Source: Rheinheimera sp. SA_1 (GTDB taxonomy: Bacteria; Pseudomonadota; Gammaproteobacteria; Enterobacterales; Alteromonadaceae). From it: a stretch of DNA of 64,000 nucleotides. Under the pieces are notes generated by a model that was given only the letters and a program-made list of their open reading frames with translations, was not told the origin of the DNA and made no database searches. Position 1 is the first letter of the stretch; each line of letters starts with the position of its first letter. Shown piece by piece: positions 1 through 64,000 of the stretch. Both the position numbers and the translations under genes were made by a program. The stretch covers positions 992,001 through 1,056,000 of the forward strand of contig NZ_LXWK01000011.1 of the NCBI RefSeq assembly GCF_001669775.1, written 5' to 3'.

Positions 1-3000
1 AATTGTCGGAACACCAACTCTGAACCAGCAACCGGGGCAGCTGCCAGCAAAGTAGGTAGATCCTGTGCCGCTACTAAAGCAACAGATTCGATCCCAGCTG
101 TATCATTGGCCGTTAGCTGCGCTAACAGCAACTGATAACTTTCAGCCAGCCTAATGATTGTCTGTTCGGTAAACAAGTCCGTATCAAACGCCCAGTACAG
201 AGACAACGCCCCGTTTGTTTCCTCAATCATCAGGTGTAGGTCAAACTTGCTGTCCAGATGTTGTCGTTTGACCGGTTCAAGCTTCAAAGCTGGTAGTTCG
301 ATACTACCCAGATCGTTATTTTGTAGCACAAACATAATCTGAAACAATGGATTATGGCTGTTTGTTCGTGCGGGATTCAGCTCCTCCACTAACAGATCAA
401 ATGGCAAATCCTGATGCGTGAAAGCATCCAGAATCATTTTTTTATTTTGTTGCAGAAAATCGGTAAATGCCGGATCGCCATTCAAATCACTGCGTAACAC
501 GACGCTGTTGACAAAAAAGCCAATCAACGACTCTAAATCCTGATGCTCACGCCCTGAGACCGCAGTACCAATCACCACATCAGTTTGATTACTGTACCGA
601 CCAATCAAGATGGCAAATACCGATTGCAAATACATAAATAAGCTGACGTTGTGCTTGAGACATTGGGCTTGGATCTGCCCAGTCAGACCGACCTCTAACC
701 TTTGCTGCCAGGCTTTTCCACAAAAACGTCGCTGCGCTGGTCTGACTTTATCAAGCGGCAGATTATGCAACTGTGGCATAAATTGCAGCTGTTTGCGCCA
801 GAACTGCACACTGTCATTGACCTGAGCACCACTGAGCCAGTGGGTTTGCCATAATGCAAAATCGGCATACTGGACTGGCAAAGGTGCTAATGGTTGTATC
901 TGGTCACCGGCAAAGTGCTGGTACAGAGCGCCGAACTCTCGTAGCAGGATCCCCATCGACCAGCCATCCGAAATGACATGGTGCATATTAAACAGCAATA
1001 CTGAACACTGTTCAGCGCACCGAATCAATTTAAATCGAATCAGTAACTCGTGCTGCAAATCAAACACATGACGCGATTCCTGATCCAGCAACGACATAAT
1101 CCGTTGCTGCTGGCTCGTTTCGTCGTCGTGCCTCAAATCAAACTGCTCTAACGGCAAGGCCACCTGTGCCCGGATCAATTGCCACGGCTGCCCACCCTCC
1201 TCATAAAAACCGGTTCGAAGCGCTTCGTGCCTTTCCAGCAAAGCGTCCAGCGCCAGATACAGGGCTTGTTCATCAAGCTGGCCACGTATGGTAAAGCCCC
1301 CTGGCATATTGTATTCACTACTACCTTGACTGTAACGGTCAAGAAACCACAAGCGTCGTTGTGCGTACGATAATGGCAGTTGTTCTGGCCGATCCATCAC
1401 TTTCAAATCGATTGCAATGCGCCGGTGTGCCTGCATAATAAACGATGCCAAGGCCTCAATGGTCGGCTGTTCAAAGATGAGCCGCAATGGCAACTCAACC
1501 TGCCATGTCTGGCGTACCGCACTGATCAAACGAATAGCAATCAGAGAATGGCCACCAAGCTCAAAAAAGTTATCCTGTATCCCCACTTGCCCGACCTGAA
1601 GTAACTTCTGCCACAGTTGACAGAGCTGCTGTTGCATCGGGTCCCTCGGTGCGACATAACAGCGCTGGCTGGCAGCAGTTACGTCGAGTGATAGCAGCGC
1701 TTTTTGATCAACTTTACCATTGGCAGTTAGTGGCAATTGTTTTAGCATCACAACCGCTGTTGGGATCATGTAATCAGGTAACTCCCCAGCTAAGGCTGTT
1801 TTTACCGCAGAGTTGATATTTTGAGAGTTAATGTCATGTTGGCTGGCTATTGCCACAATAAAGGCCGCTAACTGACGATGCTCAGCATGCCCCACCACAA
1901 GCACTATCGCTTCCTCCACCCAAGCTAACTGATTTAAACGCGCTTCGATTTCACCAAGCTCAATACGAAATCCTCGCAGCTTCACCTGATGATCAACCCT
2001 ACCAATAAACTCGATAAGACCATCTGCTAAATAACGGCCAATATCCCCAGTTTTATATAAACGACCTAATCTATGGTGTTGGATAAACCGGGCTGACGTT
2101 TGTTGTTGATCACAACAATAACCACGGGCAACGCCCAATCCACCTATATACAATTCGCCACTGACGCCCGGTGGGACTAGTTGACCAACAGCGTTAAGAA
2201 TGTAAAACGCCTGCCCTGACATAGGCTTGCCATATGGAACGCTCTTTAAATGAGCAGGATCGGTCACTATCGGGTAATGGATCGACCAGATAGATCCTTC
2301 GGTCGCACCACCCAAACTATGTACCTGACTGTTGGGAAAAACTTGCCATAAGCGGCGAGGTAACGTCGGAGCAATCCAATCACCACTCATCCAGATATGC
2401 CGTAAGGCTGAAGTACAATTTCGCCCTAGTAATTCCAGTTGCTCAGCTAACATCGAAGCGGAAGCAGGTACTGAGTTCCACAGGCTAATTTGATGTTGTT
2501 CAATCAGTGCCAGCCAATGGGCCGGATCCGATGCCATAGCGGGCTCCGGGAAAACAACTGTTCCGCCGGCAGCCAACAACCCGAATAAATCATAAACAGA
2601 TAGATCAAAACTCAATGCAGAGACAGCTAATACCTTGTCATTGGCGGTGATCGCGAACCGCTGGTTCATATCGAGTAAGGTATTTACAACGGCATGGTGT
2701 TCGATTTCAACCCCTTTAGGTTCGCCGGTTGAGCCTGAAGTGAAAATAACATAAGCCAGATTCTCAGGTCGTTGCAACGGCTGGTAGCTCACTGCATCTG
2801 GTACCACGTCAGAGAGCTGCAACAGAGCCTGCTGGATGAGATCACTGATGTCTAATTGGTTGATCTCAGCAGACGGTAGTTGATCTTCAGGCCGGCATAC
2901 CAACACAAGTCGACTGCCTGATTTTTGGTAAATATGCTGACACCGTTGGGTTGGCCAATACACTTCCAGCGGCAGGTAAGCTGCACCTGCCATCATCACA

Positions 3001-6000
3001 GCCAGAGTTGCAATCAGTTGATAACGCCCTTTCGGGATCCGGACACAAATCAGTTGCTCTGGACAGACCGACTCAGCACGTAACTTCTGAGTAACCGCCA
3101 TCGCTGCCTGATACACTTGCGCATAGGTCAAACAGCCTTGCGCATCTATCAACGCCTGTTGTTGTGGCGCAGCAACGACCTGCCGAATAAAAAGCTGCTC
3201 GACAGTTTCTGTCGCACGTTGATCATGTAAATCAGGGTTAAACTCCTTGAGTAGCTGAATTTGCTGTGCGGCAGGTAACAGAGGCAGCGCCAGTATCAAC
3301 TGTTCGGGCTGCTCGGTCACAGCGGCTAACAGACAGGCAAAATGAGTCGTCATTTGTTCGATTGTCGACGCCTCAAAAATATCCGCGTTGTACTCCCAGG
3401 CAAAATTGAGCTGTTGTTCAATTTGGTCAACATGCAGAATCATGTCGAACTTGGACGTAACCTGCTGTGCCAAATAAGGTCGGATCGCCAAATCGCTGAG
3501 CTCAATGGCAGAGCGTTCATTGTTGTCCATCGATAACATGACTTGAAACAGCGGCGCATGACTGGCCGTTCGAACTGGGTCTAACGCTTTTAATACCTGC
3601 TGAAATGGGACATCTTGATGATGCAAAGCATCCAGAGTCACTTGTTTGACTTGTTGCAAATACTGGCTGAAAGTGAGCTGTCCATCACACTGAGTACGAA
3701 GTACCAGTGTATTCATGAAAAAACCAATCATTGATTGCAACGCCGGGGCCTGACGGTTCGCCACCGGAACACCGATAACTACATCCTGCTCATTGGAATA
3801 ACGCGACAACAACAACGAAAAAGCCGCATGTATTACCATAAACAAAGTAACATCTTGCCGCAGGGTTAAAGTTGTTAACCCTGCGATGACCGCCGGATCC
3901 ACCTTGAAACTGACTTTTCCGCCGCGGTAACTCTGTTGTGCAGGCCGTGGTTTGTCCGTAGGTAAACTGTGTACCTGGGGTAAATCACACAGTTGCCGCT
4001 GCCAGTAGAGCAGTTGGTGCGCATGTTTTTGTTGTGCGTTTGCGGATTGCGACCACTGCGCATAGTCCACGTAATGCAATGTCGGAGCAGCTAAGCCAGC
4101 AGGTAGTCCACTTAGCTGCGACTGATAAAGCGCAGCAAATTCCCGCACCAGCAATGCCACGGACCAGCCGTCACAGGCAATGTGGTGTACACTTAGCAGC
4201 AACACAGCATGCTCAGACGCTAATTTATACAACACTGCTCTGAGCATCAGATCCTCAGCCAGATTAAAACAAACAACACCGTGCTCAGCCAGCAAACGTT
4301 CGAGCCGATCCTTCTGTCCATTTGGCTCTGCAGATAGGTCTACTTGCTGCAATGCAACACACCGCCCCGGATTTACCCGTTGCTGTACGACACCATCTTG
4401 TTCAAAATAAGTTGTGCGTAATATTTCATGTCGTTCTACCAAAATGGTTAGTGCTGCAGCAGCAAGCTCAGGCCTGAACTCTCCGCACAGTTCAAGACTG
4501 AGATTGATATTATATTCAGGACTACCAGCTTGCATCCGATCAACAAACCACAGCTGCTCCTGTTGAGCGGACAAATTGTGATGCGCTTGCACACGAGGGA
4601 CGGCTTTAATTTCAATCGCGTCAGCGTCCCTTTGCCGTTCGCCGATATAATCAGCGAGCTCACGAATGCTGGAGTGGTTAAACATAGCGGCAACCGGTAT
4701 TTCATATCCTAAAAGGTAACGAATCTCGGCTAACAGCCGAACCGCTAATAATGAATGCCCGCCAGCACGGAAGAAATTAGCCGTCACACTCAACTTATCC
4801 GCGGTTACCTTCAGTAACTTCGCCCAGATCTGGACTAACTGCTGTTCTAGCTCGGATGCTGGCGCAACGTATTGTTGCTGCAGCGCCATGAAATCAGGGG
4901 CTGGTAGAGCATTGCGATCAATTTTTCCATTCACTGTCATCGGCAATTGTGGCAACGGAACTATTGCTGCTGGCATCATATAGTCTGGTAACCGAACCTG
5001 GAGTTCCTGCCGAACGAATTCCAGCAGCTCAGCAGATGTTGTACTGATATCTGGTACCCACACCACATAAGCGACAATTTGCAAAGTACCGTCGCTTGTA
5101 GCTCGGGTCACCACTACGTTCGAACTAATGACCGCAAGTTGATTCAATTGGGCCGAGATTTCGCCCAACTCAATTCGATATCCCCGGATCTTAACCTGTT
5201 CATCAGCACGTCCCATATACTCCAACTGACCATCAGCCATGTATCGCACTAAATCGCCTGTGCGGTACAAGCGCGCGTTAGGAGTTGCACTGAACGGGTC
5301 AGTTACAAAACGCTCAGCAGTTAAAGCTGGTCGATACAGATAACCCCGAGCCAGGCCAGCTCCGCCAATATACAATTCACCGACTGCAAACTCAGGCACC
5401 AGTTGCTGCTGCGCATCCAACAAGTAAAATGTCATGTCTGCCAGTTTCTGACCAATGACCGAACGACCTTGCTGATTTGGGTCAACCGGCCAATAGGTCG
5501 CATGCACTGTTGTTTCGGTAATACCGTACATGTTGACAAACCGTGTCAACGTCTCTGGGTACCGGCGATGCCAATTCTGCACCACAGAGGATTCAAAAGC
5601 CTCACCACCAAAAATGATGTAACGCAGCGTCAGCAAATTCTGCGCTGAAGTCAGTAAAGCATCACTAAGTGCCTTGAACGCACTGGGTGTCTGGTTAAGT
5701 ACAGTAACTTTTCGTTGCTGACACAGAGCTATCACCTGCTGAGTATCTCGCGTTAAGCCGGGTTCCGGCACCACCAAATGTCCACCATAAAACAAGGCTC
5801 CCCACAACTCCCACACAGTAAAATCGAAGCATATGGAATGGAACAGTAACCAGGTGTCCTGTTCACTAAAGTCAAACAAGGATTCAGTGCAACTGAATAA
5901 TCGGCGGACATTACGGTGGGTTTGCATCACTCCTTTGGGTTGCCCGGTAGAACCTGAAGTATAAATAAGATAAGCCAGATGATCCGGAGTCAGGGCCTGC

Positions 6001-8051
6001 GACGCCATGACAGTGGTCACAACAGCATTACTCCGCAATTCTTGACAACAATTGCCAAGCTGCACCATCAGCAGTTCAGCCTCTGTCAATGACTGCAACC
6101 TCGTGTGCAGAACCTGTTCGACCAGCAACAACCGCACTTGACTATCCTGCAACATATAGGCGATGCGATCATCCGGATGATCAGGCTCTAAAGGGACATA
6201 AGCCCCGCCCGCCTGCAAAATAGCGAGAATCGTTATGATTAGCTCAGCCGATTTTGGCAAACAAACCCCAACCAATACGTCCGGACCAACCCCCTTACTT
6301 TGCAGATAATGAGCCAGCAGTTCGACATGTTGTGCCAGCTCGGCATACGTCAGCGTCTGCTCTGCAAAACTCAGTGCTATCCGCTGCGGAAACAGTTTGG
6401 CAGCCTGCGCAAATTTACTGTGAATAAAACCATCATCATCATCTGGCAAACAGCTCTGCTGCACCGGATTATAGTGCTCCAGCAAACGTTGCTGCTCCTG
6501 CTCGCTCAACATCGGTAAATCAGTCAGCGCTGCCGCAGGATTGGCCAATACCGCAGTAAACAAGTTGCTCAGATGCTGATTGAATTGACCGACTCGTTCA
6601 GCACTAAATAGTTCGGTATTGTAAATCCAGTAAAATTGCAAACCATCATCGTTGAGGTTGATATAGATATCTAAATCGAATTTGGCCAGTCGCGCATCAT
6701 CCCTCACCAACGATAATTCAACCCCTGGTAACTGGAAACGCTGCTGCTGATTTGGTTGGAAAGTTGGCTCAGTAGTAAATGAAAACATAATTTGAAACAA
6801 TGGGGTAATTGCAGCATCCCGCGGTACCTGCAACCGCTCAACCAAAGCATCAAAAGGAATATCCTGATGATCTTGCGCGTCCAGATTAATCTGTCTGACA
6901 TGCTGTAACAACTCGGTAAAGGTGTTTTGCCGGTGCTGTGTTCTCAATACCAGTGTATTGGCAAAAAAACCAACCAGCGGCTCAAGTTCTTTTAGCCTTC
7001 GGTTCGCTATAGGAGTGCCCAGTAGTACATCCTGCCCAAAGCTGTGCCGTGATAACATCAGTGCCAACACTGCATGACAGAACATAAACGCCGTTACCTG
7101 TTGTCCTTTGGCAACATCCCGCAACAAACCGGCACTTTTCGCTGGTAACCCTCCCCGAACGACAGCAGCCTTATGAGTCATGCGTGCTGGTCTGGGATAA
7201 TCCAAAGGGATGCCATGAGTTAATGGTGCATCTGCGAGCTGTTGCGACCAGTAAGCGGTTTGTTGCATCAGCTCCTGCTCGTTCAGCCAGCGACGCTGCC
7301 ACAAAACGTAGTCAGCGTAACGAAATGGCAGTACCGGCAACGTGACGACTAACCCTGAGATTAGTTGCTGATAAATCTGACAAAATTCTCGCAACAGCAA
7401 TTCAAGCGACCAGCCATCGCAAGCGATATGATGGATATTCAGTAATAAAACACCATGAGAACGACCGTCTGCAAGTGCCGAGAGCTCAATACAAGTGGCT
7501 CGCAACATTAAATCATCGGCCAGATTAAAGCTACGATTCATCTCATCGCGCAACAGCTGCGATAAACGCTGCTCTTGGATGTCCGGCGACAGTTCGCTCA
7601 AATTACAGTGGCTTAACTGAAACACAAAACTATCCCGAACAAACTGTTCCGGCTCATCACCACGCCGATAGCCAGTTCGCAAGATGTCATGCCGCTTGAT
7701 TAACAACATCAATGCCTGCTCTGCCAGCCCGACATTTATCTGACCTGTGAAACGAACTGGCAGCGGATTGTTATACTCCGGACTGCCTTGCTGGATTTGA
7801 TCCACTAGCCACAAGCGTTGCTGGGCAAATGACAGCGGGAACACATTGTTTCCATCAGAATACGGTTGTAACTGCTCACGCTGCCGATTGCTGAGCCACT
7901 GGATGATTTCGGATTTTCGCTCTTGTAGCTCCGCACGAATTGCCGACGTCACCAATCCTGGCGGCGCATTGACTTTCAACTGACCGTCGCCGGCCAGTTG
8001 CAGGCTGATTTGTTGCGCTACACACCATCGTATAAAATCTTCAAGGTTCAC
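1..8051 (-). CDS. NRPS-C: TubC-C-A(Thr)-T-C-A(Cys-like)-T-C..., partial at left edge
   Basis: Non-ribosomal peptide synthetase, open from a GTG at 8051 to the window edge (about 2683 codons seen). The GTG overlaps the stop of NRPS-B (GTGA), so the two are translationally coupled. The N-terminus (about residues 1-55) resembles a TubC docking domain. C1 has HHIACDG near residue 210. A1 has the TSGSTG core near 697 and pocket residues D-F-W-N-I-G-M-V-H, the textbook Thr code. T1 has GGHS with its serine at codon 1100. C2 (HHIACDG near 1292) is an ordinary condensation domain, not a heterocyclization domain. A2 has pocket D-L-Y-N-W-S-L-I-W, one residue from the Cys code, and the LGGATE signature common in Cys-activating domains. 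T2 serine is at codon 2169. C3 has HHVISDG near 2360. The frame was checked at start, T1 and T2. At least one more module must lie to the left. Confidence 0.93.
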   Translation of the reverse strand, partial: MNLEDFIRWCVAQQISLQLAGDGQLKVNAPPGLVTSAIRAELQERKSEIIQWLSNRQREQLQPYSDGNNVFPLSFAQQRLWLVDQIQQGSPEYNNPLPVRFTGQINVGLAEQALMLLIKRHDILRTGYRRGDEPEQFVRDSFVFQLSHCNLSELSPDIQEQRLSQLLRDEMNRSFNLADDLMLRATCIELSALADGRSHGVLLLNIHHIACDGWSLELLLREFCQIYQQLISGLVVTLPVLPFRYADYVLWQRRWLNEQELMQQTAYWSQQLADAPLTHGIPLDYPRPARMTHKAAVVRGGLPAKSAGLLRDVAKGQQVTAFMFCHAVLALMLSRHSFGQDVLLGTPIANRRLKELEPLVGFFANTLVLRTQHRQNTFTELLQHVRQINLDAQDHQDIPFDALVERLQVPRDAAITPLFQIMFSFTTEPTFQPNQQQRFQLPGVELSLVRDDARLAKFDLDIYINLNDDGLQFYWIYNTELFSAERVGQFNQHLSNLFTAVLANPAAALTDLPMLSEQEQQRLLEHYNPVQQSCLPDDDDGFIHSKFAQAAKLFPQRIALSFAEQTLTYAELAQHVELLAHYLQSKGVGPDVLVGVCLPKSAELIITILAILQAGGAYVPLEPDHPDDRIAYMLQDSQVRLLLVEQVLHTRLQSLTEAELLMVQLGNCCQELRSNAVVTTVMASQALTPDHLAYLIYTSGSTGQPKGVMQTHRNVRRLFSCTESLFDFSEQDTWLLFHSICFDFTVWELWGALFYGGHLVVPEPGLTRDTQQVIALCQQRKVTVLNQTPSAFKALSDALLTSAQNLLTLRYIIFGGEAFESSVVQNWHRRYPETLTRFVNMYGITETTVHATYWPVDPNQQGRSVIGQKLADMTFYLLDAQQQLVPEFAVGELYIGGAGLARGYLYRPALTAERFVTDPFSATPNARLYRTGDLVRYMADGQLEYMGRADEQVKIRGYRIELGEISAQLNQLAVISSNVVVTRATSDGTLQIVAYVVWVPDISTTSAELLEFVRQELQVRLPDYMMPAAIVPLPQLPMTVNGKIDRNALPAPDFMALQQQYVAPASELEQQLVQIWAKLLKVTADKLSVTANFFRAGGHSLLAVRLLAEIRYLLGYEIPVAAMFNHSSIRELADYIGERQRDADAIEIKAVPRVQAHHNLSAQQEQLWFVDRMQAGSPEYNINLSLELCGEFRPELAAAALTILVERHEILRTTYFEQDGVVQQRVNPGRCVALQQVDLSAEPNGQKDRLERLLAEHGVVCFNLAEDLMLRAVLYKLASEHAVLLLSVHHIACDGWSVALLVREFAALYQSQLSGLPAGLAAPTLHYVDYAQWSQSANAQQKHAHQLLYWQRQLCDLPQVHSLPTDKPRPAQQSYRGGKVSFKVDPAVIAGLTTLTLRQDVTLFMVIHAAFSLLLSRYSNEQDVVIGVPVANRQAPALQSMIGFFMNTLVLRTQCDGQLTFSQYLQQVKQVTLDALHHQDVPFQQVLKALDPVRTASHAPLFQVMLSMDNNERSAIELSDLAIRPYLAQQVTSKFDMILHVDQIEQQLNFAWEYNADIFEASTIEQMTTHFACLLAAVTEQPEQLILALPLLPAAQQIQLLKEFNPDLHDQRATETVEQLFIRQVVAAPQQQALIDAQGCLTYAQVYQAAMAVTQKLRAESVCPEQLICVRIPKGRYQLIATLAVMMAGAAYLPLEVYWPTQRCQHIYQKSGSRLVLVCRPEDQLPSAEINQLDISDLIQQALLQLSDVVPDAVSYQPLQRPENLAYVIFTSGSTGEPKGVEIEHHAVVNTLLDMNQRFAITANDKVLAVSALSFDLSVYDLFGLLAAGGTVVFPEPAMASDPAHWLALIEQHQISLWNSVPASASMLAEQLELLGRNCTSALRHIWMSGDWIAPTLPRRLWQVFPNSQVHSLGGATEGSIWSIHYPIVTDPAHLKSVPYGKPMSGQAFYILNAVGQLVPPGVSGELYIGGLGVARGYCCDQQQTSARFIQHHRLGRLYKTGDIGRYLADGLIEFIGRVDHQVKLRGFRIELGEIEARLNQLAWVEEAIVLVVGHAEHRQLAAFIVAIASQHDINSQNINSAVKTALAGELPDYMIPTAVVMLKQLPLTANGKVDQKALLSLDVTAASQRCYVAPRDPMQQQLCQLWQKLLQVGQVGIQDNFFELGGHSLIAIRLISAVRQTWQVELPLRLIFEQPTIEALASFIMQAHRRIAIDLKVMDRPEQLPLSYAQRRLWFLDRYSQGSSEYNMPGGFTIRGQLDEQALYLALDALLERHEALRTGFYEEGGQPWQLIRAQVALPLEQFDLRHDDETSQQQRIMSLLDQESRHVFDLQHELLIRFKLIRCAEQCSVLLFNMHHVISDGWSMGILLREFGALYQHFAGDQIQPLAPLPVQYADFALWQTHWLSGAQVNDSVQFWRKQLQFMPQLHNLPLDKVRPAQRRFCGKAWQQRLEVGLTGQIQAQCLKHNVSLFMYLQSVFAILIGRYSNQTDVVIGTAVSGREHQDLESLIGFFVNSVVLRSDLNGDPAFTDFLQQNKKMILDAFTHQDLPFDLLVEELNPARTNSHNPLFQIMFVLQNNDLGSIELPALKLEPVKRQHLDSKFDLHLMIEETNGALSLYWAFDTDLFTEQTIIRLAESYQLLLAQLTANDTAGIESVALVAAQDLPTLLAAAPVAGSELVFRQ

Positions 8052-11000
8052 AGAATAAATTCCTCACTCTGGCCGACATCTGTCTGACTCAGCAGGTTAA
8101 ATGTGTCGCCGCCCGCAGGCAGCTGGCGTTGGTCGATAATGACAGCCAGCGACTCAATGTTGGCATGTTCAAAGACTTCGCGAATGGTTAATCTCAGCCC
8201 AAACTGCTCTTGTAAGGCAGCCAGTAAACGCGTCAGCAATATGGAGTGACCACCCAGATCAAAAAAGCTGCTTTGGCAGTTAATCTGTGCCGCAGGCACC
8301 GCCAGTAACTCTGCCCAAATCAACACTAATGCATGCTCGGTTTCAGATTGCGGCCCTCGAAAATTCTGACTAACTGCTAAATTCTGGCTGGATGGCAATG
8401 CTGCTTTATTCAGCTTGCCATTGAGCGTCAGCGGCAGTTTTTCCAGAACCATAAAGGCAGCCGGAATCATATAACTGGGCAGTTGTTGCGCTAAAAAAGT
8501 TTTGCATTGGTTAATTAACTCAGCCTCTGCAATAGGCCAGCTCGCCGGCTGAATATACGCAACCAATCGAGCGCCTTCCTGCGCAAGTTGCTCCAGCAAT
8601 ACAACACTAGTGCTCACTGAAGGATGTTTGCTCAACTGCATGGCAATTTCATCGGGTTCGATTCGGTGCCCGCGCAATTTTATTTGTGCATCAAGCCGGC
8701 CAAGAAACTGCAGCTGACCATCTTGCATCCACCGTACTTTGTCCCCGGTACGATACCAGCAACTCTGAGTATTCGGACATTGCACAAAACGCTGACGAGT
8801 CAACTCAGGCTGATTCAGATATCCTGCTGCCACACCAGGACCACCTATATATAACTCACCAGCAGCACCCGGCGGTAATAGCTGCGCATCCTGACCCAAC
8901 ACCTTTAACTGATAACCTGGTAAAGGTTTACCTAGAGGGATAGCGGCAACATGAGACTGGACTTGATATGAGGTCGCCCATACCGTCGTTTCTGTCGGTC
9001 CGTACATATTGTGAATTTGAGCAGATGTTAGCTGCAGCAACTGCTCAGCCAACATCGGTGGGAATACTTCCCCGCCAATATAAAGCTGTTGCAGACTTTG
9101 TAATTGGTGCTTTGCAGCAAGGCCACTCAGATGCATTTGAGCAAAAGACGGAGTACATTGCAGATGACTGACTCTGTTCGTGACTATTGCCTCTGCAACC
9201 GACTGCGATTGGTCCGGCGACCAGAGCACCAGGGTCAGGCCAAACGCCAAACTGCCAAAAATCTCCAGTACTGAGATATCAAATGCCACACCTGTTACCG
9301 CCAGCCAGGTGCCGCCACCTTGCAGCTGTGCAGCCATGGTCTGCAGAAAATGAACAGCGCTGTGATGACTAACCATCACTCCTTTCGGTTGCCCGGTAGA
9401 GCCCGAAGTATAAAGAATGTAGGCCAATGATTGGCCGTCGACGACAGGCATCTGTTGAGCAGCGCTCATAGCTACGCCACTGATAACTTGTTCGACAACC
9501 GCGTCATTCAGCGTCAGACTAACTTGACTATCCTGCCGCATATAATCAAGCCGGTGTTGCGGATAACCTGGCTCTAATGGTAGATAGCAGGCGCCGGCTT
9601 TTAATACTCCCAGCAGCGCAACAACCAGCCATTCGGTCCTACCCATTTCAACAGCGACTACCTGACCAGCGCTCACGCCTTGCGCCTGCAGATAGCAGGC
9701 AACCTGGTCTGACAAACCATCCAATTGTAAGTAAGTCAGCTGGCGGCCTTCACATTGCAAAGCTATCTTATCAGGTTGTCGTTGCACCGAATTTGTAAAC
9801 AATTGATGTAAAGTCTGTTCTTGGATCCCTTGAACTGCTTGCCTGTCAGCTGGTTTCAGCCCACCCCACTGCTGCAATAATGTCTCATCAGACGCTTGCA
9901 TCACAGGATAAACAGCCAAAGCGCGAGCCGGATCTGCCAATACCGCCTGCAACAACACTGCATAACTAGCTGCAAGCCGAGCCAAAGAAGACGCGTCAAA
10001 CAAGGCAGTACTGAAGTTCCAATCCAGCTGATAGCCATCGGCAGTTACAGTGATCGCCAGCTCCAAATCAGTTTTCACAGTTTTTGCTTTCAGACTGAGC
10101 TCGGCAAGTTGCAACCCGGAAAGGGACAGCTCGGCTTTACCGTGACTGTGAAACGAAAACATCAGTTGGAACAATGGAGAGTAAGCCAAATTACGTTCCG
10201 GCTGCACGCGTTCAACCACCATTTCAAATGGGACTTCCTGATGCTGAAATACATCCAGAACCATGGTTTTGGTTTCAGCTAGCAACTGACTGAAGGTGTG
10301 CCCCGCCTGCAGCCGACTGCGCATCACAACAGTATTAGCAAAATACCCCACCAACGGTTCAATTACCGATTGGTGCCGGTTTGCCACCGGACACCCAATC
10401 AGTACATCCTGCTCATCACTGTAGCGGGCTATCAGTAGCGCAAACACGGAATAACACAACATAAATGGCGTTACATCGAACTGTTGACAGCAATGATGGA
10501 TCTGAGAAACCACTTCTGCCGACAACTTCGTACTGACACAATCGCCGGTAAAACTTTGTTGTGGTGGTCGAGGACGGTCAGTACTGAGTCGGTGTATAGC
10601 CGGTGCCTCGGCCAGATGGGAGCGCCAGAATCCCAGCTGCTGTTCAAACAAGTCCTGATTTGCCTGTTGCCAATACGCATAATCAGAATACTGTACAGTC
10701 AGTGACGGTAAGGACAGCGGGTCACCTGCCAGCAAATCGCGATAACAACTGGCAAGCTCCTGCACTATGATCCCCAGTGACAAACCATCACAGGCAATAT
10801 GATGCACAATCAATAGCAGGACATGCCTTTGCTCAGCCAGTTTAACTAAGGTGACCCGGATCGGGATCTCCGTAGTCAGAACAAAAGGTAACAACTGCTC
10901 TGACACGAAAAGGTCTGCAAGTTGTTGCTCACTGGGTTGGTCACTCCAGTCCAGCTCACACATAGGCATCTGCGCCTGCGGCTGGATAATCTGACGGGTG

Positions 11001-11398
11001 CCGCTGCTATCGTAAGTGGTGCGCAAAATTTCATGACGGCTAACCAGTGTATGCAAGGCATTTTTCAGTAAAGTCAGCTCCAGAGGTCCGTTCAGCTCAA
11101 GAGCCACAGACATATTATAATGCGCACTGCCTTGTTCCAGTTGGTCGATGTACCACAGACGTCTTTGACCGAAGGACAATGGAGCTGTCTGCTCATGCAA
11201 CGCAGTAATGCGGGTGCTTTGCTGTCGGTGTTGATGTTGCAACAGGTAATCGATTAACTCTGATTTGTACTGTCGTAATTGCTGCAACAGTGATTCCGTT
11301 GGCATATCATCAAACACTACCTCCAGTTTAGAGTCTTGCACCGCTAGGCTAACGCCTTGTTCGGCGCAAAGTGCAATGATCTGTTCTGTTAAGTTCAT
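8048..11398 (-). CDS. NRPS-B: single-module synthetase, TubC-C-A(Gly-like)-T
   Basis: An 1116-residue one-module NRPS. Residues 1-55 resemble a TubC-type N-terminal docking domain. C has HHIACDG near 201. A has YTSGSTG near 664, and pocket residues D-I-L-Q-Y-G-M-V-W. This is close to the Gly code DILQLGLIW but differs at two or three lining positions, so Gly is likely rather than certain. The T domain (FFDLGGHSI) sits near 1049. There is no epimerization or thioesterase domain. The C-terminus is a short acidic and hydrophobic tail ending EEFIL, the kind of short motif that upstream NRPS subunits present to a TubC-type beta-hairpin docking domain; NRPS-C begins with such a domain. The gene lies 14 bases after the ATP-grasp-like gene and its stop overlaps the NRPS-C start. 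The three NRPS proteins therefore probably act in gene order. Confidence 0.95.
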   Translation of the reverse strand: MNLTEQIIALCAEQGVSLAVQDSKLEVVFDDMPTESLLQQLRQYKSELIDYLLQHQHRQQSTRITALHEQTAPLSFGQRRLWYIDQLEQGSAHYNMSVALELNGPLELTLLKNALHTLVSRHEILRTTYDSSGTRQIIQPQAQMPMCELDWSDQPSEQQLADLFVSEQLLPFVLTTEIPIRVTLVKLAEQRHVLLLIVHHIACDGLSLGIIVQELASCYRDLLAGDPLSLPSLTVQYSDYAYWQQANQDLFEQQLGFWRSHLAEAPAIHRLSTDRPRPPQQSFTGDCVSTKLSAEVVSQIHHCCQQFDVTPFMLCYSVFALLIARYSDEQDVLIGCPVANRHQSVIEPLVGYFANTVVMRSRLQAGHTFSQLLAETKTMVLDVFQHQEVPFEMVVERVQPERNLAYSPLFQLMFSFHSHGKAELSLSGLQLAELSLKAKTVKTDLELAITVTADGYQLDWNFSTALFDASSLARLAASYAVLLQAVLADPARALAVYPVMQASDETLLQQWGGLKPADRQAVQGIQEQTLHQLFTNSVQRQPDKIALQCEGRQLTYLQLDGLSDQVACYLQAQGVSAGQVVAVEMGRTEWLVVALLGVLKAGACYLPLEPGYPQHRLDYMRQDSQVSLTLNDAVVEQVISGVAMSAAQQMPVVDGQSLAYILYTSGSTGQPKGVMVSHHSAVHFLQTMAAQLQGGGTWLAVTGVAFDISVLEIFGSLAFGLTLVLWSPDQSQSVAEAIVTNRVSHLQCTPSFAQMHLSGLAAKHQLQSLQQLYIGGEVFPPMLAEQLLQLTSAQIHNMYGPTETTVWATSYQVQSHVAAIPLGKPLPGYQLKVLGQDAQLLPPGAAGELYIGGPGVAAGYLNQPELTRQRFVQCPNTQSCWYRTGDKVRWMQDGQLQFLGRLDAQIKLRGHRIEPDEIAMQLSKHPSVSTSVVLLEQLAQEGARLVAYIQPASWPIAEAELINQCKTFLAQQLPSYMIPAAFMVLEKLPLTLNGKLNKAALPSSQNLAVSQNFRGPQSETEHALVLIWAELLAVPAAQINCQSSFFDLGGHSILLTRLLAALQEQFGLRLTIREVFEHANIESLAVIIDQRQLPAGGDTFNLLSQTDVGQSEEFIL

Positions 11399-11412
11399 AT
11401 TTAGCCCGCCTG

Positions 11413-12834
11413 CTATAAAGTCATTTTTAGTTTTTGTGGTTGTTGTTCTGTCACAACAAATTCAACTGCGCCCCGCGCCAGATTTATTACCGTATCCTCA
11501 TGAGCAGCCGGTACTCCACGACACCAGGCACCGGCATACCGGTTATCAAATCCAAAAATACCCCACACCATCCGGTAACTGTTAAAACCTGATCGCTGGT
11601 CGGCACTGGCAACTAAATCCGGCGCGCAGTATTGCTGGATTAGCCAGTCCGGATCCTGTTGATGTTGTTGATAAAAGGCTATCCAATCTGCCGCCGGTAC
11701 TGAATGCCCTACCAGCACATCTTTACCTTGCATGGAACGGGATTTTTTAAATACCAGCTGTTGCTGTTGGTCACTGACAAATGTCTTGGTTGGATAGATT
11801 TGCCCATGATAACTCACGGTTGGTTGTGCCAGCTTCGCTGACCAAGGTATGTGATCCTCAACAAGCTGCCATTCTGCGTCGCTCAGGATTTGCCGACTTC
11901 GCGGTTCATGCAATAACGCAAACAACATCTTCACCGACAACAAAGTCAGACGCTCACTGTCGGGATAATAGAATTTATTTTTTTCCGAATACCCCTGCAA
12001 TTTTGCCTGGAAACTGATGGGCAACTCATCACCTTTCACTATCGGTAATAACAATGTATCCATTACAGTACCCTGCCAGGCAATATTGCCGTCGGCTAAC
12101 CACTCAATGTTATCTAAATCATTAAAAATCGTTAGAGTTGCATTGGGATATTGCTCAGGACGGGTCAACATGACCATCTGATACAGATGGTCATGGACCC
12201 GCTGCAGATTTGCTGTCGCGGTAGCTGGCAAATAAATAAATACATTGCCTTGCGCTGCAAATCCTTTCAGACGCCAGATCGATTGCCAGACCGCCTTAAA
12301 CGTATTTTCTGAGATCCGCCGGTATTTATGATTCCAATGTTTGACTTCACCAATGTGATCCAGCACTTGCCTGATCTCAGGATATAGCCAGTCAGACCAC
12401 CAGCCTCCGAGCGACGAGCCGACATTCAGCTCAACCAGCTTCAGTTGTTGCCCGGCCATTATCGCGTCATAACGACACATCAGATCTGCGGTGTCAGGGC
12501 CCTGACTCCCGAATCGCTGTAACATCAACTCTGAAATTCCAAGATACTGACAAACCCACTGTGGATCATGTTGATAGTAGTAACGCAGCACTTTGCTGAA
12601 CACTGATGGCATACTTTCAACCACCCGCGAAAAACAGCGGATGATCCGCTCGTCAATAACAACGGGCCAGGGGCTTACGTTATAACGAAAATCACTGATG
12701 AAATCTGAGATACTGCTGTTAGCATCATCAAAAGCTAAGTGGGCTAGGCTGGCGTTGTTCTGCAACAAAGCTGCCAGCTCAGCGAACAGATTTGAGTAAT
12801 AACTATTGTCGCTCTGGTGCTGACCAACCGTCAT
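11413..12834 (-). CDS. ATP-grasp-like protein inside the NRPS operon
   Basis: A 473-residue soluble protein between NRPS-A (10-base gap) and NRPS-B (14-base gap), so co-transcribed with them. I do not recognise a named family with certainty. Features recall circularly permuted ATP-grasp enzymes of the glutathionylspermidine-synthetase type: R-Y-D followed by KLVELNVGSSLGG (about 121-143); a Lys-rich strand and Gly-containing loop, LVFKKSRSMQGKDVLVG (about 361-377); a strand with DWLIQQYCAPD; and a late SYRMVWGIFGF...AGAWCRG segment resembling the R-x-x-V...G-x-x-R end of ATP-grasp domains. If correct, it would use ATP to join a carboxylate to an amine, either making an unusual building block or modifying the peptide. 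There is no signal peptide or membrane segment. The fold call and any substrate are inference. An inactive or scaffolding role is possible. Confidence 0.55.
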   Translation of the reverse strand: MTVGQHQSDNSYYSNLFAELAALLQNNASLAHLAFDDANSSISDFISDFRYNVSPWPVVIDERIIRCFSRVVESMPSVFSKVLRYYYQHDPQWVCQYLGISELMLQRFGSQGPDTADLMCRYDAIMAGQQLKLVELNVGSSLGGWWSDWLYPEIRQVLDHIGEVKHWNHKYRRISENTFKAVWQSIWRLKGFAAQGNVFIYLPATATANLQRVHDHLYQMVMLTRPEQYPNATLTIFNDLDNIEWLADGNIAWQGTVMDTLLLPIVKGDELPISFQAKLQGYSEKNKFYYPDSERLTLLSVKMLFALLHEPRSRQILSDAEWQLVEDHIPWSAKLAQPTVSYHGQIYPTKTFVSDQQQQLVFKKSRSMQGKDVLVGHSVPAADWIAFYQQHQQDPDWLIQQYCAPDLVASADQRSGFNSYRMVWGIFGFDNRYAGAWCRGVPAAHEDTVINLARGAVEFVVTEQQPQKLKMTL

Positions 12835-12844
12835 ATGAATGCTC

Positions 12845-15800
12845 CTAAATCAAAATTTTCTTCAGACTGTCGGTGACAGTCCTTGGGTTGACGACGTCTT
12901 CCATTTGTTTCAGCCGCGATATGCGTGTTGCTTGATAGCGGACTGTCCTATTGGCAAACAGCTCCTGATAACTCAAAACCAGACCAAAACGTTCTGATAG
13001 CTGATGCTGCAACTGAGTTATCAATAACGAATGACCACCCAACTCAAAAAAGCAACTGGTGACCCCTAACTCTGTAGGTTCTAGCTGTAATAACTCCCCC
13101 CACAGCAGACATAATTGTCGCTCTGTCTCGTTGGCCGGCGGGACACGTTCTGTTTGTACGGCGATCAGATCAGGTTCAGGTAAAGCCTGTCGATCGACTT
13201 TGCCATTTGGCCGTAACGGCAGGGCATCGACAAAAATATAGGCCGACAGTTGCATGTAAAAGGGCAAACTAGCTCTGACTTGTTCGACGAGTTGTTCCCG
13301 AATTGTCGCTTGCGTTTGCGCGGTCTCCGCAACAACCAGATACGCGATCAAAAGCAGTTGCTCGCCTCGCGGCCAAGGGCGAACATAACAATTTTGCACG
13401 GCTGGATGACGAATCAACAATGCTCGGATCTCACCAGGCTCTACCCGATAACCACGAATTTTAATCTGATCATCCCGTCGCCCTAGACATGAAATGTCGC
13501 CATCGGACCGGCGGAGCCCAAGATCACCAGTACGGTACACACGACCTGCGGAGCTATCTATAAAAGGTGAATTCGCAGTTTCCGATAGGTAACCATTGGC
13601 AAGCGCACAACCAAGCACCGCAATTTCACCAACAACGTGATCAGGGGCTGGTAAACCATCATCGGCCAGAATACAAACATCGGCTCCTGTAATCGGAAGC
13701 CCTAAAGTAACCCAGTGTTGTTGCAAATCGAGATAGATTTCTTTAACCAGTACATCAGACATGACCTCAGTCGAGCCATACAAATTAAACAATCTGAGCT
13801 CAGGAAAACAATTCAACACTGCATTAGCATGTTGCTGCAGTAACGGTTCCCCACTGACAAACCAGTAATGCAAAGGCATCTGCTGTTGTTCCTGCAACGT
13901 GCAGGCAACATCCGTCAGCGCTTTCATCAACGACGGGGCTGTCACCAACCGCCGGATCTGGTGGTGTTTTAACCAATGCCAAAGCCGAGTTGTATCGCGC
14001 ACCACATCACGATCACATAAAATTAAATGCGCACCGCCACACAAAGGAACCAGCAACTCCCAGACTCCCCGGATAAATGCCATCGACGTAATATGAGCTA
14101 CCGGCTCTGCAAGCTGATATGGGTAGGCAGTTAACATCCATTGCACCCGATTCATCGTTGCTGCACAAGTGCCGACGACCCCTTTAGGTAAACCCGTCGA
14201 ACCGGACGTGAAGATAATATGAGCTTCGTCCATCGCACTACGGGCAACAGCCTGAAAGTTATCGGCAGTCTGAGTCAGTTGAATGTGCACAGCCGGAGCA
14301 TCAATACACACAACCTGCCCCTTAAAGCTGCTACACAACAACGGACAAGCCTCCTGACTTGCTATATCGGTCAGCAGCAGCGTCGGCGCTGCGTTGTTAA
14401 GCATATAAATTAATCGGCTTTCCGGCAGTTCCTGACTTAAAGGTACATAGGCACCACCGGCCTTGAGAACAGCCAATATGCTGATGATACGCTGTGCGTG
14501 TCGCTGAGTTAGAATCGCGGCACGCTGACCGGCAGAAAACCCATGGTCATGCAGATAATTGGCAAGCTGATTAACTTGACAGGCTAACTCTCTGTAACTG
14601 TATTGATGGTCTCCGTCACTCAGCGCGGGCTGAGCAGGACGCTGTTGCGCCTGAAGTTCCAGCAATTGCCATATTTGATAGTCCTCTGCAACATTCTGCT
14701 GCGGTACTGGCCAGTCCGGGCGGTTGAGCCAGCCAAATTGTAATACTGGGGTCTGTGGAGCCTGGCACAACTGCGTCAGCAGATGGACAAACTCACTGGC
14801 ATAAAAACTTAATGTTTCATGGGCAAACAAAGCTTCATTGTAAACCCAGCACAACTGAATGCCTTTAGCTGTGTCGCCGCTGACATACAAAGTCAAATCA
14901 TACTTACTACTCTGCGGCAGTTCAGCCTGCAGTTGCAAGCGGCAATCATCCAGCAGTAGTGTCGGCAGCTCAGTATTATTGTAATTAAGTAAGATTTGAA
15001 AAATTGGCGATTGATATAAATCTCTAACCGGATTTATTTTTTCGACAATTGCTTCAAACGGCACATCCTGGTATGGCAAAGATCGGATATGTTGTTCGCG
15101 AGTTCGCTCTAACAACAACGACCAAGCGGGATTGTCAGCAAATTCGGTCCGGTACACCGTGGTGTTTAACAATAAACCAACCAAAGGTTGTAACTGATGA
15201 TGTTGTCGGCCATCAACAGGCGCACCAATCACCACATCATACTCATGACTCAGACGGCCAATATGCAATGCCAAAGCCGCCTGTAACAACATAAACAACG
15301 TCACACCAGCACTGTGTAATTGCGCCTCAAGTTCCCGGCATAACGCACTGGGCAACTCTTGTTTCAGCTGAGCACCTCTGCTTGGTTGGGTATGACGCGG
15401 ACCAGCCAATGGCAAACGGTGCACCGGTGGCGCATCAGCCAGCAATTGCTGCCAGAATGCCGTTTGACTGCTCAGGTATGCGTGACCAAACCTAGCCCGT
15501 TGCCAGCGGCAGAAATCGGCATAACTAACTGGCAGCGGAGGCAGTTGCTGCACCTCACATTTGACCAAGGCCTGATATGCGCTCAGAAACTCTTGTAATA
15601 ACAGCGGGATCGAACCGCCGTCTGCAACCAGATGGTGCATCGTTAGTAACAATATTCCTGCTGGTCGTTCAACACTGTCTGACGCTGAATTCGGGCTGGC
15701 TAGTTGCAGATAGGTCAGACGCATTAGCATCTCAGTAGCCGAATTAAACGTATAAGCAGCATGTTCCTGACGTAAACGTTGCACTTCCTGTTGCTGCTGT

Positions 15801-18800
15801 TCAGGCGCCATCGATGACAAATCAACGTGACAAAATGGTACCTGCGTATCAGCATGACGCTGCAGGAGCGGCTCTCCCTGATGAAGCACAAACCGATATT
15901 GTAAGATCTGTTGTCGTTGGACTAAAGCCGTCAGTGCCGAAGGCACCCATTCTGGCTTGAACTTGCCAAATATGGTCAAAGCTGCCGACATATTAAAAGC
16001 ATCATCTAAGGGTGCCAACTGTGTTAAGAACCAGATCCTTTGCTGGGCAAAAGATAACGGACAAGGCTCATCGATATCAGCGCTTACTGGAATAAGCTGT
16101 GCTGCGGTTGGTTGTGCAGCCAGCTGAGCTGCCAGCAAACGAATTGTCGGATACTGGAAAATCATCTGCACCGTGCAGTCCAGATGTAGCGACCGACTAA
16201 TCTCACTGCTAAGCCGGACCGCGAGTAAAGAGTGACCGCCTAACTGGAAAAAATGCCCGGTGACACTACATGTAGCAAGTGGATGATCTAACACCTTCGC
16301 CCAAATTGTCCTCAACTGAGCTTCTTGTAGGGTCGCTGGCTCCACTATGGCAGAGCCTGAGGATTCACTTAATCGGCTGAGCGCTGCTTTATCAGTTTTC
16401 CCATTTGGTGTCAGTGGCATTGCCGCCAACAGCTGGATTGTTGACGGTTGCATATATTCAGGCAACTGTTCCGTTAAATGGACACACAATTGCCGCTGCA
16501 CCTCTGAGTCTGCTTGTCCAACTCGAGCAACCACAAAAGCCCGTAACTGGCGATGCTCACCGTCACCAGAGGCCAGTACACAAGCTTCACTAACCGCAGG
16601 CAGTTGCAGGATAACGTGTTCGATCTCCCCCAACTCCAGTCTATAACCACGGATCTTGATTTGATCATCAAGACGCCCCAAAAACGCCAGATTTCCTTGC
16701 CGATCGGCATATCGCACTAAATCACCGGTACGATACAACATTCCCTTGCCATAAGGATTTGCAATAAATCTTTCGTCGGTGAGTGCCGATTGCCCCAGAT
16801 AGCCTGCAGCAACACCATCGCCGCCTAGATATAGCTCACCGGCTACCCCAAATGGTAGTAATTCCTGGGACTTGGATAAGATGTAAGCTTGGCTGTTACC
16901 GATCACTTGACCTATAACCGGGCTACCAGAAACTGGTTGCTCAAACACAGCACAAGTTGAATAAGTAGTGTCTTCAGTCGGTCCGTAGAGATTGCAGACT
17001 TTTCCAATACCAGAGGCTAACAACTGGTTTAACAACTCAGCTTTTAGCGGCTCTCCGGCCAAATTGACCACTTTGACCGTATTCGGTAATGCCTTCTGCT
17101 CATACAAAGTACGGATCGCCGAAGGAACTGTGTTAATTAAAGTTACCGCCGGTTGTATAGTCAGTAATGCGAGTGCGTTATCGACTAACACACACTGGTA
17201 GCCAAAGCATAAAGGCAAAAACAGTTCAAAGACGGACAAGTCAAAACTGAGTGATGTGCTTGCTAAAACCTGTTTTAATTCTGATGCAGAATACTGTCTC
17301 GCAGCCCAGTGCAACATCGCCACTGCATTGCTGTGACGGATGACGACACCTTTAGGCTGACCAGTTGAGCCCGAGGTGTAGATGACATAGGCAATATCTT
17401 GCGCACCGACAGTCAGCAACGGAGCCTGGACCTGACGTTCTTTCACCATATCTGCAGCGTCCAGCACCAGGCGCTGCTCAACCTGCAGCATTTCAGCCAG
17501 ACCTTGATTCGTCAACAGCAGCTTGATCTGACTGGCTGTAACAATATGTTGTTGCCTGCTCACCGGATAAGCCGGATCAACCGGAACATAACCAGCTCCG
17601 GCTTTAAGCACAGCCAATACGGACACAACCATGGTAATATCGCGTTGACAACAAATGCCGATCAGATCTCCCCGATTCACTCCTAAATGTATCAACCTTG
17701 TAGCCAATGCATTCGCCATCTGATCCAGATCGGAAAAATGCCAGTCAACGCCCTGAACCTGCAAGGCAATGTGTTGTGGCCGTGAACTTACCTGCGCTGC
17801 AAACAAAGCCGGAATCGTAGCGGTACGGTCATACTCAAAGCTGTTGTGATTCAGTGTTTGCAACAAAAAATGTCGCTCAGACTCAGGTATTCCGCTGATC
17901 CGGTGCAGTGGCGCTGACAAGATATTGCTGGCACCAGATAACTGTGCAGCTGTAAGCTCTTCCAGGATAAGATGATATTGCTGACTCAGTTGCTCAATCT
18001 GACCAGCGGTAAATATACTGCTGTCGTAGAGCCAGCAAATACTCGCTTGACCATCAGCCTCGGTTATTTCGACTTCAAGCTCATATTTTAACAGTCGTTG
18101 CTCTAAGGGATACCAGGACAGGGACCCACCAGATGAGAGTACATCAACCGCAGACTTTTCAAGATAAGTCAGCAGAATCTGGCTCAAAGGCAAATAGTGG
18201 CTATCGCGCTGCACTTGGCAGGCTTCGACCACTAAATCAAATGGCAGCTCCTGATGCTGTTGGGCTGAAAGATGTACATCTCGCACATGTTGCAAAAACT
18301 GCCCGATAGTTGGCTGTGCTGTATTTACCCTCAGCACTAAGGTATTGACAAAAAAGCCGATCAGTTCAGCTAGTTGTGGCAAAGTTCGGTTTGAAATTGG
18401 TGTGGCAATCAATACATCCTGACAATTACCCGCCCGACTGAATGAAAGCGCCAACGCGGCGTGCAGCTGCATAAACACCGTCATCTGTTGCAAACGAGCC
18501 GCATGCCGAAGCTGTCCCAGTAGTGCGGCCGGCAGTATTTGTTTGAACAACCCAACCTTCACTGGCTTTTCCAAACTGGTTACGTTCACCGGCAGACTAT
18601 GCCTCAATGGCGCTCCTGCCAATTGCTGCTGCCAGTAATCCCGCTGATGGTTCAGGGCGCCACTGGCCAACTGATGATGCTGCCAACGGGCAAAATCATG
18701 ATATTGCAGTTCAGGAACAGCCAGTTGCGGTATTTGCTTCAGCAGTAACGCCTGCCAAATTTGTTCCAGCTCACGTAACAACAATGGTACCGACTGGCCG

Positions 18801-21800
18801 TCAAACGCCAGATGGTGAATGCAGAACCAAAGCACATACTCAACCTGACTGCCGTATTGCCGACAGATTAGACTGGCACGCAATGGCAGATCATCCGCCA
18901 AATTAAATGACTTTGTCGATTTTTGCTGTAGCAGCTGCAAAAAATCAGACTCAGCCATCTCAGGAATCTGTTCAACAACGAGCTGAAAAGACTCCGCAGC
19001 TAAAGACTGGAGCAGGACATCTGATTCGGTTGTACAATAGACGGACCGGAGGATCTCATGCCGCTGTAACAACATGACCAAAGCCGTCTCTAATAGCGCA
19101 GGCTCCACGGTACCGGTTAGCCGCAATGCAAAAGGCATGTGGTAATTAGCCGAAGAACCCTGCACCAGATGTAGCAACCATAATCGTTGTTGTAATAACG
19201 AAATCGGCGCGGGTTCACTCGATGCAATTGTCGGCTTTATTTGTGGTAATTGGCAGCGTTCGCTATTGTCAACAAACGTCGCCAATTGCCTTAAATTCTG
19301 GCTACCGAAGATCTGATGCAAACTCAGGTTTATCCCATAAGTTTGATTAATCTGGCTGACCAACTCAACAGCTGACAACGAATGTCCACCATTGCCAAAA
19401 AATGAAAGTTGCATATTTATCGATGCCGGCTCCACTCGCAAGACCATACCGACCAATGCAGCCAGTTGGACTTCAATTGGGCTCTCCGGCAGTCCGGCTG
19501 TTGGGATCTGTTGTGATAACTCAAGGGCAGGTAGGGCTTTTTTATTAATCTTCCCATTCGGCGTCAGTGGCAACCCAGCCAAGAAAATCACATGGTCCGG
19601 TACCATATGCGCAGGCAGCTGTGCTGCAAGTTGAGCTTTGACACTTTCAGCGTCTTGCTGCCGGGCAACCAGATAGGCTAATAACCGCTGATCTGCGACA
19701 ACGACCACTGCTTCGGTCACTCCGCTCAAACCGAGCAGCGTGTGTTCAATCTCCCCTGGTTCAATCCGAAATCCTCTTAGCTTAATCTGCTCATCGACCC
19801 GGCCCAGATAAGCCAGCGATCCATCCTGTAGGTAACGAACTAAATCACCGGTCCGATAACAAATTCCGCTGTTGGCATCAAGCCGGACAAACTTCTCCGC
19901 AGTCAGCGCCGGACGCCCTTGATAACCGGCAGCCACACCAGCCCCACCCAGGTAGAGTTCGCCAATGCTCCCCAACGGTACCGGTTTCAGTTGCGCTGAC
20001 AGCACATAAGCCTGGCTGCCAGCAATGACTTTACCAATCTCGGGCACCCTCGAAATACCTGTGTTGAAACATGCCCAGGTTGAGTAGGTAGTATCTTCCG
20101 ACGGGCCATATAAATTGTAGACGAACTGGCAAGATGTCGACTGCAGCAGGTCATTCACTATAGCCGCTGATAAAGGTTCACCAGCCAAATTAACGGTATT
20201 GACTGATTTAGGTACAGCATCAGCCCGCAGCAAAGCACGGATAGCCGACGGCACCGTATTGATCAGACTCACATCAACTTGCTGTTCCAGTAACGACAGT
20301 GGATTGCGAACCAGTACACATTGAAAACCAAAACACAACGGAACAAATAGTTCAAACATCGACAAGTCAAAATTTAACGAGGTGCTCACCAAAACCGACC
20401 TGAGTTGATGATCACTAAAAGTTTGCCGTGCCCAGTACAACAAAGACAACAGGTTTCGTTGTCTAATCAACACGCCTTTGGGCTGTCCGGTCGATCCCGA
20501 AGTGTAAATACAGTACGCAAGCTGTTCTGCATGCATCCCGGCCAGCTGCGGGTTGTGTTTAGGAAATGCTGTCAACTCCGGATGTTGATCTACCACAATG
20601 ACCTGTGTTGCGCCAAATGGATTGGGCAGACCAACCTGTGTTAATACCACGCCAACCTTGCAGTCACTCACGATGTAGGTCAGACGTTGTTCCGGATATT
20701 CAGGATCCAACGCCACAAAGGGTATCCCGGATTTCATTGCAGCCAACACAGCAACAACCATTTCTACAGAGCGATGACAATGTATGCCAACAAACTGCCC
20801 CGGTTGCCACGATAGCTCCAGCAATCGGTGGGCTAACTGGTTTGCCTGAACGTTGAGTGCCGAATAGGTCAGTTGCTGCTTTGCGCAAATCAGTGCGGTC
20901 TTGGCTGGTTCTGCCAGAGCCTGTTGTTCAAAAAGCTGATGGGGCAATATCTGTGTGTCAAACAACAATTCAGGTCCTTCAGACCAGTGCTGCAATATCT
21001 GTTGTTCCTTCGGTGGGATGACCTCGTAACTGTTTATCGAAGCAGTCGGCTGTTCCAACAGTTGGTTGAATAGCAGGTCCAATCGACCCAGCATCAATTC
21101 AATCTCAGTTGCAGAGAAATATAATAGATTAAAATCAACCTGAATTTCGGCCTGTTGAGTATCCCCATACTCCCAAATAGTCAGCATCAACGGGTTTTGT
21201 TGATGCTGATGACTCAGATACACAAGATGAGCTGGTTGCCCATCAAAATCAAGCTGACTGTCAAGCCGTAGATAGTTGAAGCCAATATCATACAGCCATT
21301 CACGCCCGGTACCTTTAACAAATTCACGGAACATTTCACCAACCGGATACCGCTGATGTTTGTAATTTTGTCGACTTTTCTGCGCAATCTGCCTGCAAAG
21401 TTCGTTCAAGGTAGCGTCAGCATCAAGTTCCAATAATACCGGTATCACGCTGACAAAAACACCAAGACTCATTTTGTCCATTTTGCTGCTACGGTTATGC
21501 ACCGGGCAACCGAATAACAATTGATGCTGTTGGTAGCAACGGCTGAAATATATGGCTACCAAGGCATGATACAACTGAGCCACTGGAACCTGCAGTTGTT
21601 TGGCTAAACCTGCAAACGCTAAGCTACGTTTCGCAGAGATTTTCAGTATCTGACGCTGGCTCGGACTAAAAGCAGTGTTCTGTTGACGAAAATGTTGGAC
21701 CTGAAACAATTGTTCCGGGAGATGCTGCAAAGTTTGTTGCCAGTACAACCTGTCTACTTCGTATTTGTCACTGTGATTGTAAGCAATATTCTGTTGTACT

Positions 21801-22324
21801 ATGTCGGGCCAGCATTTCCCCACTGTTACCACTGATGCGTCCTGATAATAGTTACTGAGTCTGCTCGCCCAATTCGCAAAACCCCAACCATCCATACAAA
21901 GATGGTGCGCTTTACCAACATAATACCATCGGTCAACACTGAGTTTTAACAGATAAGCATCAAACAGTGGAACCTCATCCAGTGGCATTGTGCGCTGAAA
22001 ATGGGCACTGAGCCATTGGTCCGCTTGAAGCAACGGATCTTCAGCCTGACTGAAATCCAGCACCGGCAACCTTGTATCGCGCACAGAGCTGATAAACTGA
22101 GTCACTCCTTGAGACGACAACCGCAATCGAATCCCAAACACATCACATTGCTCGATCAGTTGCTGATGCGCCCGCTGTAATCTGTCGAGATCAATAGCAG
22201 GCAAAGCAATATAACCGCCGACATTATAAAGCGGGAGCTCGACAAAATGTAATTGATCAAAATAGATATCTTGCTGCACCGCTGTAAGTGGCAGGCATTG
22301 TTGTGACATCGCCGGTGTATTCAC
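12845..22324 (-). CDS. NRPS-A: three-module initiating synthetase, C-A(Ala)-T-C-A(Ala)-T-C-A(X)-T
   Basis: A 3159-residue NRPS and the first synthetase of the operon. It has no docking domain and begins directly with a condensation domain (HHLCMDGWG near 141), suggesting a starter C domain that acylates the first residue. Module 1: TSGSTG near 605, pocket D-L-F-N-N-A-L-T-Y (a recorded Ala code), and T domain FFGNGGHS near 978, where the usual E-L is replaced by G-N. Module 2: C with HHLAFDG near 1175, A with TSGSTG near 1651 and the same Ala pocket, T near 2031. Module 3: C with HHLVADG near 2230; A with TSGSTG near 2706 but a deviant pocket I-R-W-V-F-S-L-S-D, YGSTE instead of YGPTE, and no alpha-amine-binding Asp; T near 3098. 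The tail ends DSLKKILI and may dock to NRPS-B. No epimerization or thioesterase domain is present. Confidence 0.95.
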   Translation of the reverse strand: MNTPAMSQQCLPLTAVQQDIYFDQLHFVELPLYNVGGYIALPAIDLDRLQRAHQQLIEQCDVFGIRLRLSSQGVTQFISSVRDTRLPVLDFSQAEDPLLQADQWLSAHFQRTMPLDEVPLFDAYLLKLSVDRWYYVGKAHHLCMDGWGFANWASRLSNYYQDASVVTVGKCWPDIVQQNIAYNHSDKYEVDRLYWQQTLQHLPEQLFQVQHFRQQNTAFSPSQRQILKISAKRSLAFAGLAKQLQVPVAQLYHALVAIYFSRCYQQHQLLFGCPVHNRSSKMDKMSLGVFVSVIPVLLELDADATLNELCRQIAQKSRQNYKHQRYPVGEMFREFVKGTGREWLYDIGFNYLRLDSQLDFDGQPAHLVYLSHQHQQNPLMLTIWEYGDTQQAEIQVDFNLLYFSATEIELMLGRLDLLFNQLLEQPTASINSYEVIPPKEQQILQHWSEGPELLFDTQILPHQLFEQQALAEPAKTALICAKQQLTYSALNVQANQLAHRLLELSWQPGQFVGIHCHRSVEMVVAVLAAMKSGIPFVALDPEYPEQRLTYIVSDCKVGVVLTQVGLPNPFGATQVIVVDQHPELTAFPKHNPQLAGMHAEQLAYCIYTSGSTGQPKGVLIRQRNLLSLLYWARQTFSDHQLRSVLVSTSLNFDLSMFELFVPLCFGFQCVLVRNPLSLLEQQVDVSLINTVPSAIRALLRADAVPKSVNTVNLAGEPLSAAIVNDLLQSTSCQFVYNLYGPSEDTTYSTWACFNTGISRVPEIGKVIAGSQAYVLSAQLKPVPLGSIGELYLGGAGVAAGYQGRPALTAEKFVRLDANSGICYRTGDLVRYLQDGSLAYLGRVDEQIKLRGFRIEPGEIEHTLLGLSGVTEAVVVVADQRLLAYLVARQQDAESVKAQLAAQLPAHMVPDHVIFLAGLPLTPNGKINKKALPALELSQQIPTAGLPESPIEVQLAALVGMVLRVEPASINMQLSFFGNGGHSLSAVELVSQINQTYGINLSLHQIFGSQNLRQLATFVDNSERCQLPQIKPTIASSEPAPISLLQQRLWLLHLVQGSSANYHMPFALRLTGTVEPALLETALVMLLQRHEILRSVYCTTESDVLLQSLAAESFQLVVEQIPEMAESDFLQLLQQKSTKSFNLADDLPLRASLICRQYGSQVEYVLWFCIHHLAFDGQSVPLLLRELEQIWQALLLKQIPQLAVPELQYHDFARWQHHQLASGALNHQRDYWQQQLAGAPLRHSLPVNVTSLEKPVKVGLFKQILPAALLGQLRHAARLQQMTVFMQLHAALALSFSRAGNCQDVLIATPISNRTLPQLAELIGFFVNTLVLRVNTAQPTIGQFLQHVRDVHLSAQQHQELPFDLVVEACQVQRDSHYLPLSQILLTYLEKSAVDVLSSGGSLSWYPLEQRLLKYELEVEITEADGQASICWLYDSSIFTAGQIEQLSQQYHLILEELTAAQLSGASNILSAPLHRISGIPESERHFLLQTLNHNSFEYDRTATIPALFAAQVSSRPQHIALQVQGVDWHFSDLDQMANALATRLIHLGVNRGDLIGICCQRDITMVVSVLAVLKAGAGYVPVDPAYPVSRQQHIVTASQIKLLLTNQGLAEMLQVEQRLVLDAADMVKERQVQAPLLTVGAQDIAYVIYTSGSTGQPKGVVIRHSNAVAMLHWAARQYSASELKQVLASTSLSFDLSVFELFLPLCFGYQCVLVDNALALLTIQPAVTLINTVPSAIRTLYEQKALPNTVKVVNLAGEPLKAELLNQLLASGIGKVCNLYGPTEDTTYSTCAVFEQPVSGSPVIGQVIGNSQAYILSKSQELLPFGVAGELYLGGDGVAAGYLGQSALTDERFIANPYGKGMLYRTGDLVRYADRQGNLAFLGRLDDQIKIRGYRLELGEIEHVILQLPAVSEACVLASGDGEHRQLRAFVVARVGQADSEVQRQLCVHLTEQLPEYMQPSTIQLLAAMPLTPNGKTDKAALSRLSESSGSAIVEPATLQEAQLRTIWAKVLDHPLATCSVTGHFFQLGGHSLLAVRLSSEISRSLHLDCTVQMIFQYPTIRLLAAQLAAQPTAAQLIPVSADIDEPCPLSFAQQRIWFLTQLAPLDDAFNMSAALTIFGKFKPEWVPSALTALVQRQQILQYRFVLHQGEPLLQRHADTQVPFCHVDLSSMAPEQQQQEVQRLRQEHAAYTFNSATEMLMRLTYLQLASPNSASDSVERPAGILLLTMHHLVADGGSIPLLLQEFLSAYQALVKCEVQQLPPLPVSYADFCRWQRARFGHAYLSSQTAFWQQLLADAPPVHRLPLAGPRHTQPSRGAQLKQELPSALCRELEAQLHSAGVTLFMLLQAALALHIGRLSHEYDVVIGAPVDGRQHHQLQPLVGLLLNTTVYRTEFADNPAWSLLLERTREQHIRSLPYQDVPFEAIVEKINPVRDLYQSPIFQILLNYNNTELPTLLLDDCRLQLQAELPQSSKYDLTLYVSGDTAKGIQLCWVYNEALFAHETLSFYASEFVHLLTQLCQAPQTPVLQFGWLNRPDWPVPQQNVAEDYQIWQLLELQAQQRPAQPALSDGDHQYSYRELACQVNQLANYLHDHGFSAGQRAAILTQRHAQRIISILAVLKAGGAYVPLSQELPESRLIYMLNNAAPTLLLTDIASQEACPLLCSSFKGQVVCIDAPAVHIQLTQTADNFQAVARSAMDEAHIIFTSGSTGLPKGVVGTCAATMNRVQWMLTAYPYQLAEPVAHITSMAFIRGVWELLVPLCGGAHLILCDRDVVRDTTRLWHWLKHHQIRRLVTAPSLMKALTDVACTLQEQQQMPLHYWFVSGEPLLQQHANAVLNCFPELRLFNLYGSTEVMSDVLVKEIYLDLQQHWVTLGLPITGADVCILADDGLPAPDHVVGEIAVLGCALANGYLSETANSPFIDSSAGRVYRTGDLGLRRSDGDISCLGRRDDQIKIRGYRVEPGEIRALLIRHPAVQNCYVRPWPRGEQLLLIAYLVVAETAQTQATIREQLVEQVRASLPFYMQLSAYIFVDALPLRPNGKVDRQALPEPDLIAVQTERVPPANETERQLCLLWGELLQLEPTELGVTSCFFELGGHSLLITQLQHQLSERFGLVLSYQELFANRTVRYQATRISRLKQMEDVVNPRTVTDSLKKILI

Positions 22325-22355
22325 GCTTTATAAACTCCAGACCATTCAATCCAAA

Positions 22356-24047
22356 TTACTGACAAGATGCCAGCGCAACCGACTTATCGCGTCGGATAGA
22401 AATCAGCCGACCACCGTCCATTTTCAGCAGTTGATCGGCTAAAGGGAAATATTTGTCATCATGGCTGATAACAACCACCGCTTTGCCGGAAGCTTTTAGA
22501 TCCGGCAGTATCTGTCGATAAAAAATCTCTTTGAACTCCGGATCTTGATCAGCTGCCCACTCGTCAAACAGATACAGGTTTTTATCATCCAGATAAGCAA
22601 CCACTAGAGCAAGACGTTTGCGCTGTCCATCAGACAATGCTGTGGTGGAAAATTTACCATCAGTTACTTTGACCAAATGCGCCAGTTTTAAATCTACTAA
22701 ATACTGTTGTAGTTTTTGTTCTTTCTCACGCGTGAGATCACTCAATAGCCGATCGAACAAATAATAGTTAGAAAAAATCGCGCTGATCTCATGGCGAAAA
22801 CTGTTCAGTTGCTGTGCCGCTACCTTCTGATTACCAAATACAATATCACCTGTTGTGGCTTGATAGTGCAAAGTAATTAACTTACTCAAAGTCGATTTAC
22901 CAGACCCATTACCGCCAACAATAAAGGTAATTTCTCCACGATGTATCTCCAAATCAATCGGTCCAACAGCAAAACCAGCCTCTTCACCATAAGATGGGTA
23001 CCTGTAACATACTGAGACAAACTGCAGGGTTTGCCACTCTGCCACTGGTACTATCGTTGTATCACAACCTTCCGTAGGAAGCTCCCCCAACAACCGATGC
23101 AACTTTCGGTACGATACGCCAGCTACTGTAAGCCCAGGAATTGAGTTCAGGACGATCGCAATAGGGGTTGTAATGTACAACAGAGCCATGACAATACTTA
23201 CCAGTTCGTGGCTGGCGATAGTGTAATGATTTAATGCAATAAAACTGACAACACCAATCACAAAAAAACTCAGTAAATCCCCAAGGCTGACAGTTGCTCT
23301 GGTCACCGCATGCCCGACACTTTCAGTTCTGAGTAGCTTTTCTTCTTGCGCTTTTAATAACAGATTGTGGTAAAACGTCGATTTATGCTGGTCCAACTTC
23401 AGTTCTTTGGCACCGTAGATTAAGCCTTTTATTGATTCCTGTAGTTGATCGTTTAACTCCCGATTTTTCTCAAACAAACGCCTACCAAAAATCATTGGTA
23501 ACTGATAGACCAGAATACCAGCCACCACGGATAACACCACCAACTTAAATACCGAAGCATTCAGATACAACAGAAATCCGAGCATGCCAATTAAAGTCAC
23601 CGAATTGACGAATATTGCGGGGATTAACCGTGCCCCCAGCACTATCCTTGGCACATCCAAATTGACGGCGCCAATCAGTCGTGCCGAACCTGCTTTTTCC
23701 AACGCTACGACTGACGTCGCACTAATACGCTGATAAAACGACATCCTGAAATTACGTGCAACTCTCGCCCCGACCTGTAACAGCATGATTTCAGACAGAC
23801 TCCGAGTCAGCAAAACCACAATGCAGGCAAACAGATATAACATTGCCATTTTAGGATCAGACACTTCGATATCCCCCGGTAACAACAATGTTCTGTTCAG
23901 CTCCGGAAAAGCCGGATCTGCAGGCTCTATACTGCTGATAACCAGTGGAATCAAGGCCGAGTAAAAAATGCCTGCCAGAATACCGAGTAGCACTGAAAAA
24001 AAGACTTTATAAGGCGCTGCGGCCGCAAACTGACGGATTAGCCCCAC
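22356..24047 (-). CDS. Cyclic-peptide export ABC transporter (fused permease and ATPase)
   Basis: A 563-residue half-transporter of the SyrD/PvdE type that exports lipopeptide or siderophore precursors across the inner membrane. Residues about 1-300 carry six hydrophobic segments. The C-terminal ATPase has Walker A GGNGSGKST, an LSDGQRKR signature, Walker B NLYLFDEWAADQDP and the switch His in VVISHDD. The DEWAADQDP variant is typical of this exporter family. The start is a GTG at 24047, right after the acylase stop (TAA-T-GTG). NRPS-A follows after 31 bases. Its place between the acylase and the synthetases indicates that the NRPS product, or its acylated precursor, leaves the cytoplasm through this protein. 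Confidence 0.93.
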   Translation of the reverse strand: MGLIRQFAAAAPYKVFFSVLLGILAGIFYSALIPLVISSIEPADPAFPELNRTLLLPGDIEVSDPKMAMLYLFACIVVLLTRSLSEIMLLQVGARVARNFRMSFYQRISATSVVALEKAGSARLIGAVNLDVPRIVLGARLIPAIFVNSVTLIGMLGFLLYLNASVFKLVVLSVVAGILVYQLPMIFGRRLFEKNRELNDQLQESIKGLIYGAKELKLDQHKSTFYHNLLLKAQEEKLLRTESVGHAVTRATVSLGDLLSFFVIGVVSFIALNHYTIASHELVSIVMALLYITTPIAIVLNSIPGLTVAGVSYRKLHRLLGELPTEGCDTTIVPVAEWQTLQFVSVCYRYPSYGEEAGFAVGPIDLEIHRGEITFIVGGNGSGKSTLSKLITLHYQATTGDIVFGNQKVAAQQLNSFRHEISAIFSNYYLFDRLLSDLTREKEQKLQQYLVDLKLAHLVKVTDGKFSTTALSDGQRKRLALVVAYLDDKNLYLFDEWAADQDPEFKEIFYRQILPDLKASGKAVVVISHDDKYFPLADQLLKMDGGRLISIRRDKSVALASCQ

Positions 24048-24048
24048 A

Positions 24049-26469
24049 TTAATGCTCCTGTGCCGCGGGTAACAGCTGTAACACCGTGACTGATTGTTTT
24101 TTATTTAAATCGACATACTGCTGTTGTTGAAACAGTTGCAACATATCGCTGAAATGCGGACTCATCATCTGACCCGACTGACCGGTCGAGTTGATCAGTA
24201 GATGTACTGGCGTCTCTTTAGACATTTGCATGATTTGCCGAAAGCCAACACCAAAAGTTGCGGTAAAACCATCATTGTCCTGATAAGTCGCTGCTGTTGC
24301 CTGCACTGTATCCGGCGCTCCAGCGGCTTCCGTTGTTAGCTCAAATAGTTGATTCAGACCTTTGACGTCACTAAATGGTGTATGCCGGAACACGCTACGC
24401 TGCTGTGCACCCCAGCGCCAAGCGGCCATGTCACTACCCAAATGGCGGCGCAAATCTTCAACAGCCAGTTGCAGCGAAGTCGTCACAACAGCGTGACAAT
24501 TTTCAACAGCTGCTGTATTCACGTCATCACACCAGGCTGACTCCTGTTGCAACCAACTGGCAATGCTGTCGGCAGTCACTAGTGCCGACATGGCCGTCAG
24601 CGTCGACTCAGACCCTTTTTTCTGCCAGTATCCCTTCAGTTCGTCGTTAAACAGTTGTGTGCGAAGGTAATACAGCCAAGTATAGTAAATACTGGCACCC
24701 ACACTCTGTTGATCAGCACGCAAATCCCAGTGCTGCAACTGTGTAATCACATTCTGCAAATCTGCAGTTCCAGTTTGATGCCTAATGAGCTGCCGGAATA
24801 GCTTCTTTGCTGACAAATCAACAGTGTCGCTCTGGTGCTGACGTGTTTGCTCAATAGTCAGTTTTGTTGAGGCTGTGGTGCTGTTGGCCAGCAATTCTCT
24901 GATCCGTTCTGCTCGGCTGGCCGGCGCAAAATCATGTGAAATCACATAAGGGTAAGTACTATCGACATTTGCATTGTTTGCATTCACGATAAATCCTTCT
25001 GGCGGGTTGTAACTCATAGGTAATTCCGCAAACGGGATATACCCTATCCAATTGCCCTGTGCCTTATGATGCTCACCCGGCAAGGTGCCATTCCCACTCT
25101 CACGTAACGGGATCCGGCCAATCCCTTTGAAACCGATGTTACCAGCGGTATCAGCATAAAACATATTTAGCGCCGGCGCTGTATGTTCAGCGGTTGCTGC
25201 CAGAAACTCGGTCCAGTTACGAGCCCTGTTCAGCCGATAAAATGCCTGATAGGTCGTGTCGTGCCGGTCTACCCCAACCCAATGCAACGTCATTGGTTGT
25301 GACACGGTAATAACACCATCAGAGATTACAGGTCCGCTTGCAGTTTGGCGAACCTGGATAACGACTGGCTTTAACGGATCCCGCAACGCACTAGGGAAAT
25401 CAGCTCTCACCTGAATTGTTTCAGACCTGGTAACAAAATCCGTCCAGCGCCCATCCTGCCAGTATTGCCTGGGGTTCGCCGGATTCAGCCGCTCAATATT
25501 CAGGTCTTGCACATCGGCCATCATATTTGTACCGCCCCAGGCTATATCAGCATTGCGGCCAAAAATAATGACTGGCAACCCAACCAGCGTCATCCCGCTC
25601 ACCTGCATATTCGGTATCTGCTGGCTGACTGCATACCACAAAGATGGTGTTTGTAAGCCAAGATGGGGATCATTTGCCAGTAAAGCTGCACCACTGGCAG
25701 TGAGATGTCCGGACACGACCCAAGCATTACTACCAACATTAGTACCACCTACCGCAAAATGTTGCTGCAAATCGGTCAGCGGAGCCAGTAATCCCTGCAA
25801 AGAATCAGTGTTTGGCCATTGTCGTGCTGTTCGCGACAGTGGGATCCCGTCCTGCGGGAAAAACAGAGCCACTTGTTCAGGAGTAAGCAATTGCAGAGCA
25901 ATCATCCGTTGCAATTCCTGCCGAAAGTTCCCAGCCAGATTTAATGCAAACATTTTTGACCAGGCTAAGCTATCAACAGGTTGCCAACCTTGCGGTTGAA
26001 TGTTCAGCAGGACAAATTCAGCAGGTAACTTTGTTTGCTTGGCAACCCAGGCATTAATGCCATCCGAATAAGCCTGCAATGATGCCAGTACATCGGGCTC
26101 GAGCTGTGACAACGCTTGTTCAGCTGCCTGCCGGATCCCGAGTGTCCGTATCCAGACATCCTGTGCCAGCGTTTTTTTGCCAAAAACTTCACTTAAAGTG
26201 CCAGAACTGAGCCGCTTCTGGACTTCCAACTGCCATAAACGATCTTTTGCATGAAGGTAACCCATTGTAAAATATAATGATTGCTCGTTTTCTGCTTCAA
26301 TCACTGGGATCCCGTAGCCATCAGTTCTGACAGTAACCGGCGCAGTTAAACCGACCTCAGTCACGACGTCCTGTGACCCCGGCATTGCAAAGAGTGAATA
26401 AAAGCCCCAACCCAATCCCAGTAAAACCAGCAGCATTGTGCCAGCCAGACTAAGCAGAAAAATCCGCAT
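24049..26469 (-). CDS. Penicillin acylase family N-terminal-nucleophile hydrolase, periplasmic
   Basis: An 806-residue precursor of the penicillin G acylase/PvdQ/acyl-homoserine-lactone acylase superfamily. An N-terminal hydrophobic segment (about 4-28) would export it or anchor it to the periplasmic face. The autocleavage site is visible: VG|SNAWVV, with the nucleophile Ser at codon 247, giving an alpha chain of about 246 residues and a beta chain of about 560. Downstream family motifs include NDPHLGLQTPSLWY and FVIVNANN-like segments. In pyoverdine biosynthesis the homologous PvdQ removes a fatty acyl chain from the exported precursor. Next to a starter C domain and a cyclic-peptide exporter, the same deacylation role is the best inference here. 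Quorum quenching of homoserine lactones cannot be excluded from sequence alone. It overlaps the exporter junction and is 128 bases from the thioesterase gene. Confidence 0.92.
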   Translation of the reverse strand: MRIFLLSLAGTMLLVLLGLGWGFYSLFAMPGSQDVVTEVGLTAPVTVRTDGYGIPVIEAENEQSLYFTMGYLHAKDRLWQLEVQKRLSSGTLSEVFGKKTLAQDVWIRTLGIRQAAEQALSQLEPDVLASLQAYSDGINAWVAKQTKLPAEFVLLNIQPQGWQPVDSLAWSKMFALNLAGNFRQELQRMIALQLLTPEQVALFFPQDGIPLSRTARQWPNTDSLQGLLAPLTDLQQHFAVGGTNVGSNAWVVSGHLTASGAALLANDPHLGLQTPSLWYAVSQQIPNMQVSGMTLVGLPVIIFGRNADIAWGGTNMMADVQDLNIERLNPANPRQYWQDGRWTDFVTRSETIQVRADFPSALRDPLKPVVIQVRQTASGPVISDGVITVSQPMTLHWVGVDRHDTTYQAFYRLNRARNWTEFLAATAEHTAPALNMFYADTAGNIGFKGIGRIPLRESGNGTLPGEHHKAQGNWIGYIPFAELPMSYNPPEGFIVNANNANVDSTYPYVISHDFAPASRAERIRELLANSTTASTKLTIEQTRQHQSDTVDLSAKKLFRQLIRHQTGTADLQNVITQLQHWDLRADQQSVGASIYYTWLYYLRTQLFNDELKGYWQKKGSESTLTAMSALVTADSIASWLQQESAWCDDVNTAAVENCHAVVTTSLQLAVEDLRRHLGSDMAAWRWGAQQRSVFRHTPFSDVKGLNQLFELTTEAAGAPDTVQATAATYQDNDGFTATFGVGFRQIMQMSKETPVHLLINSTGQSGQMMSPHFSDMLQLFQQQQYVDLNKKQSVTVLQLLPAAQEH

Positions 26470-26563
26470 ACCATTCCCTCATTTGATCTGACATTTCTAG
26501 CCAGACAGGTATTTAAACGCCTGTGTGTTGCCTGAATCTGCTACAGATTGAGCAAGCGTAAAG

Positions 26564-26585
26564 GTTACCGCAGCACCACGGTAAC
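26564..26585. repeat. Inverted repeat between thioesterase and acylase genes
   Basis: GTTACCG and CGGTAAC form a 7-bp stem with an 8-base loop in the only sizeable gap inside the NRPS operon. On the minus strand it is not followed by a T run, so it is not a standard terminator. It could slow transcription or protect RNA ends. On the plus strand it is followed by a short T-rich stretch. Confidence 0.4.
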
Positions 26586-26597
26586 TTGTTTTTATAC

Positions 26598-27386
26598 TTA
26601 TACTGCGACGCGCTTATCGTGACTATGGGCTTGGATTGCGCCAGACAACCAATTTTGCAAAAGCTGTTTTATCAGAGCTAACACGACATTTTGATGACTT
26701 TCAATAAAAAAATGTCCGCCAGCAAAGGTATGAACCTCTGCCGGTTTGGTGAAGAACTGCCCCCAATGCGACAAAGATGAAAGAGGCACGTCGTTGTCGT
26801 CCCCCCCCCCCATTACATGTAACTGACAAGGAAATGATGCAGTGCCAGTAAAACTGTAGGTATCTGCAATTTGGAAATCAGCACGTAGTAACGGCAATAA
26901 ATATGCCATCAGTTCCTCATTAGCAAGTATTTCAGCCGGCGTCCCGTTCAGTCGTTGCAGCTCCGCAATAAAATCTGCTTCTGGTAAGCTATAAATCGGT
27001 GTTTTAACCCTGATCGTATCAGGGCTGTTACTCCCTGACGCGATAAACATTTCCGGTAACCGTTGCTTCTGCTGCTGTAACTGATATAGCAGCTCGAATG
27101 CAACACGGCTGCCAAGGCTATGTCCCAACAGCACATAAGGGCGATCGAGCAACGGAAGAATTTGTAGCAATAAAGCACCAACCAATTCTGGCATGTTGTT
27201 ATATGCCGGCGATTCCATAAAGGAACCACGGCCAGGCGGCTGGACTGCAATCAGTTCAATTCCCGGTGGCAACTGAGTGGCCCATGGCAAATAAGTCCTG
27301 ACACCGCCTCCAGCATAAGGAAAACAAATCAATCTGAGGTGCGGCGAATGCACTTTGTGGGGTACAAAAAACCAATGACTACTCAT
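26598..27386 (-). CDS. Type II (editing) thioesterase of the NRPS operon
   Basis: A 262-residue alpha/beta hydrolase of the GrsT/SrfA-D type. It begins with the typical FFVPHK...LRLICFPYAGGG segment. The nucleophile is Ser90 in GHSLGS. A late Asp-rich loop (GGGDDNDV, about 193-200) should hold the acid, and the catalytic His is about 225 in AGGHFFI. Such enzymes hydrolyse stalled or wrong acyl groups from carrier proteins and keep NRPS lines working. It is the first gene of the operon on the minus strand. Unusual: the codons for M-G-G-G just before the Asp loop form an uninterrupted run of 11 G (plus-strand C run 26801-26811). A one-base slip would destroy the Asp and His region. The reading frame is intact with the 11 bases given. 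Confidence 0.93.
   Translation of the reverse strand: MSSHWFFVPHKVHSPHLRLICFPYAGGGVRTYLPWATQLPPGIELIAVQPPGRGSFMESPAYNNMPELVGALLLQILPLLDRPYVLLGHSLGSRVAFELLYQLQQQKQRLPEMFIASGSNSPDTIRVKTPIYSLPEADFIAELQRLNGTPAEILANEELMAYLLPLLRADFQIADTYSFTGTASFPCQLHVMGGGDDNDVPLSSLSHWGQFFTKPAEVHTFAGGHFFIESHQNVVLALIKQLLQNWLSGAIQAHSHDKRVAV
26801..26811. repeat. Eleven-base C homopolymer inside the thioesterase gene
   Basis: C11 on the plus strand is G11 in the thioesterase coding strand. It lies at residues 192-196, between the nucleophile and the catalytic acid/His. Tracts of this length are prone to slipped-strand changes and to sequencing error. Confidence 0.9.
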
Positions 27387-28672
27387 ATAAAATTCTTTCT
27401 GATTTACTTTTTTGCAGGTTGGTGTTTCACAGAGACAGTTTTCAGCAGGATTTTATCCGATGCAAATCATTGCTATCCCACAGATAAGTTGCTGGAGCTT
27501 TCCTCGACATTTTTACTATGCCTGTAGTCGTGTTCAGAAGCAACTCAAAAAAGATTTGCGACTCGAGTGCTCAATCTGCACCTCCGCTTTCAGCAGACAT
27601 TGAACACGCTCATCAGAGTGACTATAAAGTCCTGGCGGCGTGGCGCACAGCTGACAACAGCCTCACTGTAGACCCATACTTCGCCTGAAGCATCCTCACA
27701 AATGATTTGGTTAAAACCAAATGTTAGGCGATAACCGAATATTCATAGCAGTTACTGATCTTTCGCCAAAACACCGAACTGCGGATCTCGCCACGAATGT
27801 TCAAGAATACGCACCGATCTCCTGTCGTTTATTACTCCAAAACACATCGACAAAGCCAAAATGGCGTCAATTTGCGCCTTGCTACAAAGCTTGGTTACCA
27901 ACAGCAGATGCGCGGTCGATGCCATTGGGCGCGGCATTCAAAGTTCCGTCACTGAAAATAGCGGAATTAAAAGAACCAACCTGCAGTTATGCAAGTAAGA
28001 AATCCAAAATAAACTATTGATTATACAAAATAAATACCAAAGCATTACAAAGCCAGACTGCAAATTGAAGAGAGTTTCCACGATCAGAAAAGTCTGACGT
28101 TCGACCTTGGTAACAGTGCCCATCAGGTCTATAAAAAGGAATGTCTCTAGGTGCTGCTGATGCTTGTGACAATATTCGACTGGCTGCATTAGATGTTGGG
28201 ATTGGAAGTTTTATCTGGTGAAGACCGAATCGAGTACCGTCTGAGTGATTTTTCGTTACCATTTCGCGAGTTTGCGCAGTTGCCGCAAATTCGAAAAAAA
28301 ATGCCAGGCTTTCGGACGATCCCGGGTTGTAGTTGTTAAAACAAAAACGTATTCGTCAAACGGAAAATCCGCCATGTTTTTTATATACAAATTAATTGAA
28401 TTACCCAACACAGCTCACCAACCCGGATATTAATCCAACATTTCGGCTAATAATGGGACGAATACCCCAATTTTTGCATCTTGGCATACCAATATAAATA
28501 AGTCCCTTGATTAGGCGCTGACATTCGAACTGGCCAACTTGTTGTTTTAATTAAGCAGTATCCGAACTGACTCCGACTGAGGGATAAATTCCACACCCCC
28601 ACTTGACGCAACCACACTTGACTCCACAGTCCTTCCCGCCATATACTTCGGAAAATTCCGAAGCGTGTACTT
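27387..28672. other. Gene-poor 1.3 kb gap between NRPS operon and ArsR operon
   Basis: No convincing gene is seen. It must contain the promoter for the minus-strand NRPS operon, near 27390-27500, but no strong sigma-70 boxes could be picked; the thioesterase start has only a weak purine-rich ribosome site. Several short open frames overlap in both directions. The least bad is a 48-codon plus-strand frame at 28193-28339, ending in GCSC, which has no clear ribosome site and no recognised relative. The mixed, broken frames suggest decayed sequence. Confidence 0.5.
28646..28663. promoter_or_regulatory. Perfect palindromic operator in front of the arsR-type gene
   Basis: CTTCGGAA-AA-TTCCGAAG: 8-base arms around a 2-base centre, ending 10 bases before the ATG at 28673. 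Position and symmetry fit an autoregulatory site for the ArsR-family dimer encoded next. A second inverted repeat (TTTCGTTAT...ATAACGAAA, 28973-29005) lies between this gene and the flavoprotein gene and may be another site. Confidence 0.6.
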
Positions 28673-28957
28673 ATGACTCTTCCTACTGACGTCAATAAAT
28701 TCCTGCAAGCACTGTCGAATGAAAACCGGCAGCGCATTATGCTGCTGTTTTCACAAACGCATGTGATGACGGTTGGTGTGGTGGCTGAGCGCACTGGTCT
28801 TGGGATGTCGACTGTTTCTGAGCATCTGAAACAGTTAAAAGAAGCCGGGCTTTTAAGCAGTGAAAAATTTGGCAAGGAAGTGGAATACCGGCCGAATGTG
28901 GCGCAGATTAAAATCACCCTCGATCTGCTGGGGCAGTTTTTACATAAGTGTTGTTGA
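28673..28957 (+). CDS. ArsR-family winged-helix repressor
   Basis: A 94-residue one-domain transcription regulator. The HTH is clear: VAERTGLGMSTVSEHLKQLKEAGLLSSEKFGKEVEYR (about 39-75), with recognition helix and beta wing. It lacks the ELCVCDL cysteine pair of classical arsenite-sensing ArsR. The only cysteines are a C-terminal Cys-Cys pair (KCC), which could bind metal or be unrelated to sensing. It sits directly behind a perfect palindrome and leads an apparent operon with a flavoprotein and a BASS-type transporter, which it probably represses. The inducer cannot be told from the sequence. ORFs opposite it are shadows. Confidence 0.9.
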   Translation: MTLPTDVNKFLQALSNENRQRIMLLFSQTHVMTVGVVAERTGLGMSTVSEHLKQLKEAGLLSSEKFGKEVEYRPNVAQIKITLDLLGQFLHKCC

Positions 28958-28972
28958 ATAATTTAACTTTCA

Positions 28973-29005
28973 TTTCGTTATTTCCCGAAATTAAGGATAA
29001 CGAAA
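28973..29005. repeat. Inverted repeat between arsR-type gene and flavoprotein gene
   Basis: TTTCGTTAT (28973-28981) and ATAACGAAA (28997-29005) are exact inverted repeats 15 bases apart. They lie 28 bases before the flavoprotein ATG. Possible second regulator site or RNA hairpin. There is no T tract, so it is not a terminator. Confidence 0.5.
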
Positions 29006-29033
29006 CTGGATAACAAAAGTAAGGAGAACGAAG

Positions 29034-30158
29034 ATGCTTGATGTAATCGTCATTGGTGCCGGCCAAGCGGGGTTAGCCGCTGGCCATGCGTTGACCCAGG
29101 CCGGACTGAGCTTTCAAATCCTGGAAGCGAGCGATCGGGCGGCTGGTTCCTGGCCGCATTATTACGATAGCCTGACGCTGTTTTCTCCGGCGCGTTATAG
29201 CAGCCTGCCTGAGCTGCCGTTTCCGGGGGATCCGGAACGTTATCCGCTGCGCGATGAAGTGATTGCCTATCTGGAAAATTACGCGCGCTATTTTAATTTT
29301 CCAATTGTGTATCAGGCGCGGGTGCGGCAGGTGCAACGTGATGGCAAAGACTTTGTCGTCAGTACCGACAGCGGCCAGAGCTACCGTGCGCGTAGTGTCA
29401 TTGCCGCAAGCGGCCCCTTTAATCAACCCAATATTCCGGCCTTTGTCGGGTTTAGCGAGTTTGCCGGAACTGTGTTGCATTCCTCGGCTTATCGCCGTCC
29501 ATCCGACGTGTCTGGACGCCGTGTTGCAGTGGTTGGCTCGGGCAACTCTGCGGTGCAAATTGCCGATGAATTGGCGCAAACCCATCAGGTTATTTTAACT
29601 GCGCGCCAGCCGCCGCGTTTTATCGCACAGCGCCCGTTTGGCCTCGATTTACATTTCTGGTTGACCCGCAGTGGCCTCGACAAATTACCACTTGGCGACT
29701 GGTTTAACTTCCAACCGACCGCGCCGGTGCTGGATCACGGCAAGTATCGCCAGGCTTTTGCCAGCGGACAGACTTTTGAGAGTGGGCAGGCGAATTCTAA
29801 GTTGAGCTACCGGCCACTGTTCGACCGCATTACCGCCACCGGCTTGCAGTGGCGTGATCAGCTTGAAGCTATCGACACGCTGATTTTGGCCACCGGCTTT
29901 ATCAACAGTCCCGCTTATCTCGACGGATTAGACGGACTAGACGCCAGCCGCGCTGCTAAGCAACGCGGCGGCACTGCGCTTTATGTGCCGGGTTTGTATT
30001 TTGTCGGCACTGCCTGGCAACGATCCAATGCCTCCGCCACCTTGCGTGGGGTTGGTCCGGATGCGACGCATGTGGTGAGAAAGCTGCAGCGTTACCTGCG
30101 CACCGGCTCAGCTTCCCGATTCGGACTTCGGCAATTTTTACCGGCATGTTGCAACTAA
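29034..30158 (+). CDS. FAD/NAD(P)-dependent monooxygenase-like flavoprotein
   Basis: A 374-residue two-dinucleotide-fold flavoprotein of the CzcO/ArsO group. The FAD-binding GxGxxG is at the N-terminus (VIVIGAGQAGLAAGHAL). A second Rossmann motif VAVVGSGNSAVQIADEL (about 164-180) binds NAD(P)H. The late LILATGF motif (about 284-290) is typical of flavin-containing monooxygenases, as is WRSN/ATLRGVGPDA near the end. A good ribosome site (AAGGAG) precedes the ATG. Flavoproteins of this type occur in some arsenic and metal resistance operons, consistent with the ArsR neighbour. The substrate is unknown. The next gene starts 12 bases downstream. Confidence 0.85.
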   Translation: MLDVIVIGAGQAGLAAGHALTQAGLSFQILEASDRAAGSWPHYYDSLTLFSPARYSSLPELPFPGDPERYPLRDEVIAYLENYARYFNFPIVYQARVRQVQRDGKDFVVSTDSGQSYRARSVIAASGPFNQPNIPAFVGFSEFAGTVLHSSAYRRPSDVSGRRVAVVGSGNSAVQIADELAQTHQVILTARQPPRFIAQRPFGLDLHFWLTRSGLDKLPLGDWFNFQPTAPVLDHGKYRQAFASGQTFESGQANSKLSYRPLFDRITATGLQWRDQLEAIDTLILATGFINSPAYLDGLDGLDASRAAKQRGGTALYVPGLYFVGTAWQRSNASATLRGVGPDATHVVRKLQRYLRTGSASRFGLRQFLPACCN

Positions 30159-30170
30159 AGGGTACGACAA

Positions 30171-30989
30171 ATGAGCGTGTTGCTGAACTACTGGGCGATG
30201 GTCAACACCATCGTCATCATGCTGGCGCTTGGCATGGCGTACCGGCCAACTGCCGGGCAACTGCATTTTGCGGTAATCGCACGCGCAGCTATCGGTTATA
30301 ACTTCGTGTTACCGGCGCTGGGGCTGATGCTGTTAGCGAGTTTCACTGCATGGTTTAGTGCAGAAACGCTGACAGCACTGAGTATGTGTATTGCTGCAGC
30401 TGGTGGCACTTCGGCGGGTGCTTTTGTGAAAAAGTCCGGCGCTTCGGCGACATTTACCACTGCCCTCACGGCTACGCTACTCATCGTTTTGCTGGGGCTG
30501 AGTCTGGGCGTGATTGCTGTTCTGACCGTCACTGGAAAACTCGACTTCGGCACGCTGTCGTTAACCGCTCTTTGCGGCTATCTGCTGCTGATCACCCTCA
30601 CGCCTTTTCTGATCGGAACGATGCTGGCGCGACAGTGGCCACTGGTGAGCAATCTGTGGCAACCAAGGCTGGACCGCACAGGTAGCATCATGGTGCTATT
30701 GCTAATCGCCGCTCTCGCCTGGCGTTATGGTGCAGAAATACTCGGTGGCCCCGCCGAGCCATTATGGGCGGCGGCGACACTGGTGACGCTGTTGGTATTG
30801 CCACCACTACTGCTGGAGCGGCAACCGCTGTTCAAACGAACTTTGGTGCTGACCACGCTGATCCGCAATCTGACTTTGGCGCTGTCGTTGCTGGTGATTA
30901 TGCCTAATGCCGCACAGCTACTGCCCACTGTGCTGGCGTTTGGTTTATTGATGTATCTGCTTAGCGGCCTGCTGGTACTGTTGCTGTGA
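30171..30989 (+). CDS. BASS-family (bile acid:sodium symporter-like) membrane transporter
   Basis: A 272-residue, strongly hydrophobic protein with about eight to nine predicted membrane helices. The segment ALSMCIAAAGGTSAGAFVKKSGASATFTTALTATLLIV, with small residues flanking a broken helix, resembles the crossover region of BASS/ACR3-superfamily carriers. The late LVLTTLIRNLTLAL also fits the second repeat. It is shorter than full ACR3 (about 350 residues). It is co-transcribed with the ArsR-family regulator and flavoprotein, so it probably exports or imports the compound that the flavoprotein acts on. The transported substrate is unknown. Confidence 0.75.
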   Translation: MSVLLNYWAMVNTIVIMLALGMAYRPTAGQLHFAVIARAAIGYNFVLPALGLMLLASFTAWFSAETLTALSMCIAAAGGTSAGAFVKKSGASATFTTALTATLLIVLLGLSLGVIAVLTVTGKLDFGTLSLTALCGYLLLITLTPFLIGTMLARQWPLVSNLWQPRLDRTGSIMVLLLIAALAWRYGAEILGGPAEPLWAAATLVTLLVLPPLLLERQPLFKRTLVLTTLIRNLTLALSLLVIMPNAAQLLPTVLAFGLLMYLLSGLLVLLL

Positions 30990-31051
30990 AGGGTTAGCGT
31001 GCTGGTTTTTTATAATGTTATAGTACGGCGTCTCCACAGTTAAGCAGCACC

Positions 31052-32107
31052 ATGGCAATTTCAGATCAGCTTATCCTATTACTCAGTGGCATCGGCGGCT
31101 TACATGGCTTGCTGCTGGCGGCGTTTTTATTCTTCCGGCCGCCCGGCGCCTGGAGCAACCGCTTTTTGGCTGGTGTTATTTTTATGCTGAGCATCCGGGT
31201 GTTGAAATCGGTGTTATTCAATTTTAACCCGGACATCGGCAAACAAATTCTGCAACTTGGTTTATCCGCCTGTTTAATGATTGGGCCGCTGCTGTTTTGC
31301 TATTGCCTGCAGTTTGTTGGAAAGTTCCAGCGGTCTGCGCTGCATCGCCTGCACCTTGTTGTTCCGCTGTTGCTGGTCATCGTGGTCGGCGGCCTTTATC
31401 CCTATCACTTAAACCCGCAGCTTTGGAATGGACCTTTTTACAAAATCATTAATTACAGCTGGCTCGCTTACACCCTGCTGTCGGTTTATCTGCTGTGGCC
31501 GAAAATTGTCGGCCTTCAGCTGCGTATCTGGCGTCAACAGTCTGATCTGCTGATTGTTCTGGCGGTGGTCGCTGGCAGCGGGCTGATTTGGTGTACTTAT
31601 CATTTTGGCACTTATACATCCTATATTTCAGGTGCGTTAACCTTCACTTTTTTAATGGCCGTTGGTGCGCTCGCCCTCCTGCTACAGATGCAGCACAATC
31701 AAACCAAAACTGTTGACCGCTACGCCAACAAGAAAATAGCAACCGAAACTGCAGCACCGCTGATCAAAGAACTGGAACAGTTTATGGCGGTAGAACAGCC
31801 GTATTTAGATGCCAATCTGGTGATGCCAAAGTTGGCAAAAATGCTCGGCTGGCCCACACCAAAACTGTCGCAATTACTGAATGACAATCTTGATTTGTCC
31901 TTTAACGATTTTGTGAATGGTTACCGGATTGAGCATGCCAAAACCTTGTTGCTGGGCGAAGCTTCGATGAAGATGGATGATTTGGCGGAAAGTGCTGGTT
32001 TTAATTCGCTGTCGACTTTTTACGCTGCCTTTAAAAAACACACCCAGCTGACACCGGCGAAATATAAGGCTTTGCGCTTAGCGGATGCCGCCCCAGCTTC
32101 GGCGTAA
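31052..32107 (+). CDS. Membrane-anchored AraC-family regulator
   Basis: A 351-residue protein with about seven hydrophobic segments in residues 1-220 followed by a cytoplasmic AraC HTH domain (about 235-345). The DNA-binding part shows both helix-turn-helices: LVMPKLAKMLGWPTPKLSQLLND and MDDLAESAGFNSLSTFYAAFKKHTQLTPAKYK. It probably senses a membrane or periplasmic signal and controls nearby genes, perhaps the exported DJ-1-like gene that follows. A TATAAT hexamer at 31011-31016 may be its -10 box. A second regulator of the same layout lies at 35124. Confidence 0.88.
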   Translation: MAISDQLILLLSGIGGLHGLLLAAFLFFRPPGAWSNRFLAGVIFMLSIRVLKSVLFNFNPDIGKQILQLGLSACLMIGPLLFCYCLQFVGKFQRSALHRLHLVVPLLLVIVVGGLYPYHLNPQLWNGPFYKIINYSWLAYTLLSVYLLWPKIVGLQLRIWRQQSDLLIVLAVVAGSGLIWCTYHFGTYTSYISGALTFTFLMAVGALALLLQMQHNQTKTVDRYANKKIATETAAPLIKELEQFMAVEQPYLDANLVMPKLAKMLGWPTPKLSQLLNDNLDLSFNDFVNGYRIEHAKTLLLGEASMKMDDLAESAGFNSLSTFYAAFKKHTQLTPAKYKALRLADAAPASA

Positions 32108-32121
32108 AAAGTACCGGAACT

Positions 32122-32196
32122 CTCAATTCCAAACCCTTAATTCCAAAACCCTCAATTCAAGACCGTTCAATTCCGGAACTTTAAACTCCGAAATTA
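32122..32196. repeat. Degenerate 15-bp tandem repeat (about five units)
   Basis: Units resembling TCAATTCCAAAACCC follow each other at 14-15 base spacing between the AraC gene and the exported DJ-1-like gene, for example at 32123, 32137, 32152, 32167 and 32182. The units drift from one end to the other. They keep one reading frame open over several repeats, but no ribosome site supports translation. Confidence 0.65.
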
Positions 32197-32292
32197 TAAA
32201 TCCGTCATCCGGAATCATCTTTTGCGCTGGCAGGTCTGGCGCGTCACTCGTAAGTTTGCCCCTGGTTTTTCCCATTTAACTCAGGAGCAATA

Positions 32293-33462
32293 ATGCGTTA
32301 TTTATTCAAACCCTTGCTGGCAGTTATCGTGATGATGTTGATGCAGCAACCCGGCATCGCAGCCGACGCCAGCAGCCAGCAACAGCCTCAACAACAGCAA
32401 CAGGTCGCGGCCATTGAACAGGTGCTACATAACTACATCGAAGGCACGTCGTACAACAACAGACCACAAATTACCAAGGCATTTCACCCGGCCGCAGATT
32501 TGTTATTGGATAAGGAAGGCCAGGCGTTTAACAAAGTCCCGGTCACCGATTACCTCAACATGTTCAAGCTTGCTGATCACGGCAAATATAATGGCCGGAT
32601 CGGTGAAATTCTGCAGATTGATGTCAGCGGCAACCTCGCCACCGCCAAGGTTGAGATCCTGATCCCCAGCCGTCAGACCCGGTTTATTGACGTCTTTTTG
32701 TTAAAGTACGTCGCGAACCAATGGCAAATCATCACCAAAGCGGCGACCAAAGAAGCCTCCATTCAGAACGGCGTCCGGGTGTTGTTTATCCTGTCCAGTG
32801 CGCATTTCCATGGCAACTCGACCCTACCGGCCGGTGTCAGTTTTCCGGAAATTGTGCATGCTTATCAGACGTTTAAAAAAGCTGGTTACACCGTTGAGTT
32901 CGTGAGCCCAAAAGGCGGCGCGGTGCCACTTTCCTACATTAATACCTCTGATCCACTGCATAAAATGTATTTGTACGACAGCGATTTGATGTTCGCATTG
33001 AAGCACACCAAACAAGCCACTCAACTGCAGGCGAAGGACTACCGTGCGGTGCATTACGTCGGTGGCAGTAACGCTATGTATGGCGTGGCCGACAATGCTG
33101 AAATTTCGCGGCTGGTGATGGAGATTTACGAGCAACACCAGGGCATCATTTCAGCCGTTTGCCATGGCACCGCAGGTATCGTGCATCTGAAAACCAAAGA
33201 TGGCAAATATCTGGTCGATGGCAAACGGATCAGCGGCTACCCGGAAGATTTTGAAAACAAATCCGCCGACTATTTCAAACAGTTCCCGTTTTTAATCAAA
33301 CAAACGATCGAGAGTCGCAATGGCAGCTTTCACGTGGGTAAACAAAGTGAAGCCTATATTGAAGTCGATGGCCGGATCATCACTGGCCAAAACTATAAAT
33401 CGTCGGCGTTAGTGGCAGAGGCGATTATCAAACAACTGCAGGCTGAAACGGCAAACAACTGA
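32293..33462 (+). CDS. Exported NTF2-like plus DJ-1/PfpI-like two-domain protein
   Basis: A 389-residue protein with a signal peptide (about 1-24, cleaving after GIAA) and a Gln-rich linker (about 28-37). Residues about 38-150 look like an NTF2/lumazine-binding-like fold used by many small periplasmic proteins (IEQVLHNYIEGTSYN...FHPAADLLL...VFLLKYVANQWQIITKA). Residues about 160-385 are a DJ-1/PfpI-type class I glutamine-amidotransferase-like domain with nucleophile Cys in AVCHGTAG (about 295) and upstream VRVLFILSS and YVGGSNAMYG segments. DJ-1-like proteins include glyoxalase/deglycase, chaperone and protease types; which applies is not evident. A ribosome site (CAGGAG) precedes the ATG. 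The combination of these domains with export is unusual. Confidence 0.82.
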   Translation: MRYLFKPLLAVIVMMLMQQPGIAADASSQQQPQQQQQVAAIEQVLHNYIEGTSYNNRPQITKAFHPAADLLLDKEGQAFNKVPVTDYLNMFKLADHGKYNGRIGEILQIDVSGNLATAKVEILIPSRQTRFIDVFLLKYVANQWQIITKAATKEASIQNGVRVLFILSSAHFHGNSTLPAGVSFPEIVHAYQTFKKAGYTVEFVSPKGGAVPLSYINTSDPLHKMYLYDSDLMFALKHTKQATQLQAKDYRAVHYVGGSNAMYGVADNAEISRLVMEIYEQHQGIISAVCHGTAGIVHLKTKDGKYLVDGKRISGYPEDFENKSADYFKQFPFLIKQTIESRNGSFHVGKQSEAYIEVDGRIITGQNYKSSALVAEAIIKQLQAETANN

Positions 33463-33554
33463 AATTCTGGCCAGCCTGCGCTCATCACTAACTCAGCAAA
33501 AATTGCGACAGCTGGCAGGCGCAACTGAGTTTGTGTGTTCGATAGTAAAAATAG

Positions 33555-34112
33555 ATGGAGATTATTTTGAAAAAACTACTACTGCTTATTATGTTGATTT
33601 CACAGTCAATTTTTGCCGAAGAATTGGCAAAACCATCCACCTTTCATCGTTTGCTGGTGTTCAACGACAACAATGAACTGCTGGTTGTCAAAGTCAAAAA
33701 TTCAGACCGCTGGGTAACGCCGGGTTGGTATCAAGACCACAATCTGACGATTCAAGCTGGGCTGGATGAACTCGCGGCTAGCTATGGCCTAGAAATCACC
33801 ACCCCAACCTTAAGAGGGGTGTTTACCCTCAAAACTGAACAAAATAAGGAGCTCTCAACGCGGCTGGTGTACACCACAAAAATTAAAAGCGGCGAGTTAA
33901 AAGCACCTGAAATGATTGAAGAAATCAGATGGTTGAGTACAAAGGATGCGATGAAACTGATTACTTTTGCCCACATTAATGTGCAAATCGATCAGCTGAT
34001 GAAGTTCCCGGGCACTATCTGGGGCGGATCGCAGCTGATGTACCAGCAAGATGGTGTTTATAAAGCTAAATTTATTGAGCCTTTTTATCCGCTCACCGCA
34101 CCTGCGATATGA
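33555..34112 (+). CDS. Exported Nudix-like protein with degenerate Nudix box
   Basis: A protein of 185 residues from ATG 33555, or 181 from TTG 33567. The TTG is the better start: GGAG at 33557-33560 is spaced six bases before it, and it begins MKKLLLLIMLISQSIFAEE, a clean signal peptide. The mature part resembles a Nudix beta-alpha-beta fold: FHRLLVFNDNNELLVVKVKNSDRWVTPGWYQ, then the helix region, then a MIEEIRWLSTKDAMKL segment typical of Nudix C-termini. The catalytic Nudix box G-x5-E-x7-R-E-x-x-E-E is not preserved (LDELAASYGLEI instead of REL-EE), so it is probably not a classical pyrophosphohydrolase. Function unknown; periplasmic location inferred. Confidence 0.7.
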   Translation: MEIILKKLLLLIMLISQSIFAEELAKPSTFHRLLVFNDNNELLVVKVKNSDRWVTPGWYQDHNLTIQAGLDELAASYGLEITTPTLRGVFTLKTEQNKELSTRLVYTTKIKSGELKAPEMIEEIRWLSTKDAMKLITFAHINVQIDQLMKFPGTIWGGSQLMYQQDGVYKAKFIEPFYPLTAPAI

Positions 34113-34199
34113 GATGCAGGTTGTAAAATGAGACTGTTTTAATTACCTGACCAGTGCATGCAGCCGGGCTTGAAAACGCCGGCTGCCGTAGAACTGAGA

Positions 34200-34958
34200 T
34201 CATACCGTCTCCGAGCCAGAGTGAATTACAGCGCCTGTTGGCTGCACTATCACTTTGTTCCTGAGCAAGCACTCGGCAAGCAGCAAATTCAAACCAATCC
34301 CCAACCAGCGGCCGTAATCGTAAAAAAATGGCGCCAGCAATGGTTTGATCGCAGCAACCTGGCCGAGGGTCAGATCGGCAACGACTTCGATAAAAAGTGG
34401 CGTCAATGCTGCGAGAGTGACGGCGACCGCGCGGCACATCCAACGGCGGTGCCGGTCGAATTGCCGGTTCAGTACCGCATAAAACGCCATCGAAAAAGCC
34501 AGGATCGTCGCGCTGCAGAGCGACAGCAGACCGATAAATCGCATGCCAAGTTCGTCTGGCGATAACACCAGATGCATCCAAACCCCCGACACTGCCATGG
34601 TGCAGCCGCTCAGCAATACCAGCCGGCCGCTGACTCTGTGCCAGCTTGGATGTTTGTGCCGAATGGCCGGCGAGAACTGCCAGGGCATGGTCAGAAAAAA
34701 CACCGCGCCGCTGCTGCCATGCACGAGCACCGCCCAAGGCGTCGAAAAATAGCTTGGATTAAGCATCGACATCAACAACGTCGACTCGACCGGCCCAAAT
34801 AGCAGCGATGTAATCAGCAACGACACAATCAATATGGCCGGGATGCCGGGAATGGCCAGCAGCAGCCATAAAGTGCTGACGACCGGCCAGTTATAGTCAA
34901 TTTCAGCCGCCGGATCAGCGCTGAGTTTTAAAGGGATATTTTTAATCTGCTGGGTCAT
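34200..34958 (-). CDS. DUF2306-type membrane protein
   Basis: A 252-residue protein with about seven membrane helices. Histidines lie at helix ends: WAVLVHGSSGAVFFLTMPWQF, the RHKHPSWHRVSGRLVLLSG motif (about 101-119), and later MHLVLSP and FDRHRRWMCRAVAV. The H-x-x-S-W-H-R-x-x-G motif is characteristic of DUF2306 and related cytochrome-like four-helix membrane proteins, where His residues may bind haem or metal. No experimental role is known to me. It is divergent from the AraC regulator at 35124, with about 165 bases between them, so that regulator may control it. Confidence 0.75.
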   Translation of the reverse strand: MTQQIKNIPLKLSADPAAEIDYNWPVVSTLWLLLAIPGIPAILIVSLLITSLLFGPVESTLLMSMLNPSYFSTPWAVLVHGSSGAVFFLTMPWQFSPAIRHKHPSWHRVSGRLVLLSGCTMAVSGVWMHLVLSPDELGMRFIGLLSLCSATILAFSMAFYAVLNRQFDRHRRWMCRAVAVTLAALTPLFIEVVADLTLGQVAAIKPLLAPFFYDYGRWLGIGLNLLLAECLLRNKVIVQPTGAVIHSGSETV

Positions 34959-35123
34959 TGGTTGGTCTCCGGGTTATTTTTGGTTAAGATGCAACCGATA
35001 CTGCATTCAAGGCCGGAATTTGTCGTCCGAATGCAAAGGCTCGTACTTTTTCAGGTGCTATCCGAACGGGATGGACTAGCAATTTTTCGCCTAATCAATT
35101 GAATTTTCACTATTTTCAATGGA

Positions 35124-36356
35124 GTGACGACCATAGTGACAGAAAATGCGCTGGCGCTTTTTTTAAACGCAGCTGCCCTCGCCATCATCGCCTTTAGTGG
35201 CCATTTATTGCTGCAACGGGCCAAACATCAGTCCTTCTATTGGCCATTGCTTGGCTGTCTGCTGGCGATTGCGGTGTTGATTGGCGACCCATGGTTAAAA
35301 CAGCTGGCGCCTGATTTACGACAGTTGTTTTTGCTGCTGTCATTACCCGCTTTATACTTGCTTCCCCCCTGCTTTTGGCTTTATGTCCAGGGGCTCACCA
35401 GCAGCTCCCCCTGGCAATTTCAGAAAAACCATTTCAAACATTTTGCCTTAAGCGGCGTTGCGCTGGTGATTGTCATTTGTGCTTTGCTGCTGCCTGCGGA
35501 AATTCGTCATGGCTTGTTGGTGGAAGGCAGCGAAAAAATCCTGGGATCCACCTCTGCAGTCATCCGTAACTTTGTCTACGGCTTAGCGATCCTGACCTTT
35601 GGGTTGGTGATCGGCTGGTGTGTGCAGGCGGGCTGTTATGTGCTGGCGGTGTTTCGGCGCTTGCATCGTTATCGCGACCAGCTGAAACAGGTGTTCGCCA
35701 GTACCGAGACACACGAACTACGCTGGATCCTGTGGTTGTTGCTGGCGGTGGTCGGGATTTGGTTGTTTGTTGCAGCATCGTTGCTTTACGACAATCTGGT
35801 TGTCTCGGTGCCAACAGATCTGCCGACCGATCCGACGCTGCAAAGCCTGGTGGTGTTGGTGCTGATTTGGACCGTTGCCAGTTGGGGCTTGCGGCAAAAA
35901 CCAGGTTTTGCTGAGCTGTATAAAGCTGATGCCGTAATGCAGGAAAAGCTGCAGGAAACCCTGCAGACGCTGACCGAAGCTAAATATCAGCGATCAGCGT
36001 TAAATGAACAGTTGTCCGGCAACATCGTCAATAAACTGCATATAGCGATGACGCAAGACCAGCTGTTTTTAGATGCCGCTTTGTCATTACCTAAACTGGC
36101 GAAGCATATTGCCACCTCGCCCAGCTATATCTCGCAAACGCTGAATGAGACCATCGGCGTCAACTTTTTCGATTATGTGAACAGTTACCGGGTGGAAGCC
36201 GCCAAAATACAGCTCCTCAACACCGACGAAACGGTGCTCGATATCGCAATGAACGTGGGTTTTAACGCCAAATCTTCGTTTTATACCGCCTTTAAAAAAG
36301 AAACCCAACTGACACCGAGCCAATATCGCAAAGCACGGCAACAGCTGGCACAGTAG
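35124..36356 (+). CDS. Membrane-anchored AraC-family regulator
   Basis: A 410-residue protein with about seven hydrophobic helices in the first 270 residues and an AraC HTH domain at the C-terminus. HTH helices: LPKLAKHIATSPSYISQTLNE and VLDIAMNVGFNAKSSFYTAFKKETQLTPSQYRKA. The start is a GTG at 35124 or a second GTG at 35136; GGAG at 35121-35124 favours the second. It shares layout with the regulator at 31052, and both probably sense the cell envelope. It is divergent from the DUF2306 gene. Target genes are unknown. Confidence 0.88.
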   Translation: MTTIVTENALALFLNAAALAIIAFSGHLLLQRAKHQSFYWPLLGCLLAIAVLIGDPWLKQLAPDLRQLFLLLSLPALYLLPPCFWLYVQGLTSSSPWQFQKNHFKHFALSGVALVIVICALLLPAEIRHGLLVEGSEKILGSTSAVIRNFVYGLAILTFGLVIGWCVQAGCYVLAVFRRLHRYRDQLKQVFASTETHELRWILWLLLAVVGIWLFVAASLLYDNLVVSVPTDLPTDPTLQSLVVLVLIWTVASWGLRQKPGFAELYKADAVMQEKLQETLQTLTEAKYQRSALNEQLSGNIVNKLHIAMTQDQLFLDAALSLPKLAKHIATSPSYISQTLNETIGVNFFDYVNSYRVEAAKIQLLNTDETVLDIAMNVGFNAKSSFYTAFKKETQLTPSQYRKARQQLAQ

Positions 36357-36487
36357 CGTCGCGGGCAAGTTGCGCATCGGACAGGCGCATTGAGTTCAGC
36401 CATTCGCCATTCTAATCGCTGCTCTTGAGCGAAAAGTCGGTTTTGCCTACAATGGCGCATCTTTTATTCACCACAGAACCAAGTCTC

Positions 36488-36760
36488 ATGACCGATATCC
36501 AGAACGACACTCAAATCGACACCAGCGCACGCCCGGCTTTACCAGACCGTCTTGCCGTACAACCGCGCAGCCCACATTACAATGCGGCAATTTTCGAACA
36601 CGACATAGGCATCCGCCTGAACGGCAAAGAACGTTTTGATGTGGAAGAATATTGCATCAGCGAAGGTTGGGTCAAAGTCGCAGCAGCCAAAGCGCTGGAC
36701 CGTCGTGGCCAACCGCTGTTAGTGACGGTGAAAGGTGTTGTTGAAGCTTTTTATCGTTAA
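36488..36760 (+). CDS. DUF3297 family small protein
   Basis: A 90-residue protein from ATG 36488. An upstream in-frame ATG at 36425 would add 21 residues that do not look like the family. The body matches DUF3297: ALPDRLAVQPRSPHYN, then GIRLNGKERFDVEEYCISEGWVKVAAAKALDRRGQPLLVTVKG. It is soluble and has no known catalytic motif. The family is widespread in proteobacteria and of unknown function. It is followed closely by a palindromic repeat at 36788. Confidence 0.85.
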   Translation: MTDIQNDTQIDTSARPALPDRLAVQPRSPHYNAAIFEHDIGIRLNGKERFDVEEYCISEGWVKVAAAKALDRRGQPLLVTVKGVVEAFYR

Positions 36761-36787
36761 GACCTTTCGATAAAACTTCAAATAGAT

Positions 36788-36830
36788 CGTAGGGCGCCAC
36801 TCGCCGCGGCAGCGGCAGTGGGCCCTATGG
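36788..36830. repeat. REP-like palindrome
   Basis: CGTAGGGCGCCACTCGCC and its near-mirror AGTGGGCCCTA form a hairpin downstream of the DUF3297 gene. A related element lies at 56056-56092 and shares CGTAGGGCGC-Y-ACTC. This suggests a dispersed intergenic repeat family. Confidence 0.6.
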
Positions 36831-36937
36831 TCATTTATCAATTGCCGTCCTTATCACGGATCAACCAATTCCCGTCAGACCAAAACCTCAATCCTTGGCT
36901 TAACCCCACCCTTCCGCTATCTTAGTTTAGTAAGCTG

Positions 36938-39712
36938 TTGTGCTTTAACCTGTTACCACAAAACAGCACGGGGATGCAGTCACCAATGCCAAACTCCAAT
37001 CAGCCAATCCCGATGCCCCCGCAAAGCACTTTATCCATCATTGCAAAGATTGCGCTGTTGGCCATCGCCTACATGCTGACCGGCCATCTGGCGATGCTGT
37101 TGTCGGTGCCGCCGGGCTTTATCAGCTCGATTTTTCCGCCGGTTGGCGTGGCGCTGGCGGCAGTGCTGATTTGGGGTTATCCACTATTAATTGGCGTGTT
37201 CCTGGGTTCAACCTTACTTAACCTGAGTATTGCCATTAGCAACGAGCAACAGCTTAACTGGCAACAACTGATCATCGCCAGTAGTATCGCCTTTGGCACC
37301 ACAGTGCAGTGTTGGTGTGCTAACTGGCTGATCCGCCGCAAGATGAGTTTCCCCAACCCCCTAACCGAAGATCGCAACATCCTGTTATTGCTCTTTATTG
37401 GTGGCCCGCTGACTTGTTTGCTCAGTGCCAGCGTGGGTACGGCGGTGTTGCACTTCCACCAGATTATTACCCCTGGGCAACTACTGTTCAGCTGGTGGAA
37501 TTGGTGGATCGGCGACAGTATCGGCGTACTGATTGCAATGCCGCTGATGTTTATCGCCTTTGCTTACCCACGCGAAATATGGCGGCGTCGGGCAAGTACA
37601 GTCGGGCTGCCGTTGTTGCTGAGCTGTGTGGTGATGGTGGTGCTGTTTTTTCGGACCAGCCACGGCGAGCAATACCGGCTGCAACAGCACTTTCACGAAC
37701 AAGCCAAACTGATGGCACAAAGCATCAAATCGCGGATTTCGTTATACAGCAATTTAGTACTGCCGGTGGAGCGGCTGTTTACTGCATCGGTCGATGTGAC
37801 CGCCGCCGAATTTGCGATCTTTGTTGATTCCATTCTCAATAATCATCCGGGTATTCGTGCCATGAGCTGGAATAGCAAAGTCACTCAGGATCAACGTGCG
37901 CTATTTGAAGCAGGTTTACAGGCAACAACCGTCGACAGCATGGGGATCACCGAACGGGATCACCGCGGTCAGTTGATCCCTGCGGCGATCAGAGCTGAGT
38001 ATTTTCCTGTCACCTATATCGCGCCAATGCCGCTGCACCTGAACGTCACTGGCTATGATGTCGGCTCCGAGGCTTTGCGATTGCAAGCACTGCAAACAGC
38101 GGGCGATCAGGGCACGGCAACTTTAACGGCGCCACTGGATTTGGTACAAAACCAGCAACAGAAAAATGCCATGTTGTTGTTTTATCCGGTGTACAGCTCC
38201 GCCGAAACACCGCTGTTGGTCGCAGAGCGCCGCCAGGCGTTGCGTGGTTTTGTGGTGGCAGCTTTGCATATGGATGATGTAATTGGATCTGCAATTCGCG
38301 ACTATCCGGAACAAAGTTTTCAACTGCTGCTCACCGATATCAGTGACAAATCCGTGCCAGAACAGTCCAAAATGGAGCCCGGAATGGAGCCCGGCAATCT
38401 GTTCAGTAAAATGACCAGCCCGCTGCCAGCTTATGCCAAACGGTTAATTTGGCTCGAAGAATTTAGCGTAGGTGGGAGGCTATTCCGGATGGAGATTCTG
38501 CCGACCGAACATTATTTGCAAACCCAGAGCACGCTGCAGCCGTGGGCGGTGCTCACCGGCGGCTTGTTGTTGTGCAGCCTGCTGGGCGGTTTTTTATTGT
38601 CAGTAACCGGTCGCGCCGAACATGTGCAGCGACTGGTGCGGCAACGTACGCTGGAATTGAGCGGCATTCTGGATAACGCCGCCGAAGCTATTCTGATTTT
38701 TGATGCTGCAGGCCAAATCGAACGCGCCAACGCCGCAGCGCAACAGTTGTTTGGATACAGCGAAAGGCAACTGCCAAAGCTGCACATTGGCAGCTTATTA
38801 CCCGAACTTCAGCAATCCGGCAGCTCATTTTTACAAAGCCGGCAAGGTCGCTCGACCGAGACGGTTGGTTTGACAGCCACACATTCGACGCTGGAGCTGG
38901 AAATCAGTTTAAGTAGTTACGCCCTGCCCGGTCACACCTGGTTTATCTGCCTGTTACATGACATCAGCGAGCGGAAAAAAGTTGAGCGGCTCAAAAGCGA
39001 ATTTATTGCCACCGTCAGCCATGAACTGCGCACCCCGCTGACCTCAATTAAAGGATCACTCGAACTGGTCAATGCCGGTGTGCTGGGGCATGTGCCGGAA
39101 GCCGCCAGCAATATGCTGAGCCTGGCGCAAAAAAATACCGAACGGCTGGTGCTGCTGGTCAATGATATTTTAGATATTGAAAAACTTGAGCTCGGTGACT
39201 CGGAGCTGATGCTCTCAAGCTGTGATCTACGCGAACTGCTGCAGCAGGCACTGGCGCAAAATCAGGGTTACGCGGCCAATTTTGGTGTACCGCTCAGCCT
39301 TGATTTACAAGCCTTGCCACTGCTGGTGTTGGTAGAGGTGAATAACCAGCGGTTGCAACAAGTGTTGAGTAATCTCATCAGCAACGCGGTGAAATTTTCC
39401 GAAGCCGGCAGCCCGGTACACATCAGCGCCGAATTGCAGGCAAATCAGGTATTGATCAAAGTTCGTGATCAGGGCCCCGGCATTCCGGCCGAATTCCGCT
39501 CGCGGATTTTCCAGAAATTCGCCCAGGCCGACGGCTCAGATTCGCGCCAACGCGGCGGCACCGGCCTTGGCCTCAGCATCTGCAAAGAACTGATGGACCG
39601 GATGCACGGCACTATTGGTTTTGATAGCGTGGAAGGAGTGGGTAGTACTTTTTATATTACGTTGCCACGAGCACCGACAACGAATGAATCAAGCGACAGC
39701 AGGTTGTCTTAA
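36938..39712 (+). CDS. MASE1-CHASE-PAS sensor histidine kinase
   Basis: About 924 residues from ATG 36938. The ATG at 36986, with GGGG about 12 bases upstream, is an alternative start and removes 16 residues. Order: MASE1-like membrane sensor with about eight helices (20-245); CHASE-like extracytoplasmic domain (about 260-520) and a further helix (about 530-548); PAS domain (about 570-685) with ILDNAAEAILIFDAAGQI; HisKA with phospho-acceptor His about 695 in SHELRTPL; HATPase with N box NNQRLQQVLSNLISNAVKF, G1 VRDQGPGIP and G2 GGTGLGLSIC. There is no receiver domain and no cognate response regulator next to it, so it is an orphan kinase in this window. Likely role: sensing an extracellular or membrane signal and phosphorylating a distant regulator. 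Confidence 0.92.
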   Translation: MCFNLLPQNSTGMQSPMPNSNQPIPMPPQSTLSIIAKIALLAIAYMLTGHLAMLLSVPPGFISSIFPPVGVALAAVLIWGYPLLIGVFLGSTLLNLSIAISNEQQLNWQQLIIASSIAFGTTVQCWCANWLIRRKMSFPNPLTEDRNILLLLFIGGPLTCLLSASVGTAVLHFHQIITPGQLLFSWWNWWIGDSIGVLIAMPLMFIAFAYPREIWRRRASTVGLPLLLSCVVMVVLFFRTSHGEQYRLQQHFHEQAKLMAQSIKSRISLYSNLVLPVERLFTASVDVTAAEFAIFVDSILNNHPGIRAMSWNSKVTQDQRALFEAGLQATTVDSMGITERDHRGQLIPAAIRAEYFPVTYIAPMPLHLNVTGYDVGSEALRLQALQTAGDQGTATLTAPLDLVQNQQQKNAMLLFYPVYSSAETPLLVAERRQALRGFVVAALHMDDVIGSAIRDYPEQSFQLLLTDISDKSVPEQSKMEPGMEPGNLFSKMTSPLPAYAKRLIWLEEFSVGGRLFRMEILPTEHYLQTQSTLQPWAVLTGGLLLCSLLGGFLLSVTGRAEHVQRLVRQRTLELSGILDNAAEAILIFDAAGQIERANAAAQQLFGYSERQLPKLHIGSLLPELQQSGSSFLQSRQGRSTETVGLTATHSTLELEISLSSYALPGHTWFICLLHDISERKKVERLKSEFIATVSHELRTPLTSIKGSLELVNAGVLGHVPEAASNMLSLAQKNTERLVLLVNDILDIEKLELGDSELMLSSCDLRELLQQALAQNQGYAANFGVPLSLDLQALPLLVLVEVNNQRLQQVLSNLISNAVKFSEAGSPVHISAELQANQVLIKVRDQGPGIPAEFRSRIFQKFAQADGSDSRQRGGTGLGLSICKELMDRMHGTIGFDSVEGVGSTFYITLPRAPTTNESSDSRLS

Positions 39713-39727
39713 TGACCTGTGCTGTCG
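39694..39727. repeat. Inverted repeat at 3' end of the histidine kinase gene
   Basis: CGACAGC-AGGT and ACCT-GT-GCTGTCG pair across a short loop, overlapping the kinase stop codon region. There is no clear T tract. It could serve as a transcript end or RNA stabiliser. Confidence 0.4.
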
Positions 39728-39852
39728 TGAGGCGCCGGAATGACGCAACGTGAGGCTGTTTGTCATCTTTAAAACAAAATGACGACTTAACTTATCTACT
39801 TTTATGCCGATTTCAACTGCATATAACCAGAAGTTGCGTGCCATAAAACAAC

Positions 39853-40983
39853 TTATGCTATAACCGCCCTCACCACCACCAAGCCTACCATCAGCGCCAA
39901 TGGAAACACCAAAAACAGCTGCGGTTTTAGCCAAATTCCGGTTAGTGTCACCACATAAAACAACAACCACAACCCCCATTGCGTCAGGCCAAAAATTCCT
40001 GACATTAGCATCAGCATGACGCCAAGCGTGGTCTTTGCCACAACATACATCAAAGCCTGCGTCCCTTGTGTGGCTGCTCTTTGCGGTAAAGTCGCCAGAT
40101 AAAGCTGATATTGTGCGCGCAGCGCCTGGGTGCCAAACAAGCTGCTGGCAAGCAATAACGCAGTTAAAAAACTGATGAGATTCAATAGATAAGGTGCGAA
40201 TTCGGCATTGACTGCCGCAACACAGACCCGCGTCAAGGCGATGAGTAACAACAGCGCCACCAGCCGCAGGCATTCTGCCGAAGGTGAATCCATATCGGAT
40301 CTTAATAACAAACGGTACAGGCCTTGCGGCCAGCGGCCTAATTTTAGCGAAAACGCCGGTAACCAATGCTCGAGAAGTAGCACCGCGCCCCACAGCAATA
40401 ACCACTGCGGCTTGGAAAATTCTGCTGCCCAGCTAAAAGCAACAAACGGAAACAGCAACAGACTGAGCCAGGGAGTTTTCCGGCGTAGCGCCAACCGGCT
40501 ATAGCAGATAGCGAGCAGCAGCATCCCGGCCAGCGGCACCAGTTCCAGCCACAGCTGCGACGATCCGGCAGCGGTCAGCCGAGCGCTTTGCTGCAACAAC
40601 ACCACACTGAGCAACACCAAAGGCCCCAGGATAAAAAAGTTGGCGCCATAAAGCACCAATCCCGCGTTACTGGCAGCTTTTAATAACGGTCGGGTTGGTA
40701 AGGAATGCAGATACAGCTGATAACGATTACCGCTGATCCCTTCACGTTGCAACGTCATCCAGCTATACAACAACAGCAAATAACCCCACAAGGTATTGAG
40801 GTACACCAATGCCGTGGTTGCCGGATTGGCAGCAACGCCTAACGATAACAGCGGCAGGAATACCAAAGCCGGCAGCGCCATTGGAAATAACACCACTAGC
40901 CCAAAACCAATTTGTTGCAGGCTTTGTAGCCACTGCCACAGCTCCTCATGGTAAATCCGGACCCGCCACAACCAATAATTCAT
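39853..40983 (-). CDS. Multi-helix membrane protein, permease partner of the ABC ATPase
   Basis: A 376-residue protein with about ten hydrophobic segments and no recognised catalytic motif. Its ATG overlaps the end of the ATPase gene by four bases (40980-40983), so the two are translationally coupled and probably form one ABC-2-type transporter. It resembles uncharacterised ABC-associated membrane proteins of gammaproteobacteria (possibly DUF6136). The substrate cannot be inferred. Confidence 0.65.
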   Translation of the reverse strand: MNYWLWRVRIYHEELWQWLQSLQQIGFGLVVLFPMALPALVFLPLLSLGVAANPATTALVYLNTLWGYLLLLYSWMTLQREGISGNRYQLYLHSLPTRPLLKAASNAGLVLYGANFFILGPLVLLSVVLLQQSARLTAAGSSQLWLELVPLAGMLLLAICYSRLALRRKTPWLSLLLFPFVAFSWAAEFSKPQWLLLWGAVLLLEHWLPAFSLKLGRWPQGLYRLLLRSDMDSPSAECLRLVALLLLIALTRVCVAAVNAEFAPYLLNLISFLTALLLASSLFGTQALRAQYQLYLATLPQRAATQGTQALMYVVAKTTLGVMLMLMSGIFGLTQWGLWLLFYVVTLTGIWLKPQLFLVFPLALMVGLVVVRAVIA

Positions 40984-41639
40984 GCTGTTTTGCTGGCTCC
41001 GTCCTTTGTTGACTCAAAAGCAGCGGCTTCGCTATTGGCTATCAGATCCGCCAGCGGCAGATGTAGCATCGGTAAATCACCGGCAGACAATGGCTCGTGG
41101 CTGGCGACTATCACCTGACCCGGATAATGGGTTAAAACGCGGGTAAGCACTGCCCGGGACTGCTCGTCCAGGCCATTGCTGGGTTCATCCAATAACAACA
41201 GCTCTGGTTGATGTTGCAACGCCATGATCAAACTCAGTTTTTTATAGTTGCCAAGCGATAGGTCACCCACTTTGGTGCGCATAAAGGGTGTCAGACCAAA
41301 TTCAGCTGTCCAGTCAACTGCGGTTTCGTCGTGATCGCCCGCAAATTGCAGTGACTGAAACTGCAGTAATTCCTGCACCGTCATAAACACCGGCAATTCA
41401 ACTTTGTTGGCACTGATGCCAATCAACCGTTTTGCCTGAGGCTGTAATACATCTTGTTGTTTGAAGCTGACCTGCCCGGCCAGTGGTTTGATTAAACCCG
41501 CCGCCAGTAACAATAAAGTGGTTTTACCGCTGCCATTGGCGCCAGTGATCAGCACCCGCGGCGCTTCGATAGCAAAGGACAACTTGCGAAAGATCACTGC
41601 GTTGTCGTAATGGTGGCAGACCTGGTTAAACTCTAACAA
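40980..41639 (-). CDS. ABC transporter ATP-binding subunit
   Basis: A 219-residue ATPase of CcmA-like size. Walker A is ITGANGSGKTTLLLL (about 31-45), the signature is LSLGNYKK, and Walker B is ELLLLDEPSNGLDEQ with a downstream switch His in VIVASHEP. The C-terminal 25 residues are low in motif content. It overlaps the membrane protein gene downstream by four bases, giving an ATPase-plus-permease pair. About 120 bases upstream lies the convergent end of an AraC gene. Export of an unknown compound is the default expectation for ABC-2 pairs. Confidence 0.88.
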   Translation of the reverse strand: MLEFNQVCHHYDNAVIFRKLSFAIEAPRVLITGANGSGKTTLLLLAAGLIKPLAGQVSFKQQDVLQPQAKRLIGISANKVELPVFMTVQELLQFQSLQFAGDHDETAVDWTAEFGLTPFMRTKVGDLSLGNYKKLSLIMALQHQPELLLLDEPSNGLDEQSRAVLTRVLTHYPGQVIVASHEPLSAGDLPMLHLPLADLIANSEAAAFESTKDGASKTA

Positions 41640-41762
41640 TGGTGCATTTTCCTTTGCTGGAAGTCTGTTGCGCGTTTTTGAATAATGAAGTTTTTACCAT
41701 CAAACACAACACGGTTAAAACTGAAATTTGTAACACAAAGTTCGATTGACAATTCAGGCTGC

Positions 41763-42602
41763 TTACTGCTGCAGCTGCAACCACTCTCTGGGGCTGCTGC
41801 CGGTTTTTCGCCGAAAGGTGCGAGCCAGCGCCGACGGGCTTTCATAACCGACGTCATCAGCAATTAGCGCAATGGGACGGCCCTCCCGCAATAGTTTTTG
41901 CGCCAAACTGACCCGCCAGCTCGCCAGATAATCGGCCGGCGTAATACCCACCACTTTGTGAAACTTGGCAGCAAAACTGGCTCTGGACATACTGGCGGCA
42001 CTGGCTAGTTCCGCTACCGACCAGGCTTTGGCCGGTTGGTCGTGCATCAGCGTCACTGCTTTGGCTAACCGCAAATCAGCAAGACCGGCCATCATGCCCG
42101 ACGCCACACTGCTGCTCGCCATCATATGCCGCAGCAATTGGATCACCACCAGCTCAAACAACCGGTTTAACACCGCGTTTTTGCCACAATGCTGGGCAAA
42201 AGCTTCCCCAAACAACCAGTCGAGATTGCCGCTCAGCATCGGAATGTCCGCCAACGGCATCAGCACATAAGCTGGCAACGCCATGGTCAGCGGATTATCC
42301 AGCCCGCCATCAAAACAAAGTGCTGCCGATACCAGCTCCACCTGCTGCTGACTTTCCATGCTCGGCACAGGCGCTGCCTGCAGGTTATGGCTGCAAGGCC
42401 GTGGCAAAAACACCAGACTCGGCTCGCTGATGCGGATCGGTTGCTGCTGACCCAACTGCAGCAACGCATCCCCCGCGCGCAGCAAATGCAATTTGGCGCT
42501 GCGATCTTTGACATCAAAACCAAGCTCAGCCTGCAACTCACCACCAAAAATCGTGGTGGCGTGCATCCCAAACTGCGCTAACAAAGTAGAAAGGCGATCC
42601 AT
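41763..42602 (-). CDS. Cupin-AraC transcription regulator
   Basis: A 279-residue protein with an N-terminal cupin-like effector domain (about 1-170; LHLLRAGDALLQLG..., LVFLPRPCSHNL) and a C-terminal AraC HTH (about 180-279; WSVAELASAASMSRASFAAKFHKVVGITPADYLASWR and IALIADDVGYESPSALARTFRRKTGSSPREW). It is divergent from the exported alpha/beta hydrolase gene at 42795, which it probably controls. Such cupin-AraC regulators often answer to small organic compounds. In the 192-base gap, TTAGA occurs twice 21 bases apart, possibly part of a direct-repeat operator. Confidence 0.9.
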   Translation of the reverse strand: MDRLSTLLAQFGMHATTIFGGELQAELGFDVKDRSAKLHLLRAGDALLQLGQQQPIRISEPSLVFLPRPCSHNLQAAPVPSMESQQQVELVSAALCFDGGLDNPLTMALPAYVLMPLADIPMLSGNLDWLFGEAFAQHCGKNAVLNRLFELVVIQLLRHMMASSSVASGMMAGLADLRLAKAVTLMHDQPAKAWSVAELASAASMSRASFAAKFHKVVGITPADYLASWRVSLAQKLLREGRPIALIADDVGYESPSALARTFRRKTGSSPREWLQLQQ

Positions 42603-42794
42603 AAAAACCTCAAATTAGACGATCTGTTGCATAAGTTAGATTATTTGAACCCAAAAAGAAAGCTCATCGCCTTACTATAACCACAGCTGCCAACCACCAG
42701 ATGCAAGCAACGGCAACCCTGGGTACAGCAGACCAACAACAACCAGGCCACTGTGGCCAACTTAATCAGCGAATAACACCAAAAGGAACATGCC

Positions 42795-43586
42795 ATGAAA
42801 AACTTCAAATCAACTGTATTCACCAGCGCTATCGCTTCAATCAGCCTGCTGTTTGGCGCTGCCGCTTTTGCTGCCGACAAACCAACAGTACTGCTGGTCC
42901 ACGGCGCTTTTGCTGAATCGTCCAGCTGGAATGGCGTGGTGGCCGAGCTGCAGCAACAAGGTTATCCGGTAGTGGCGGTTGCCAATCCATTGCGCAGTGT
43001 AAAAACTGATGCCGCCTATCTGGCCGACATTGTGGCGCAAACCCAAGGCCCGGTGCTGTTAGTGGGTCACTCTTATGGCGGCTCGGTAATTAGCAATGTC
43101 ACAGCGGATGCCAGCAAAATTAAAGCCCTGGTGTACGTGGCTGCTTTTGCTCCGGCACAAGGTGAAAATATTGCAGAATTATCAGGCAGATACCCAGGCG
43201 GCACTTTAGGCCCGGCGCTGGCAGCTCCGGTGGTATTAAAGGACGGCAACAAAGATTTATACATTCAGCAGGATAAATTCGGCGCCCAGTTTGCAGCCGA
43301 CGTACCTGCCGCCGAAGCCGCATTAATGGCTGCGACGCAGCGCCCGGTGACCGAAGCGGCCTTGCATGAAGCCTCAGGTATCCCGGCCTGGAAAACCATT
43401 CCATCCTGGGCGATTTACGGTACCGCTGATAAAAACATTCCGGCCGCGGCAATGAAGTTTATGGCCAAACGTGCCGGTGCTAAACGGATTGTCGAAGTCG
43501 AAGATGCCTCACATGTGGTGATGACGTCCAACCCAAAACAAGTAGCCGGGCTGATTATTGAAGCGGCGGAAGCAACTGCAAAATAA
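42795..43586 (+). CDS. Exported alpha/beta hydrolase
   Basis: A 263-residue protein with a clear signal peptide (about 1-27, AAAFAA|DKP). The fold shows LLVHGAFAESSSW (oxyanion HG) and nucleophile Ser in VLLVGHSYGGSVI (about 97). An acid lies in WAIYGTADKNIP and the catalytic His in VEDASHVVMTSNP (about 240). The group contains esterases, salicylate- or chlorophyll-type hydrolases and haloperoxidase-like enzymes; the substrate is not evident. A ribosome site (AAGGAAC) precedes the ATG. It is transcribed away from the cupin-AraC regulator and ends at a strong hairpin. Confidence 0.9.
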   Translation: MKNFKSTVFTSAIASISLLFGAAAFAADKPTVLLVHGAFAESSSWNGVVAELQQQGYPVVAVANPLRSVKTDAAYLADIVAQTQGPVLLVGHSYGGSVISNVTADASKIKALVYVAAFAPAQGENIAELSGRYPGGTLGPALAAPVVLKDGNKDLYIQQDKFGAQFAADVPAAEAALMAATQRPVTEAALHEASGIPAWKTIPSWAIYGTADKNIPAAAMKFMAKRAGAKRIVEVEDASHVVMTSNPKQVAGLIIEAAEATAK

Positions 43587-43639
43587 CGGATATACCGATG
43601 ATCAGCGCAGAGCGTTCTGAAACGCTGGTTGCCTGAAAA

Positions 43640-43672
43640 ACCAATGCCCTGAAGCACATTCAGGGCATTGGT
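43640..43672 (+). terminator. Strong hairpin terminator after the alpha/beta hydrolase
   Basis: ACCAATGCCCTGAA (43640-43653) and TTCAGGGCATTGGT (43659-43672) are exact complements with a 5-base loop. The tail is only weakly T-rich (ACTTTAAG). It ends the hydrolase transcript and may work in both directions. Confidence 0.75.
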
Positions 43673-43713
43673 ACTTTAAGACATCAGCACTTTAAGACAT
43701 CAGTACTTTAAGG
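43672..43713. repeat. 16-bp tandem repeat, two and a half copies
   Basis: TACTTTAAGACATCAG, CACTTTAAGACATCAG and a partial TACTTTAAGG follow directly after the terminator. The first two units differ by one base. Recent slippage duplication is the simplest explanation. Confidence 0.75.
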
Positions 43714-43905
43714 AATTGATAACGAACGCTGCGGTGCTCTGTTGGTCGCGCTTGCGCTATTCATCAGCTCGCCAACTAACGCAGACAGGCCAATAAAAAC
43801 CAGTGCTGCCAGCAGGTTGTAAAACAGACCGGCCGCTGCTGCAACCTGATCTTTGTAACCAAAAGGCTGAGTGTGACCACAATACCGATCAATAAAACCA
43901 CCCAA
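43708..43905 (-). pseudogene. Possible remnant of a small membrane protein
   Basis: A 65-codon frame encodes one clear hydrophobic helix (LFYNLLAALVFIGLSALVGEL). Just upstream, a second helix (VVLLIGIVVTLSLLV) is encoded in the neighbouring frame, so a one-base frameshift near 43845-43855 would join them into a two-helix protein. There is no good start or ribosome site. It may be decay debris rather than a gene. Confidence 0.3.
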
Positions 43906-43920
43906 CGTCAGCTACCTGCC

Positions 43921-43971
43921 TTGACATAGTTTCCTAGGAAACTTAAATTAAGATTAGTTCCTTAGGAAACT
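43921..43971 (+). promoter_or_regulatory. Sigma-70 promoter with palindromic operators (MarR-type control)
   Basis: TTGACA (43921-43926) and TAAATT (43944-43949) are 17 bases apart, a near-ideal sigma-70 promoter. The spacer holds a perfect 16-base palindrome AGTTTCCTAGGAAACT (43928-43943). A second, imperfect copy AGTTCCTTAGGAAACT lies at 43956-43971 over the start region. A dimeric repressor, most likely the MarR protein encoded at 44496, would block RNA polymerase here. Confidence 0.8.
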
Positions 43972-44066
43972 ATATCGGTGACCACTAGCTTGAAAAACGC
44001 CGGTGCTGAGGCCCAAAGCCACACCTCGACATGTAACGACAATGCTTAACGTAACAGAGGCAACAG

Positions 44067-44462
44067 ATGAACCCAACGCAAACCCAACTGATCAACCAAG
44101 CTTTTAGCAAATCGAACGCCGGACAAATCCATTTTGGTCAGGTGATTGGCATGCTGATGGAAGCAGACGTTGAATCCTACGCGGTCGATTTTCGAAGCGG
44201 CACCACTACTTATTACACTAAAGCCGATCAATGTTATGCCCTGAGTTTCGCACCTTCCGGCACAGCGGTGGCGCAGCAATTTAGTAAAGATGCGGTAAAG
44301 CAGGCCATTGTCAGTGCGCAGCAAGGCAAGGTGTTGTACCCGGAATTTAAAGAACTGGTATTAGCAGCCGGTTGTATTGGTTACAGCGTGTGGATTGCCG
44401 GTCGCCATGTAGTGTATTTTGGCCGTCGTGGTGAGCAACATGTTGAGTTTTTTCCGGATTGA
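44067..44462 (+). CDS. DUF1398 family protein
   Basis: A 131-residue soluble protein resembling the DUF1398/YbcV-type family: an N-terminal helical part (QAFSKSNAGQIHFGQVIGMLMEADVESYAVDFRSGTTTYY) and a C-terminal beta-rich part (GYSVWIAGRHVVYFGRRGEQHVEFFP). Some relatives are annotated as phage-envelope proteins, but there is no phage context here. It is the first gene after the operator-embedded promoter and 33 bases upstream of marR, so it is probably under MarR control. Function unknown. Confidence 0.8.
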   Translation: MNPTQTQLINQAFSKSNAGQIHFGQVIGMLMEADVESYAVDFRSGTTTYYTKADQCYALSFAPSGTAVAQQFSKDAVKQAIVSAQQGKVLYPEFKELVLAAGCIGYSVWIAGRHVVYFGRRGEQHVEFFPD

Positions 44463-44495
44463 TAGCTAACCAAGGACGCCGAAGAGAATGAAGCA

Positions 44496-44966
44496 ATGAC
44501 CAAAGCAGCGACAAGTCATATCAGCAACTTAGAAGACCATTTGGGCTACCACCTGCGCAGCGTATCCAATGCGGTGTCGCACAGTTTTGCCCGAAAGCTG
44601 GCCGCCACCGAGGTTACAGTCGCCGAATGGGTGATCCTGCGGGAAATGTTTGGTCAGGACAACCAGACATCCCCCAGCGCTATCGCCGACTTAACCGGCC
44701 TGACCCGTGGCGCCGTGTCCAAACTCATCGAGCGGCTGTTGCAAAAAGGCCTGGTCGAACGCACGGGTTCTGACGCCGACCGCCGCTGCCAATGGATCAG
44801 CCTAACCGACAGCGCCAGAAAGTTAGTACCGCAGCTGGCGCAACTGGCTGATGACAATGACGATTATTTCTTTGGGGTATTAACCAGCAACGAACAGCAG
44901 CAATTAAAACAACTACTGGATAAACTTCGGGTACATCACCAATTACTGACAAGGCCGGTGGATTAA
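44496..44966 (+). CDS. MarR-family transcription regulator
   Basis: A 156-residue winged-helix protein. HTH: SPSAIADLTGLTRGAVSKLIERLLQKGLVERTGSDADRRCQWISLTDSARKLV, with the D-x-R wing typical of MarR. It has helical dimerization ends and one cysteine in the wing (RRCQW). It shares a transcript with the DUF1398 gene and probably represses the promoter at 43921 through the two TTCC-TAGG-AA palindromes. It borders the last attC of the integron array. The ligand is unknown. Confidence 0.92.
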   Translation: MTKAATSHISNLEDHLGYHLRSVSNAVSHSFARKLAATEVTVAEWVILREMFGQDNQTSPSAIADLTGLTRGAVSKLIERLLQKGLVERTGSDADRRCQWISLTDSARKLVPQLAQLADDNDDYFFGVLTSNEQQQLKQLLDKLRVHHQLLTRPVD

Positions 44967-45010
44967 ACTGCAAATACCGGGATCGTTATGCAAAGTGCAT
45001 CGTAGCGGCA

Positions 45011-45074
45011 ATATAACGCTCGCCACACAAGCGAGCAACTTGCCTAAGGCTGCAAATGACGCGGCTTGTTATGT
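45011..45074 (-). repeat. attC-like site 6 (last cassette)
   Basis: Read on the minus strand it starts ATAACAAGCC and ends GCGAGCGTTATAT. The TAAC and GTTA ends, with imperfect dyad symmetry between, match the attC form. It follows the 69-residue cassette gene and marks the left end of the array. Confidence 0.75.
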
Positions 45075-45087
45075 TTTACGGCATAGC

Positions 45088-45297
45088 TTACAAACGATTA
45101 CCTTTTGCTAAAGATTTTAGTAAGCGCCACTTTGGTATAAGGAAAAAAGGCTGCAACACAATAAAAGTAAACAACCAGACTTTAAACGAGACCCAAAGAT
45201 CGTATTGAAATAACTGAATAAAGCCTATAAACAGGCATAAAACAAAAGGTGTCATTTCAATCCAAATTAACGCTTGGAAAAATTGTTTGCTGAACAA
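45088..45297 (-). CDS. Integron cassette: small two-helix membrane protein
   Basis: A 69-residue hydrophobic protein with two predicted membrane helices (about 10-30 and 35-55) and a basic C-terminus (KWRLLKSLAKGNRL). No family recognised. It is the most distal of six cassette genes and is bounded by attC-like sites on both sides. A single gene, same strand, with short spacers, fits the cassette pattern. Confidence 0.6.
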   Translation of the reverse strand: MFSKQFFQALIWIEMTPFVLCLFIGFIQLFQYDLWVSFKVWLFTFIVLQPFFLIPKWRLLKSLAKGNRL

Positions 45298-45310
45298 TGC
45301 TTCCTCTCAA

Positions 45311-45397
45311 ACATAACGTAAAGCACACGGGTGGCGAGCCGCGCAGCGGGTTGACGTCCCTGCGACCAACGGGAGCGAGTGCTGCGTATTGTTATGT
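45311..45397 (-). repeat. attC-like site 5
   Basis: On the minus strand it starts CATAACAATACGCAGC and ends GCTTTACGTTATG. It shares TAACAA with the other sites and has an imperfect inverted repeat in between. It lies just after the DUF7000-like cassette gene. Confidence 0.75.
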
Positions 45398-45401
45398 GCC
45401 A

Positions 45402-45893
45402 CTACTCGTATGCCTCCAGCATGTTAAAAATTTCCTGTGATAACGGTCCGAATGCATTGTGTATAGATTCAGAAAGCCTTTTATCATTGTCAAAGCCTGG
45501 ATTCGCAAGCAGCGTAACTTCGAAAATTGAATACTCCGGCATTGTTTCCGGATTTACCCACTTCACACCTTTTAGTTTTTCCCAATAACGAATTTGCACA
45601 TCCTTCGTTTGTCCAAGAAGCCAAAGTTCGAAATGTACCTGCTGATGGTTAAACACAATTGCTAGCTTTAGCTTATTCTTTTTTAAATAATCATTTTGCA
45701 GATAAAAGTAAGTGAAATCTATGTAGCCATGCAGTACATTTGCAACTGAGAACTCACCTTTATATTTTTTTGAGAATTCAGTTCTAAGGTTTTGAACAAT
45801 ACCGACCAGACTTTGATAGGTTTTTTGAATCTCACCACTCGCGAAAGCCTCCTTGTAGGCGGGTATCAGAGTATTTAAGCTTTTACCTGACAT
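45402..45893 (-). CDS. Integron cassette: DUF7000-like protein
   Basis: A 163-residue soluble protein. Conserved-looking segments: LVGIVQNLRTEFSKKY, VLHGYIDFTYFYLQNDYLKKNKLKLAIVFNHQQVHFELWLLGQTKDVQIRYWEKLK. These fit an uncharacterised family I associate with DUF7000. It has no signal peptide and no catalytic motif that I can name. Its short spacer to the next gene holds an attC-like site, and it lies on the same strand as all other cassettes. Function unknown. Confidence 0.65.
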   Translation of the reverse strand: MSGKSLNTLIPAYKEAFASGEIQKTYQSLVGIVQNLRTEFSKKYKGEFSVANVLHGYIDFTYFYLQNDYLKKNKLKLAIVFNHQQVHFELWLLGQTKDVQIRYWEKLKGVKWVNPETMPEYSIFEVTLLANPGFDNDKRLSESIHNAFGPLSQEIFNMLEAYE

Positions 45894-45920
45894 GATCCGT
45901 GTCCTCTGGCTTTAACTAGT

Positions 45921-46019
45921 ACATAACTTCCGGCTCTGCGGCAGGCAAAAATGGCGCTGCTTTTGCACAAGCAAAAGGAGCGACAATTTTGGCTGTCCGA
46001 CAGCAGCCGTTTGTTAGGG
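45921..46019 (-). repeat. attC-like site 4
   Basis: On the minus strand it starts ACCCTAACAAACGGC and ends AGCCGGAAGTTATGT. It is the longest site (about 99 bases), with an internal inverted repeat around GCTGCTTTTGCACAAGC. Confidence 0.75.
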
Positions 46020-46094
46020 TTCATTACTGACAGTCCTAAATAAAACTCGAATTTTTTTTCTAGATTTATTTTAAAAAACCAAAAGACTTGATAA

Positions 46095-46550
46095 TCAAGA
46101 AATCCAATTTGGCCTAAATAAATAAGCTATGCCAAATGATATAAACATTACTAATGACTGCCCCAAGAAATTGAATAAATTGAATCTATGAACAACTGAT
46201 TTACTAGGTTCACTTGGGTCTACATAAACAATAATATTCTGAGATGGAATGTAATCATCATTGGGTTTTGAAAATGTTTGAACTAGCCCAAAATATTCTC
46301 GTTTCGATATATACTCCTGCCCCTTGTACACATACTTGTATGACAATTTTCGCTCATAGGAATCTTTTTTACCTTGACTATCTTCAACTTTAACAAAATT
46401 AACGTCCACAACCTCAGAAGAAACCTTATCCCAATCTGATGACTCCGAGTAACAACTAAATACGTAAATTGCATGCACCGCTAAGAAAAGACCAGAACCT
46501 AAAAGCAAAAGAAAAAGTAAAAATTCGTATATTTTAGAAAAAACACTCAT
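46095..46550 (-). CDS. Integron cassette: DUF3592-type membrane protein
   Basis: A 151-residue protein with a membrane helix at each end (about 7-30 and 128-147). The stretch between them would be extracytoplasmic and beta-rich: SEVVDVNFVKVEDSQGKK, then RKLSYKYVYKGQEYISKREYFG, and the VYVDPSEPSKSVV motif that is typical of DUF3592. Function unknown. Its A+T content is higher than neighbouring core genes, as is usual for cassettes. Confidence 0.78.
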   Translation of the reverse strand: MSVFSKIYEFLLFLLLLGSGLFLAVHAIYVFSCYSESSDWDKVSSEVVDVNFVKVEDSQGKKDSYERKLSYKYVYKGQEYISKREYFGLVQTFSKPNDDYIPSQNIIVYVDPSEPSKSVVHRFNLFNFLGQSLVMFISFGIAYLFRPNWIS

Positions 46551-46563
46551 AGTTCAAACCAGT

Positions 46564-46647
46564 ACCTAACTATTTGCTTTGGGACGGACAACGCAACGCG
46601 TTGGACGTCCCAGCCCCGCAGGGGTGACCAACAGCAACTTGTTATGT
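46564..46647 (-). repeat. attC-like site 3
   Basis: On the minus strand it starts CATAACAAGTTGCTG and ends AAATAGTTAGGTA. Internal GGGACGTCC and GGACGGACAACGC segments give dyad symmetry. Confidence 0.75.
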
Positions 46648-46664
46648 TTTTTGTGCAATACAAA

Positions 46665-47033
46665 TCAGTCGGATCTAAATAGTACATTTGAAATTGCTGT
46701 ATAAATAAATTTTATTATTACGAAAAATAGTAGAGAGCAAAAAACAAACAGCGCCAGACTCAACACTTGCACCAAGTAACCCAAAGGACTTAGTAGAACA
46801 GCAGTTGCAAGTGAGATGCTAAAAATATATCTCTGCAATATACTGCCGCTTTTAAAAGCGATATATGTGCAATAGCTTAAACTTCCATAAAACCCAACCA
46901 CAGCGCCTATTAGCAAAGCTAAACCAAACACATGGTGATTTGCTTTAAACAATAATGATCCAAAAAGCGTGACTGCACAGCTTACGATGGTGCATTTAAA
47001 CAAAACTGTTAAATATCGCTCAATTGAAATCAA
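46665..47033 (-). CDS. Integron cassette: four-helix membrane protein
   Basis: A 122-residue strongly hydrophobic protein with about four predicted helices and short loops (ISIERYLTVLFKCTIVSC... to FVCSLLFFVIIKF-like ending). No family recognised. It is A+T-rich and flanked by attC-like sites. Function unknown. Confidence 0.65.
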   Translation of the reverse strand: MISIERYLTVLFKCTIVSCAVTLFGSLLFKANHHVFGLALLIGAVVGFYGSLSYCTYIAFKSGSILQRYIFSISLATAVLLSPLGYLVQVLSLALFVFCSLLFFVIIKFIYTAISNVLFRSD

Positions 47034-47055
47034 GTTGAATTCTCATGATGTTTAG

Positions 47056-47124
47056 ACATAACACCAAGCGCACGGGCGGCGAACCGCTTGCGGTTTGGCG
47101 TCCCTGTGGCGCGCCTTGTTAGCA
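47056..47124 (-). repeat. attC-like site 2
   Basis: On the minus strand it starts TGCTAACAAGGCGCGCC and ends GCTTGGTGTTATGTC. CCGCAAGCGG inside forms a hairpin tip. Confidence 0.8.
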
Positions 47125-47140
47125 GACCGTGCAATAAAAT

Positions 47141-47566
47141 TTATTTTACTACGCCCAATAAAGAAAATAATGTAAACGATAGAAATAAAACTATAAAAAA
47201 CAATAACATGAACAGAATTGATTCACCAAAAACTCGCCAATTGGAGTGAAATTCAAAATCTTCGGACATTAAAATTTCTTCTTTTTTAAACTGAAAATTT
47301 TCCACAATCAACTTTGTGAAAATAGCCGTCAACATAGGTATTACATAATTCGGAAATTTTTCAGGGAGAAATGGGAGCAGAGATAATAGACATACAACAA
47401 ATACGACCCCAAAGATGCAGGTTTTCCTTGATAACTCAAAATTTGCCATTGCATCAAAATTTTTTTTGATGAGCATCGTACTTGCTATTGGACCACCAAA
47501 AAATGCTGCTGAAGCAGCTTGCTGAGGGGTATAAACTTTTTTCTTCATATTCACATTAATATCCAT
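47141..47566 (-). CDS. Integron cassette: hydrophobic protein with YTPQQAA motif
   Basis: A 141-residue membrane protein. The N-terminal KVYTPQQAASAAFFGGPIASTMLIKKNF segment resembles a recurring cassette-encoded family (Y-S/T-P-x-Q-A-A...F-G-G-P). It has three to four hydrophobic helices. Function unknown. It is flanked by attC-like sites and on the same strand as all other cassettes. Confidence 0.68.
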   Translation of the reverse strand: MDINVNMKKKVYTPQQAASAAFFGGPIASTMLIKKNFDAMANFELSRKTCIFGVVFVVCLLSLLPFLPEKFPNYVIPMLTAIFTKLIVENFQFKKEEILMSEDFEFHSNWRVFGESILFMLLFFIVLFLSFTLFSLLGVVK

Positions 47567-47574
47567 ATATTACA

Positions 47575-47655
47575 CGCTAACGCCCGCCTAAACGGCGAGC
47601 AACTTGTTGCGAGTCCAGCGGCCACAGGCCGCGTTGTTTAAGGCACTTGTTAGCA
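47575..47655 (-). repeat. attC-like site 1 (after the first cassette)
   Basis: On the minus strand it starts TGCTAACAAGTGCCTTAAA, directly after the GNAT stop, and ends AGGCGGGCGTTAGCG. These ends closely resemble those of Vibrio-type attC sites (TAACAA...GGCGGGCGTTAG). GCGGCC-TGT-GGCCGC forms the tip of the hairpin. Confidence 0.85.
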
Positions 47656-47657
47656 TT

Positions 47658-48122
47658 TTACACTGCACTGCTAAATGCAGAACGATACTTAACAAAGCCA
47701 CGCTTGACCGCCCCTTTAAAACCCTGCTTTTCAAAAAATGCGTGCGAATCTAAACGCTGCGAAGAGCTAAGAAGCATGATCTTAGAGCAGTTTGTATTAA
47801 CACAAAAAACCTCTATTGCCTGAAATAAAGCAGTGCCAACACCCAACCCGCGAGCAGCAACATCAACAATAACGTTTTCTACTACAGCAAACGGCTGTTT
47901 ACGAAACATAACATCAGAGCACAGTGCTACTAATGCGCTACCAACAACATTACCTTGGTAATCGCAGACAAATAACTTTGAACGCGCATCTTCATAAAGT
48001 GCCTGTATTTGTTCTGGCTCTACATTTACCGCAGGGTTAATAACCAATTGGTTATACAGTTCAGACAATCTTAAAGCATCTTCAGGTTTTGCTTCACGAA
48101 CTCTCAAACGAACACCTACCAT
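47658..48122 (-). CDS. Integron cassette 1: GNAT acetyltransferase
   Basis: A 154-residue GCN5-related N-acetyltransferase. N-terminal strand and helix LRVREAKPEDALRLSELYNQL. The acetyl-CoA-binding motif A is VENVIVDVAARGLGVGTALFQAIEVF (R-G-x-G-x-G-like turn), followed by CSKIMLLSSSQRLDSHAFFEKQGF with the late Phe-Phe typical of motif B. It probably acetylates an amine on a small molecule or protein. It is the cassette nearest attI, only about 11 bases from the attI point, and so the best expressed if a Pc-like promoter exists. Confidence 0.9.
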   Translation of the reverse strand: MVGVRLRVREAKPEDALRLSELYNQLVINPAVNVEPEQIQALYEDARSKLFVCDYQGNVVGSALVALCSDVMFRKQPFAVVENVIVDVAARGLGVGTALFQAIEVFCVNTNCSKIMLLSSSQRLDSHAFFEKQGFKGAVKRGFVKYRSAFSSAV

Positions 48123-48129
48123 CCTGAAA

Positions 48130-48356
48130 TGCTAACAACTTATTAAAATGCAAAGAACCCGCAAGACGCCAGTTCTGCTGCATTCTTTCATGAATTTTAC
48201 TCAAAAGAAGTTAACCTTTAACCCACATAAAATCAACCACTTCTACCCAAGTAAACCAAATCAGCCCAGCTCAACAACGGCGCAAAGCCCGCGAGACGGT
48301 GGCAAAAAAACTCAGTTAAACCACTGTGTATAACTACAGTTTTTTGCGAGTGTGTT
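48130..48356 (-). other. attI-like region and likely cassette promoter region
   Basis: The minus-strand GTTAGCA at 48130-48136 is the likely attI recombination point, matching the GTTAGCG at the end of attC site 1. The remaining 220 bases lie between intI and the first cassette. That is where attI and the cassette promoter Pc normally sit. No promoter boxes on the minus strand were clear enough to call. Confidence 0.6.
48324..48339. promoter_or_regulatory. LexA (SOS) box upstream of the truncated intI
   Basis: CTGTGTATAACTACAG: CTG-N10-CAG with an AT-rich core, ending 17 bases before the intI ATG. LexA control of integron integrases is established for Vibrio and class 1 integrons. This places the remnant under SOS control. 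Confidence 0.8.
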
Positions 48357-48590
48357 ATGGCCACTCCATTTTTAGATTTTGTTCGCGAGCGTATGGTGTT
48401 TCAGCGTTATGCCAAACGCACCATTGAAACTTATATGTACTGGATTAAGTTCTTTATTTTGTTTCATAAAAAACAGCATTCACCCGTCTATCAGGCAGCA
48501 CCGGTGAAGCCAGATCCGCAATGTGACCGATACCGCAAAAATCTGCCACAGACTGTGGGCCATAAAACCATCGCTGTCGGTTGCAGATAA
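48357..48590 (+). pseudogene. intI: Truncated integron integrase (intI remnant)
   Basis: Residues 1-41 match the N-terminal SAM-like DNA-binding domain of integron integrases: FLDFVRERMVFQRYAKRTIETYMYWIKFFILFHKKQH. After about codon 41 (48479) the similarity stops, and the frame runs into the 3' end of an opposite-strand gene until a stop at 48590. The whole catalytic domain (R...H-x-x-R...Y) is missing, so it cannot recombine cassettes. Orientation, reading away from the cassette array with the LexA box in front, is the standard integron layout. A deletion that joined the intI 5' end to the LysR-linked membrane gene is the likely event. Confidence 0.82.
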
Positions 48591-48925
48591 AGTTTATAAA
48601 AAGACCAGTGTGGAGTGCTGACCGTGACATAAACCAGCCAGGAAACCACAGCTAACCCAATAAAAAAGCAAATTAACGCGCGATTCCATTGTTGCCAAAG
48701 CGATGGCTTCAGGGCCAATTTCCAGCCCCAAACCAGATAAACCAGTCCGTTTTTTTGCAGCAAGCTGATGATCAAGAGCAATGCTGCGATCAGACTCCAA
48801 CACATCAAGGGTTGATAGTTGGTATTGCTCATCAGATCCAAAACACCGCTGACTTGATGCAACAAAGTGATCAACATCACCGATATCACCATCGACAACA
48901 GAGTCCGCCAATAAAAAACCCACAT
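48491..48925 (-). CDS. Small membrane protein co-transcribed with LysR gene
   Basis: A 144-residue protein with about four hydrophobic helices and no recognised family. Its ATG directly follows the LysR stop (TAG-ATG), with AAAGGAGC as ribosome site inside the LysR gene end. The C-terminal tail (GRFLRYRSHCGSGFTGAA) is not hydrophobic and lies exactly at the intI breakpoint, so the original C-terminus may have been lost. Function unknown. Confidence 0.65.
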   Translation of the reverse strand: MWVFYWRTLLSMVISVMLITLLHQVSGVLDLMSNTNYQPLMCWSLIAALLLIISLLQKNGLVYLVWGWKLALKPSLWQQWNRALICFFIGLAVVSWLVYVTVSTPHWSFYKLYLQPTAMVLWPTVCGRFLRYRSHCGSGFTGAA

Positions 48926-49897
48926 CTATCCAGCTCCTTTGTTAGTTGTCAGCGGCGGCTCAGCCTGGGTCAGATAAACCTGCAACTCCTGCTCAAACCA
49001 CTGCATAAACAGCCGCAATCTGGCGGGAACATGGCGTCGATGCGGGTATAACAGCGCGACCGGCATCGCGGGCGCGAGGTAATCGGGCAGAATTTGTTGC
49101 AGTTGGCCGCTTTCCAATAAATGCCGCACACCACCCAGCGGCGCCTGGACAATGCCAAGCCCGGCCAGACAAGCGGTAGAGTAAGCGTCGGTATTATTCA
49201 CTGTGATTGCAGCGTGCATTTTGACCCGCTGCAGTTTATTTCCCGATATAAACTGGCCAGCTTCCAGATATTCAAAACAGCTGTCGCGGTTGCCAAAATG
49301 CGGCGCGTAGTGCACTAATTGATGGCGTCCGGCTGAACTTGCAAGTTCGTCTGGATGTGTTGGGATGCCGAATTTTTCCAGGTACGACGGACTGGCCAGA
49401 TTCAGCAGCGGCATTGATGGCAACGCTCGCGCCACCAGACCCAAATCCTCCACTGCCCCCACCCGCACCACGCAGTCAACACCTTCAGCAATCAGGTCCA
49501 TTTTGCGGTCGGTACAGCTGATTTCAAATTCGAGTTTTGGGTATAACGCCATAAATTCCGGCAACTTAGGGAACAACAACGCCCGCGCCATCACTGTGGG
49601 TAAATCAATCCGCAAGCGGCCGGACACTTCAGCGTTTTGCTGCTGAAACAAAGTTTCCACTTCATCAAATTCCGCCAATAAGTCTTTGCAGCGCTGATAA
49701 AACAACTGGCCATCCTGCGTCAGTTGTACCTTGCGGGTGGTGCGTTGCAGCAAGCGGCTGCCCAGATGATTTTCCAGTTGCTGTACCAAAGTCGACACAT
49801 AGGTCTTTGATAAATCGAGTTCTACACTGGCGGCGGTGAAACTATGCAGTTCGGCCACCCGTACAAACACCTGCATCGCCTGAATTCGATCCTGCAT
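48926..49897 (-). CDS. LysR-family transcription regulator
   Basis: A 323-residue LysR-type regulator. HTH at residues about 3-62: MQVFVRVAELHSFTAASVELDLSKTYVSTLVQQLENHLGSRLLQRTTRKVQLTQDG. The rest is a periplasmic-binding-like effector domain (FEISCTDRKMDLIAEGVDCVVRVGAVED...) of the CrgA/YhjC-like group. It is divergent from the SDR gene at 50092 across 194 bases and probably controls it. Confidence 0.92.
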   Translation of the reverse strand: MQDRIQAMQVFVRVAELHSFTAASVELDLSKTYVSTLVQQLENHLGSRLLQRTTRKVQLTQDGQLFYQRCKDLLAEFDEVETLFQQQNAEVSGRLRIDLPTVMARALLFPKLPEFMALYPKLEFEISCTDRKMDLIAEGVDCVVRVGAVEDLGLVARALPSMPLLNLASPSYLEKFGIPTHPDELASSAGRHQLVHYAPHFGNRDSCFEYLEAGQFISGNKLQRVKMHAAITVNNTDAYSTACLAGLGIVQAPLGGVRHLLESGQLQQILPDYLAPAMPVALLYPHRRHVPARLRLFMQWFEQELQVYLTQAEPPLTTNKGAG

Positions 49898-50091
49898 CTG
49901 AATTTATCCTGTTTGTTCTGGCTACAAGGCTGTTCTAGCTATCTACCGGTTGCTGCCACGGGCTCTGACAACCTCATTGTCAGCTATTAGCAAACAGTCT
50001 ATCCACTCTCCCGGCGTTTATCCAACTTCTGCTTGGCAATACACTGGCGCCAGTTCGAAATACAGCAGCCAAACAATCCCAGGAGAACATC

Positions 50092-50913
50092 ATGTCGCAC
50101 ACTTCAACATTAGCAACAACCCAATCTGCAACAGCTCAACCTGCAACGCACAGCACAGCGCCAAAAATCGCCTTAATCACCGGTGCTAGCCGTGGCCTTG
50201 GTAAAAATATGGCGCTGCAGCTGGCCAACCAGGGCGTCGACCTTATTTTGACATACCAACATAACGCCGCCGATGCCCAGGCTGTGGTGGCTGAAGTGGC
50301 ACAACTCGGCCGCAAAGCGGTGGCGCTGCCATTGGACGTCGGGCAAAGCCAGCAGTTCGGCGACTTTGCAGCTGCGGTACAGCAACAGTTACAGCAACAT
50401 TGGCAGCGCAGTCAGTTTGATTTTCTGGTGAATAACGCCGGTATTGGCATTCATGTGCCAATGCTGGAGACGAGCATCGAACAGTTTGATTTACTGATGA
50501 ATATTCACGTCAAAGGGCCGTTTTTCCTGACGCAGCAGTTACTGCCTTTACTGGTTGATGGCGGCCGTATTGTTAATGTTTCCACCGGCCTGACCCGCTT
50601 CGCCATTCCGGGCTACGGCGCTTACGCCACGATGAAAGGCGCGGTGGAAACCATGACCAAATACTGGGCGAAGGAGCTCGGCGAGCGCGGCATTCGTGTC
50701 AATGTGCTGGCCCCTGGTGCCATCGAAACCGACTTTGGCGGTGGCGCAGTGCGCGACAACGCTGGCATTAACCAGTTTATCGCCAGTCAAACCGCATTAG
50801 GCCGCGTTGGTCAGCCCGATGATATCGGCGGCGCTTTGGCGTTATTGCTCAGTGATCAGGCTGGTTGGATCAATGCCCAGCGGATTGAAGCTTCGGGTGG
50901 GATGTTTTTATAA
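50092..50913 (+). CDS. Short-chain dehydrogenase/reductase
   Basis: A 273-residue classical SDR with an extra N-terminal Thr/Ala-rich extension of about 23 residues. The cofactor motif is TGASRGLGKNMAL (TGxxxGxG); others are NNAGIG, catalytic Ser in VNVSTGL, and Y-x-x-x-K in YGAYATMKGA. It uses NAD(P)H to reduce or oxidise a carbonyl or alcohol; the substrate is unknown. A strong ribosome site (AGGAG, six bases before the ATG) supports the start. It is divergent from and probably regulated by the LysR protein. Confidence 0.92.
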   Translation: MSHTSTLATTQSATAQPATHSTAPKIALITGASRGLGKNMALQLANQGVDLILTYQHNAADAQAVVAEVAQLGRKAVALPLDVGQSQQFGDFAAAVQQQLQQHWQRSQFDFLVNNAGIGIHVPMLETSIEQFDLLMNIHVKGPFFLTQQLLPLLVDGGRIVNVSTGLTRFAIPGYGAYATMKGAVETMTKYWAKELGERGIRVNVLAPGAIETDFGGGAVRDNAGINQFIASQTALGRVGQPDDIGGALALLLSDQAGWINAQRIEASGGMFL

Positions 50914-51168
50914 CGGAGAATGAGAACAAACATCTGACAATGGCAGTAAGTTACTGTTGTCAGATGTATAAAACAAACTCTCACAAATCCATAACTTATC
51001 ACAACCGAACTGATGTATTTTATTTTCATTAGTCAATCATTGATAATGTGGTGATAATAATTTGATTAACTTTAAAATTATTATAATTTATTTTATTTTC
51101 AGATTTGAAAATGTATAAATGGTGGTCTAACTTGATTTTTGGAACGAAATCTAACAAAGGAAGTTACA

Positions 51169-51798
51169 ATGACCACTGAACAAAACGCGACCAATCCAAC
51201 AAACATTAAAGAGAATAGTGATGATACAACCGAATCTAAGTGGGTAATCAGAATTTTACTTGTAGTCGTGACTCTTGTTGTAGTAGGTATTTTGTTTGCT
51301 GTTCTTCGCCCCGACTTTCTTTTTCTGCTACAAAATACAGCTATTACACGCGGATTTATTACTTTTTTGGTTGCTTTTGTAACCGTATCTATCGCAATAA
51401 TTTTGGCTGTTTGGGTGTTAATAACAAATTCAGATATTGAGGAATTAAAAGTAAAATTCTCAAGTGCCAAAGATATCTTAGCTACCTTAGTCGGCATACT
51501 TGGAACCATCCTTGGTTTTTATTTTGGGTCTTTAGATTCAACTGTTCCATCTAAAATCACCATGTCCGAAGTTCAGTTTATCAATCGTCAGGCAATTGTT
51601 TTTTCCTCCGGCGGCACTGCACCTTACCGTTACACCGTTACAATAGCTGGTGGAGTAACCAAAGCGGTCAGAATTTCAAATGATGGTTGGTTATTCGAAG
51701 CAGTCCCTTCAGAGATAAAACCTGGTTCAAGTATAAATATTGAAGTAGTGGACGCAAAGGATATTAAATCAGCCAAAAACGCAGTTACACTTCAGTAA
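51169..51798 (+). CDS. Small membrane protein with extracytoplasmic tail
   Basis: 209 residues from ATG 51169, preceded by AAGGAAG. An in-frame ATG at 51139 would add ten residues without a ribosome site. Three hydrophobic helices (about 25-47, 60-85, 100-120) are followed by a beta-rich C-terminus (RQAIVFSSGGTAPYRYTVTIAGGV...SINIEVVDAKD) that resembles an Ig-like fold. No family recognised. The gene and its flanks are clearly A+T-richer than their neighbours, suggesting transfer. Confidence 0.65.
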   Translation: MTTEQNATNPTNIKENSDDTTESKWVIRILLVVVTLVVVGILFAVLRPDFLFLLQNTAITRGFITFLVAFVTVSIAIILAVWVLITNSDIEELKVKFSSAKDILATLVGILGTILGFYFGSLDSTVPSKITMSEVQFINRQAIVFSSGGTAPYRYTVTIAGGVTKAVRISNDGWLFEAVPSEIKPGSSINIEVVDAKDIKSAKNAVTLQ

Positions 51799-51932
51799 TA
51801 AGCGTATTTAGCTATATATTTTAGTCTGCGGGTATTTTTTTAATTTGTGAAGCTCAGAGTTTCAAACGGCAGCTCTGAGCTTACAAACCAGTCTTATGCA
51901 CTCACCTCAAACTAAGTCAATATCAACAATCT

Positions 51933-52195
51933 TTAACTTCGCCACACCCGGATCAGTTGTACGGAGTCAACTTCACGCAAATAGACGATACGAAAAGGCG
52001 GATAGATAATTTCGCGAATTTGCGGCTGATTAAACTCCGGCACTATCCGGTCTGCATCCGGACCCGCAACGATTAAATCAGTCCGCTGAAAAATTTCCTG
52101 GAGTATTTTCTGCCCAATCTCAGCAATGCCTTGTTCCAGATAATATTGCTGGATCTGCTATCAATCAAAGCAGACTGTGCAATACTCAAGACCAT
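51933..52195 (-). pseudogene. Frameshifted RelE/ParE-type toxin gene
   Basis: The ATG at 52195 follows directly on the antitoxin stop. It encodes MVLSIAQSALID, then the frame is lost. One base later in the neighbouring frame the protein continues as IQQYYLEQGIAEIGQK, then REIIYPPFRIVYLREVDSVQLIRVWRS before the stop at 51933. This end is typical of ParE/RelE toxins (R-I-V-Y...I-R-V-W-R). The total length of 263 bases is one short of a multiple of three, in line with a single-base deletion near 52157-52161. The toxin is therefore probably inactive. Confidence 0.75.
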
Positions 52196-52468
52196 TTAAC
52201 TGTTCCCCAACAATTTTTTTGCCTCTGCGACAGTTACAGTATTGCCTTGCCGGATATCAGCCAATCCCTGTGCAATGGCATTTACAAACCGCAGCTCTTC
52301 TGCCAACTTTTCGTAATCGTCTAATCCTTGCACCACAGCGACTCCACGTCCCCGGCTGGTCAACAAGATTGGGCGATGCGTATCGTTGGTTCGATGCACG
52401 ACCTTACCCGGATTCACTTTCAGATCGGATAATGGAATGACATCTTCAGAAAATTTTGTTTGCATCAC
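52196..52468 (-). CDS. Phd/YefM-family antitoxin
   Basis: A 90-residue protein of the Phd/YefM type. The N-terminal DNA-binding part shows VIPLSDLKVNPGKVVHRTNDTHRPILLTSRGRGVAVVQGLDDYEKL, typical of the family; the C-terminal helix (ADIRQGNTVTVAEAKKLL) should wrap the toxin. ATG at 52468 or 52465. Directly downstream lies a frameshifted toxin gene, so the antitoxin now stands alone. Confidence 0.88.
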   Translation of the reverse strand: MMQTKFSEDVIPLSDLKVNPGKVVHRTNDTHRPILLTSRGRGVAVVQGLDDYEKLAEELRFVNAIAQGLADIRQGNTVTVAEAKKLLGNS

Positions 52469-52583
52469 AACCTTCTGCTATTTAACTATGCTGAACAGAA
52501 CCATTATTTGCACCTGTCTACAGGTGCGGTCAAAGGTATCCATTGAAAGATTGTGCTGTAACAAAATAATCGCAGAAAAAAAT

Positions 52584-54929
52584 TCAACGGTGAGCCTCTA
52601 AGACCTCATCTGCCATAGCTTCCGGCTCCACCACCCCCACCACAGTTTTCGCCTGAATAAGCTTTAAAAGTTCCACCGTTGCTCTGGCATCAGCGGCAGC
52701 GCGATGGTGGTTATGCAGTGGAATATCAAACTGTTGCGCCAGTTTGCCAAGGCTATAGCTGGCAAGCCCCGGGTAGGCACGGCGCATTTGTACCACGGTG
52801 CAAAACTTCGGTAATTGCAGCGGGTAACCACAACGGCCAAGTTCAGCGCGGACAAAACCATAGTCAAAATTCACGTTATGGGCGACAAAAATACTGTCGC
52901 CGATAAATTCAGTCAGCTTGGCGGCAATTTCGGAAAATAGCGGGGCTGATGCCACCATGTCGTTGGTGATGCCGGTTAACTTCTGGATAAAATAAGGAAT
53001 GCGCCGCTGTGGGTTCACCAGGCTAGAAAACTCATCGATAATGTCGCCATATTGCACTTTATAAGCGGCAATGTCAGTGATGCGATCGTTCTCGGCTTTA
53101 CCGCCGGTGGTTTCAACGTCAATGACCACATAAACCCGATCCGGGCTTTGCCACCATTGCACTTGCATGAGCGACACAGCAAAACCAAGTTCACGCAGGC
53201 TCATCAGCCGGGTCAGCTGGTTGCGCCTTAAACTGTCGCCAACCGCTTTGAGTTCCACCAGTTGAATTTCTGGCGTGCCAGCTGCACTTTCTCTGGCCAG
53301 CAATAAATCCGGAAAACCGCTGCTACAACGGCGAAAATCCTGCGTCATTTGCCGGATAATTTTTGCCAGCACCCCAGCTGGCGCACCATGCACCAATAAT
53401 GGCAACATCGTCGCCAAATCTGGATGCCAGCTAAACACCGCATTGGCTTTTTGAAACTGCGCACTGTAGGTTTTCAGCAGTTGTTTGACGGCAACGGCCG
53501 GGTCAGCCAATAACGCCAGTTGCTGTTCAATCAAGGGTTGCTGGCGCCGATAAAACTCGCCGCTGGATAAATCCCGTGGCCTTCGTTCAAACTCGTTGTA
53601 AATGGCACTTTGCTCAGACTCAAACAGTGGCTGCCACAACAACAAGCCAAATAAACTCAACCACAATTCGTTTTCGGCATGAAACGCCTGATACCCCTGC
53701 TGCCGGTAAAAGTGTACTGCCCCCCGCTCGGTCTGGCCCAGATATAACTCGTCTAGCGTGATGGTCGCAGCGCTGCGCAAAAAGTCGGTCAGATCTGAGG
53801 TTGGTTTTTGCTGCAGCTTGCGACTGGCAAAATCGCGGGCGAACCACAGTTCATCGTCGCAGCTGGGGTTTTCTAACATTTGTTGAAGCTGCTGCTGCAG
53901 CGCTTCAGCCATTTGTGGGTCGCTGCGGTTGGCATAATACAATCGCAGCAAGCGCTCGGACGCCGGATAACTGGCACTTTGTTGGTAAAAACCGATGGCA
54001 AGTTGCGTCAATGCAGCGCGCTGACGATGAGCATCGTCAACTAAGGCAACATCGGCACTGGCGTGCGTGAGCAGCTTTTCTGTCAGCCGACCCAGCGCTG
54101 TGCATAAAGCTTCCCGTTGCAACCGCGTGCGCTCATCCAAAGGCTCAGGCCACTCCAGCATTTGCTGTTGCCATTGCCGCAATGCGGCTTCCTGAGCCAG
54201 TAGATCCAGACTTTTCCAGCCTTGCTGCAAACTTTGCAACTCTGGTTTTAACCGGGCATAAGCAAAAGCTGCCAATGCCTGATCGCGGTCGGTGTAACGC
54301 GCTTGAAATTCTTGTTTAAAACCACTACCCGGCAGAATGCCTAAATCGCGTAGCGTAAAAGCGGTCAGACTGGTTTCAAAACGGCCAAAATACAGAAAAT
54401 ACAAATACTGCAATTCGGTTTGCGCGCGCAGTGCGACCAGTTCGCCATGCTGCTCAGACCATAATTGGATCGAGGCTGGCGTAAGTAGCTGATGTTGTTC
54501 TATATACTGCTGGATCTGCGGTTTGGTACTGCTTTTTTTCAGCAGCGGTAGCGCCGGGTTTGCCGCGCCAGAAGCTAATTCCACCAACGCCAGCAGGTGT
54601 TCTTTATTGGCGCGTTGCAGCCAATCGGCGAGATCTTCATCGGACGAGGGTTTGTCCAGTAATCCGGCTTGCAATAGTTTCGCCACGGCAGCCGCCTGAT
54701 CTGGTACTTCGACGTATTCGACATCTTTTAATGCAAACACCAGGCCTTTACGGTTTAACAACCGCACCCACTGCCGCTGGGCGGTTATTGGCAATTGCTG
54801 AAATGTTTCAATCAGTTGCAGATGTTGCGGCAACAATACGCTGTGATAACGACTATGCAGCACCGCCAGCAAGTCGCGAAAATGGGTCAGATAATAATCC
54901 GGTGGTAACTGCAGTTGTGGTGCGGCCAT
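52584..54929 (-). CDS. FAN1-like VRR-NUC nuclease fused to a DEDDh exonuclease
   Basis: A 781-residue protein from ATG 54929; upstream in-frame codons to 55043 lack family-like sequence. Residues about 1-530 are helical, like the FAN1 core (YYLTHFRDLLAVLHSRYHSVL..., RKGLVFALKDVEYVEV). Residues about 535-600 hold a VRR-NUC nuclease: SSGFPDLLLARE, QLVELKAVGDSLRRNQ (PD...E-x-K). Residues about 604-775 are a DnaQ/PolC-type 3'-5' exonuclease: VIDVETTG, FVAHNVNFDYGF, and HRAAADARATVELL (D-E-D-D-h). FAN1 enzymes act on DNA crosslinks and branched DNA. A fused proofreading-type exonuclease suggests that this protein can both cut and trim. No neighbouring repair operon is seen. Confidence 0.85.
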   Translation of the reverse strand: MAAPQLQLPPDYYLTHFRDLLAVLHSRYHSVLLPQHLQLIETFQQLPITAQRQWVRLLNRKGLVFALKDVEYVEVPDQAAAVAKLLQAGLLDKPSSDEDLADWLQRANKEHLLALVELASGAANPALPLLKKSSTKPQIQQYIEQHQLLTPASIQLWSEQHGELVALRAQTELQYLYFLYFGRFETSLTAFTLRDLGILPGSGFKQEFQARYTDRDQALAAFAYARLKPELQSLQQGWKSLDLLAQEAALRQWQQQMLEWPEPLDERTRLQREALCTALGRLTEKLLTHASADVALVDDAHRQRAALTQLAIGFYQQSASYPASERLLRLYYANRSDPQMAEALQQQLQQMLENPSCDDELWFARDFASRKLQQKPTSDLTDFLRSAATITLDELYLGQTERGAVHFYRQQGYQAFHAENELWLSLFGLLLWQPLFESEQSAIYNEFERRPRDLSSGEFYRRQQPLIEQQLALLADPAVAVKQLLKTYSAQFQKANAVFSWHPDLATMLPLLVHGAPAGVLAKIIRQMTQDFRRCSSGFPDLLLARESAAGTPEIQLVELKAVGDSLRRNQLTRLMSLRELGFAVSLMQVQWWQSPDRVYVVIDVETTGGKAENDRITDIAAYKVQYGDIIDEFSSLVNPQRRIPYFIQKLTGITNDMVASAPLFSEIAAKLTEFIGDSIFVAHNVNFDYGFVRAELGRCGYPLQLPKFCTVVQMRRAYPGLASYSLGKLAQQFDIPLHNHHRAAADARATVELLKLIQAKTVVGVVEPEAMADEVLEAHR

Positions 54930-55150
54930 GGGCGGTTTTACAAAAAGCTGAGATCTTTTGAGTGTATCAAAGACTGTATATTTGTACAGACTAAAAGTAT
55001 TGGCCGCCGTTCCCGCAGTCAAAAGTGTTACATTCAGATACAAAGCTTTGCCGGTTGCTGCAACTTACCGTCTTGCTGTGAGGTCAGAGACAGCGTTAAG
55101 CTTTCGTTATCGGACACAAAACTGTTCGCCACTGGATAAAAGGACAACGG

Positions 55151-55921
55151 ATGAATACTAAAAGTTTACTCGACCAGTTATTACGTTCAGGCAGCGAAAT
55201 GTTGCAAGGGAAATCTTCAGGCAATTCTGGTTTTGGCAATTCGGGCTATGGTCAATCGACTTCTGGCAACAGCAACTACGGCCAGCAAAAAAGCCAAAGC
55301 AGCGGCAGTCTCACCGACACGCTGTCATCGTTGTTATCTGGCAAAGGCGGCGCCGCATTGGCGGGTGGCGCTTTAGGTTTGTTACTTGGCAGCAAGTCCG
55401 GTCGTAAAATGGGTGGCACGGTACTCACTTACGGTGGTTTAGCCGCCCTTGGCGCTTTGGCGTTTAAGGCCTACCAAAATTATCAACAGCAGACGCCGAG
55501 CCAACATCAGCAGCCAAATCCGGTAAAACCTTTTGATCAGCTGTCTGCACCAAAAGCCGAAGTGCATTGCACGGTGATTCTGGTGGCGCTGATTGCTGCC
55601 GCCAAAGCCGATGGCCATATCGACGATCGCGAACGCGAGTTGATTGATGGCGAAGTGGCGAAATTAACTTCGGATCCATCGTTACAACAATGGGTTGATC
55701 GCGAGCTGAAAAAGCCACTCGATCCGGCCGAAGTGGCTTCGCACGCTAAAGATCAGGCGATGGCGGCAGAAATGTATCTCGCTAGTTTGCTGACGGTTGA
55801 TGAGCAGAATTTTATGGAAAAATCCTATTTGCAGGAATTAGCACGCCAGCTCAAACTGGATCCGGCGTTACAGGAGCAGCTGGCATTGCAGGTGAAAGAA
55901 GCGGTGGCGGCAACGAGTTAA
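55151..55921 (+). CDS. YebE-like (DUF533) protein
   Basis: A 256-residue protein. The N-terminal 50 residues are a low-complexity Gly/Ser/Asn/Gln region (GNSGFGNSGYGQSTSGNSNYG). A Gly-rich hydrophobic region (about 63-112, GGAALAGGALGLLLGSKSGRK) may be membrane-active. The C-terminal TerB/DUF533-type helical domain (about 136-254) has ALIAAAKADGHIDDRERELIDGEV. DUF533 proteins such as YebE are inner-membrane proteins linked to envelope stress; the exact role is unknown. A ribosome site (AAAGGAC) precedes the ATG. Confidence 0.85.
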   Translation: MNTKSLLDQLLRSGSEMLQGKSSGNSGFGNSGYGQSTSGNSNYGQQKSQSSGSLTDTLSSLLSGKGGAALAGGALGLLLGSKSGRKMGGTVLTYGGLAALGALAFKAYQNYQQQTPSQHQQPNPVKPFDQLSAPKAEVHCTVILVALIAAAKADGHIDDRERELIDGEVAKLTSDPSLQQWVDRELKKPLDPAEVASHAKDQAMAAEMYLASLLTVDEQNFMEKSYLQELARQLKLDPALQEQLALQVKEAVAATS

Positions 55922-55983
55922 GGTTTGCTTTAACATTTTTTTGTTTAAAAATGCCGGATGACGACTAACGCCATCGGCTTGGT

Positions 55984-56011
55984 GGCGGACTAGCCTTCGG
56001 CCGAGTCCGCC
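55984..56011. repeat. Perfect palindromic hairpin
   Basis: GGCGGACT-A-GCC-TTC-GGC-CG-AGTCCGCC: two nested stems downstream of the YebE-like gene. It could be a transcript end. Confidence 0.6.
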
Positions 56012-56055
56012 TTACGCTTAAAATAAGCTTAAAACATTGATTTAAAGATAAAAAC

Positions 56056-56092
56056 CGTAGGGCGCTACTCATCGCGTCAGCGATAGTACGCC
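56056..56092. repeat. REP-like palindrome, second copy
   Basis: CCGTAGGGCGCTACTCATCG...CGATAGTACGCC: matches the element at 36788 in its opening CGTAGGGCGC-Y-ACTC and its hairpin shape. Confidence 0.6.
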
Positions 56093-56149
56093 ATTGACGG
56101 CAATGGCGGATGTAGCCTGCGGTTTTCGAATAAATACCTTCTGCGTCAT

Positions 56150-56950
56150 TTACCCCCGCAACAAAACTTCCTGCTCCAGGAAGTTTTTGGTCCTGGTAAA
56201 TGCATCCACCAAGCCAAACAGCTGATGTTTCTCCGCCAGTTGCAAAGCTTTCACCAGTTGCTGCGGTTGTTTTGGCGGATGAATAAAACCTGCAAGCCAG
56301 GGCGTTAAATCCGGCGCGACCACCAGCTTTACTTTGTCACCCCATTTTTTCTGCAGTAAATCAAAGGTTTCCAGGCCAGCAGCGTCATAGTCAAAAGCAC
56401 AATAAATGTCTTTGTACTGCGCCAGAAATGGCTGCAGTAACGCCGAACCAATGCGCGAGCCGGACGCCAGCGCTATATCGCTACCCGCCAGACTAAAATC
56501 CTGCACCAACATCTGCTGCGCCAGCATGGCGACTTCAGGATACCGGAAAAAATTCTCTTCGTTTTCAATCAGTAACAGGCACTTTTTCGGCTGAAAATTC
56601 TGCAGCAGCTGTACACTGCCATCAAACTTACTTTGCGCCAGCACTAAATCGGGTCGCGCATCCGTCAACCCCTGATGATACAACAGCAGATAACTGTGCG
56701 AGGTATTGGCGCGGTGCGAATCGCCCTGCAAACTGGCGATTTGCCGGCTAGCCGGTTCCAACGCGCTTTGCCACAGCTGCTCAAATAGTTCAGCATTAAT
56801 AATACTGACCTGCCATTTTCCGGCGCCGACCACCCGCACTTTAAATAGCTCAGCCCGGCGCTGATAAAAACCCGGCGGCAGCAATTGCAGCATTTTGCTG
56901 TACTGCACCGCTTTACCGTCTTTAATTTGCTGCAGGTACTTTTTCAGCAT
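56150..56950 (-). CDS. Toprim-like protein coupled to glycerol kinase
   Basis: 266 residues from ATG 56950, which shares its A with the glpK stop (TGATG), so translation is coupled. Residues about 130-225 resemble a Toprim fold: LLLIENEENFFRYPEV (conserved Glu), a helix with IALASGSRIGSALLQPFL, and YCAFDYDAAGLETFDLL (D-x-D). Toprim domains bind metal and cut or join phosphodiester bonds. The nearest relatives by shape are the C-terminal domains of JetD/DUF2220-type proteins, although no JetABC genes are present. Its link to glycerol metabolism is unexplained. Confidence 0.6.
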   Translation of the reverse strand: MLKKYLQQIKDGKAVQYSKMLQLLPPGFYQRRAELFKVRVVGAGKWQVSIINAELFEQLWQSALEPASRQIASLQGDSHRANTSHSYLLLYHQGLTDARPDLVLAQSKFDGSVQLLQNFQPKKCLLLIENEENFFRYPEVAMLAQQMLVQDFSLAGSDIALASGSRIGSALLQPFLAQYKDIYCAFDYDAAGLETFDLLQKKWGDKVKLVVAPDLTPWLAGFIHPPKQPQQLVKALQLAEKHQLFGLVDAFTRTKNFLEQEVLLRG

Positions 56951-58425
56951 CAGCTGAGCACCTTTTGCACTGCATGGCGCCAACCTTCCAGTAACAAAGC
57001 GCGTTCGGCTGCAGGCATTGCCGGAGAAAAACGGGTCACTTTACATTGCACTTGTGCGGTATCGGCCAGACTGCTGTACCAACCGGCTTGAACCCCCGCC
57101 AATAATGCCGCGCCAAAAGCCGAGGTTTCCGCCACGGCTGGCCTGAGCACCGTCAGGTTCAGCACATCGGCTAAGTGCTGACAGAACCAGTTGTTCGCCA
57201 CCATGCCACCATCAATTTGCAGCTGACTGATACTGGCGCCATCCGCTTGCATCGCCTGCAGCAAATCGCTGGTTTGATAAACAACAGCTTCCAGCACAGC
57301 ACGCGCCAGATGCGCTTTGCCGCTACCCAGGCTAAGGCCACTGAGACTGGCTTTAACATCGGATCGCCAATACGGCGCCGCGAGTCCGGTAAAAGCCGGC
57401 ACTAAATACACACCACCGTTATCAGGCAGACTGGCGGCCAAGGCTTCTGTTTCGCTGGCGCAGACAATGATCCCAAGCTGGTCGCGCAGCCACTTCACCG
57501 CCGCGCCCGCAACAAAAATCGCCCCTTCCAGCGCATATTGGGTTTGCCCCTGCACTGTACTCGCCACAGTACATAGCAGCCGCTGCTCGGAAATCAGTGG
57601 CTGACAACCGGTATTTAACAGCGCAAAGCAGCCAGTGCCATAGGTACTTTTTAACGAACCGCTACTGACACAACCCTGGCCAATCGCCGCTGCCTGTTGA
57701 TCGCCAATCAGCGCCAGAATTGGCAATTCAGCGCCAAACCACTTTTTATCACAACAACCAAAATCGTCGGCACTTTGTTTGACCTGTGGCAATATTTCCA
57801 AAGGAATATCAAACAGCTGCAGTAACTCCGTATCCCAGCTCAGGCTTTGAATATTGAGCAACATGGTGCGGCTGGCATTGCTGGTGTCGGTGGCATGTAC
57901 CTTACCGCCCGTTAAACGCCACAGCAAAAAACAATCGATGGTGCCAAAAGCCAGTTGGTTGTCCGCCAGCGCTTGTTGCACCTGCTGCTCGTTTTCAAGC
58001 AACCAGCGAATTTTCGAAGCAGAAAAATACGGGTCCAGTTCCAGCCCGGTTTTTTGCCGCACCATTGGCGCATGCATTTGTAATCCCTGACAATAATCAG
58101 CAGTTCGCCGGTCTTGCCAGACAATAGCCGGAGCCAGTACCACGCCACTTTGTTTATGCCACAGCACGGTAGTTTCGCGCTGATTACTGATGCCAAGGCC
58201 TATCACCTCGAGTTGCAAGGCCGCCGCTTGTTGCAACACATCCCGGCACACCGCCAGCACCGACAACCAAATAAGTTCGGCATCCTGCTCCACCCAGCCC
58301 GATTGTGGAAAGTGGCAACTCAGCTCTTGTTGTGCTTGCGCCAACAGCTCGCCGTCACGGCTAAATAACATCGCCCGGCTGGACGAAGTGCCTTGATCAA
58401 TGGCCAGGATCACCGGTTGTGGCAT
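56950..58425 (-). CDS. glpK: Glycerol kinase
   Basis: A 491-residue FGGY kinase that phosphorylates glycerol to glycerol-3-phosphate with ATP. ATG 58425 has GGAG six bases upstream; an in-frame codon at 58467 lacks support. Family motifs: VILAIDQGTSSSRAMLF, GISNQRETTVLW, IVWQDRRT, DPYFSASKIRWLL, GDQQAAAIGQGC, and the signature AYWRSDVKASLSGLS...QTSDLLQAM. Length and order match bacterial GlpK. No glpF, glpD or glpR is beside it; its operon partner is the Toprim-like gene. Confidence 0.9.
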   Translation of the reverse strand: MPQPVILAIDQGTSSSRAMLFSRDGELLAQAQQELSCHFPQSGWVEQDAELIWLSVLAVCRDVLQQAAALQLEVIGLGISNQRETTVLWHKQSGVVLAPAIVWQDRRTADYCQGLQMHAPMVRQKTGLELDPYFSASKIRWLLENEQQVQQALADNQLAFGTIDCFLLWRLTGGKVHATDTSNASRTMLLNIQSLSWDTELLQLFDIPLEILPQVKQSADDFGCCDKKWFGAELPILALIGDQQAAAIGQGCVSSGSLKSTYGTGCFALLNTGCQPLISEQRLLCTVASTVQGQTQYALEGAIFVAGAAVKWLRDQLGIIVCASETEALAASLPDNGGVYLVPAFTGLAAPYWRSDVKASLSGLSLGSGKAHLARAVLEAVVYQTSDLLQAMQADGASISQLQIDGGMVANNWFCQHLADVLNLTVLRPAVAETSAFGAALLAGVQAGWYSSLADTAQVQCKVTRFSPAMPAAERALLLEGWRHAVQKVLS

Positions 58426-58866
58426 GGTTGCTCCGCAAGCAATATTGGCGGCGTCAAATGTTAACAAAACCGCCTGAAAAAACAGGTTTCAACCAGCTTA
58501 ACGGCGAAGTGCTTGCCTGCCAACTGCCGTGACAAAGGTTGCTGAAAATTAATTCAAAAAAACTTAATTACTGATCCGTCCAGTAAATCAAAAGCTTAGC
58601 AAAAAAGTGTCAAGATATTTTACATAAATGAGATAACGTTTTGAAAAGCTTAATAACTCTATATTGAAATTGTCATAATTATTCTCTAATTTAGCCAAGC
58701 TGAACATCAACACAACAGTCGTGATCTGTGGTGTATGAGTCCGATAGCAAAGTCGGCACTCTTAAATATCCAACCAAAACGATCAACAACAGAATAAACA
58801 ACAGAACTAACAAAAGAATCGACAAACATTTAACTAAACAATCAACTAAACAGCCATGGAAACCCT
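58426..58866. promoter_or_regulatory. A+T-rich upstream region of the nuclease gene, possible Pho box
   Basis: About 440 bases without a gene, holding the divergent promoters for glpK and the secreted nuclease. TTGTCATAATTATTCTCTA at 58670-58688 keeps one good Pho-box half (TTGTCAT) and a weak second half. A short hairpin, AGTCCGA...TCGG-C-ACT, lies at about 58738-58760. The last 70 bases are a run of AAC-rich words (AACAACAGAA-like) that probably form an unstructured leader. Confidence 0.4.
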
Positions 58867-61392
58867 ATGAAATTTAAACTGCTCCTGCTGCCAGCGCTTT
58901 TGGCGCCCGCACTTCAGGCTGAACCTTTTATTTCTGAATATGTAGAAGGTTCTTCAAACAATAAAGCGCTGGAAATTTACAACCCTGGTACTACACCGTT
59001 AAATCTGACCGGTTACAGCCTGAAAGTATTTTCAAACGGCGCGGTCACCGCCGGCAAAACCGTGAATTTATCCGGTGAAATTGCTGCAAAATCGGTATTG
59101 GTGTTGGTTGATACCGCCGCAGTGCAGGAATTAAAAGACAAACAAACTTCCGCCAGCTTAACGCTCGGCTCAGGCAATTTTAACGGTGATGACGCCATTG
59201 CGTTATACAACGGCAGCACCTTAATTGATGTAGTTGGTCAGATTGGTTTTGACCCTGGCACCACCTGGGGTAGCGGTGATGTGCAGACGCTGAATAAAAC
59301 GCTGGTGCGTAAACCGACTGTAAATCAAGGTGATACCAATGGCAGCGATGCCTTTGATCCTGCAGCACAATGGCTGGGCTTTGCCGAAAACACCTACAGC
59401 AATTTAGGTGCACATAGTATGGAAGGCGACGGTGGCGGCACGGATCCAGATCCGGACCCAACGCCGGATCCTTTGATCGGCGCCTGCGGTGAAGCCGCAA
59501 CCTTCATCAGCGCCATTCAGGGCAGCGGCACTGCATCAGCCGAAGTTGGCAAAATTCATATTATTGAAGGTATTGTCACTCAGCAACTGCAAACAGCCAC
59601 CGGCTTTTATGTGCAGGAAGAAGCGGCAGATTCTGACAATAACCCAGCCACTTCCGAAGCAATCTTTATCTACAACAACGGCGTGACTGATTACCCGGCA
59701 GCGGGCAGCAAAGTCCGGATCATCGGTGTGGTTGAAGAATTCTTCACCAAAACGCAATTAAAACGCTCAGCAGCATTGCTGGATTGCGGCCCGGGTGAAG
59801 CAATTGCTCCGGTTGCACTTAGCCTGCCGTTCAGCAATCTGACTGGCCTGGAAGCGCTGGAAAGTATGCAAGTACAGATTAATCAGTCGCTGACAGTGTC
59901 TGATACCTTCAGCCTTGGCACCTATGGTGAACTGGGTCTGTCGTCGAAACGTCTGTACACCCCAACTAACCAGTTCCGTCCGGGCACAGCTGAAGCCATC
60001 GCACTGGCCGCGCAGAACAAGCTGGATAAAATCATTCTGGACGACCTGCAAAACGGCAAAAACCCGGCCAATATCACCTACCCGGCGCCAGGTTTAACCA
60101 TGAACAATCCGGTCCGTCTGGGCGATACTTTCAGTAATCTGCAAGGTGTGCTGGATTTCAGCTTCAGCGCCTGGCGGTTATTGCCAGCCGTCACGCCAAC
60201 TCATACTGCCAGCAATCTGCGACAGGACGCACCAGAGCTGAAACGTCAGGACAGTCTGACAGTTGCCAGCTTTAACGTACTGAATTATTTCAACGGTAAC
60301 GGCGATGGCACGGGTTTCCCAACCTCACGTGGCGCCAACAGCACCGTGGAATTTGAACGTCAGGCTGACAAAATTGTCGCGGCTTTGGCGGCGATGGACG
60401 CAGACGTGGTAGGTCTGATGGAAATTGAAAACGACGGTTATGGTTCAGCCAGCGCAATCGTTGACTTAGTCAGCCGCCTGAACGCGGTGGCAGGTGCCGG
60501 CACTTATACTTTCGCCAGCGTGCCAGGCAGCACCGAACTTGGTACTGACGAAATTTCAGTAGGCCTGATTTACAAAGCAGCTTCGGTAGTGCCGGTGGGT
60601 AATGCAGTTACCACCAGCAGCGGTGTGTTTGGTTTTGGTAACCGTCAGCCACTGGTCCAAACCTTCAAAGAAGTGAAAACCAATGAAGTGTTCAGTGTGG
60701 CAGTCAACCACTTTAAATCAAAAGGCAGCTGCCCGGGTTCAACCAGCCCGGACCGCGACTTTAAAGATGGTCAAAGCTGCTGGAATGCGACCAGAGTACA
60801 GGCCGCAACACAGCTGATGGCATTCTTAAATACATCGCCTACCGGCAGCACCGATCCAGATGTACTGGTGATTGGTGACTTAAACGCTTACGCCAAAGAA
60901 GATCCAATTCATACCTTCGTCAGCGCCGGTTTTGTTAACCTGATTGAAAAGCATCAGGGTAACCGTGGTTATGGCTACAGCTTCAGCGGTGAAAGTGGTT
61001 ATCTGGACCACGCCCTGGCCAGCAACAGCCTGTCGTCTCAGGTATCTTATGCCACTGAATGGCATATCAACTCTGATGAGCCGATTGTGTTTGACTACAA
61101 CGTCGAAGACAAAACAGCACAGCAACAAGCCGATTTGTACCAGGACACGCCATTCCGTTCTTCTGACCATGATCCGGTGGTGGTTGAGCTGGCATTGAGC
61201 ACTGCAAAACCTGCTGACCTTGATAAAGACGGTGACGTCGACAACAACGATATCAACTTGTTTAACCAGTTACTGCGCAGTGGCGCGGTGCTGAGTTTAA
61301 GCTACGACTTTAACAAAGATGGCAAAGTGAACAGTACTGATGCGCGGGCGATGGCGGCGTTATGTACTTACGCACGCTGCGCGATTAAATAA
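58867..61392 (+). CDS. ExeM/NucH-type extracellular nuclease with LTD and dockerin-like ends
   Basis: An 841-residue secreted protein. Signal peptide about 1-18 (ALQA|EP). Lamin-tail domain (LTD) about 19-170 (FISEYVEGSSNNKALEIYNPG). Asp/Pro linker about 192-203 (DPDPDPTPDPL). OB-like ExeM domain about 205-440. Endonuclease/exonuclease/phosphatase domain about 455-775: VASFNVLNYF, GLMEIENDG (catalytic Glu), VNHFKSKG, VIGDLNAYAKEDP and SSDHDPVVVEL (catalytic Asp-His). The last 60 residues hold two calcium-binding loops of dockerin type: DLDKDGDVDNND (about 784) and DFNKDGKVNSTD (about 815). It degrades extracellular DNA, for nutrients or biofilm turnover. A terminator follows at 61417. Confidence 0.92.
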   Translation: MKFKLLLLPALLAPALQAEPFISEYVEGSSNNKALEIYNPGTTPLNLTGYSLKVFSNGAVTAGKTVNLSGEIAAKSVLVLVDTAAVQELKDKQTSASLTLGSGNFNGDDAIALYNGSTLIDVVGQIGFDPGTTWGSGDVQTLNKTLVRKPTVNQGDTNGSDAFDPAAQWLGFAENTYSNLGAHSMEGDGGGTDPDPDPTPDPLIGACGEAATFISAIQGSGTASAEVGKIHIIEGIVTQQLQTATGFYVQEEAADSDNNPATSEAIFIYNNGVTDYPAAGSKVRIIGVVEEFFTKTQLKRSAALLDCGPGEAIAPVALSLPFSNLTGLEALESMQVQINQSLTVSDTFSLGTYGELGLSSKRLYTPTNQFRPGTAEAIALAAQNKLDKIILDDLQNGKNPANITYPAPGLTMNNPVRLGDTFSNLQGVLDFSFSAWRLLPAVTPTHTASNLRQDAPELKRQDSLTVASFNVLNYFNGNGDGTGFPTSRGANSTVEFERQADKIVAALAAMDADVVGLMEIENDGYGSASAIVDLVSRLNAVAGAGTYTFASVPGSTELGTDEISVGLIYKAASVVPVGNAVTTSSGVFGFGNRQPLVQTFKEVKTNEVFSVAVNHFKSKGSCPGSTSPDRDFKDGQSCWNATRVQAATQLMAFLNTSPTGSTDPDVLVIGDLNAYAKEDPIHTFVSAGFVNLIEKHQGNRGYGYSFSGESGYLDHALASNSLSSQVSYATEWHINSDEPIVFDYNVEDKTAQQQADLYQDTPFRSSDHDPVVVELALSTAKPADLDKDGDVDNNDINLFNQLLRSGAVLSLSYDFNKDGKVNSTDARAMAALCTYARCAIK

Positions 61393-61416
61393 GCGGTCTG
61401 CTTAAAACAACATGCT

Positions 61417-61444
61417 GACCGCAGCCTGGTTCTGCGCTGCGGTC
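61417..61444 (+). terminator. Hairpin terminator after the nuclease gene
   Basis: GACCGCAGC (61417-61425) and GCTGCGGTC (61436-61444) pair exactly over a 10-base loop, followed by TTTAAAG. It separates the nuclease gene from the cohesin-like gene, possibly only in part. Confidence 0.7.
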
Positions 61445-61491
61445 TTTAAAGCATAACAATTTGATTGAATGACTAATTTTGGATGTGAACA

Positions 61492-62058
61492 ATGAAAAAA
61501 TTCTTTGCGGTACTAGGTTTATTCTTCAGCCTGCAAACACAGGCTGCTTTAATCAGTGTTGAACTGGACAATACCAGCTATCAGAAAGGCGATACCATCA
61601 GCGCTAGTATCTGGATGAGCGATTTAAACACCGCGCTGGCCGGTTTTAATATCGATTTATGGTTTAAATCAACGGCTCTGACCTTTGACAGCATCACTTT
61701 TGGCAATTACCTGACAGTCTTTGCTGACACCGATAAATATTCAGCAGTCAGCGGCAATCTGCTAAATTTTTCTGAACTGAACTTTGACGCACTGGATTTT
61801 GAACTGGCTGAGTTACAAGCCACGCCAGACAACCGTTTCCAGCTGGCGACCATTACTTTTATCGCGAAAAAAGCCGGTGCTTTTGCCCTGAACTTCAACA
61901 AAGTTGAATTAAGCGATGGCTGGGGTTTTGAGATCCCGGCTGACGAAGTCCAAATCGGCAACACCAGCGGCGTGATTGAAGGTGTGGAAGAAGTTCCGGC
62001 ACCGGCAACTTTGCTGTTGTTAGCACCAGCACTGCTGTGGTTAGCCCGCCGCCGCTGA
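61492..62058 (+). CDS. Cohesin-like protein with PEP-CTERM-like sorting tail
   Basis: A 188-residue protein. Signal peptide about 1-18 (LQTQA|ALI). A beta-rich domain, about 19-165, has the cohesin pattern: ISVELDNTSYQKGDTISASIWMSDLNTALAGFNIDLWF, then strands ending ATITFIAKKAGAFALNF. The C-terminus, VPAPATLLLLAPALLWLARRR, is a PEP-CTERM-type sorting signal with PAPA instead of PEPA, a hydrophobic helix and three arginines. It would be handled by an exosortase/archaeosortase-like system and end up at the cell surface. It directly follows the nuclease whose C-terminus is dockerin-like, so the two may bind each other. Confidence 0.78.
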   Translation: MKKFFAVLGLFFSLQTQAALISVELDNTSYQKGDTISASIWMSDLNTALAGFNIDLWFKSTALTFDSITFGNYLTVFADTDKYSAVSGNLLNFSELNFDALDFELAELQATPDNRFQLATITFIAKKAGAFALNFNKVELSDGWGFEIPADEVQIGNTSGVIEGVEEVPAPATLLLLAPALLWLARRR

Positions 62059-62085
62059 GGTTACGCTGCTCAACCAACAAATAAC

Positions 62086-62118
62086 AAAATGCCAGTCAAG
62101 ATGATCGACTGGCATTTT
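62086..62118. terminator. Bidirectional terminator between cohesin-like and DJ-1-like genes
   Basis: AAAATGCCAGTC (62086-62097) and GACTGGCATTTT (62107-62118) pair exactly over a 9-base loop. A T run follows on the plus strand and an A run precedes it, which gives a T run on the minus strand. It serves the two convergent genes. Confidence 0.9.
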
Positions 62119-62136
62119 TGTTTGTTTCGCAACAGC

Positions 62137-62889
62137 TTATTGTTGCAGCAGTTTCACTAACGCCTTACCCACATCCGCAGCCGATTGCGGGTTCTGGCCG
62201 GTGATCAGTCGCTGATCAACCACCACCTTTGACTGCCAACTTGCTGCTGCACTATAGCTGGCGCCCCGCAGTTTTAACTGATCTTCCAGCGAATACGGCA
62301 TCACCTCACTTAACTTCACTTGCTGCTCTTCACTGTTGCTAAAACCGGTGACCTTTTTGCCGGCAATCAGATAACTGCCATCGGCCAGTTTGATGTTGAT
62401 TAACGCCGCCGGGCCATGACAGACCGCCGCTACGATACCATTCTGCTGATATAAATCTGCCGCAAACTGCTGTAAGTGTTGATCTTGCGGGAAATCCCAC
62501 ATGGTGCCGTGGCCACCGGCAAACAATACCGCTTTATAATCAGCAGCTTTTTCGTTCGACAGTTTGCGGGTTTGCTTGAGTTTTACGCTGTGATTTTTGT
62601 CCGCCATAAACCATTGATTCACCGCATCAGGCTCGGCCAGGCTACGCGCGTCAACCGGTGCCTCGCCGCCCTGAATACTGGCAATCTGTACTTCAAAACC
62701 GGCGTCCAACAGCTCTTTATACGGATGCGTCACTTCCCCTAACCAATAACCGGTTTTTTCCGCGGTGTTGCCCATTTTGCTGTGGCTGGTCACCACGATG
62801 AGTACTTTCTCTGCGGCGAAAGCGAAAGTACTGCTGAGGATTAAGGCTGTCGCCAGCCCCAGTTTTACGACATAGGTTGAGAGTTTCAT
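62137..62889 (-). CDS. Exported DJ-1/PfpI (Hsp31-like) protein
   Basis: A 250-residue protein with a signal peptide (about 1-25, AFA|AEK). DJ-1/PfpI fold: KVLIVVTSHSKM, Glu in GYWLGEVTHPY, KAVLFAGGHGTMWDFPQ, and nucleophile Cys in GIVAAVCHGPAAL (about 155). This E-C-H arrangement matches Hsp31/HchA-like enzymes with glyoxalase III or chaperone activity. The exported location is unusual, since most Hsp31 proteins are cytosolic. It is divergent from a LysR gene that probably regulates it. Confidence 0.9.
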   Translation of the reverse strand: MKLSTYVVKLGLATALILSSTFAFAAEKVLIVVTSHSKMGNTAEKTGYWLGEVTHPYKELLDAGFEVQIASIQGGEAPVDARSLAEPDAVNQWFMADKNHSVKLKQTRKLSNEKAADYKAVLFAGGHGTMWDFPQDQHLQQFAADLYQQNGIVAAVCHGPAALINIKLADGSYLIAGKKVTGFSNSEEQQVKLSEVMPYSLEDQLKLRGASYSAAASWQSKVVVDQRLITGQNPQSAADVGKALVKLLQQ

Positions 62890-62984
62890 TGGTGTGCCCT
62901 TTTGTGCTGTGAATGATGGTGTTTATTCTGCGCCGGCATTAAACTCAAAAGAAATGAATTGTCTTCATATGACCAATCCAAATT

Positions 62985-63896
62985 ATGAATATCAAAACCA
63001 AAGATCTGAATCTGTTGCTGTTGTTTAAGGTGTTGTTTGAGGAACTGAACGTCAGCAGTGCCGCCGTGCGGATGGACTTAAGCCAGCCAGCGCTGAGCCA
63101 TAAGCTGAATAAACTGCGCCATGAATTTGCTGATCCACTGTTTGTCCGCGCCGCCAGGGGTTTAACAGCGACACCCAAGGCGATTGCGTTGGCGCCGGCA
63201 ATTTTGCAGCTGGTGTCAGAGCTGGAAGGTTTTTATCAACAGCAGACGCAACCAGATTTTTTAGCCCAGACCGATCGGCTGGTGATTTACAGCACCGATT
63301 ATATCGAATCTCTGCTGCTGCCGGATTTGCTGGCGCGGTTCAGCGAACAAGCACCAAATGTCCAGCTGGTCTTTCGGCACACCCAGGGCACTTTGCCGAA
63401 ACAACAACTGGAACGGGGCGAATGTGATCTGGCAATTGCCGGCTTTTATCGTGATTTACCGGAAAGTTTTTATCAGCAGCAACTACTGGCGGAACAGTTT
63501 GTGGTGCTACTGCGTCAGCAACATCCGCTCTCGGATCAGATACTGACGCTTGAAAATTATTGCCAGGCCCGGCATATCGTCACCACTTTAACCGGCGATT
63601 TGCATGGCATTGTTGACCAAGCGCTCGCTTTAACCGGTCACAGTCGTTTGGTCTGCGCTGGTTTATCCGGTTTTTTATCGCCTGCTTACTTGCTTGAAAA
63701 AAATGATCTGCTGCTGACCTGCCTGAAATCGCTGGCCGAACTTTCCCGGTGCAGCCATCCGGAACTCATCATCAAAGATTGTCCGGTGCCGCTGCCCACA
63801 GTGCAAATCAGCCAGATCTGGCATTCCCGAACTCAGGACGATCCGTTACGACGCTGGTTACGACATCAGATCCAACAGTTGTTGGTAGCTAGCTAA
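62985..63896 (+). CDS. LysR-family transcription regulator
   Basis: A 303-residue regulator. HTH: LNLLLLFKVLFEELNVSSAAVRMDLSQPALSHKLNKLRHEFADPLFVRAARGLTATPKA, close to the LeuO/NodD-like subgroup. The effector domain runs from about 90 to 300 (LVIYSTDYIESLLLPDLLARFSEQAPNVQLVFRH). It is divergent from the DJ-1-like gene over 95 bases, the usual control arrangement. The gene is complete. The last 104 bases of the window hold no feature that I can support. Confidence 0.92.
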   Translation: MNIKTKDLNLLLLFKVLFEELNVSSAAVRMDLSQPALSHKLNKLRHEFADPLFVRAARGLTATPKAIALAPAILQLVSELEGFYQQQTQPDFLAQTDRLVIYSTDYIESLLLPDLLARFSEQAPNVQLVFRHTQGTLPKQQLERGECDLAIAGFYRDLPESFYQQQLLAEQFVVLLRQQHPLSDQILTLENYCQARHIVTTLTGDLHGIVDQALALTGHSRLVCAGLSGFLSPAYLLEKNDLLLTCLKSLAELSRCSHPELIIKDCPVPLPTVQISQIWHSRTQDDPLRRWLRHQIQQLLVAS

Positions 63897-64000
63897 GTAG
63901 ATAGAAGCACCGTCAATGCCAGGGATCGAACGCAGGTGCCACTTTTGCAAAAAAGCTATGCCTGCAGCTGTAGAATACAGTACAGCTTATTCCCGTTTTC

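What the first reader, a model, noticed from the sequence alone, without database searches (positions are those of the whole stretch)
1..27386. Acylated-prodrug NRPS pathway with periplasmic trimming
Seen: one minus-strand operon with a type II thioesterase, an Ntn acylase with an export segment, a SyrD/PvdE-like exporter and at least three NRPS proteins, the first starting with a bare C domain. Known: PvdQ removes a fatty acid from the exported pyoverdine precursor. Inference: the product is acyl-Ala-Ala-X-Gly-Thr-Cys-... whose acyl group is removed after export. The predicted order with X third matches no product I can recall.
Basis: partly seen in the sequence, partly recalled or inferred. 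Interest (0 to 1): 0.85.

Follow-up and report, generated by a model that had tools for sequence, protein, structure and literature searches.

The report
Acyl-capped peptide pathway, trimmed after export
This stretch starts an 11-module assembly line that very likely builds a peptide under a fatty-acid cap, pumps it out of the cytoplasm and cuts the cap off there, as pyoverdine producers do, and a companion enzyme missing from the family libraries may modify an unusual acidic residue in it.

Summary
About 55 kb on the minus strand (C1:964677-1019386) encode a type II thioesterase, an Ntn acylase, a SyrD/PvdE-type exporter, six NRPS proteins (11 modules, methyltransferase, epimerase, thioesterase), a MacA/MacB-type exporter, a PaaK-like and a SufS-like protein and two ATP-grasp-like proteins. 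The first C domain is starter-type: 22 of 23 cassette first C domains group with RzmA-Cs, 0 of 174 others. In 295 family genomes, 30 of 32 acylase hits (E<=1e-90) are followed directly by the same exporter. This supports acylation, export and periplasmic deacylation as in pyoverdine; no acylated precursor has been shown. I infer that X is an acidic residue joined through its side chain and that P0001 uses its free carboxylate. New variant of a known kind.

The parts
26598..27386 (-). Type II thioesterase (262 aa), first gene of the operon
   Evidence: PF00975 136.5 bits
24049..26469 (-). Ntn acylase P0002 (806 aa), N-terminal hydrophobic segment, nucleophile Ser247 (codon 25729-25731)
   Evidence: PF01804 693 bits; residue 247 aligns to residue 1 of penicillin acylase and PvdQ beta chains; PvdQ equivalog model only 73 bits, cut-off 950
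22356..24047 (-). SyrD/PvdE-type ABC exporter (563 aa)
   Evidence: TIGR01194 cyclic peptide export ABC transporter 359.5 bits, cut-off 286.2; such a gene follows the acylase in 30 of 32 loci
12845..22324 (-). NRPS A (3159 aa): Cs-A(Ala)-T, C-A(Ala)-T, C-A(X)-T
   Evidence: Domains; codes
20990..22300 (-). Starter-type C domain of NRPS A, HHLCMDG
   Evidence: Best PDB match RzmA-Cs; tree
13145..14692 (-). Third A domain, code IRWVFSLSD: the usual Asp235 is Ile, position 236 is Arg
   Evidence: aligned to LgrA; same code in 4 related clusters
11413..12834 (-). P0001, 473 aa, ATP-grasp-like protein of a family without Pfam model
   Evidence: No family over cut-off; profile of 17 relatives matches ligase Cp1B (E 1.1e-4) and, weakly (E 0.89), YgiC with R, D, E, N aligned
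8048..11398 (-). NRPS B (1116 aa): docking-C-A(Gly)-T
   Evidence: code DILQYGMVW
1..8051 (-). NRPS C, cut at the window edge; whole protein 3686 aa (C1:988991-1000051): C-A(Thr)-T, C-A(Cys)-T, C-A(Thr)-MT-T
   Evidence: Left of the window: D, E, F, PaaK-like, SufS-like, MacA-like/ATPase/permease, second ATP-grasp-like gene

Best explanation
A 16-gene operon makes an acyl-capped 11-residue peptide. A starter C domain puts a fatty acyl group on Ala1. Eleven modules then build acyl-Ala-Ala-X-Gly-Thr-Cys-N-MeThr-Cys-Ser-Asp?-Y, the last residue being epimerised, and a thioesterase releases it. The SyrD/PvdE-type exporter moves it to the periplasm, where the Ntn acylase removes the cap, and the MacA/MacB-type system exports the mature peptide. 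X is probably an acidic residue joined through its side-chain carboxylate, and the ATP-grasp-like ligase P0001 (cytoplasmic, as no export segment was seen by eye) condenses its free alpha-carboxylate with an amine or hydroxyl, inside or outside the peptide. Shown by sequence: genes, domains, codes, starter-C type, conserved adjacency. Inferred: acylation, export route, place and timing of deacylation, chemistry of X and P0001. The confidence given is for the acylate-export-deacylate route; the X/P0001 step stands at about 0.3.
For: First C: RzmA-Cs 104 bits and EntF 79 at the top, whereas two internal C domains match Txo1/Txo2 best (179, 266 bits) with RzmA-Cs at 30 and 58; tree split holding RzmA-Cs and 22 of 23 cassette first C domains, 0 of 174 others, support 0.982. 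Acylase at E<=1e-90: 32 hits in 23 of 295 genomes, own included; 30 of 32 followed on the same strand by the exporter, as in 4 of 4 further named contigs including Massilia and Pseudoduganella. Nucleophile Ser247. MacA/MacB-type genes in the same operon and beside several other cassettes. X: in 9 of 9 clusters with a P0001-type gene after (or one gene after) the first NRPS, the adjoining A code is IRWVFSLSD (5) or DPR[HN][FC][VC][LI]RA (4). The DPR-type domain of G043 has as top NCBIfam match TIGR03443, L-aminoadipate-semialdehyde dehydrogenase, 363.5 bits (below its whole-protein cut-off of 1030); DPRHLALLAK is aminoadipate-specific in print (PMC12283262, passages); VinN takes 3-methylaspartate as a beta-amino acid (PMC11253843, passages). 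All 9 of 295 genomes with P0001-type genes are among the 23 with this acylase.
Against: No metabolite data. The acylase is far below the PvdQ model cut-off (73 of 950 bits) and its best solved relative is a D-succinylase, so the acyl chain could be short. Two of 32 acylase hits lack the exporter (G234, G330), and one cassette first C domain (G181b) falls outside the starter split. Ala-Ala is not universal: module 1 of G153 and module 2 of G039 read otherwise. Our own third A domain has no TIGR03443 match at 1e-40; its substrate is assigned by analogy only. The beta-amino-acid A domains described in the passages read of PMC11253843 keep Asp235 (VinN, the TycA variant), which ours has lost, and the same review says McyG, with Val there, selects hydrophobic substrates. 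P0001 reaches no family cut-off and its single-sequence model failed (pLDDT 33).
Confidence: 0.72

Rival explanations
1. The final product is the lipopeptide itself; the acylase inactivates it for self-protection or recycling.
For: Glidonins: GdnD, a PvdQ-like acylase, deacylates the lipopeptide, and acylated glidonins inhibit the producer; Tem25 sits inside the telomycin cluster (PMC10587159, passages).
Against: GdnD lies about 1 Mb from its cluster, while here acylase and exporter are neighbours in 30 of 32 loci. A separate MacA/MacB-type exporter in the operon fits a two-step export.
Confidence: 0.17
2. The acylase mainly degrades acyl-homoserine lactones or other signals, and its place is incidental.
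For: PvdQ has this second activity (PMC6206403, passages).
Against: Other acylases are common: 65 of 98 relatives have a match at E<=0.001. Of five loci at about 27-31% identity that I read (L051, L052, G234, G330, G254), only G254 has the exporter beside it, so the pairing marks this subfamily.
Confidence: 0.05
3. P0001 makes the free building block X (or another precursor), not a change on the assembled peptide.
For: Same neighbourhood data; Cp1B acts on a free dicarboxylic acid (PMC12568646, passages).
Against: Two different A-code types go with the same enzyme family, easier if the shared feature is a free alpha-carboxylate of X; this is inference.
Confidence: 0.3
4. The product is a siderophore like pyoverdine.
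For: Same acylate-export-deacylate-export gene kinds.
Against: No assigned code points to hydroxyornithine (X and Y are unassigned), none of the 16 genes is a hydroxylase by the scans run, and none of 54 TonB receptor hits lies inside or within 10 kb of the operon (nearest C1:952469-953860).
Confidence: 0.08

Closest known systems
Pyoverdine maturation (PvdL, PvdE, PvdQ, PvdRT-OpmQ)
   Same: Acylated NRPS product, PvdE-type inner-membrane exporter, periplasmic Ntn acylase, second export system (PMC6206403, passages); that PvdRT is MacA/MacB-like is recalled
   Different: Bare starter C instead of PvdL's own acyl-activating start (recalled), different peptide, no chromophore tailoring genes among the 16, acylase not a PvdQ equivalog, ATP-grasp-like genes added
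Glidonin pathway (GdnD)
   Same: Starter-C lipopeptide deacylated by a PvdQ-like acylase (PMC10587159, passages)
   Different: GdnD is encoded far from the cluster and proposed as detoxification
ATP-grasp ligases Cp1B (E-64) and YgiC/YjfC
   Same: Profile match to Cp1B and aligned R/D/E/N positions in YgiC
   Different: No shared family over cut-off; Cp1B works in an NRPS-independent pathway (PMC12568646, abstract start and passages)
VinN, and microcystin-type side-chain-linked acidic residues (the latter recalled)
   Same: Activation of a carboxylate other than the alpha-carboxylate of an acidic residue (for ours inferred)
   Different: VinN keeps Asp235, ours does not; here an ATP-grasp-like gene adjoins the module in 9 of 9 clusters

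Membership tests
Penicillin amidase / Ntn acylase family (PF01804) | Family profile and N-terminal Ser nucleophile of the beta chain | tested here: met
   693 bits, cut-off 21.3; Ser247 aligned to beta-chain residue 1
PvdQ equivalog (NF051460) | Curated score 950 | tested here: not met
   73 bits
Cyclic peptide exporter SyrD/PvdE type (TIGR01194) | Curated score 286.2 | tested here: met
   359.5 bits; that SyrD and PvdE belong to this type is recalled
Starter C domain | Groups with a known starter C domain apart from internal C domains | tested here: met
   22 of 23 cassette first C domains with RzmA-Cs, 0 of 174 others, 0.982; one reference only
Pyoverdine pathway | Acylate, export, deacylate, second export gene set | tested here: met
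Pyoverdine pathway | Tailoring to the pyoverdine chromophore and hydroxamate residues | tested here: not met
   No such gene among the 16 of the operon; the rest of the genome was not searched for them
Deacylation of the product after export | Acylated precursor seen in an acylase mutant | not testable with these tools
   needs mass spectrometry
Circularly permuted ATP-grasp ligases | Profile match over curated cut-off | tested here: inconclusive
   Only weak hits: CP_ATPgrasp_2 in 6 of 17 members, CP_ATPgrasp_1 in 2, GSP_synth in 2, best E 0.0078 among these; Cp1B E 1.1e-4
Circularly permuted ATP-grasp ligases | R-x-D ... E-x-N positions | tested here: met
   R121, D123, E135, N137 invariant in 17 of 17 and aligned to YgiC; their catalytic role is recalled
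Aminoadipate-type A domains | DPRH-type code or TIGR03443 profile | tested here: not met
   Ours reads IRWVFSLSD and has no TIGR03443 match at 1e-40; DPR codes are in 4 relatives

The most novel reading that the evidence does not exclude
A so far unnamed family of ATP-grasp ligases works together with NRPS modules that take an acidic residue through its side-chain carboxylate: the module leaves a free alpha-carboxylate in mid-chain and the ligase uses it as a branch or ring-closure point, all under a removable fatty-acid cap.
Probability: 0.3. Interest if true: 0.75.

Novelty: new variant of a known kind. Interest (0 to 1): 0.6.

Why it matters
[quoted passage not shown] An acylase-exporter pair kept in many other NRPS clusters offers test cases for that question. 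The ATP-grasp-like family beside non-canonical modules points to branching or ring closure that code-based product prediction would miss, since the family has no Pfam model.

Tried and rejected
Structure of P0001: single-sequence AlphaFold gave pLDDT 33; no fold search was run.

Idea that the last module's code DAKNISAVN depends on the PaaK-like + SufS-like pair: 3 of 3 clusters with the code have the pair, but 3 of 6 clusters with the pair do not show the code in the parts read (G282b and G120b end at contig ends). Only a one-way link remains.

Papers: five A codes as words (three recalled, two ours) gave no paper. Searches found none; two found the glidonin paper plus one other each (title and abstract start only); one gave 11 papers on Thalassomonas and nonribosomal peptides, 10 listed, seen as listing only; 73, 74 and 87 were used to pick papers to look into. 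Absence in print is limited to these searches of an open-licence library.

Wider search for P0001: 3 of 369 class genomes and 16 of 398 phylum genomes at E<=1e-10, both counts including the window's own. Of the others only G967 matches over the full length in one piece, in the same layout. G512 matches in two pieces and G1017 in part; the stretches read around them show no match to our NRPS proteins. G657 and the remaining weak hits were not read. A second copy in G043 stands away from NRPS genes.

Rows dropped: C-like hits of 300 aa or less before the tree; A domains scoring under 250 or repeated at one place before the table of 193. In that table 16 A domains are non-canonical (position 235 not Asp, or starting DPR); 13 lie within 30 kb of a P0001-type gene, against 67 of 177 canonical ones. 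The clusters are related, so these are not independent. The three others are VDAT[YF]SIAD in the genome's own contig C19. ORFs under 120 aa were not listed in the neighbourhood reading.

Changed on re-checking: the odds of the novel reading went from 0.35 to 0.3, because the beta-amino-acid A domains in the passages read of the review keep Asp235.

Full report
Observation. The window lies at C1:992001-1056000 of a 5.16 Mb genome. The operon runs on to the left: NRPS C is 3686 aa, followed by NRPS D (1163 aa), E (1161 aa) and F (2969 aa, C-A-T-C-A-T-E-TE), a PaaK-like protein, a SufS-like protein with the motif RNGHLCAQP near its C-terminus, a MacA-like adaptor, an ATPase, a MacB-like duplicated permease and a second ATP-grasp-like protein. 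The last C-like domain of F has, besides its G181 counterpart, E domains as nearest neighbours in the tree.

Predicted product. A-domain codes were read with positions anchored on GrsA motifs (the anchors are recalled). They are DLFNNALTY, DLFNNALTY, IRWVFSLSD, DILQYGMVW, DFWNIGMVH, DLYNWSLIW, DFWNCGMVH (with methyltransferase), DLFDLSLIW, DVWHFSLID, DIPRVGHVG, DAKNISAVN. PMC12283262 gives DLYNWSLIWK for Cys, DFWNIGMVHK for Thr and its N-methyl form, and DLTKVGHVGK for Asp/Asn (passages); the Ala, Gly and Ser readings are recalled, and DIPRVGHVG as Asp is by likeness. X and the last code are unassigned. Relative G181 has the same gene order from acylase to permease and also 11 modules: Ala-Ala-X-Gly-Thr-Cys-Thr, one module whose A domain carries an inserted aminotransferase, Ser-Ser, and the same last code.

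Starter C domain. By phmmer the first C domain matches RzmA-Cs (104 bits) and EntF (79 bits) best. The C domain of module 2 and that of NRPS B match Txo1/Txo2 best (179 and 266 bits), with RzmA-Cs at 30 and 58. In a FastTree of 197 C and E domains from these clusters plus RzmA-Cs, one split with support 0.982 holds RzmA-Cs and 22 of 23 cassette first C domains and none of the 174 others, which include three N-terminal C domains that do not follow the exporter. The one cassette domain outside is from G181b. Some of the 23 are near-identical. That RzmA-Cs is a starter domain is recalled; it is the only reference used.

The acylase-exporter pair. In 295 genomes of the family, the own one included, 23 have an acylase match at E<=1e-90, 32 hits in all. 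I read the surroundings of all 32: 30 have the SyrD-like exporter as the next gene on the same strand; G234 and G330 (30-31% identity) do not. In 20 of the 30 the gene after the exporter is an NRPS by BLAST to ours; in the other ten there is a contig end, two genes and then an NRPS, or other genes. Of the seven loci three are contigs already seen; the other four, Alteromonas, Pseudoalteromonas, Pseudoduganella and Massilia, show the pair too (4 of 4). Some clusters (G120b, G141b, G261b, G282b) begin with a longer protein that may carry its own acyl ligase; that was not tested. In one search, 41 acylase sequences other than our own (four loci in it twice, one a fragment, one a distant control) gave a hydrophobic N-terminal stretch in 39 and the nucleophile motif in 37.

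How it most likely works. Acylation on the first module, export by the SyrD/PvdE-type pump, acyl removal in the periplasm and second export by the MacA/MacB-type system follow the published pyoverdine model (PMC6206403, passages; there too PvdE's transport of the precursor is called most likely, not demonstrated in vitro). Each step here is inferred from gene content and conserved order. The main rival is deacylation as protection, as proposed for glidonins.

The new part. The gene after NRPS A (P0001) has no family over cut-off. Seventeen relatives, itself included, align with invariant R121, D123, E135, N137, K363, Q400, R439 and N451, among others. The profile matches Cp1B at E 1.1e-4; the YgiC alignment (E 0.89, weak alone) puts R, D, E and N in register. 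Cp1B is a proven amide-forming ATP-grasp ligase, and YgiC/YjfC are called peptidylpolyamine synthetases there (PMC12568646, passages). P0001-type genes occur in 9 of 295 family genomes, all 9 among the 23 with the acylase. In nine clusters, eight in the family and G967 outside it, such a gene follows the first NRPS. One gene lies between in G054; in G039 two copies are fused; in G017 and G019 only the last module of that NRPS is on the contig, and the cassette is on another contig. The adjoining A code in these nine is IRWVFSLSD in five and DPR[HN][FC][VC][LI]RA in four. In the seven clusters with the whole first NRPS, modules 1 and 2 read Ala-Ala in five; G153 differs in module 1 and G039 in module 2. 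The DPR type resembles TIGR03443 and the published aminoadipate code DPRHLALLAK. In our type Asp235 is Ile and position 236 is Arg; a likeness to a beta-alanine code is recalled. Against this, the published beta-amino-acid A domains in the passages read keep Asp235. I infer a side-chain-linked acidic residue with a free alpha-carboxylate as the substrate of P0001. That step is a hypothesis.

Verdict. The finding is real and its interpretation largely holds as inference. It is a new variant of the pyoverdine-style logic in a conserved cluster family, with an undescribed ligase-like family as the most interesting part.

Noticed in passing
L099:5437-10233 (G181): An NRPS A domain interrupted by a class III aminotransferase (PF00202 at residues 887-1276 of 1598), in the place where our cluster has a Cys module.
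   Followed up: partly
G000:C19:14683-157010 (L019-L027): A second, very large NRPS region of the same genome with proteins up to 7350 aa, a CmlA-type hydroxylase and A codes VDAT[YF]SIAD.
   Followed up: no
G000:C1:970626-973142 (L011): PaaK-like and SufS-like genes as a pair; the pair recurs in 5 relatives' clusters (G181a, G153, G282b, G120b, G141b; in G153 one gene lies between the two). Function unknown; a sulfur-containing group is one guess.
   Followed up: partly
window 28673-30989: Beside the operon, plus strand: an ArsR-like regulator (by eye), a flavin-dependent oxidoreductase (PF13738) and a membrane protein without Pfam match; not obviously part of it.
   Followed up: no
L172 (G054:C20): A second ATP-grasp-like gene beside MacB-type ATPase and permease, adaptor and type II thioesterase genes, a setting like that of our second copy beside the permease.
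   Followed up: partly
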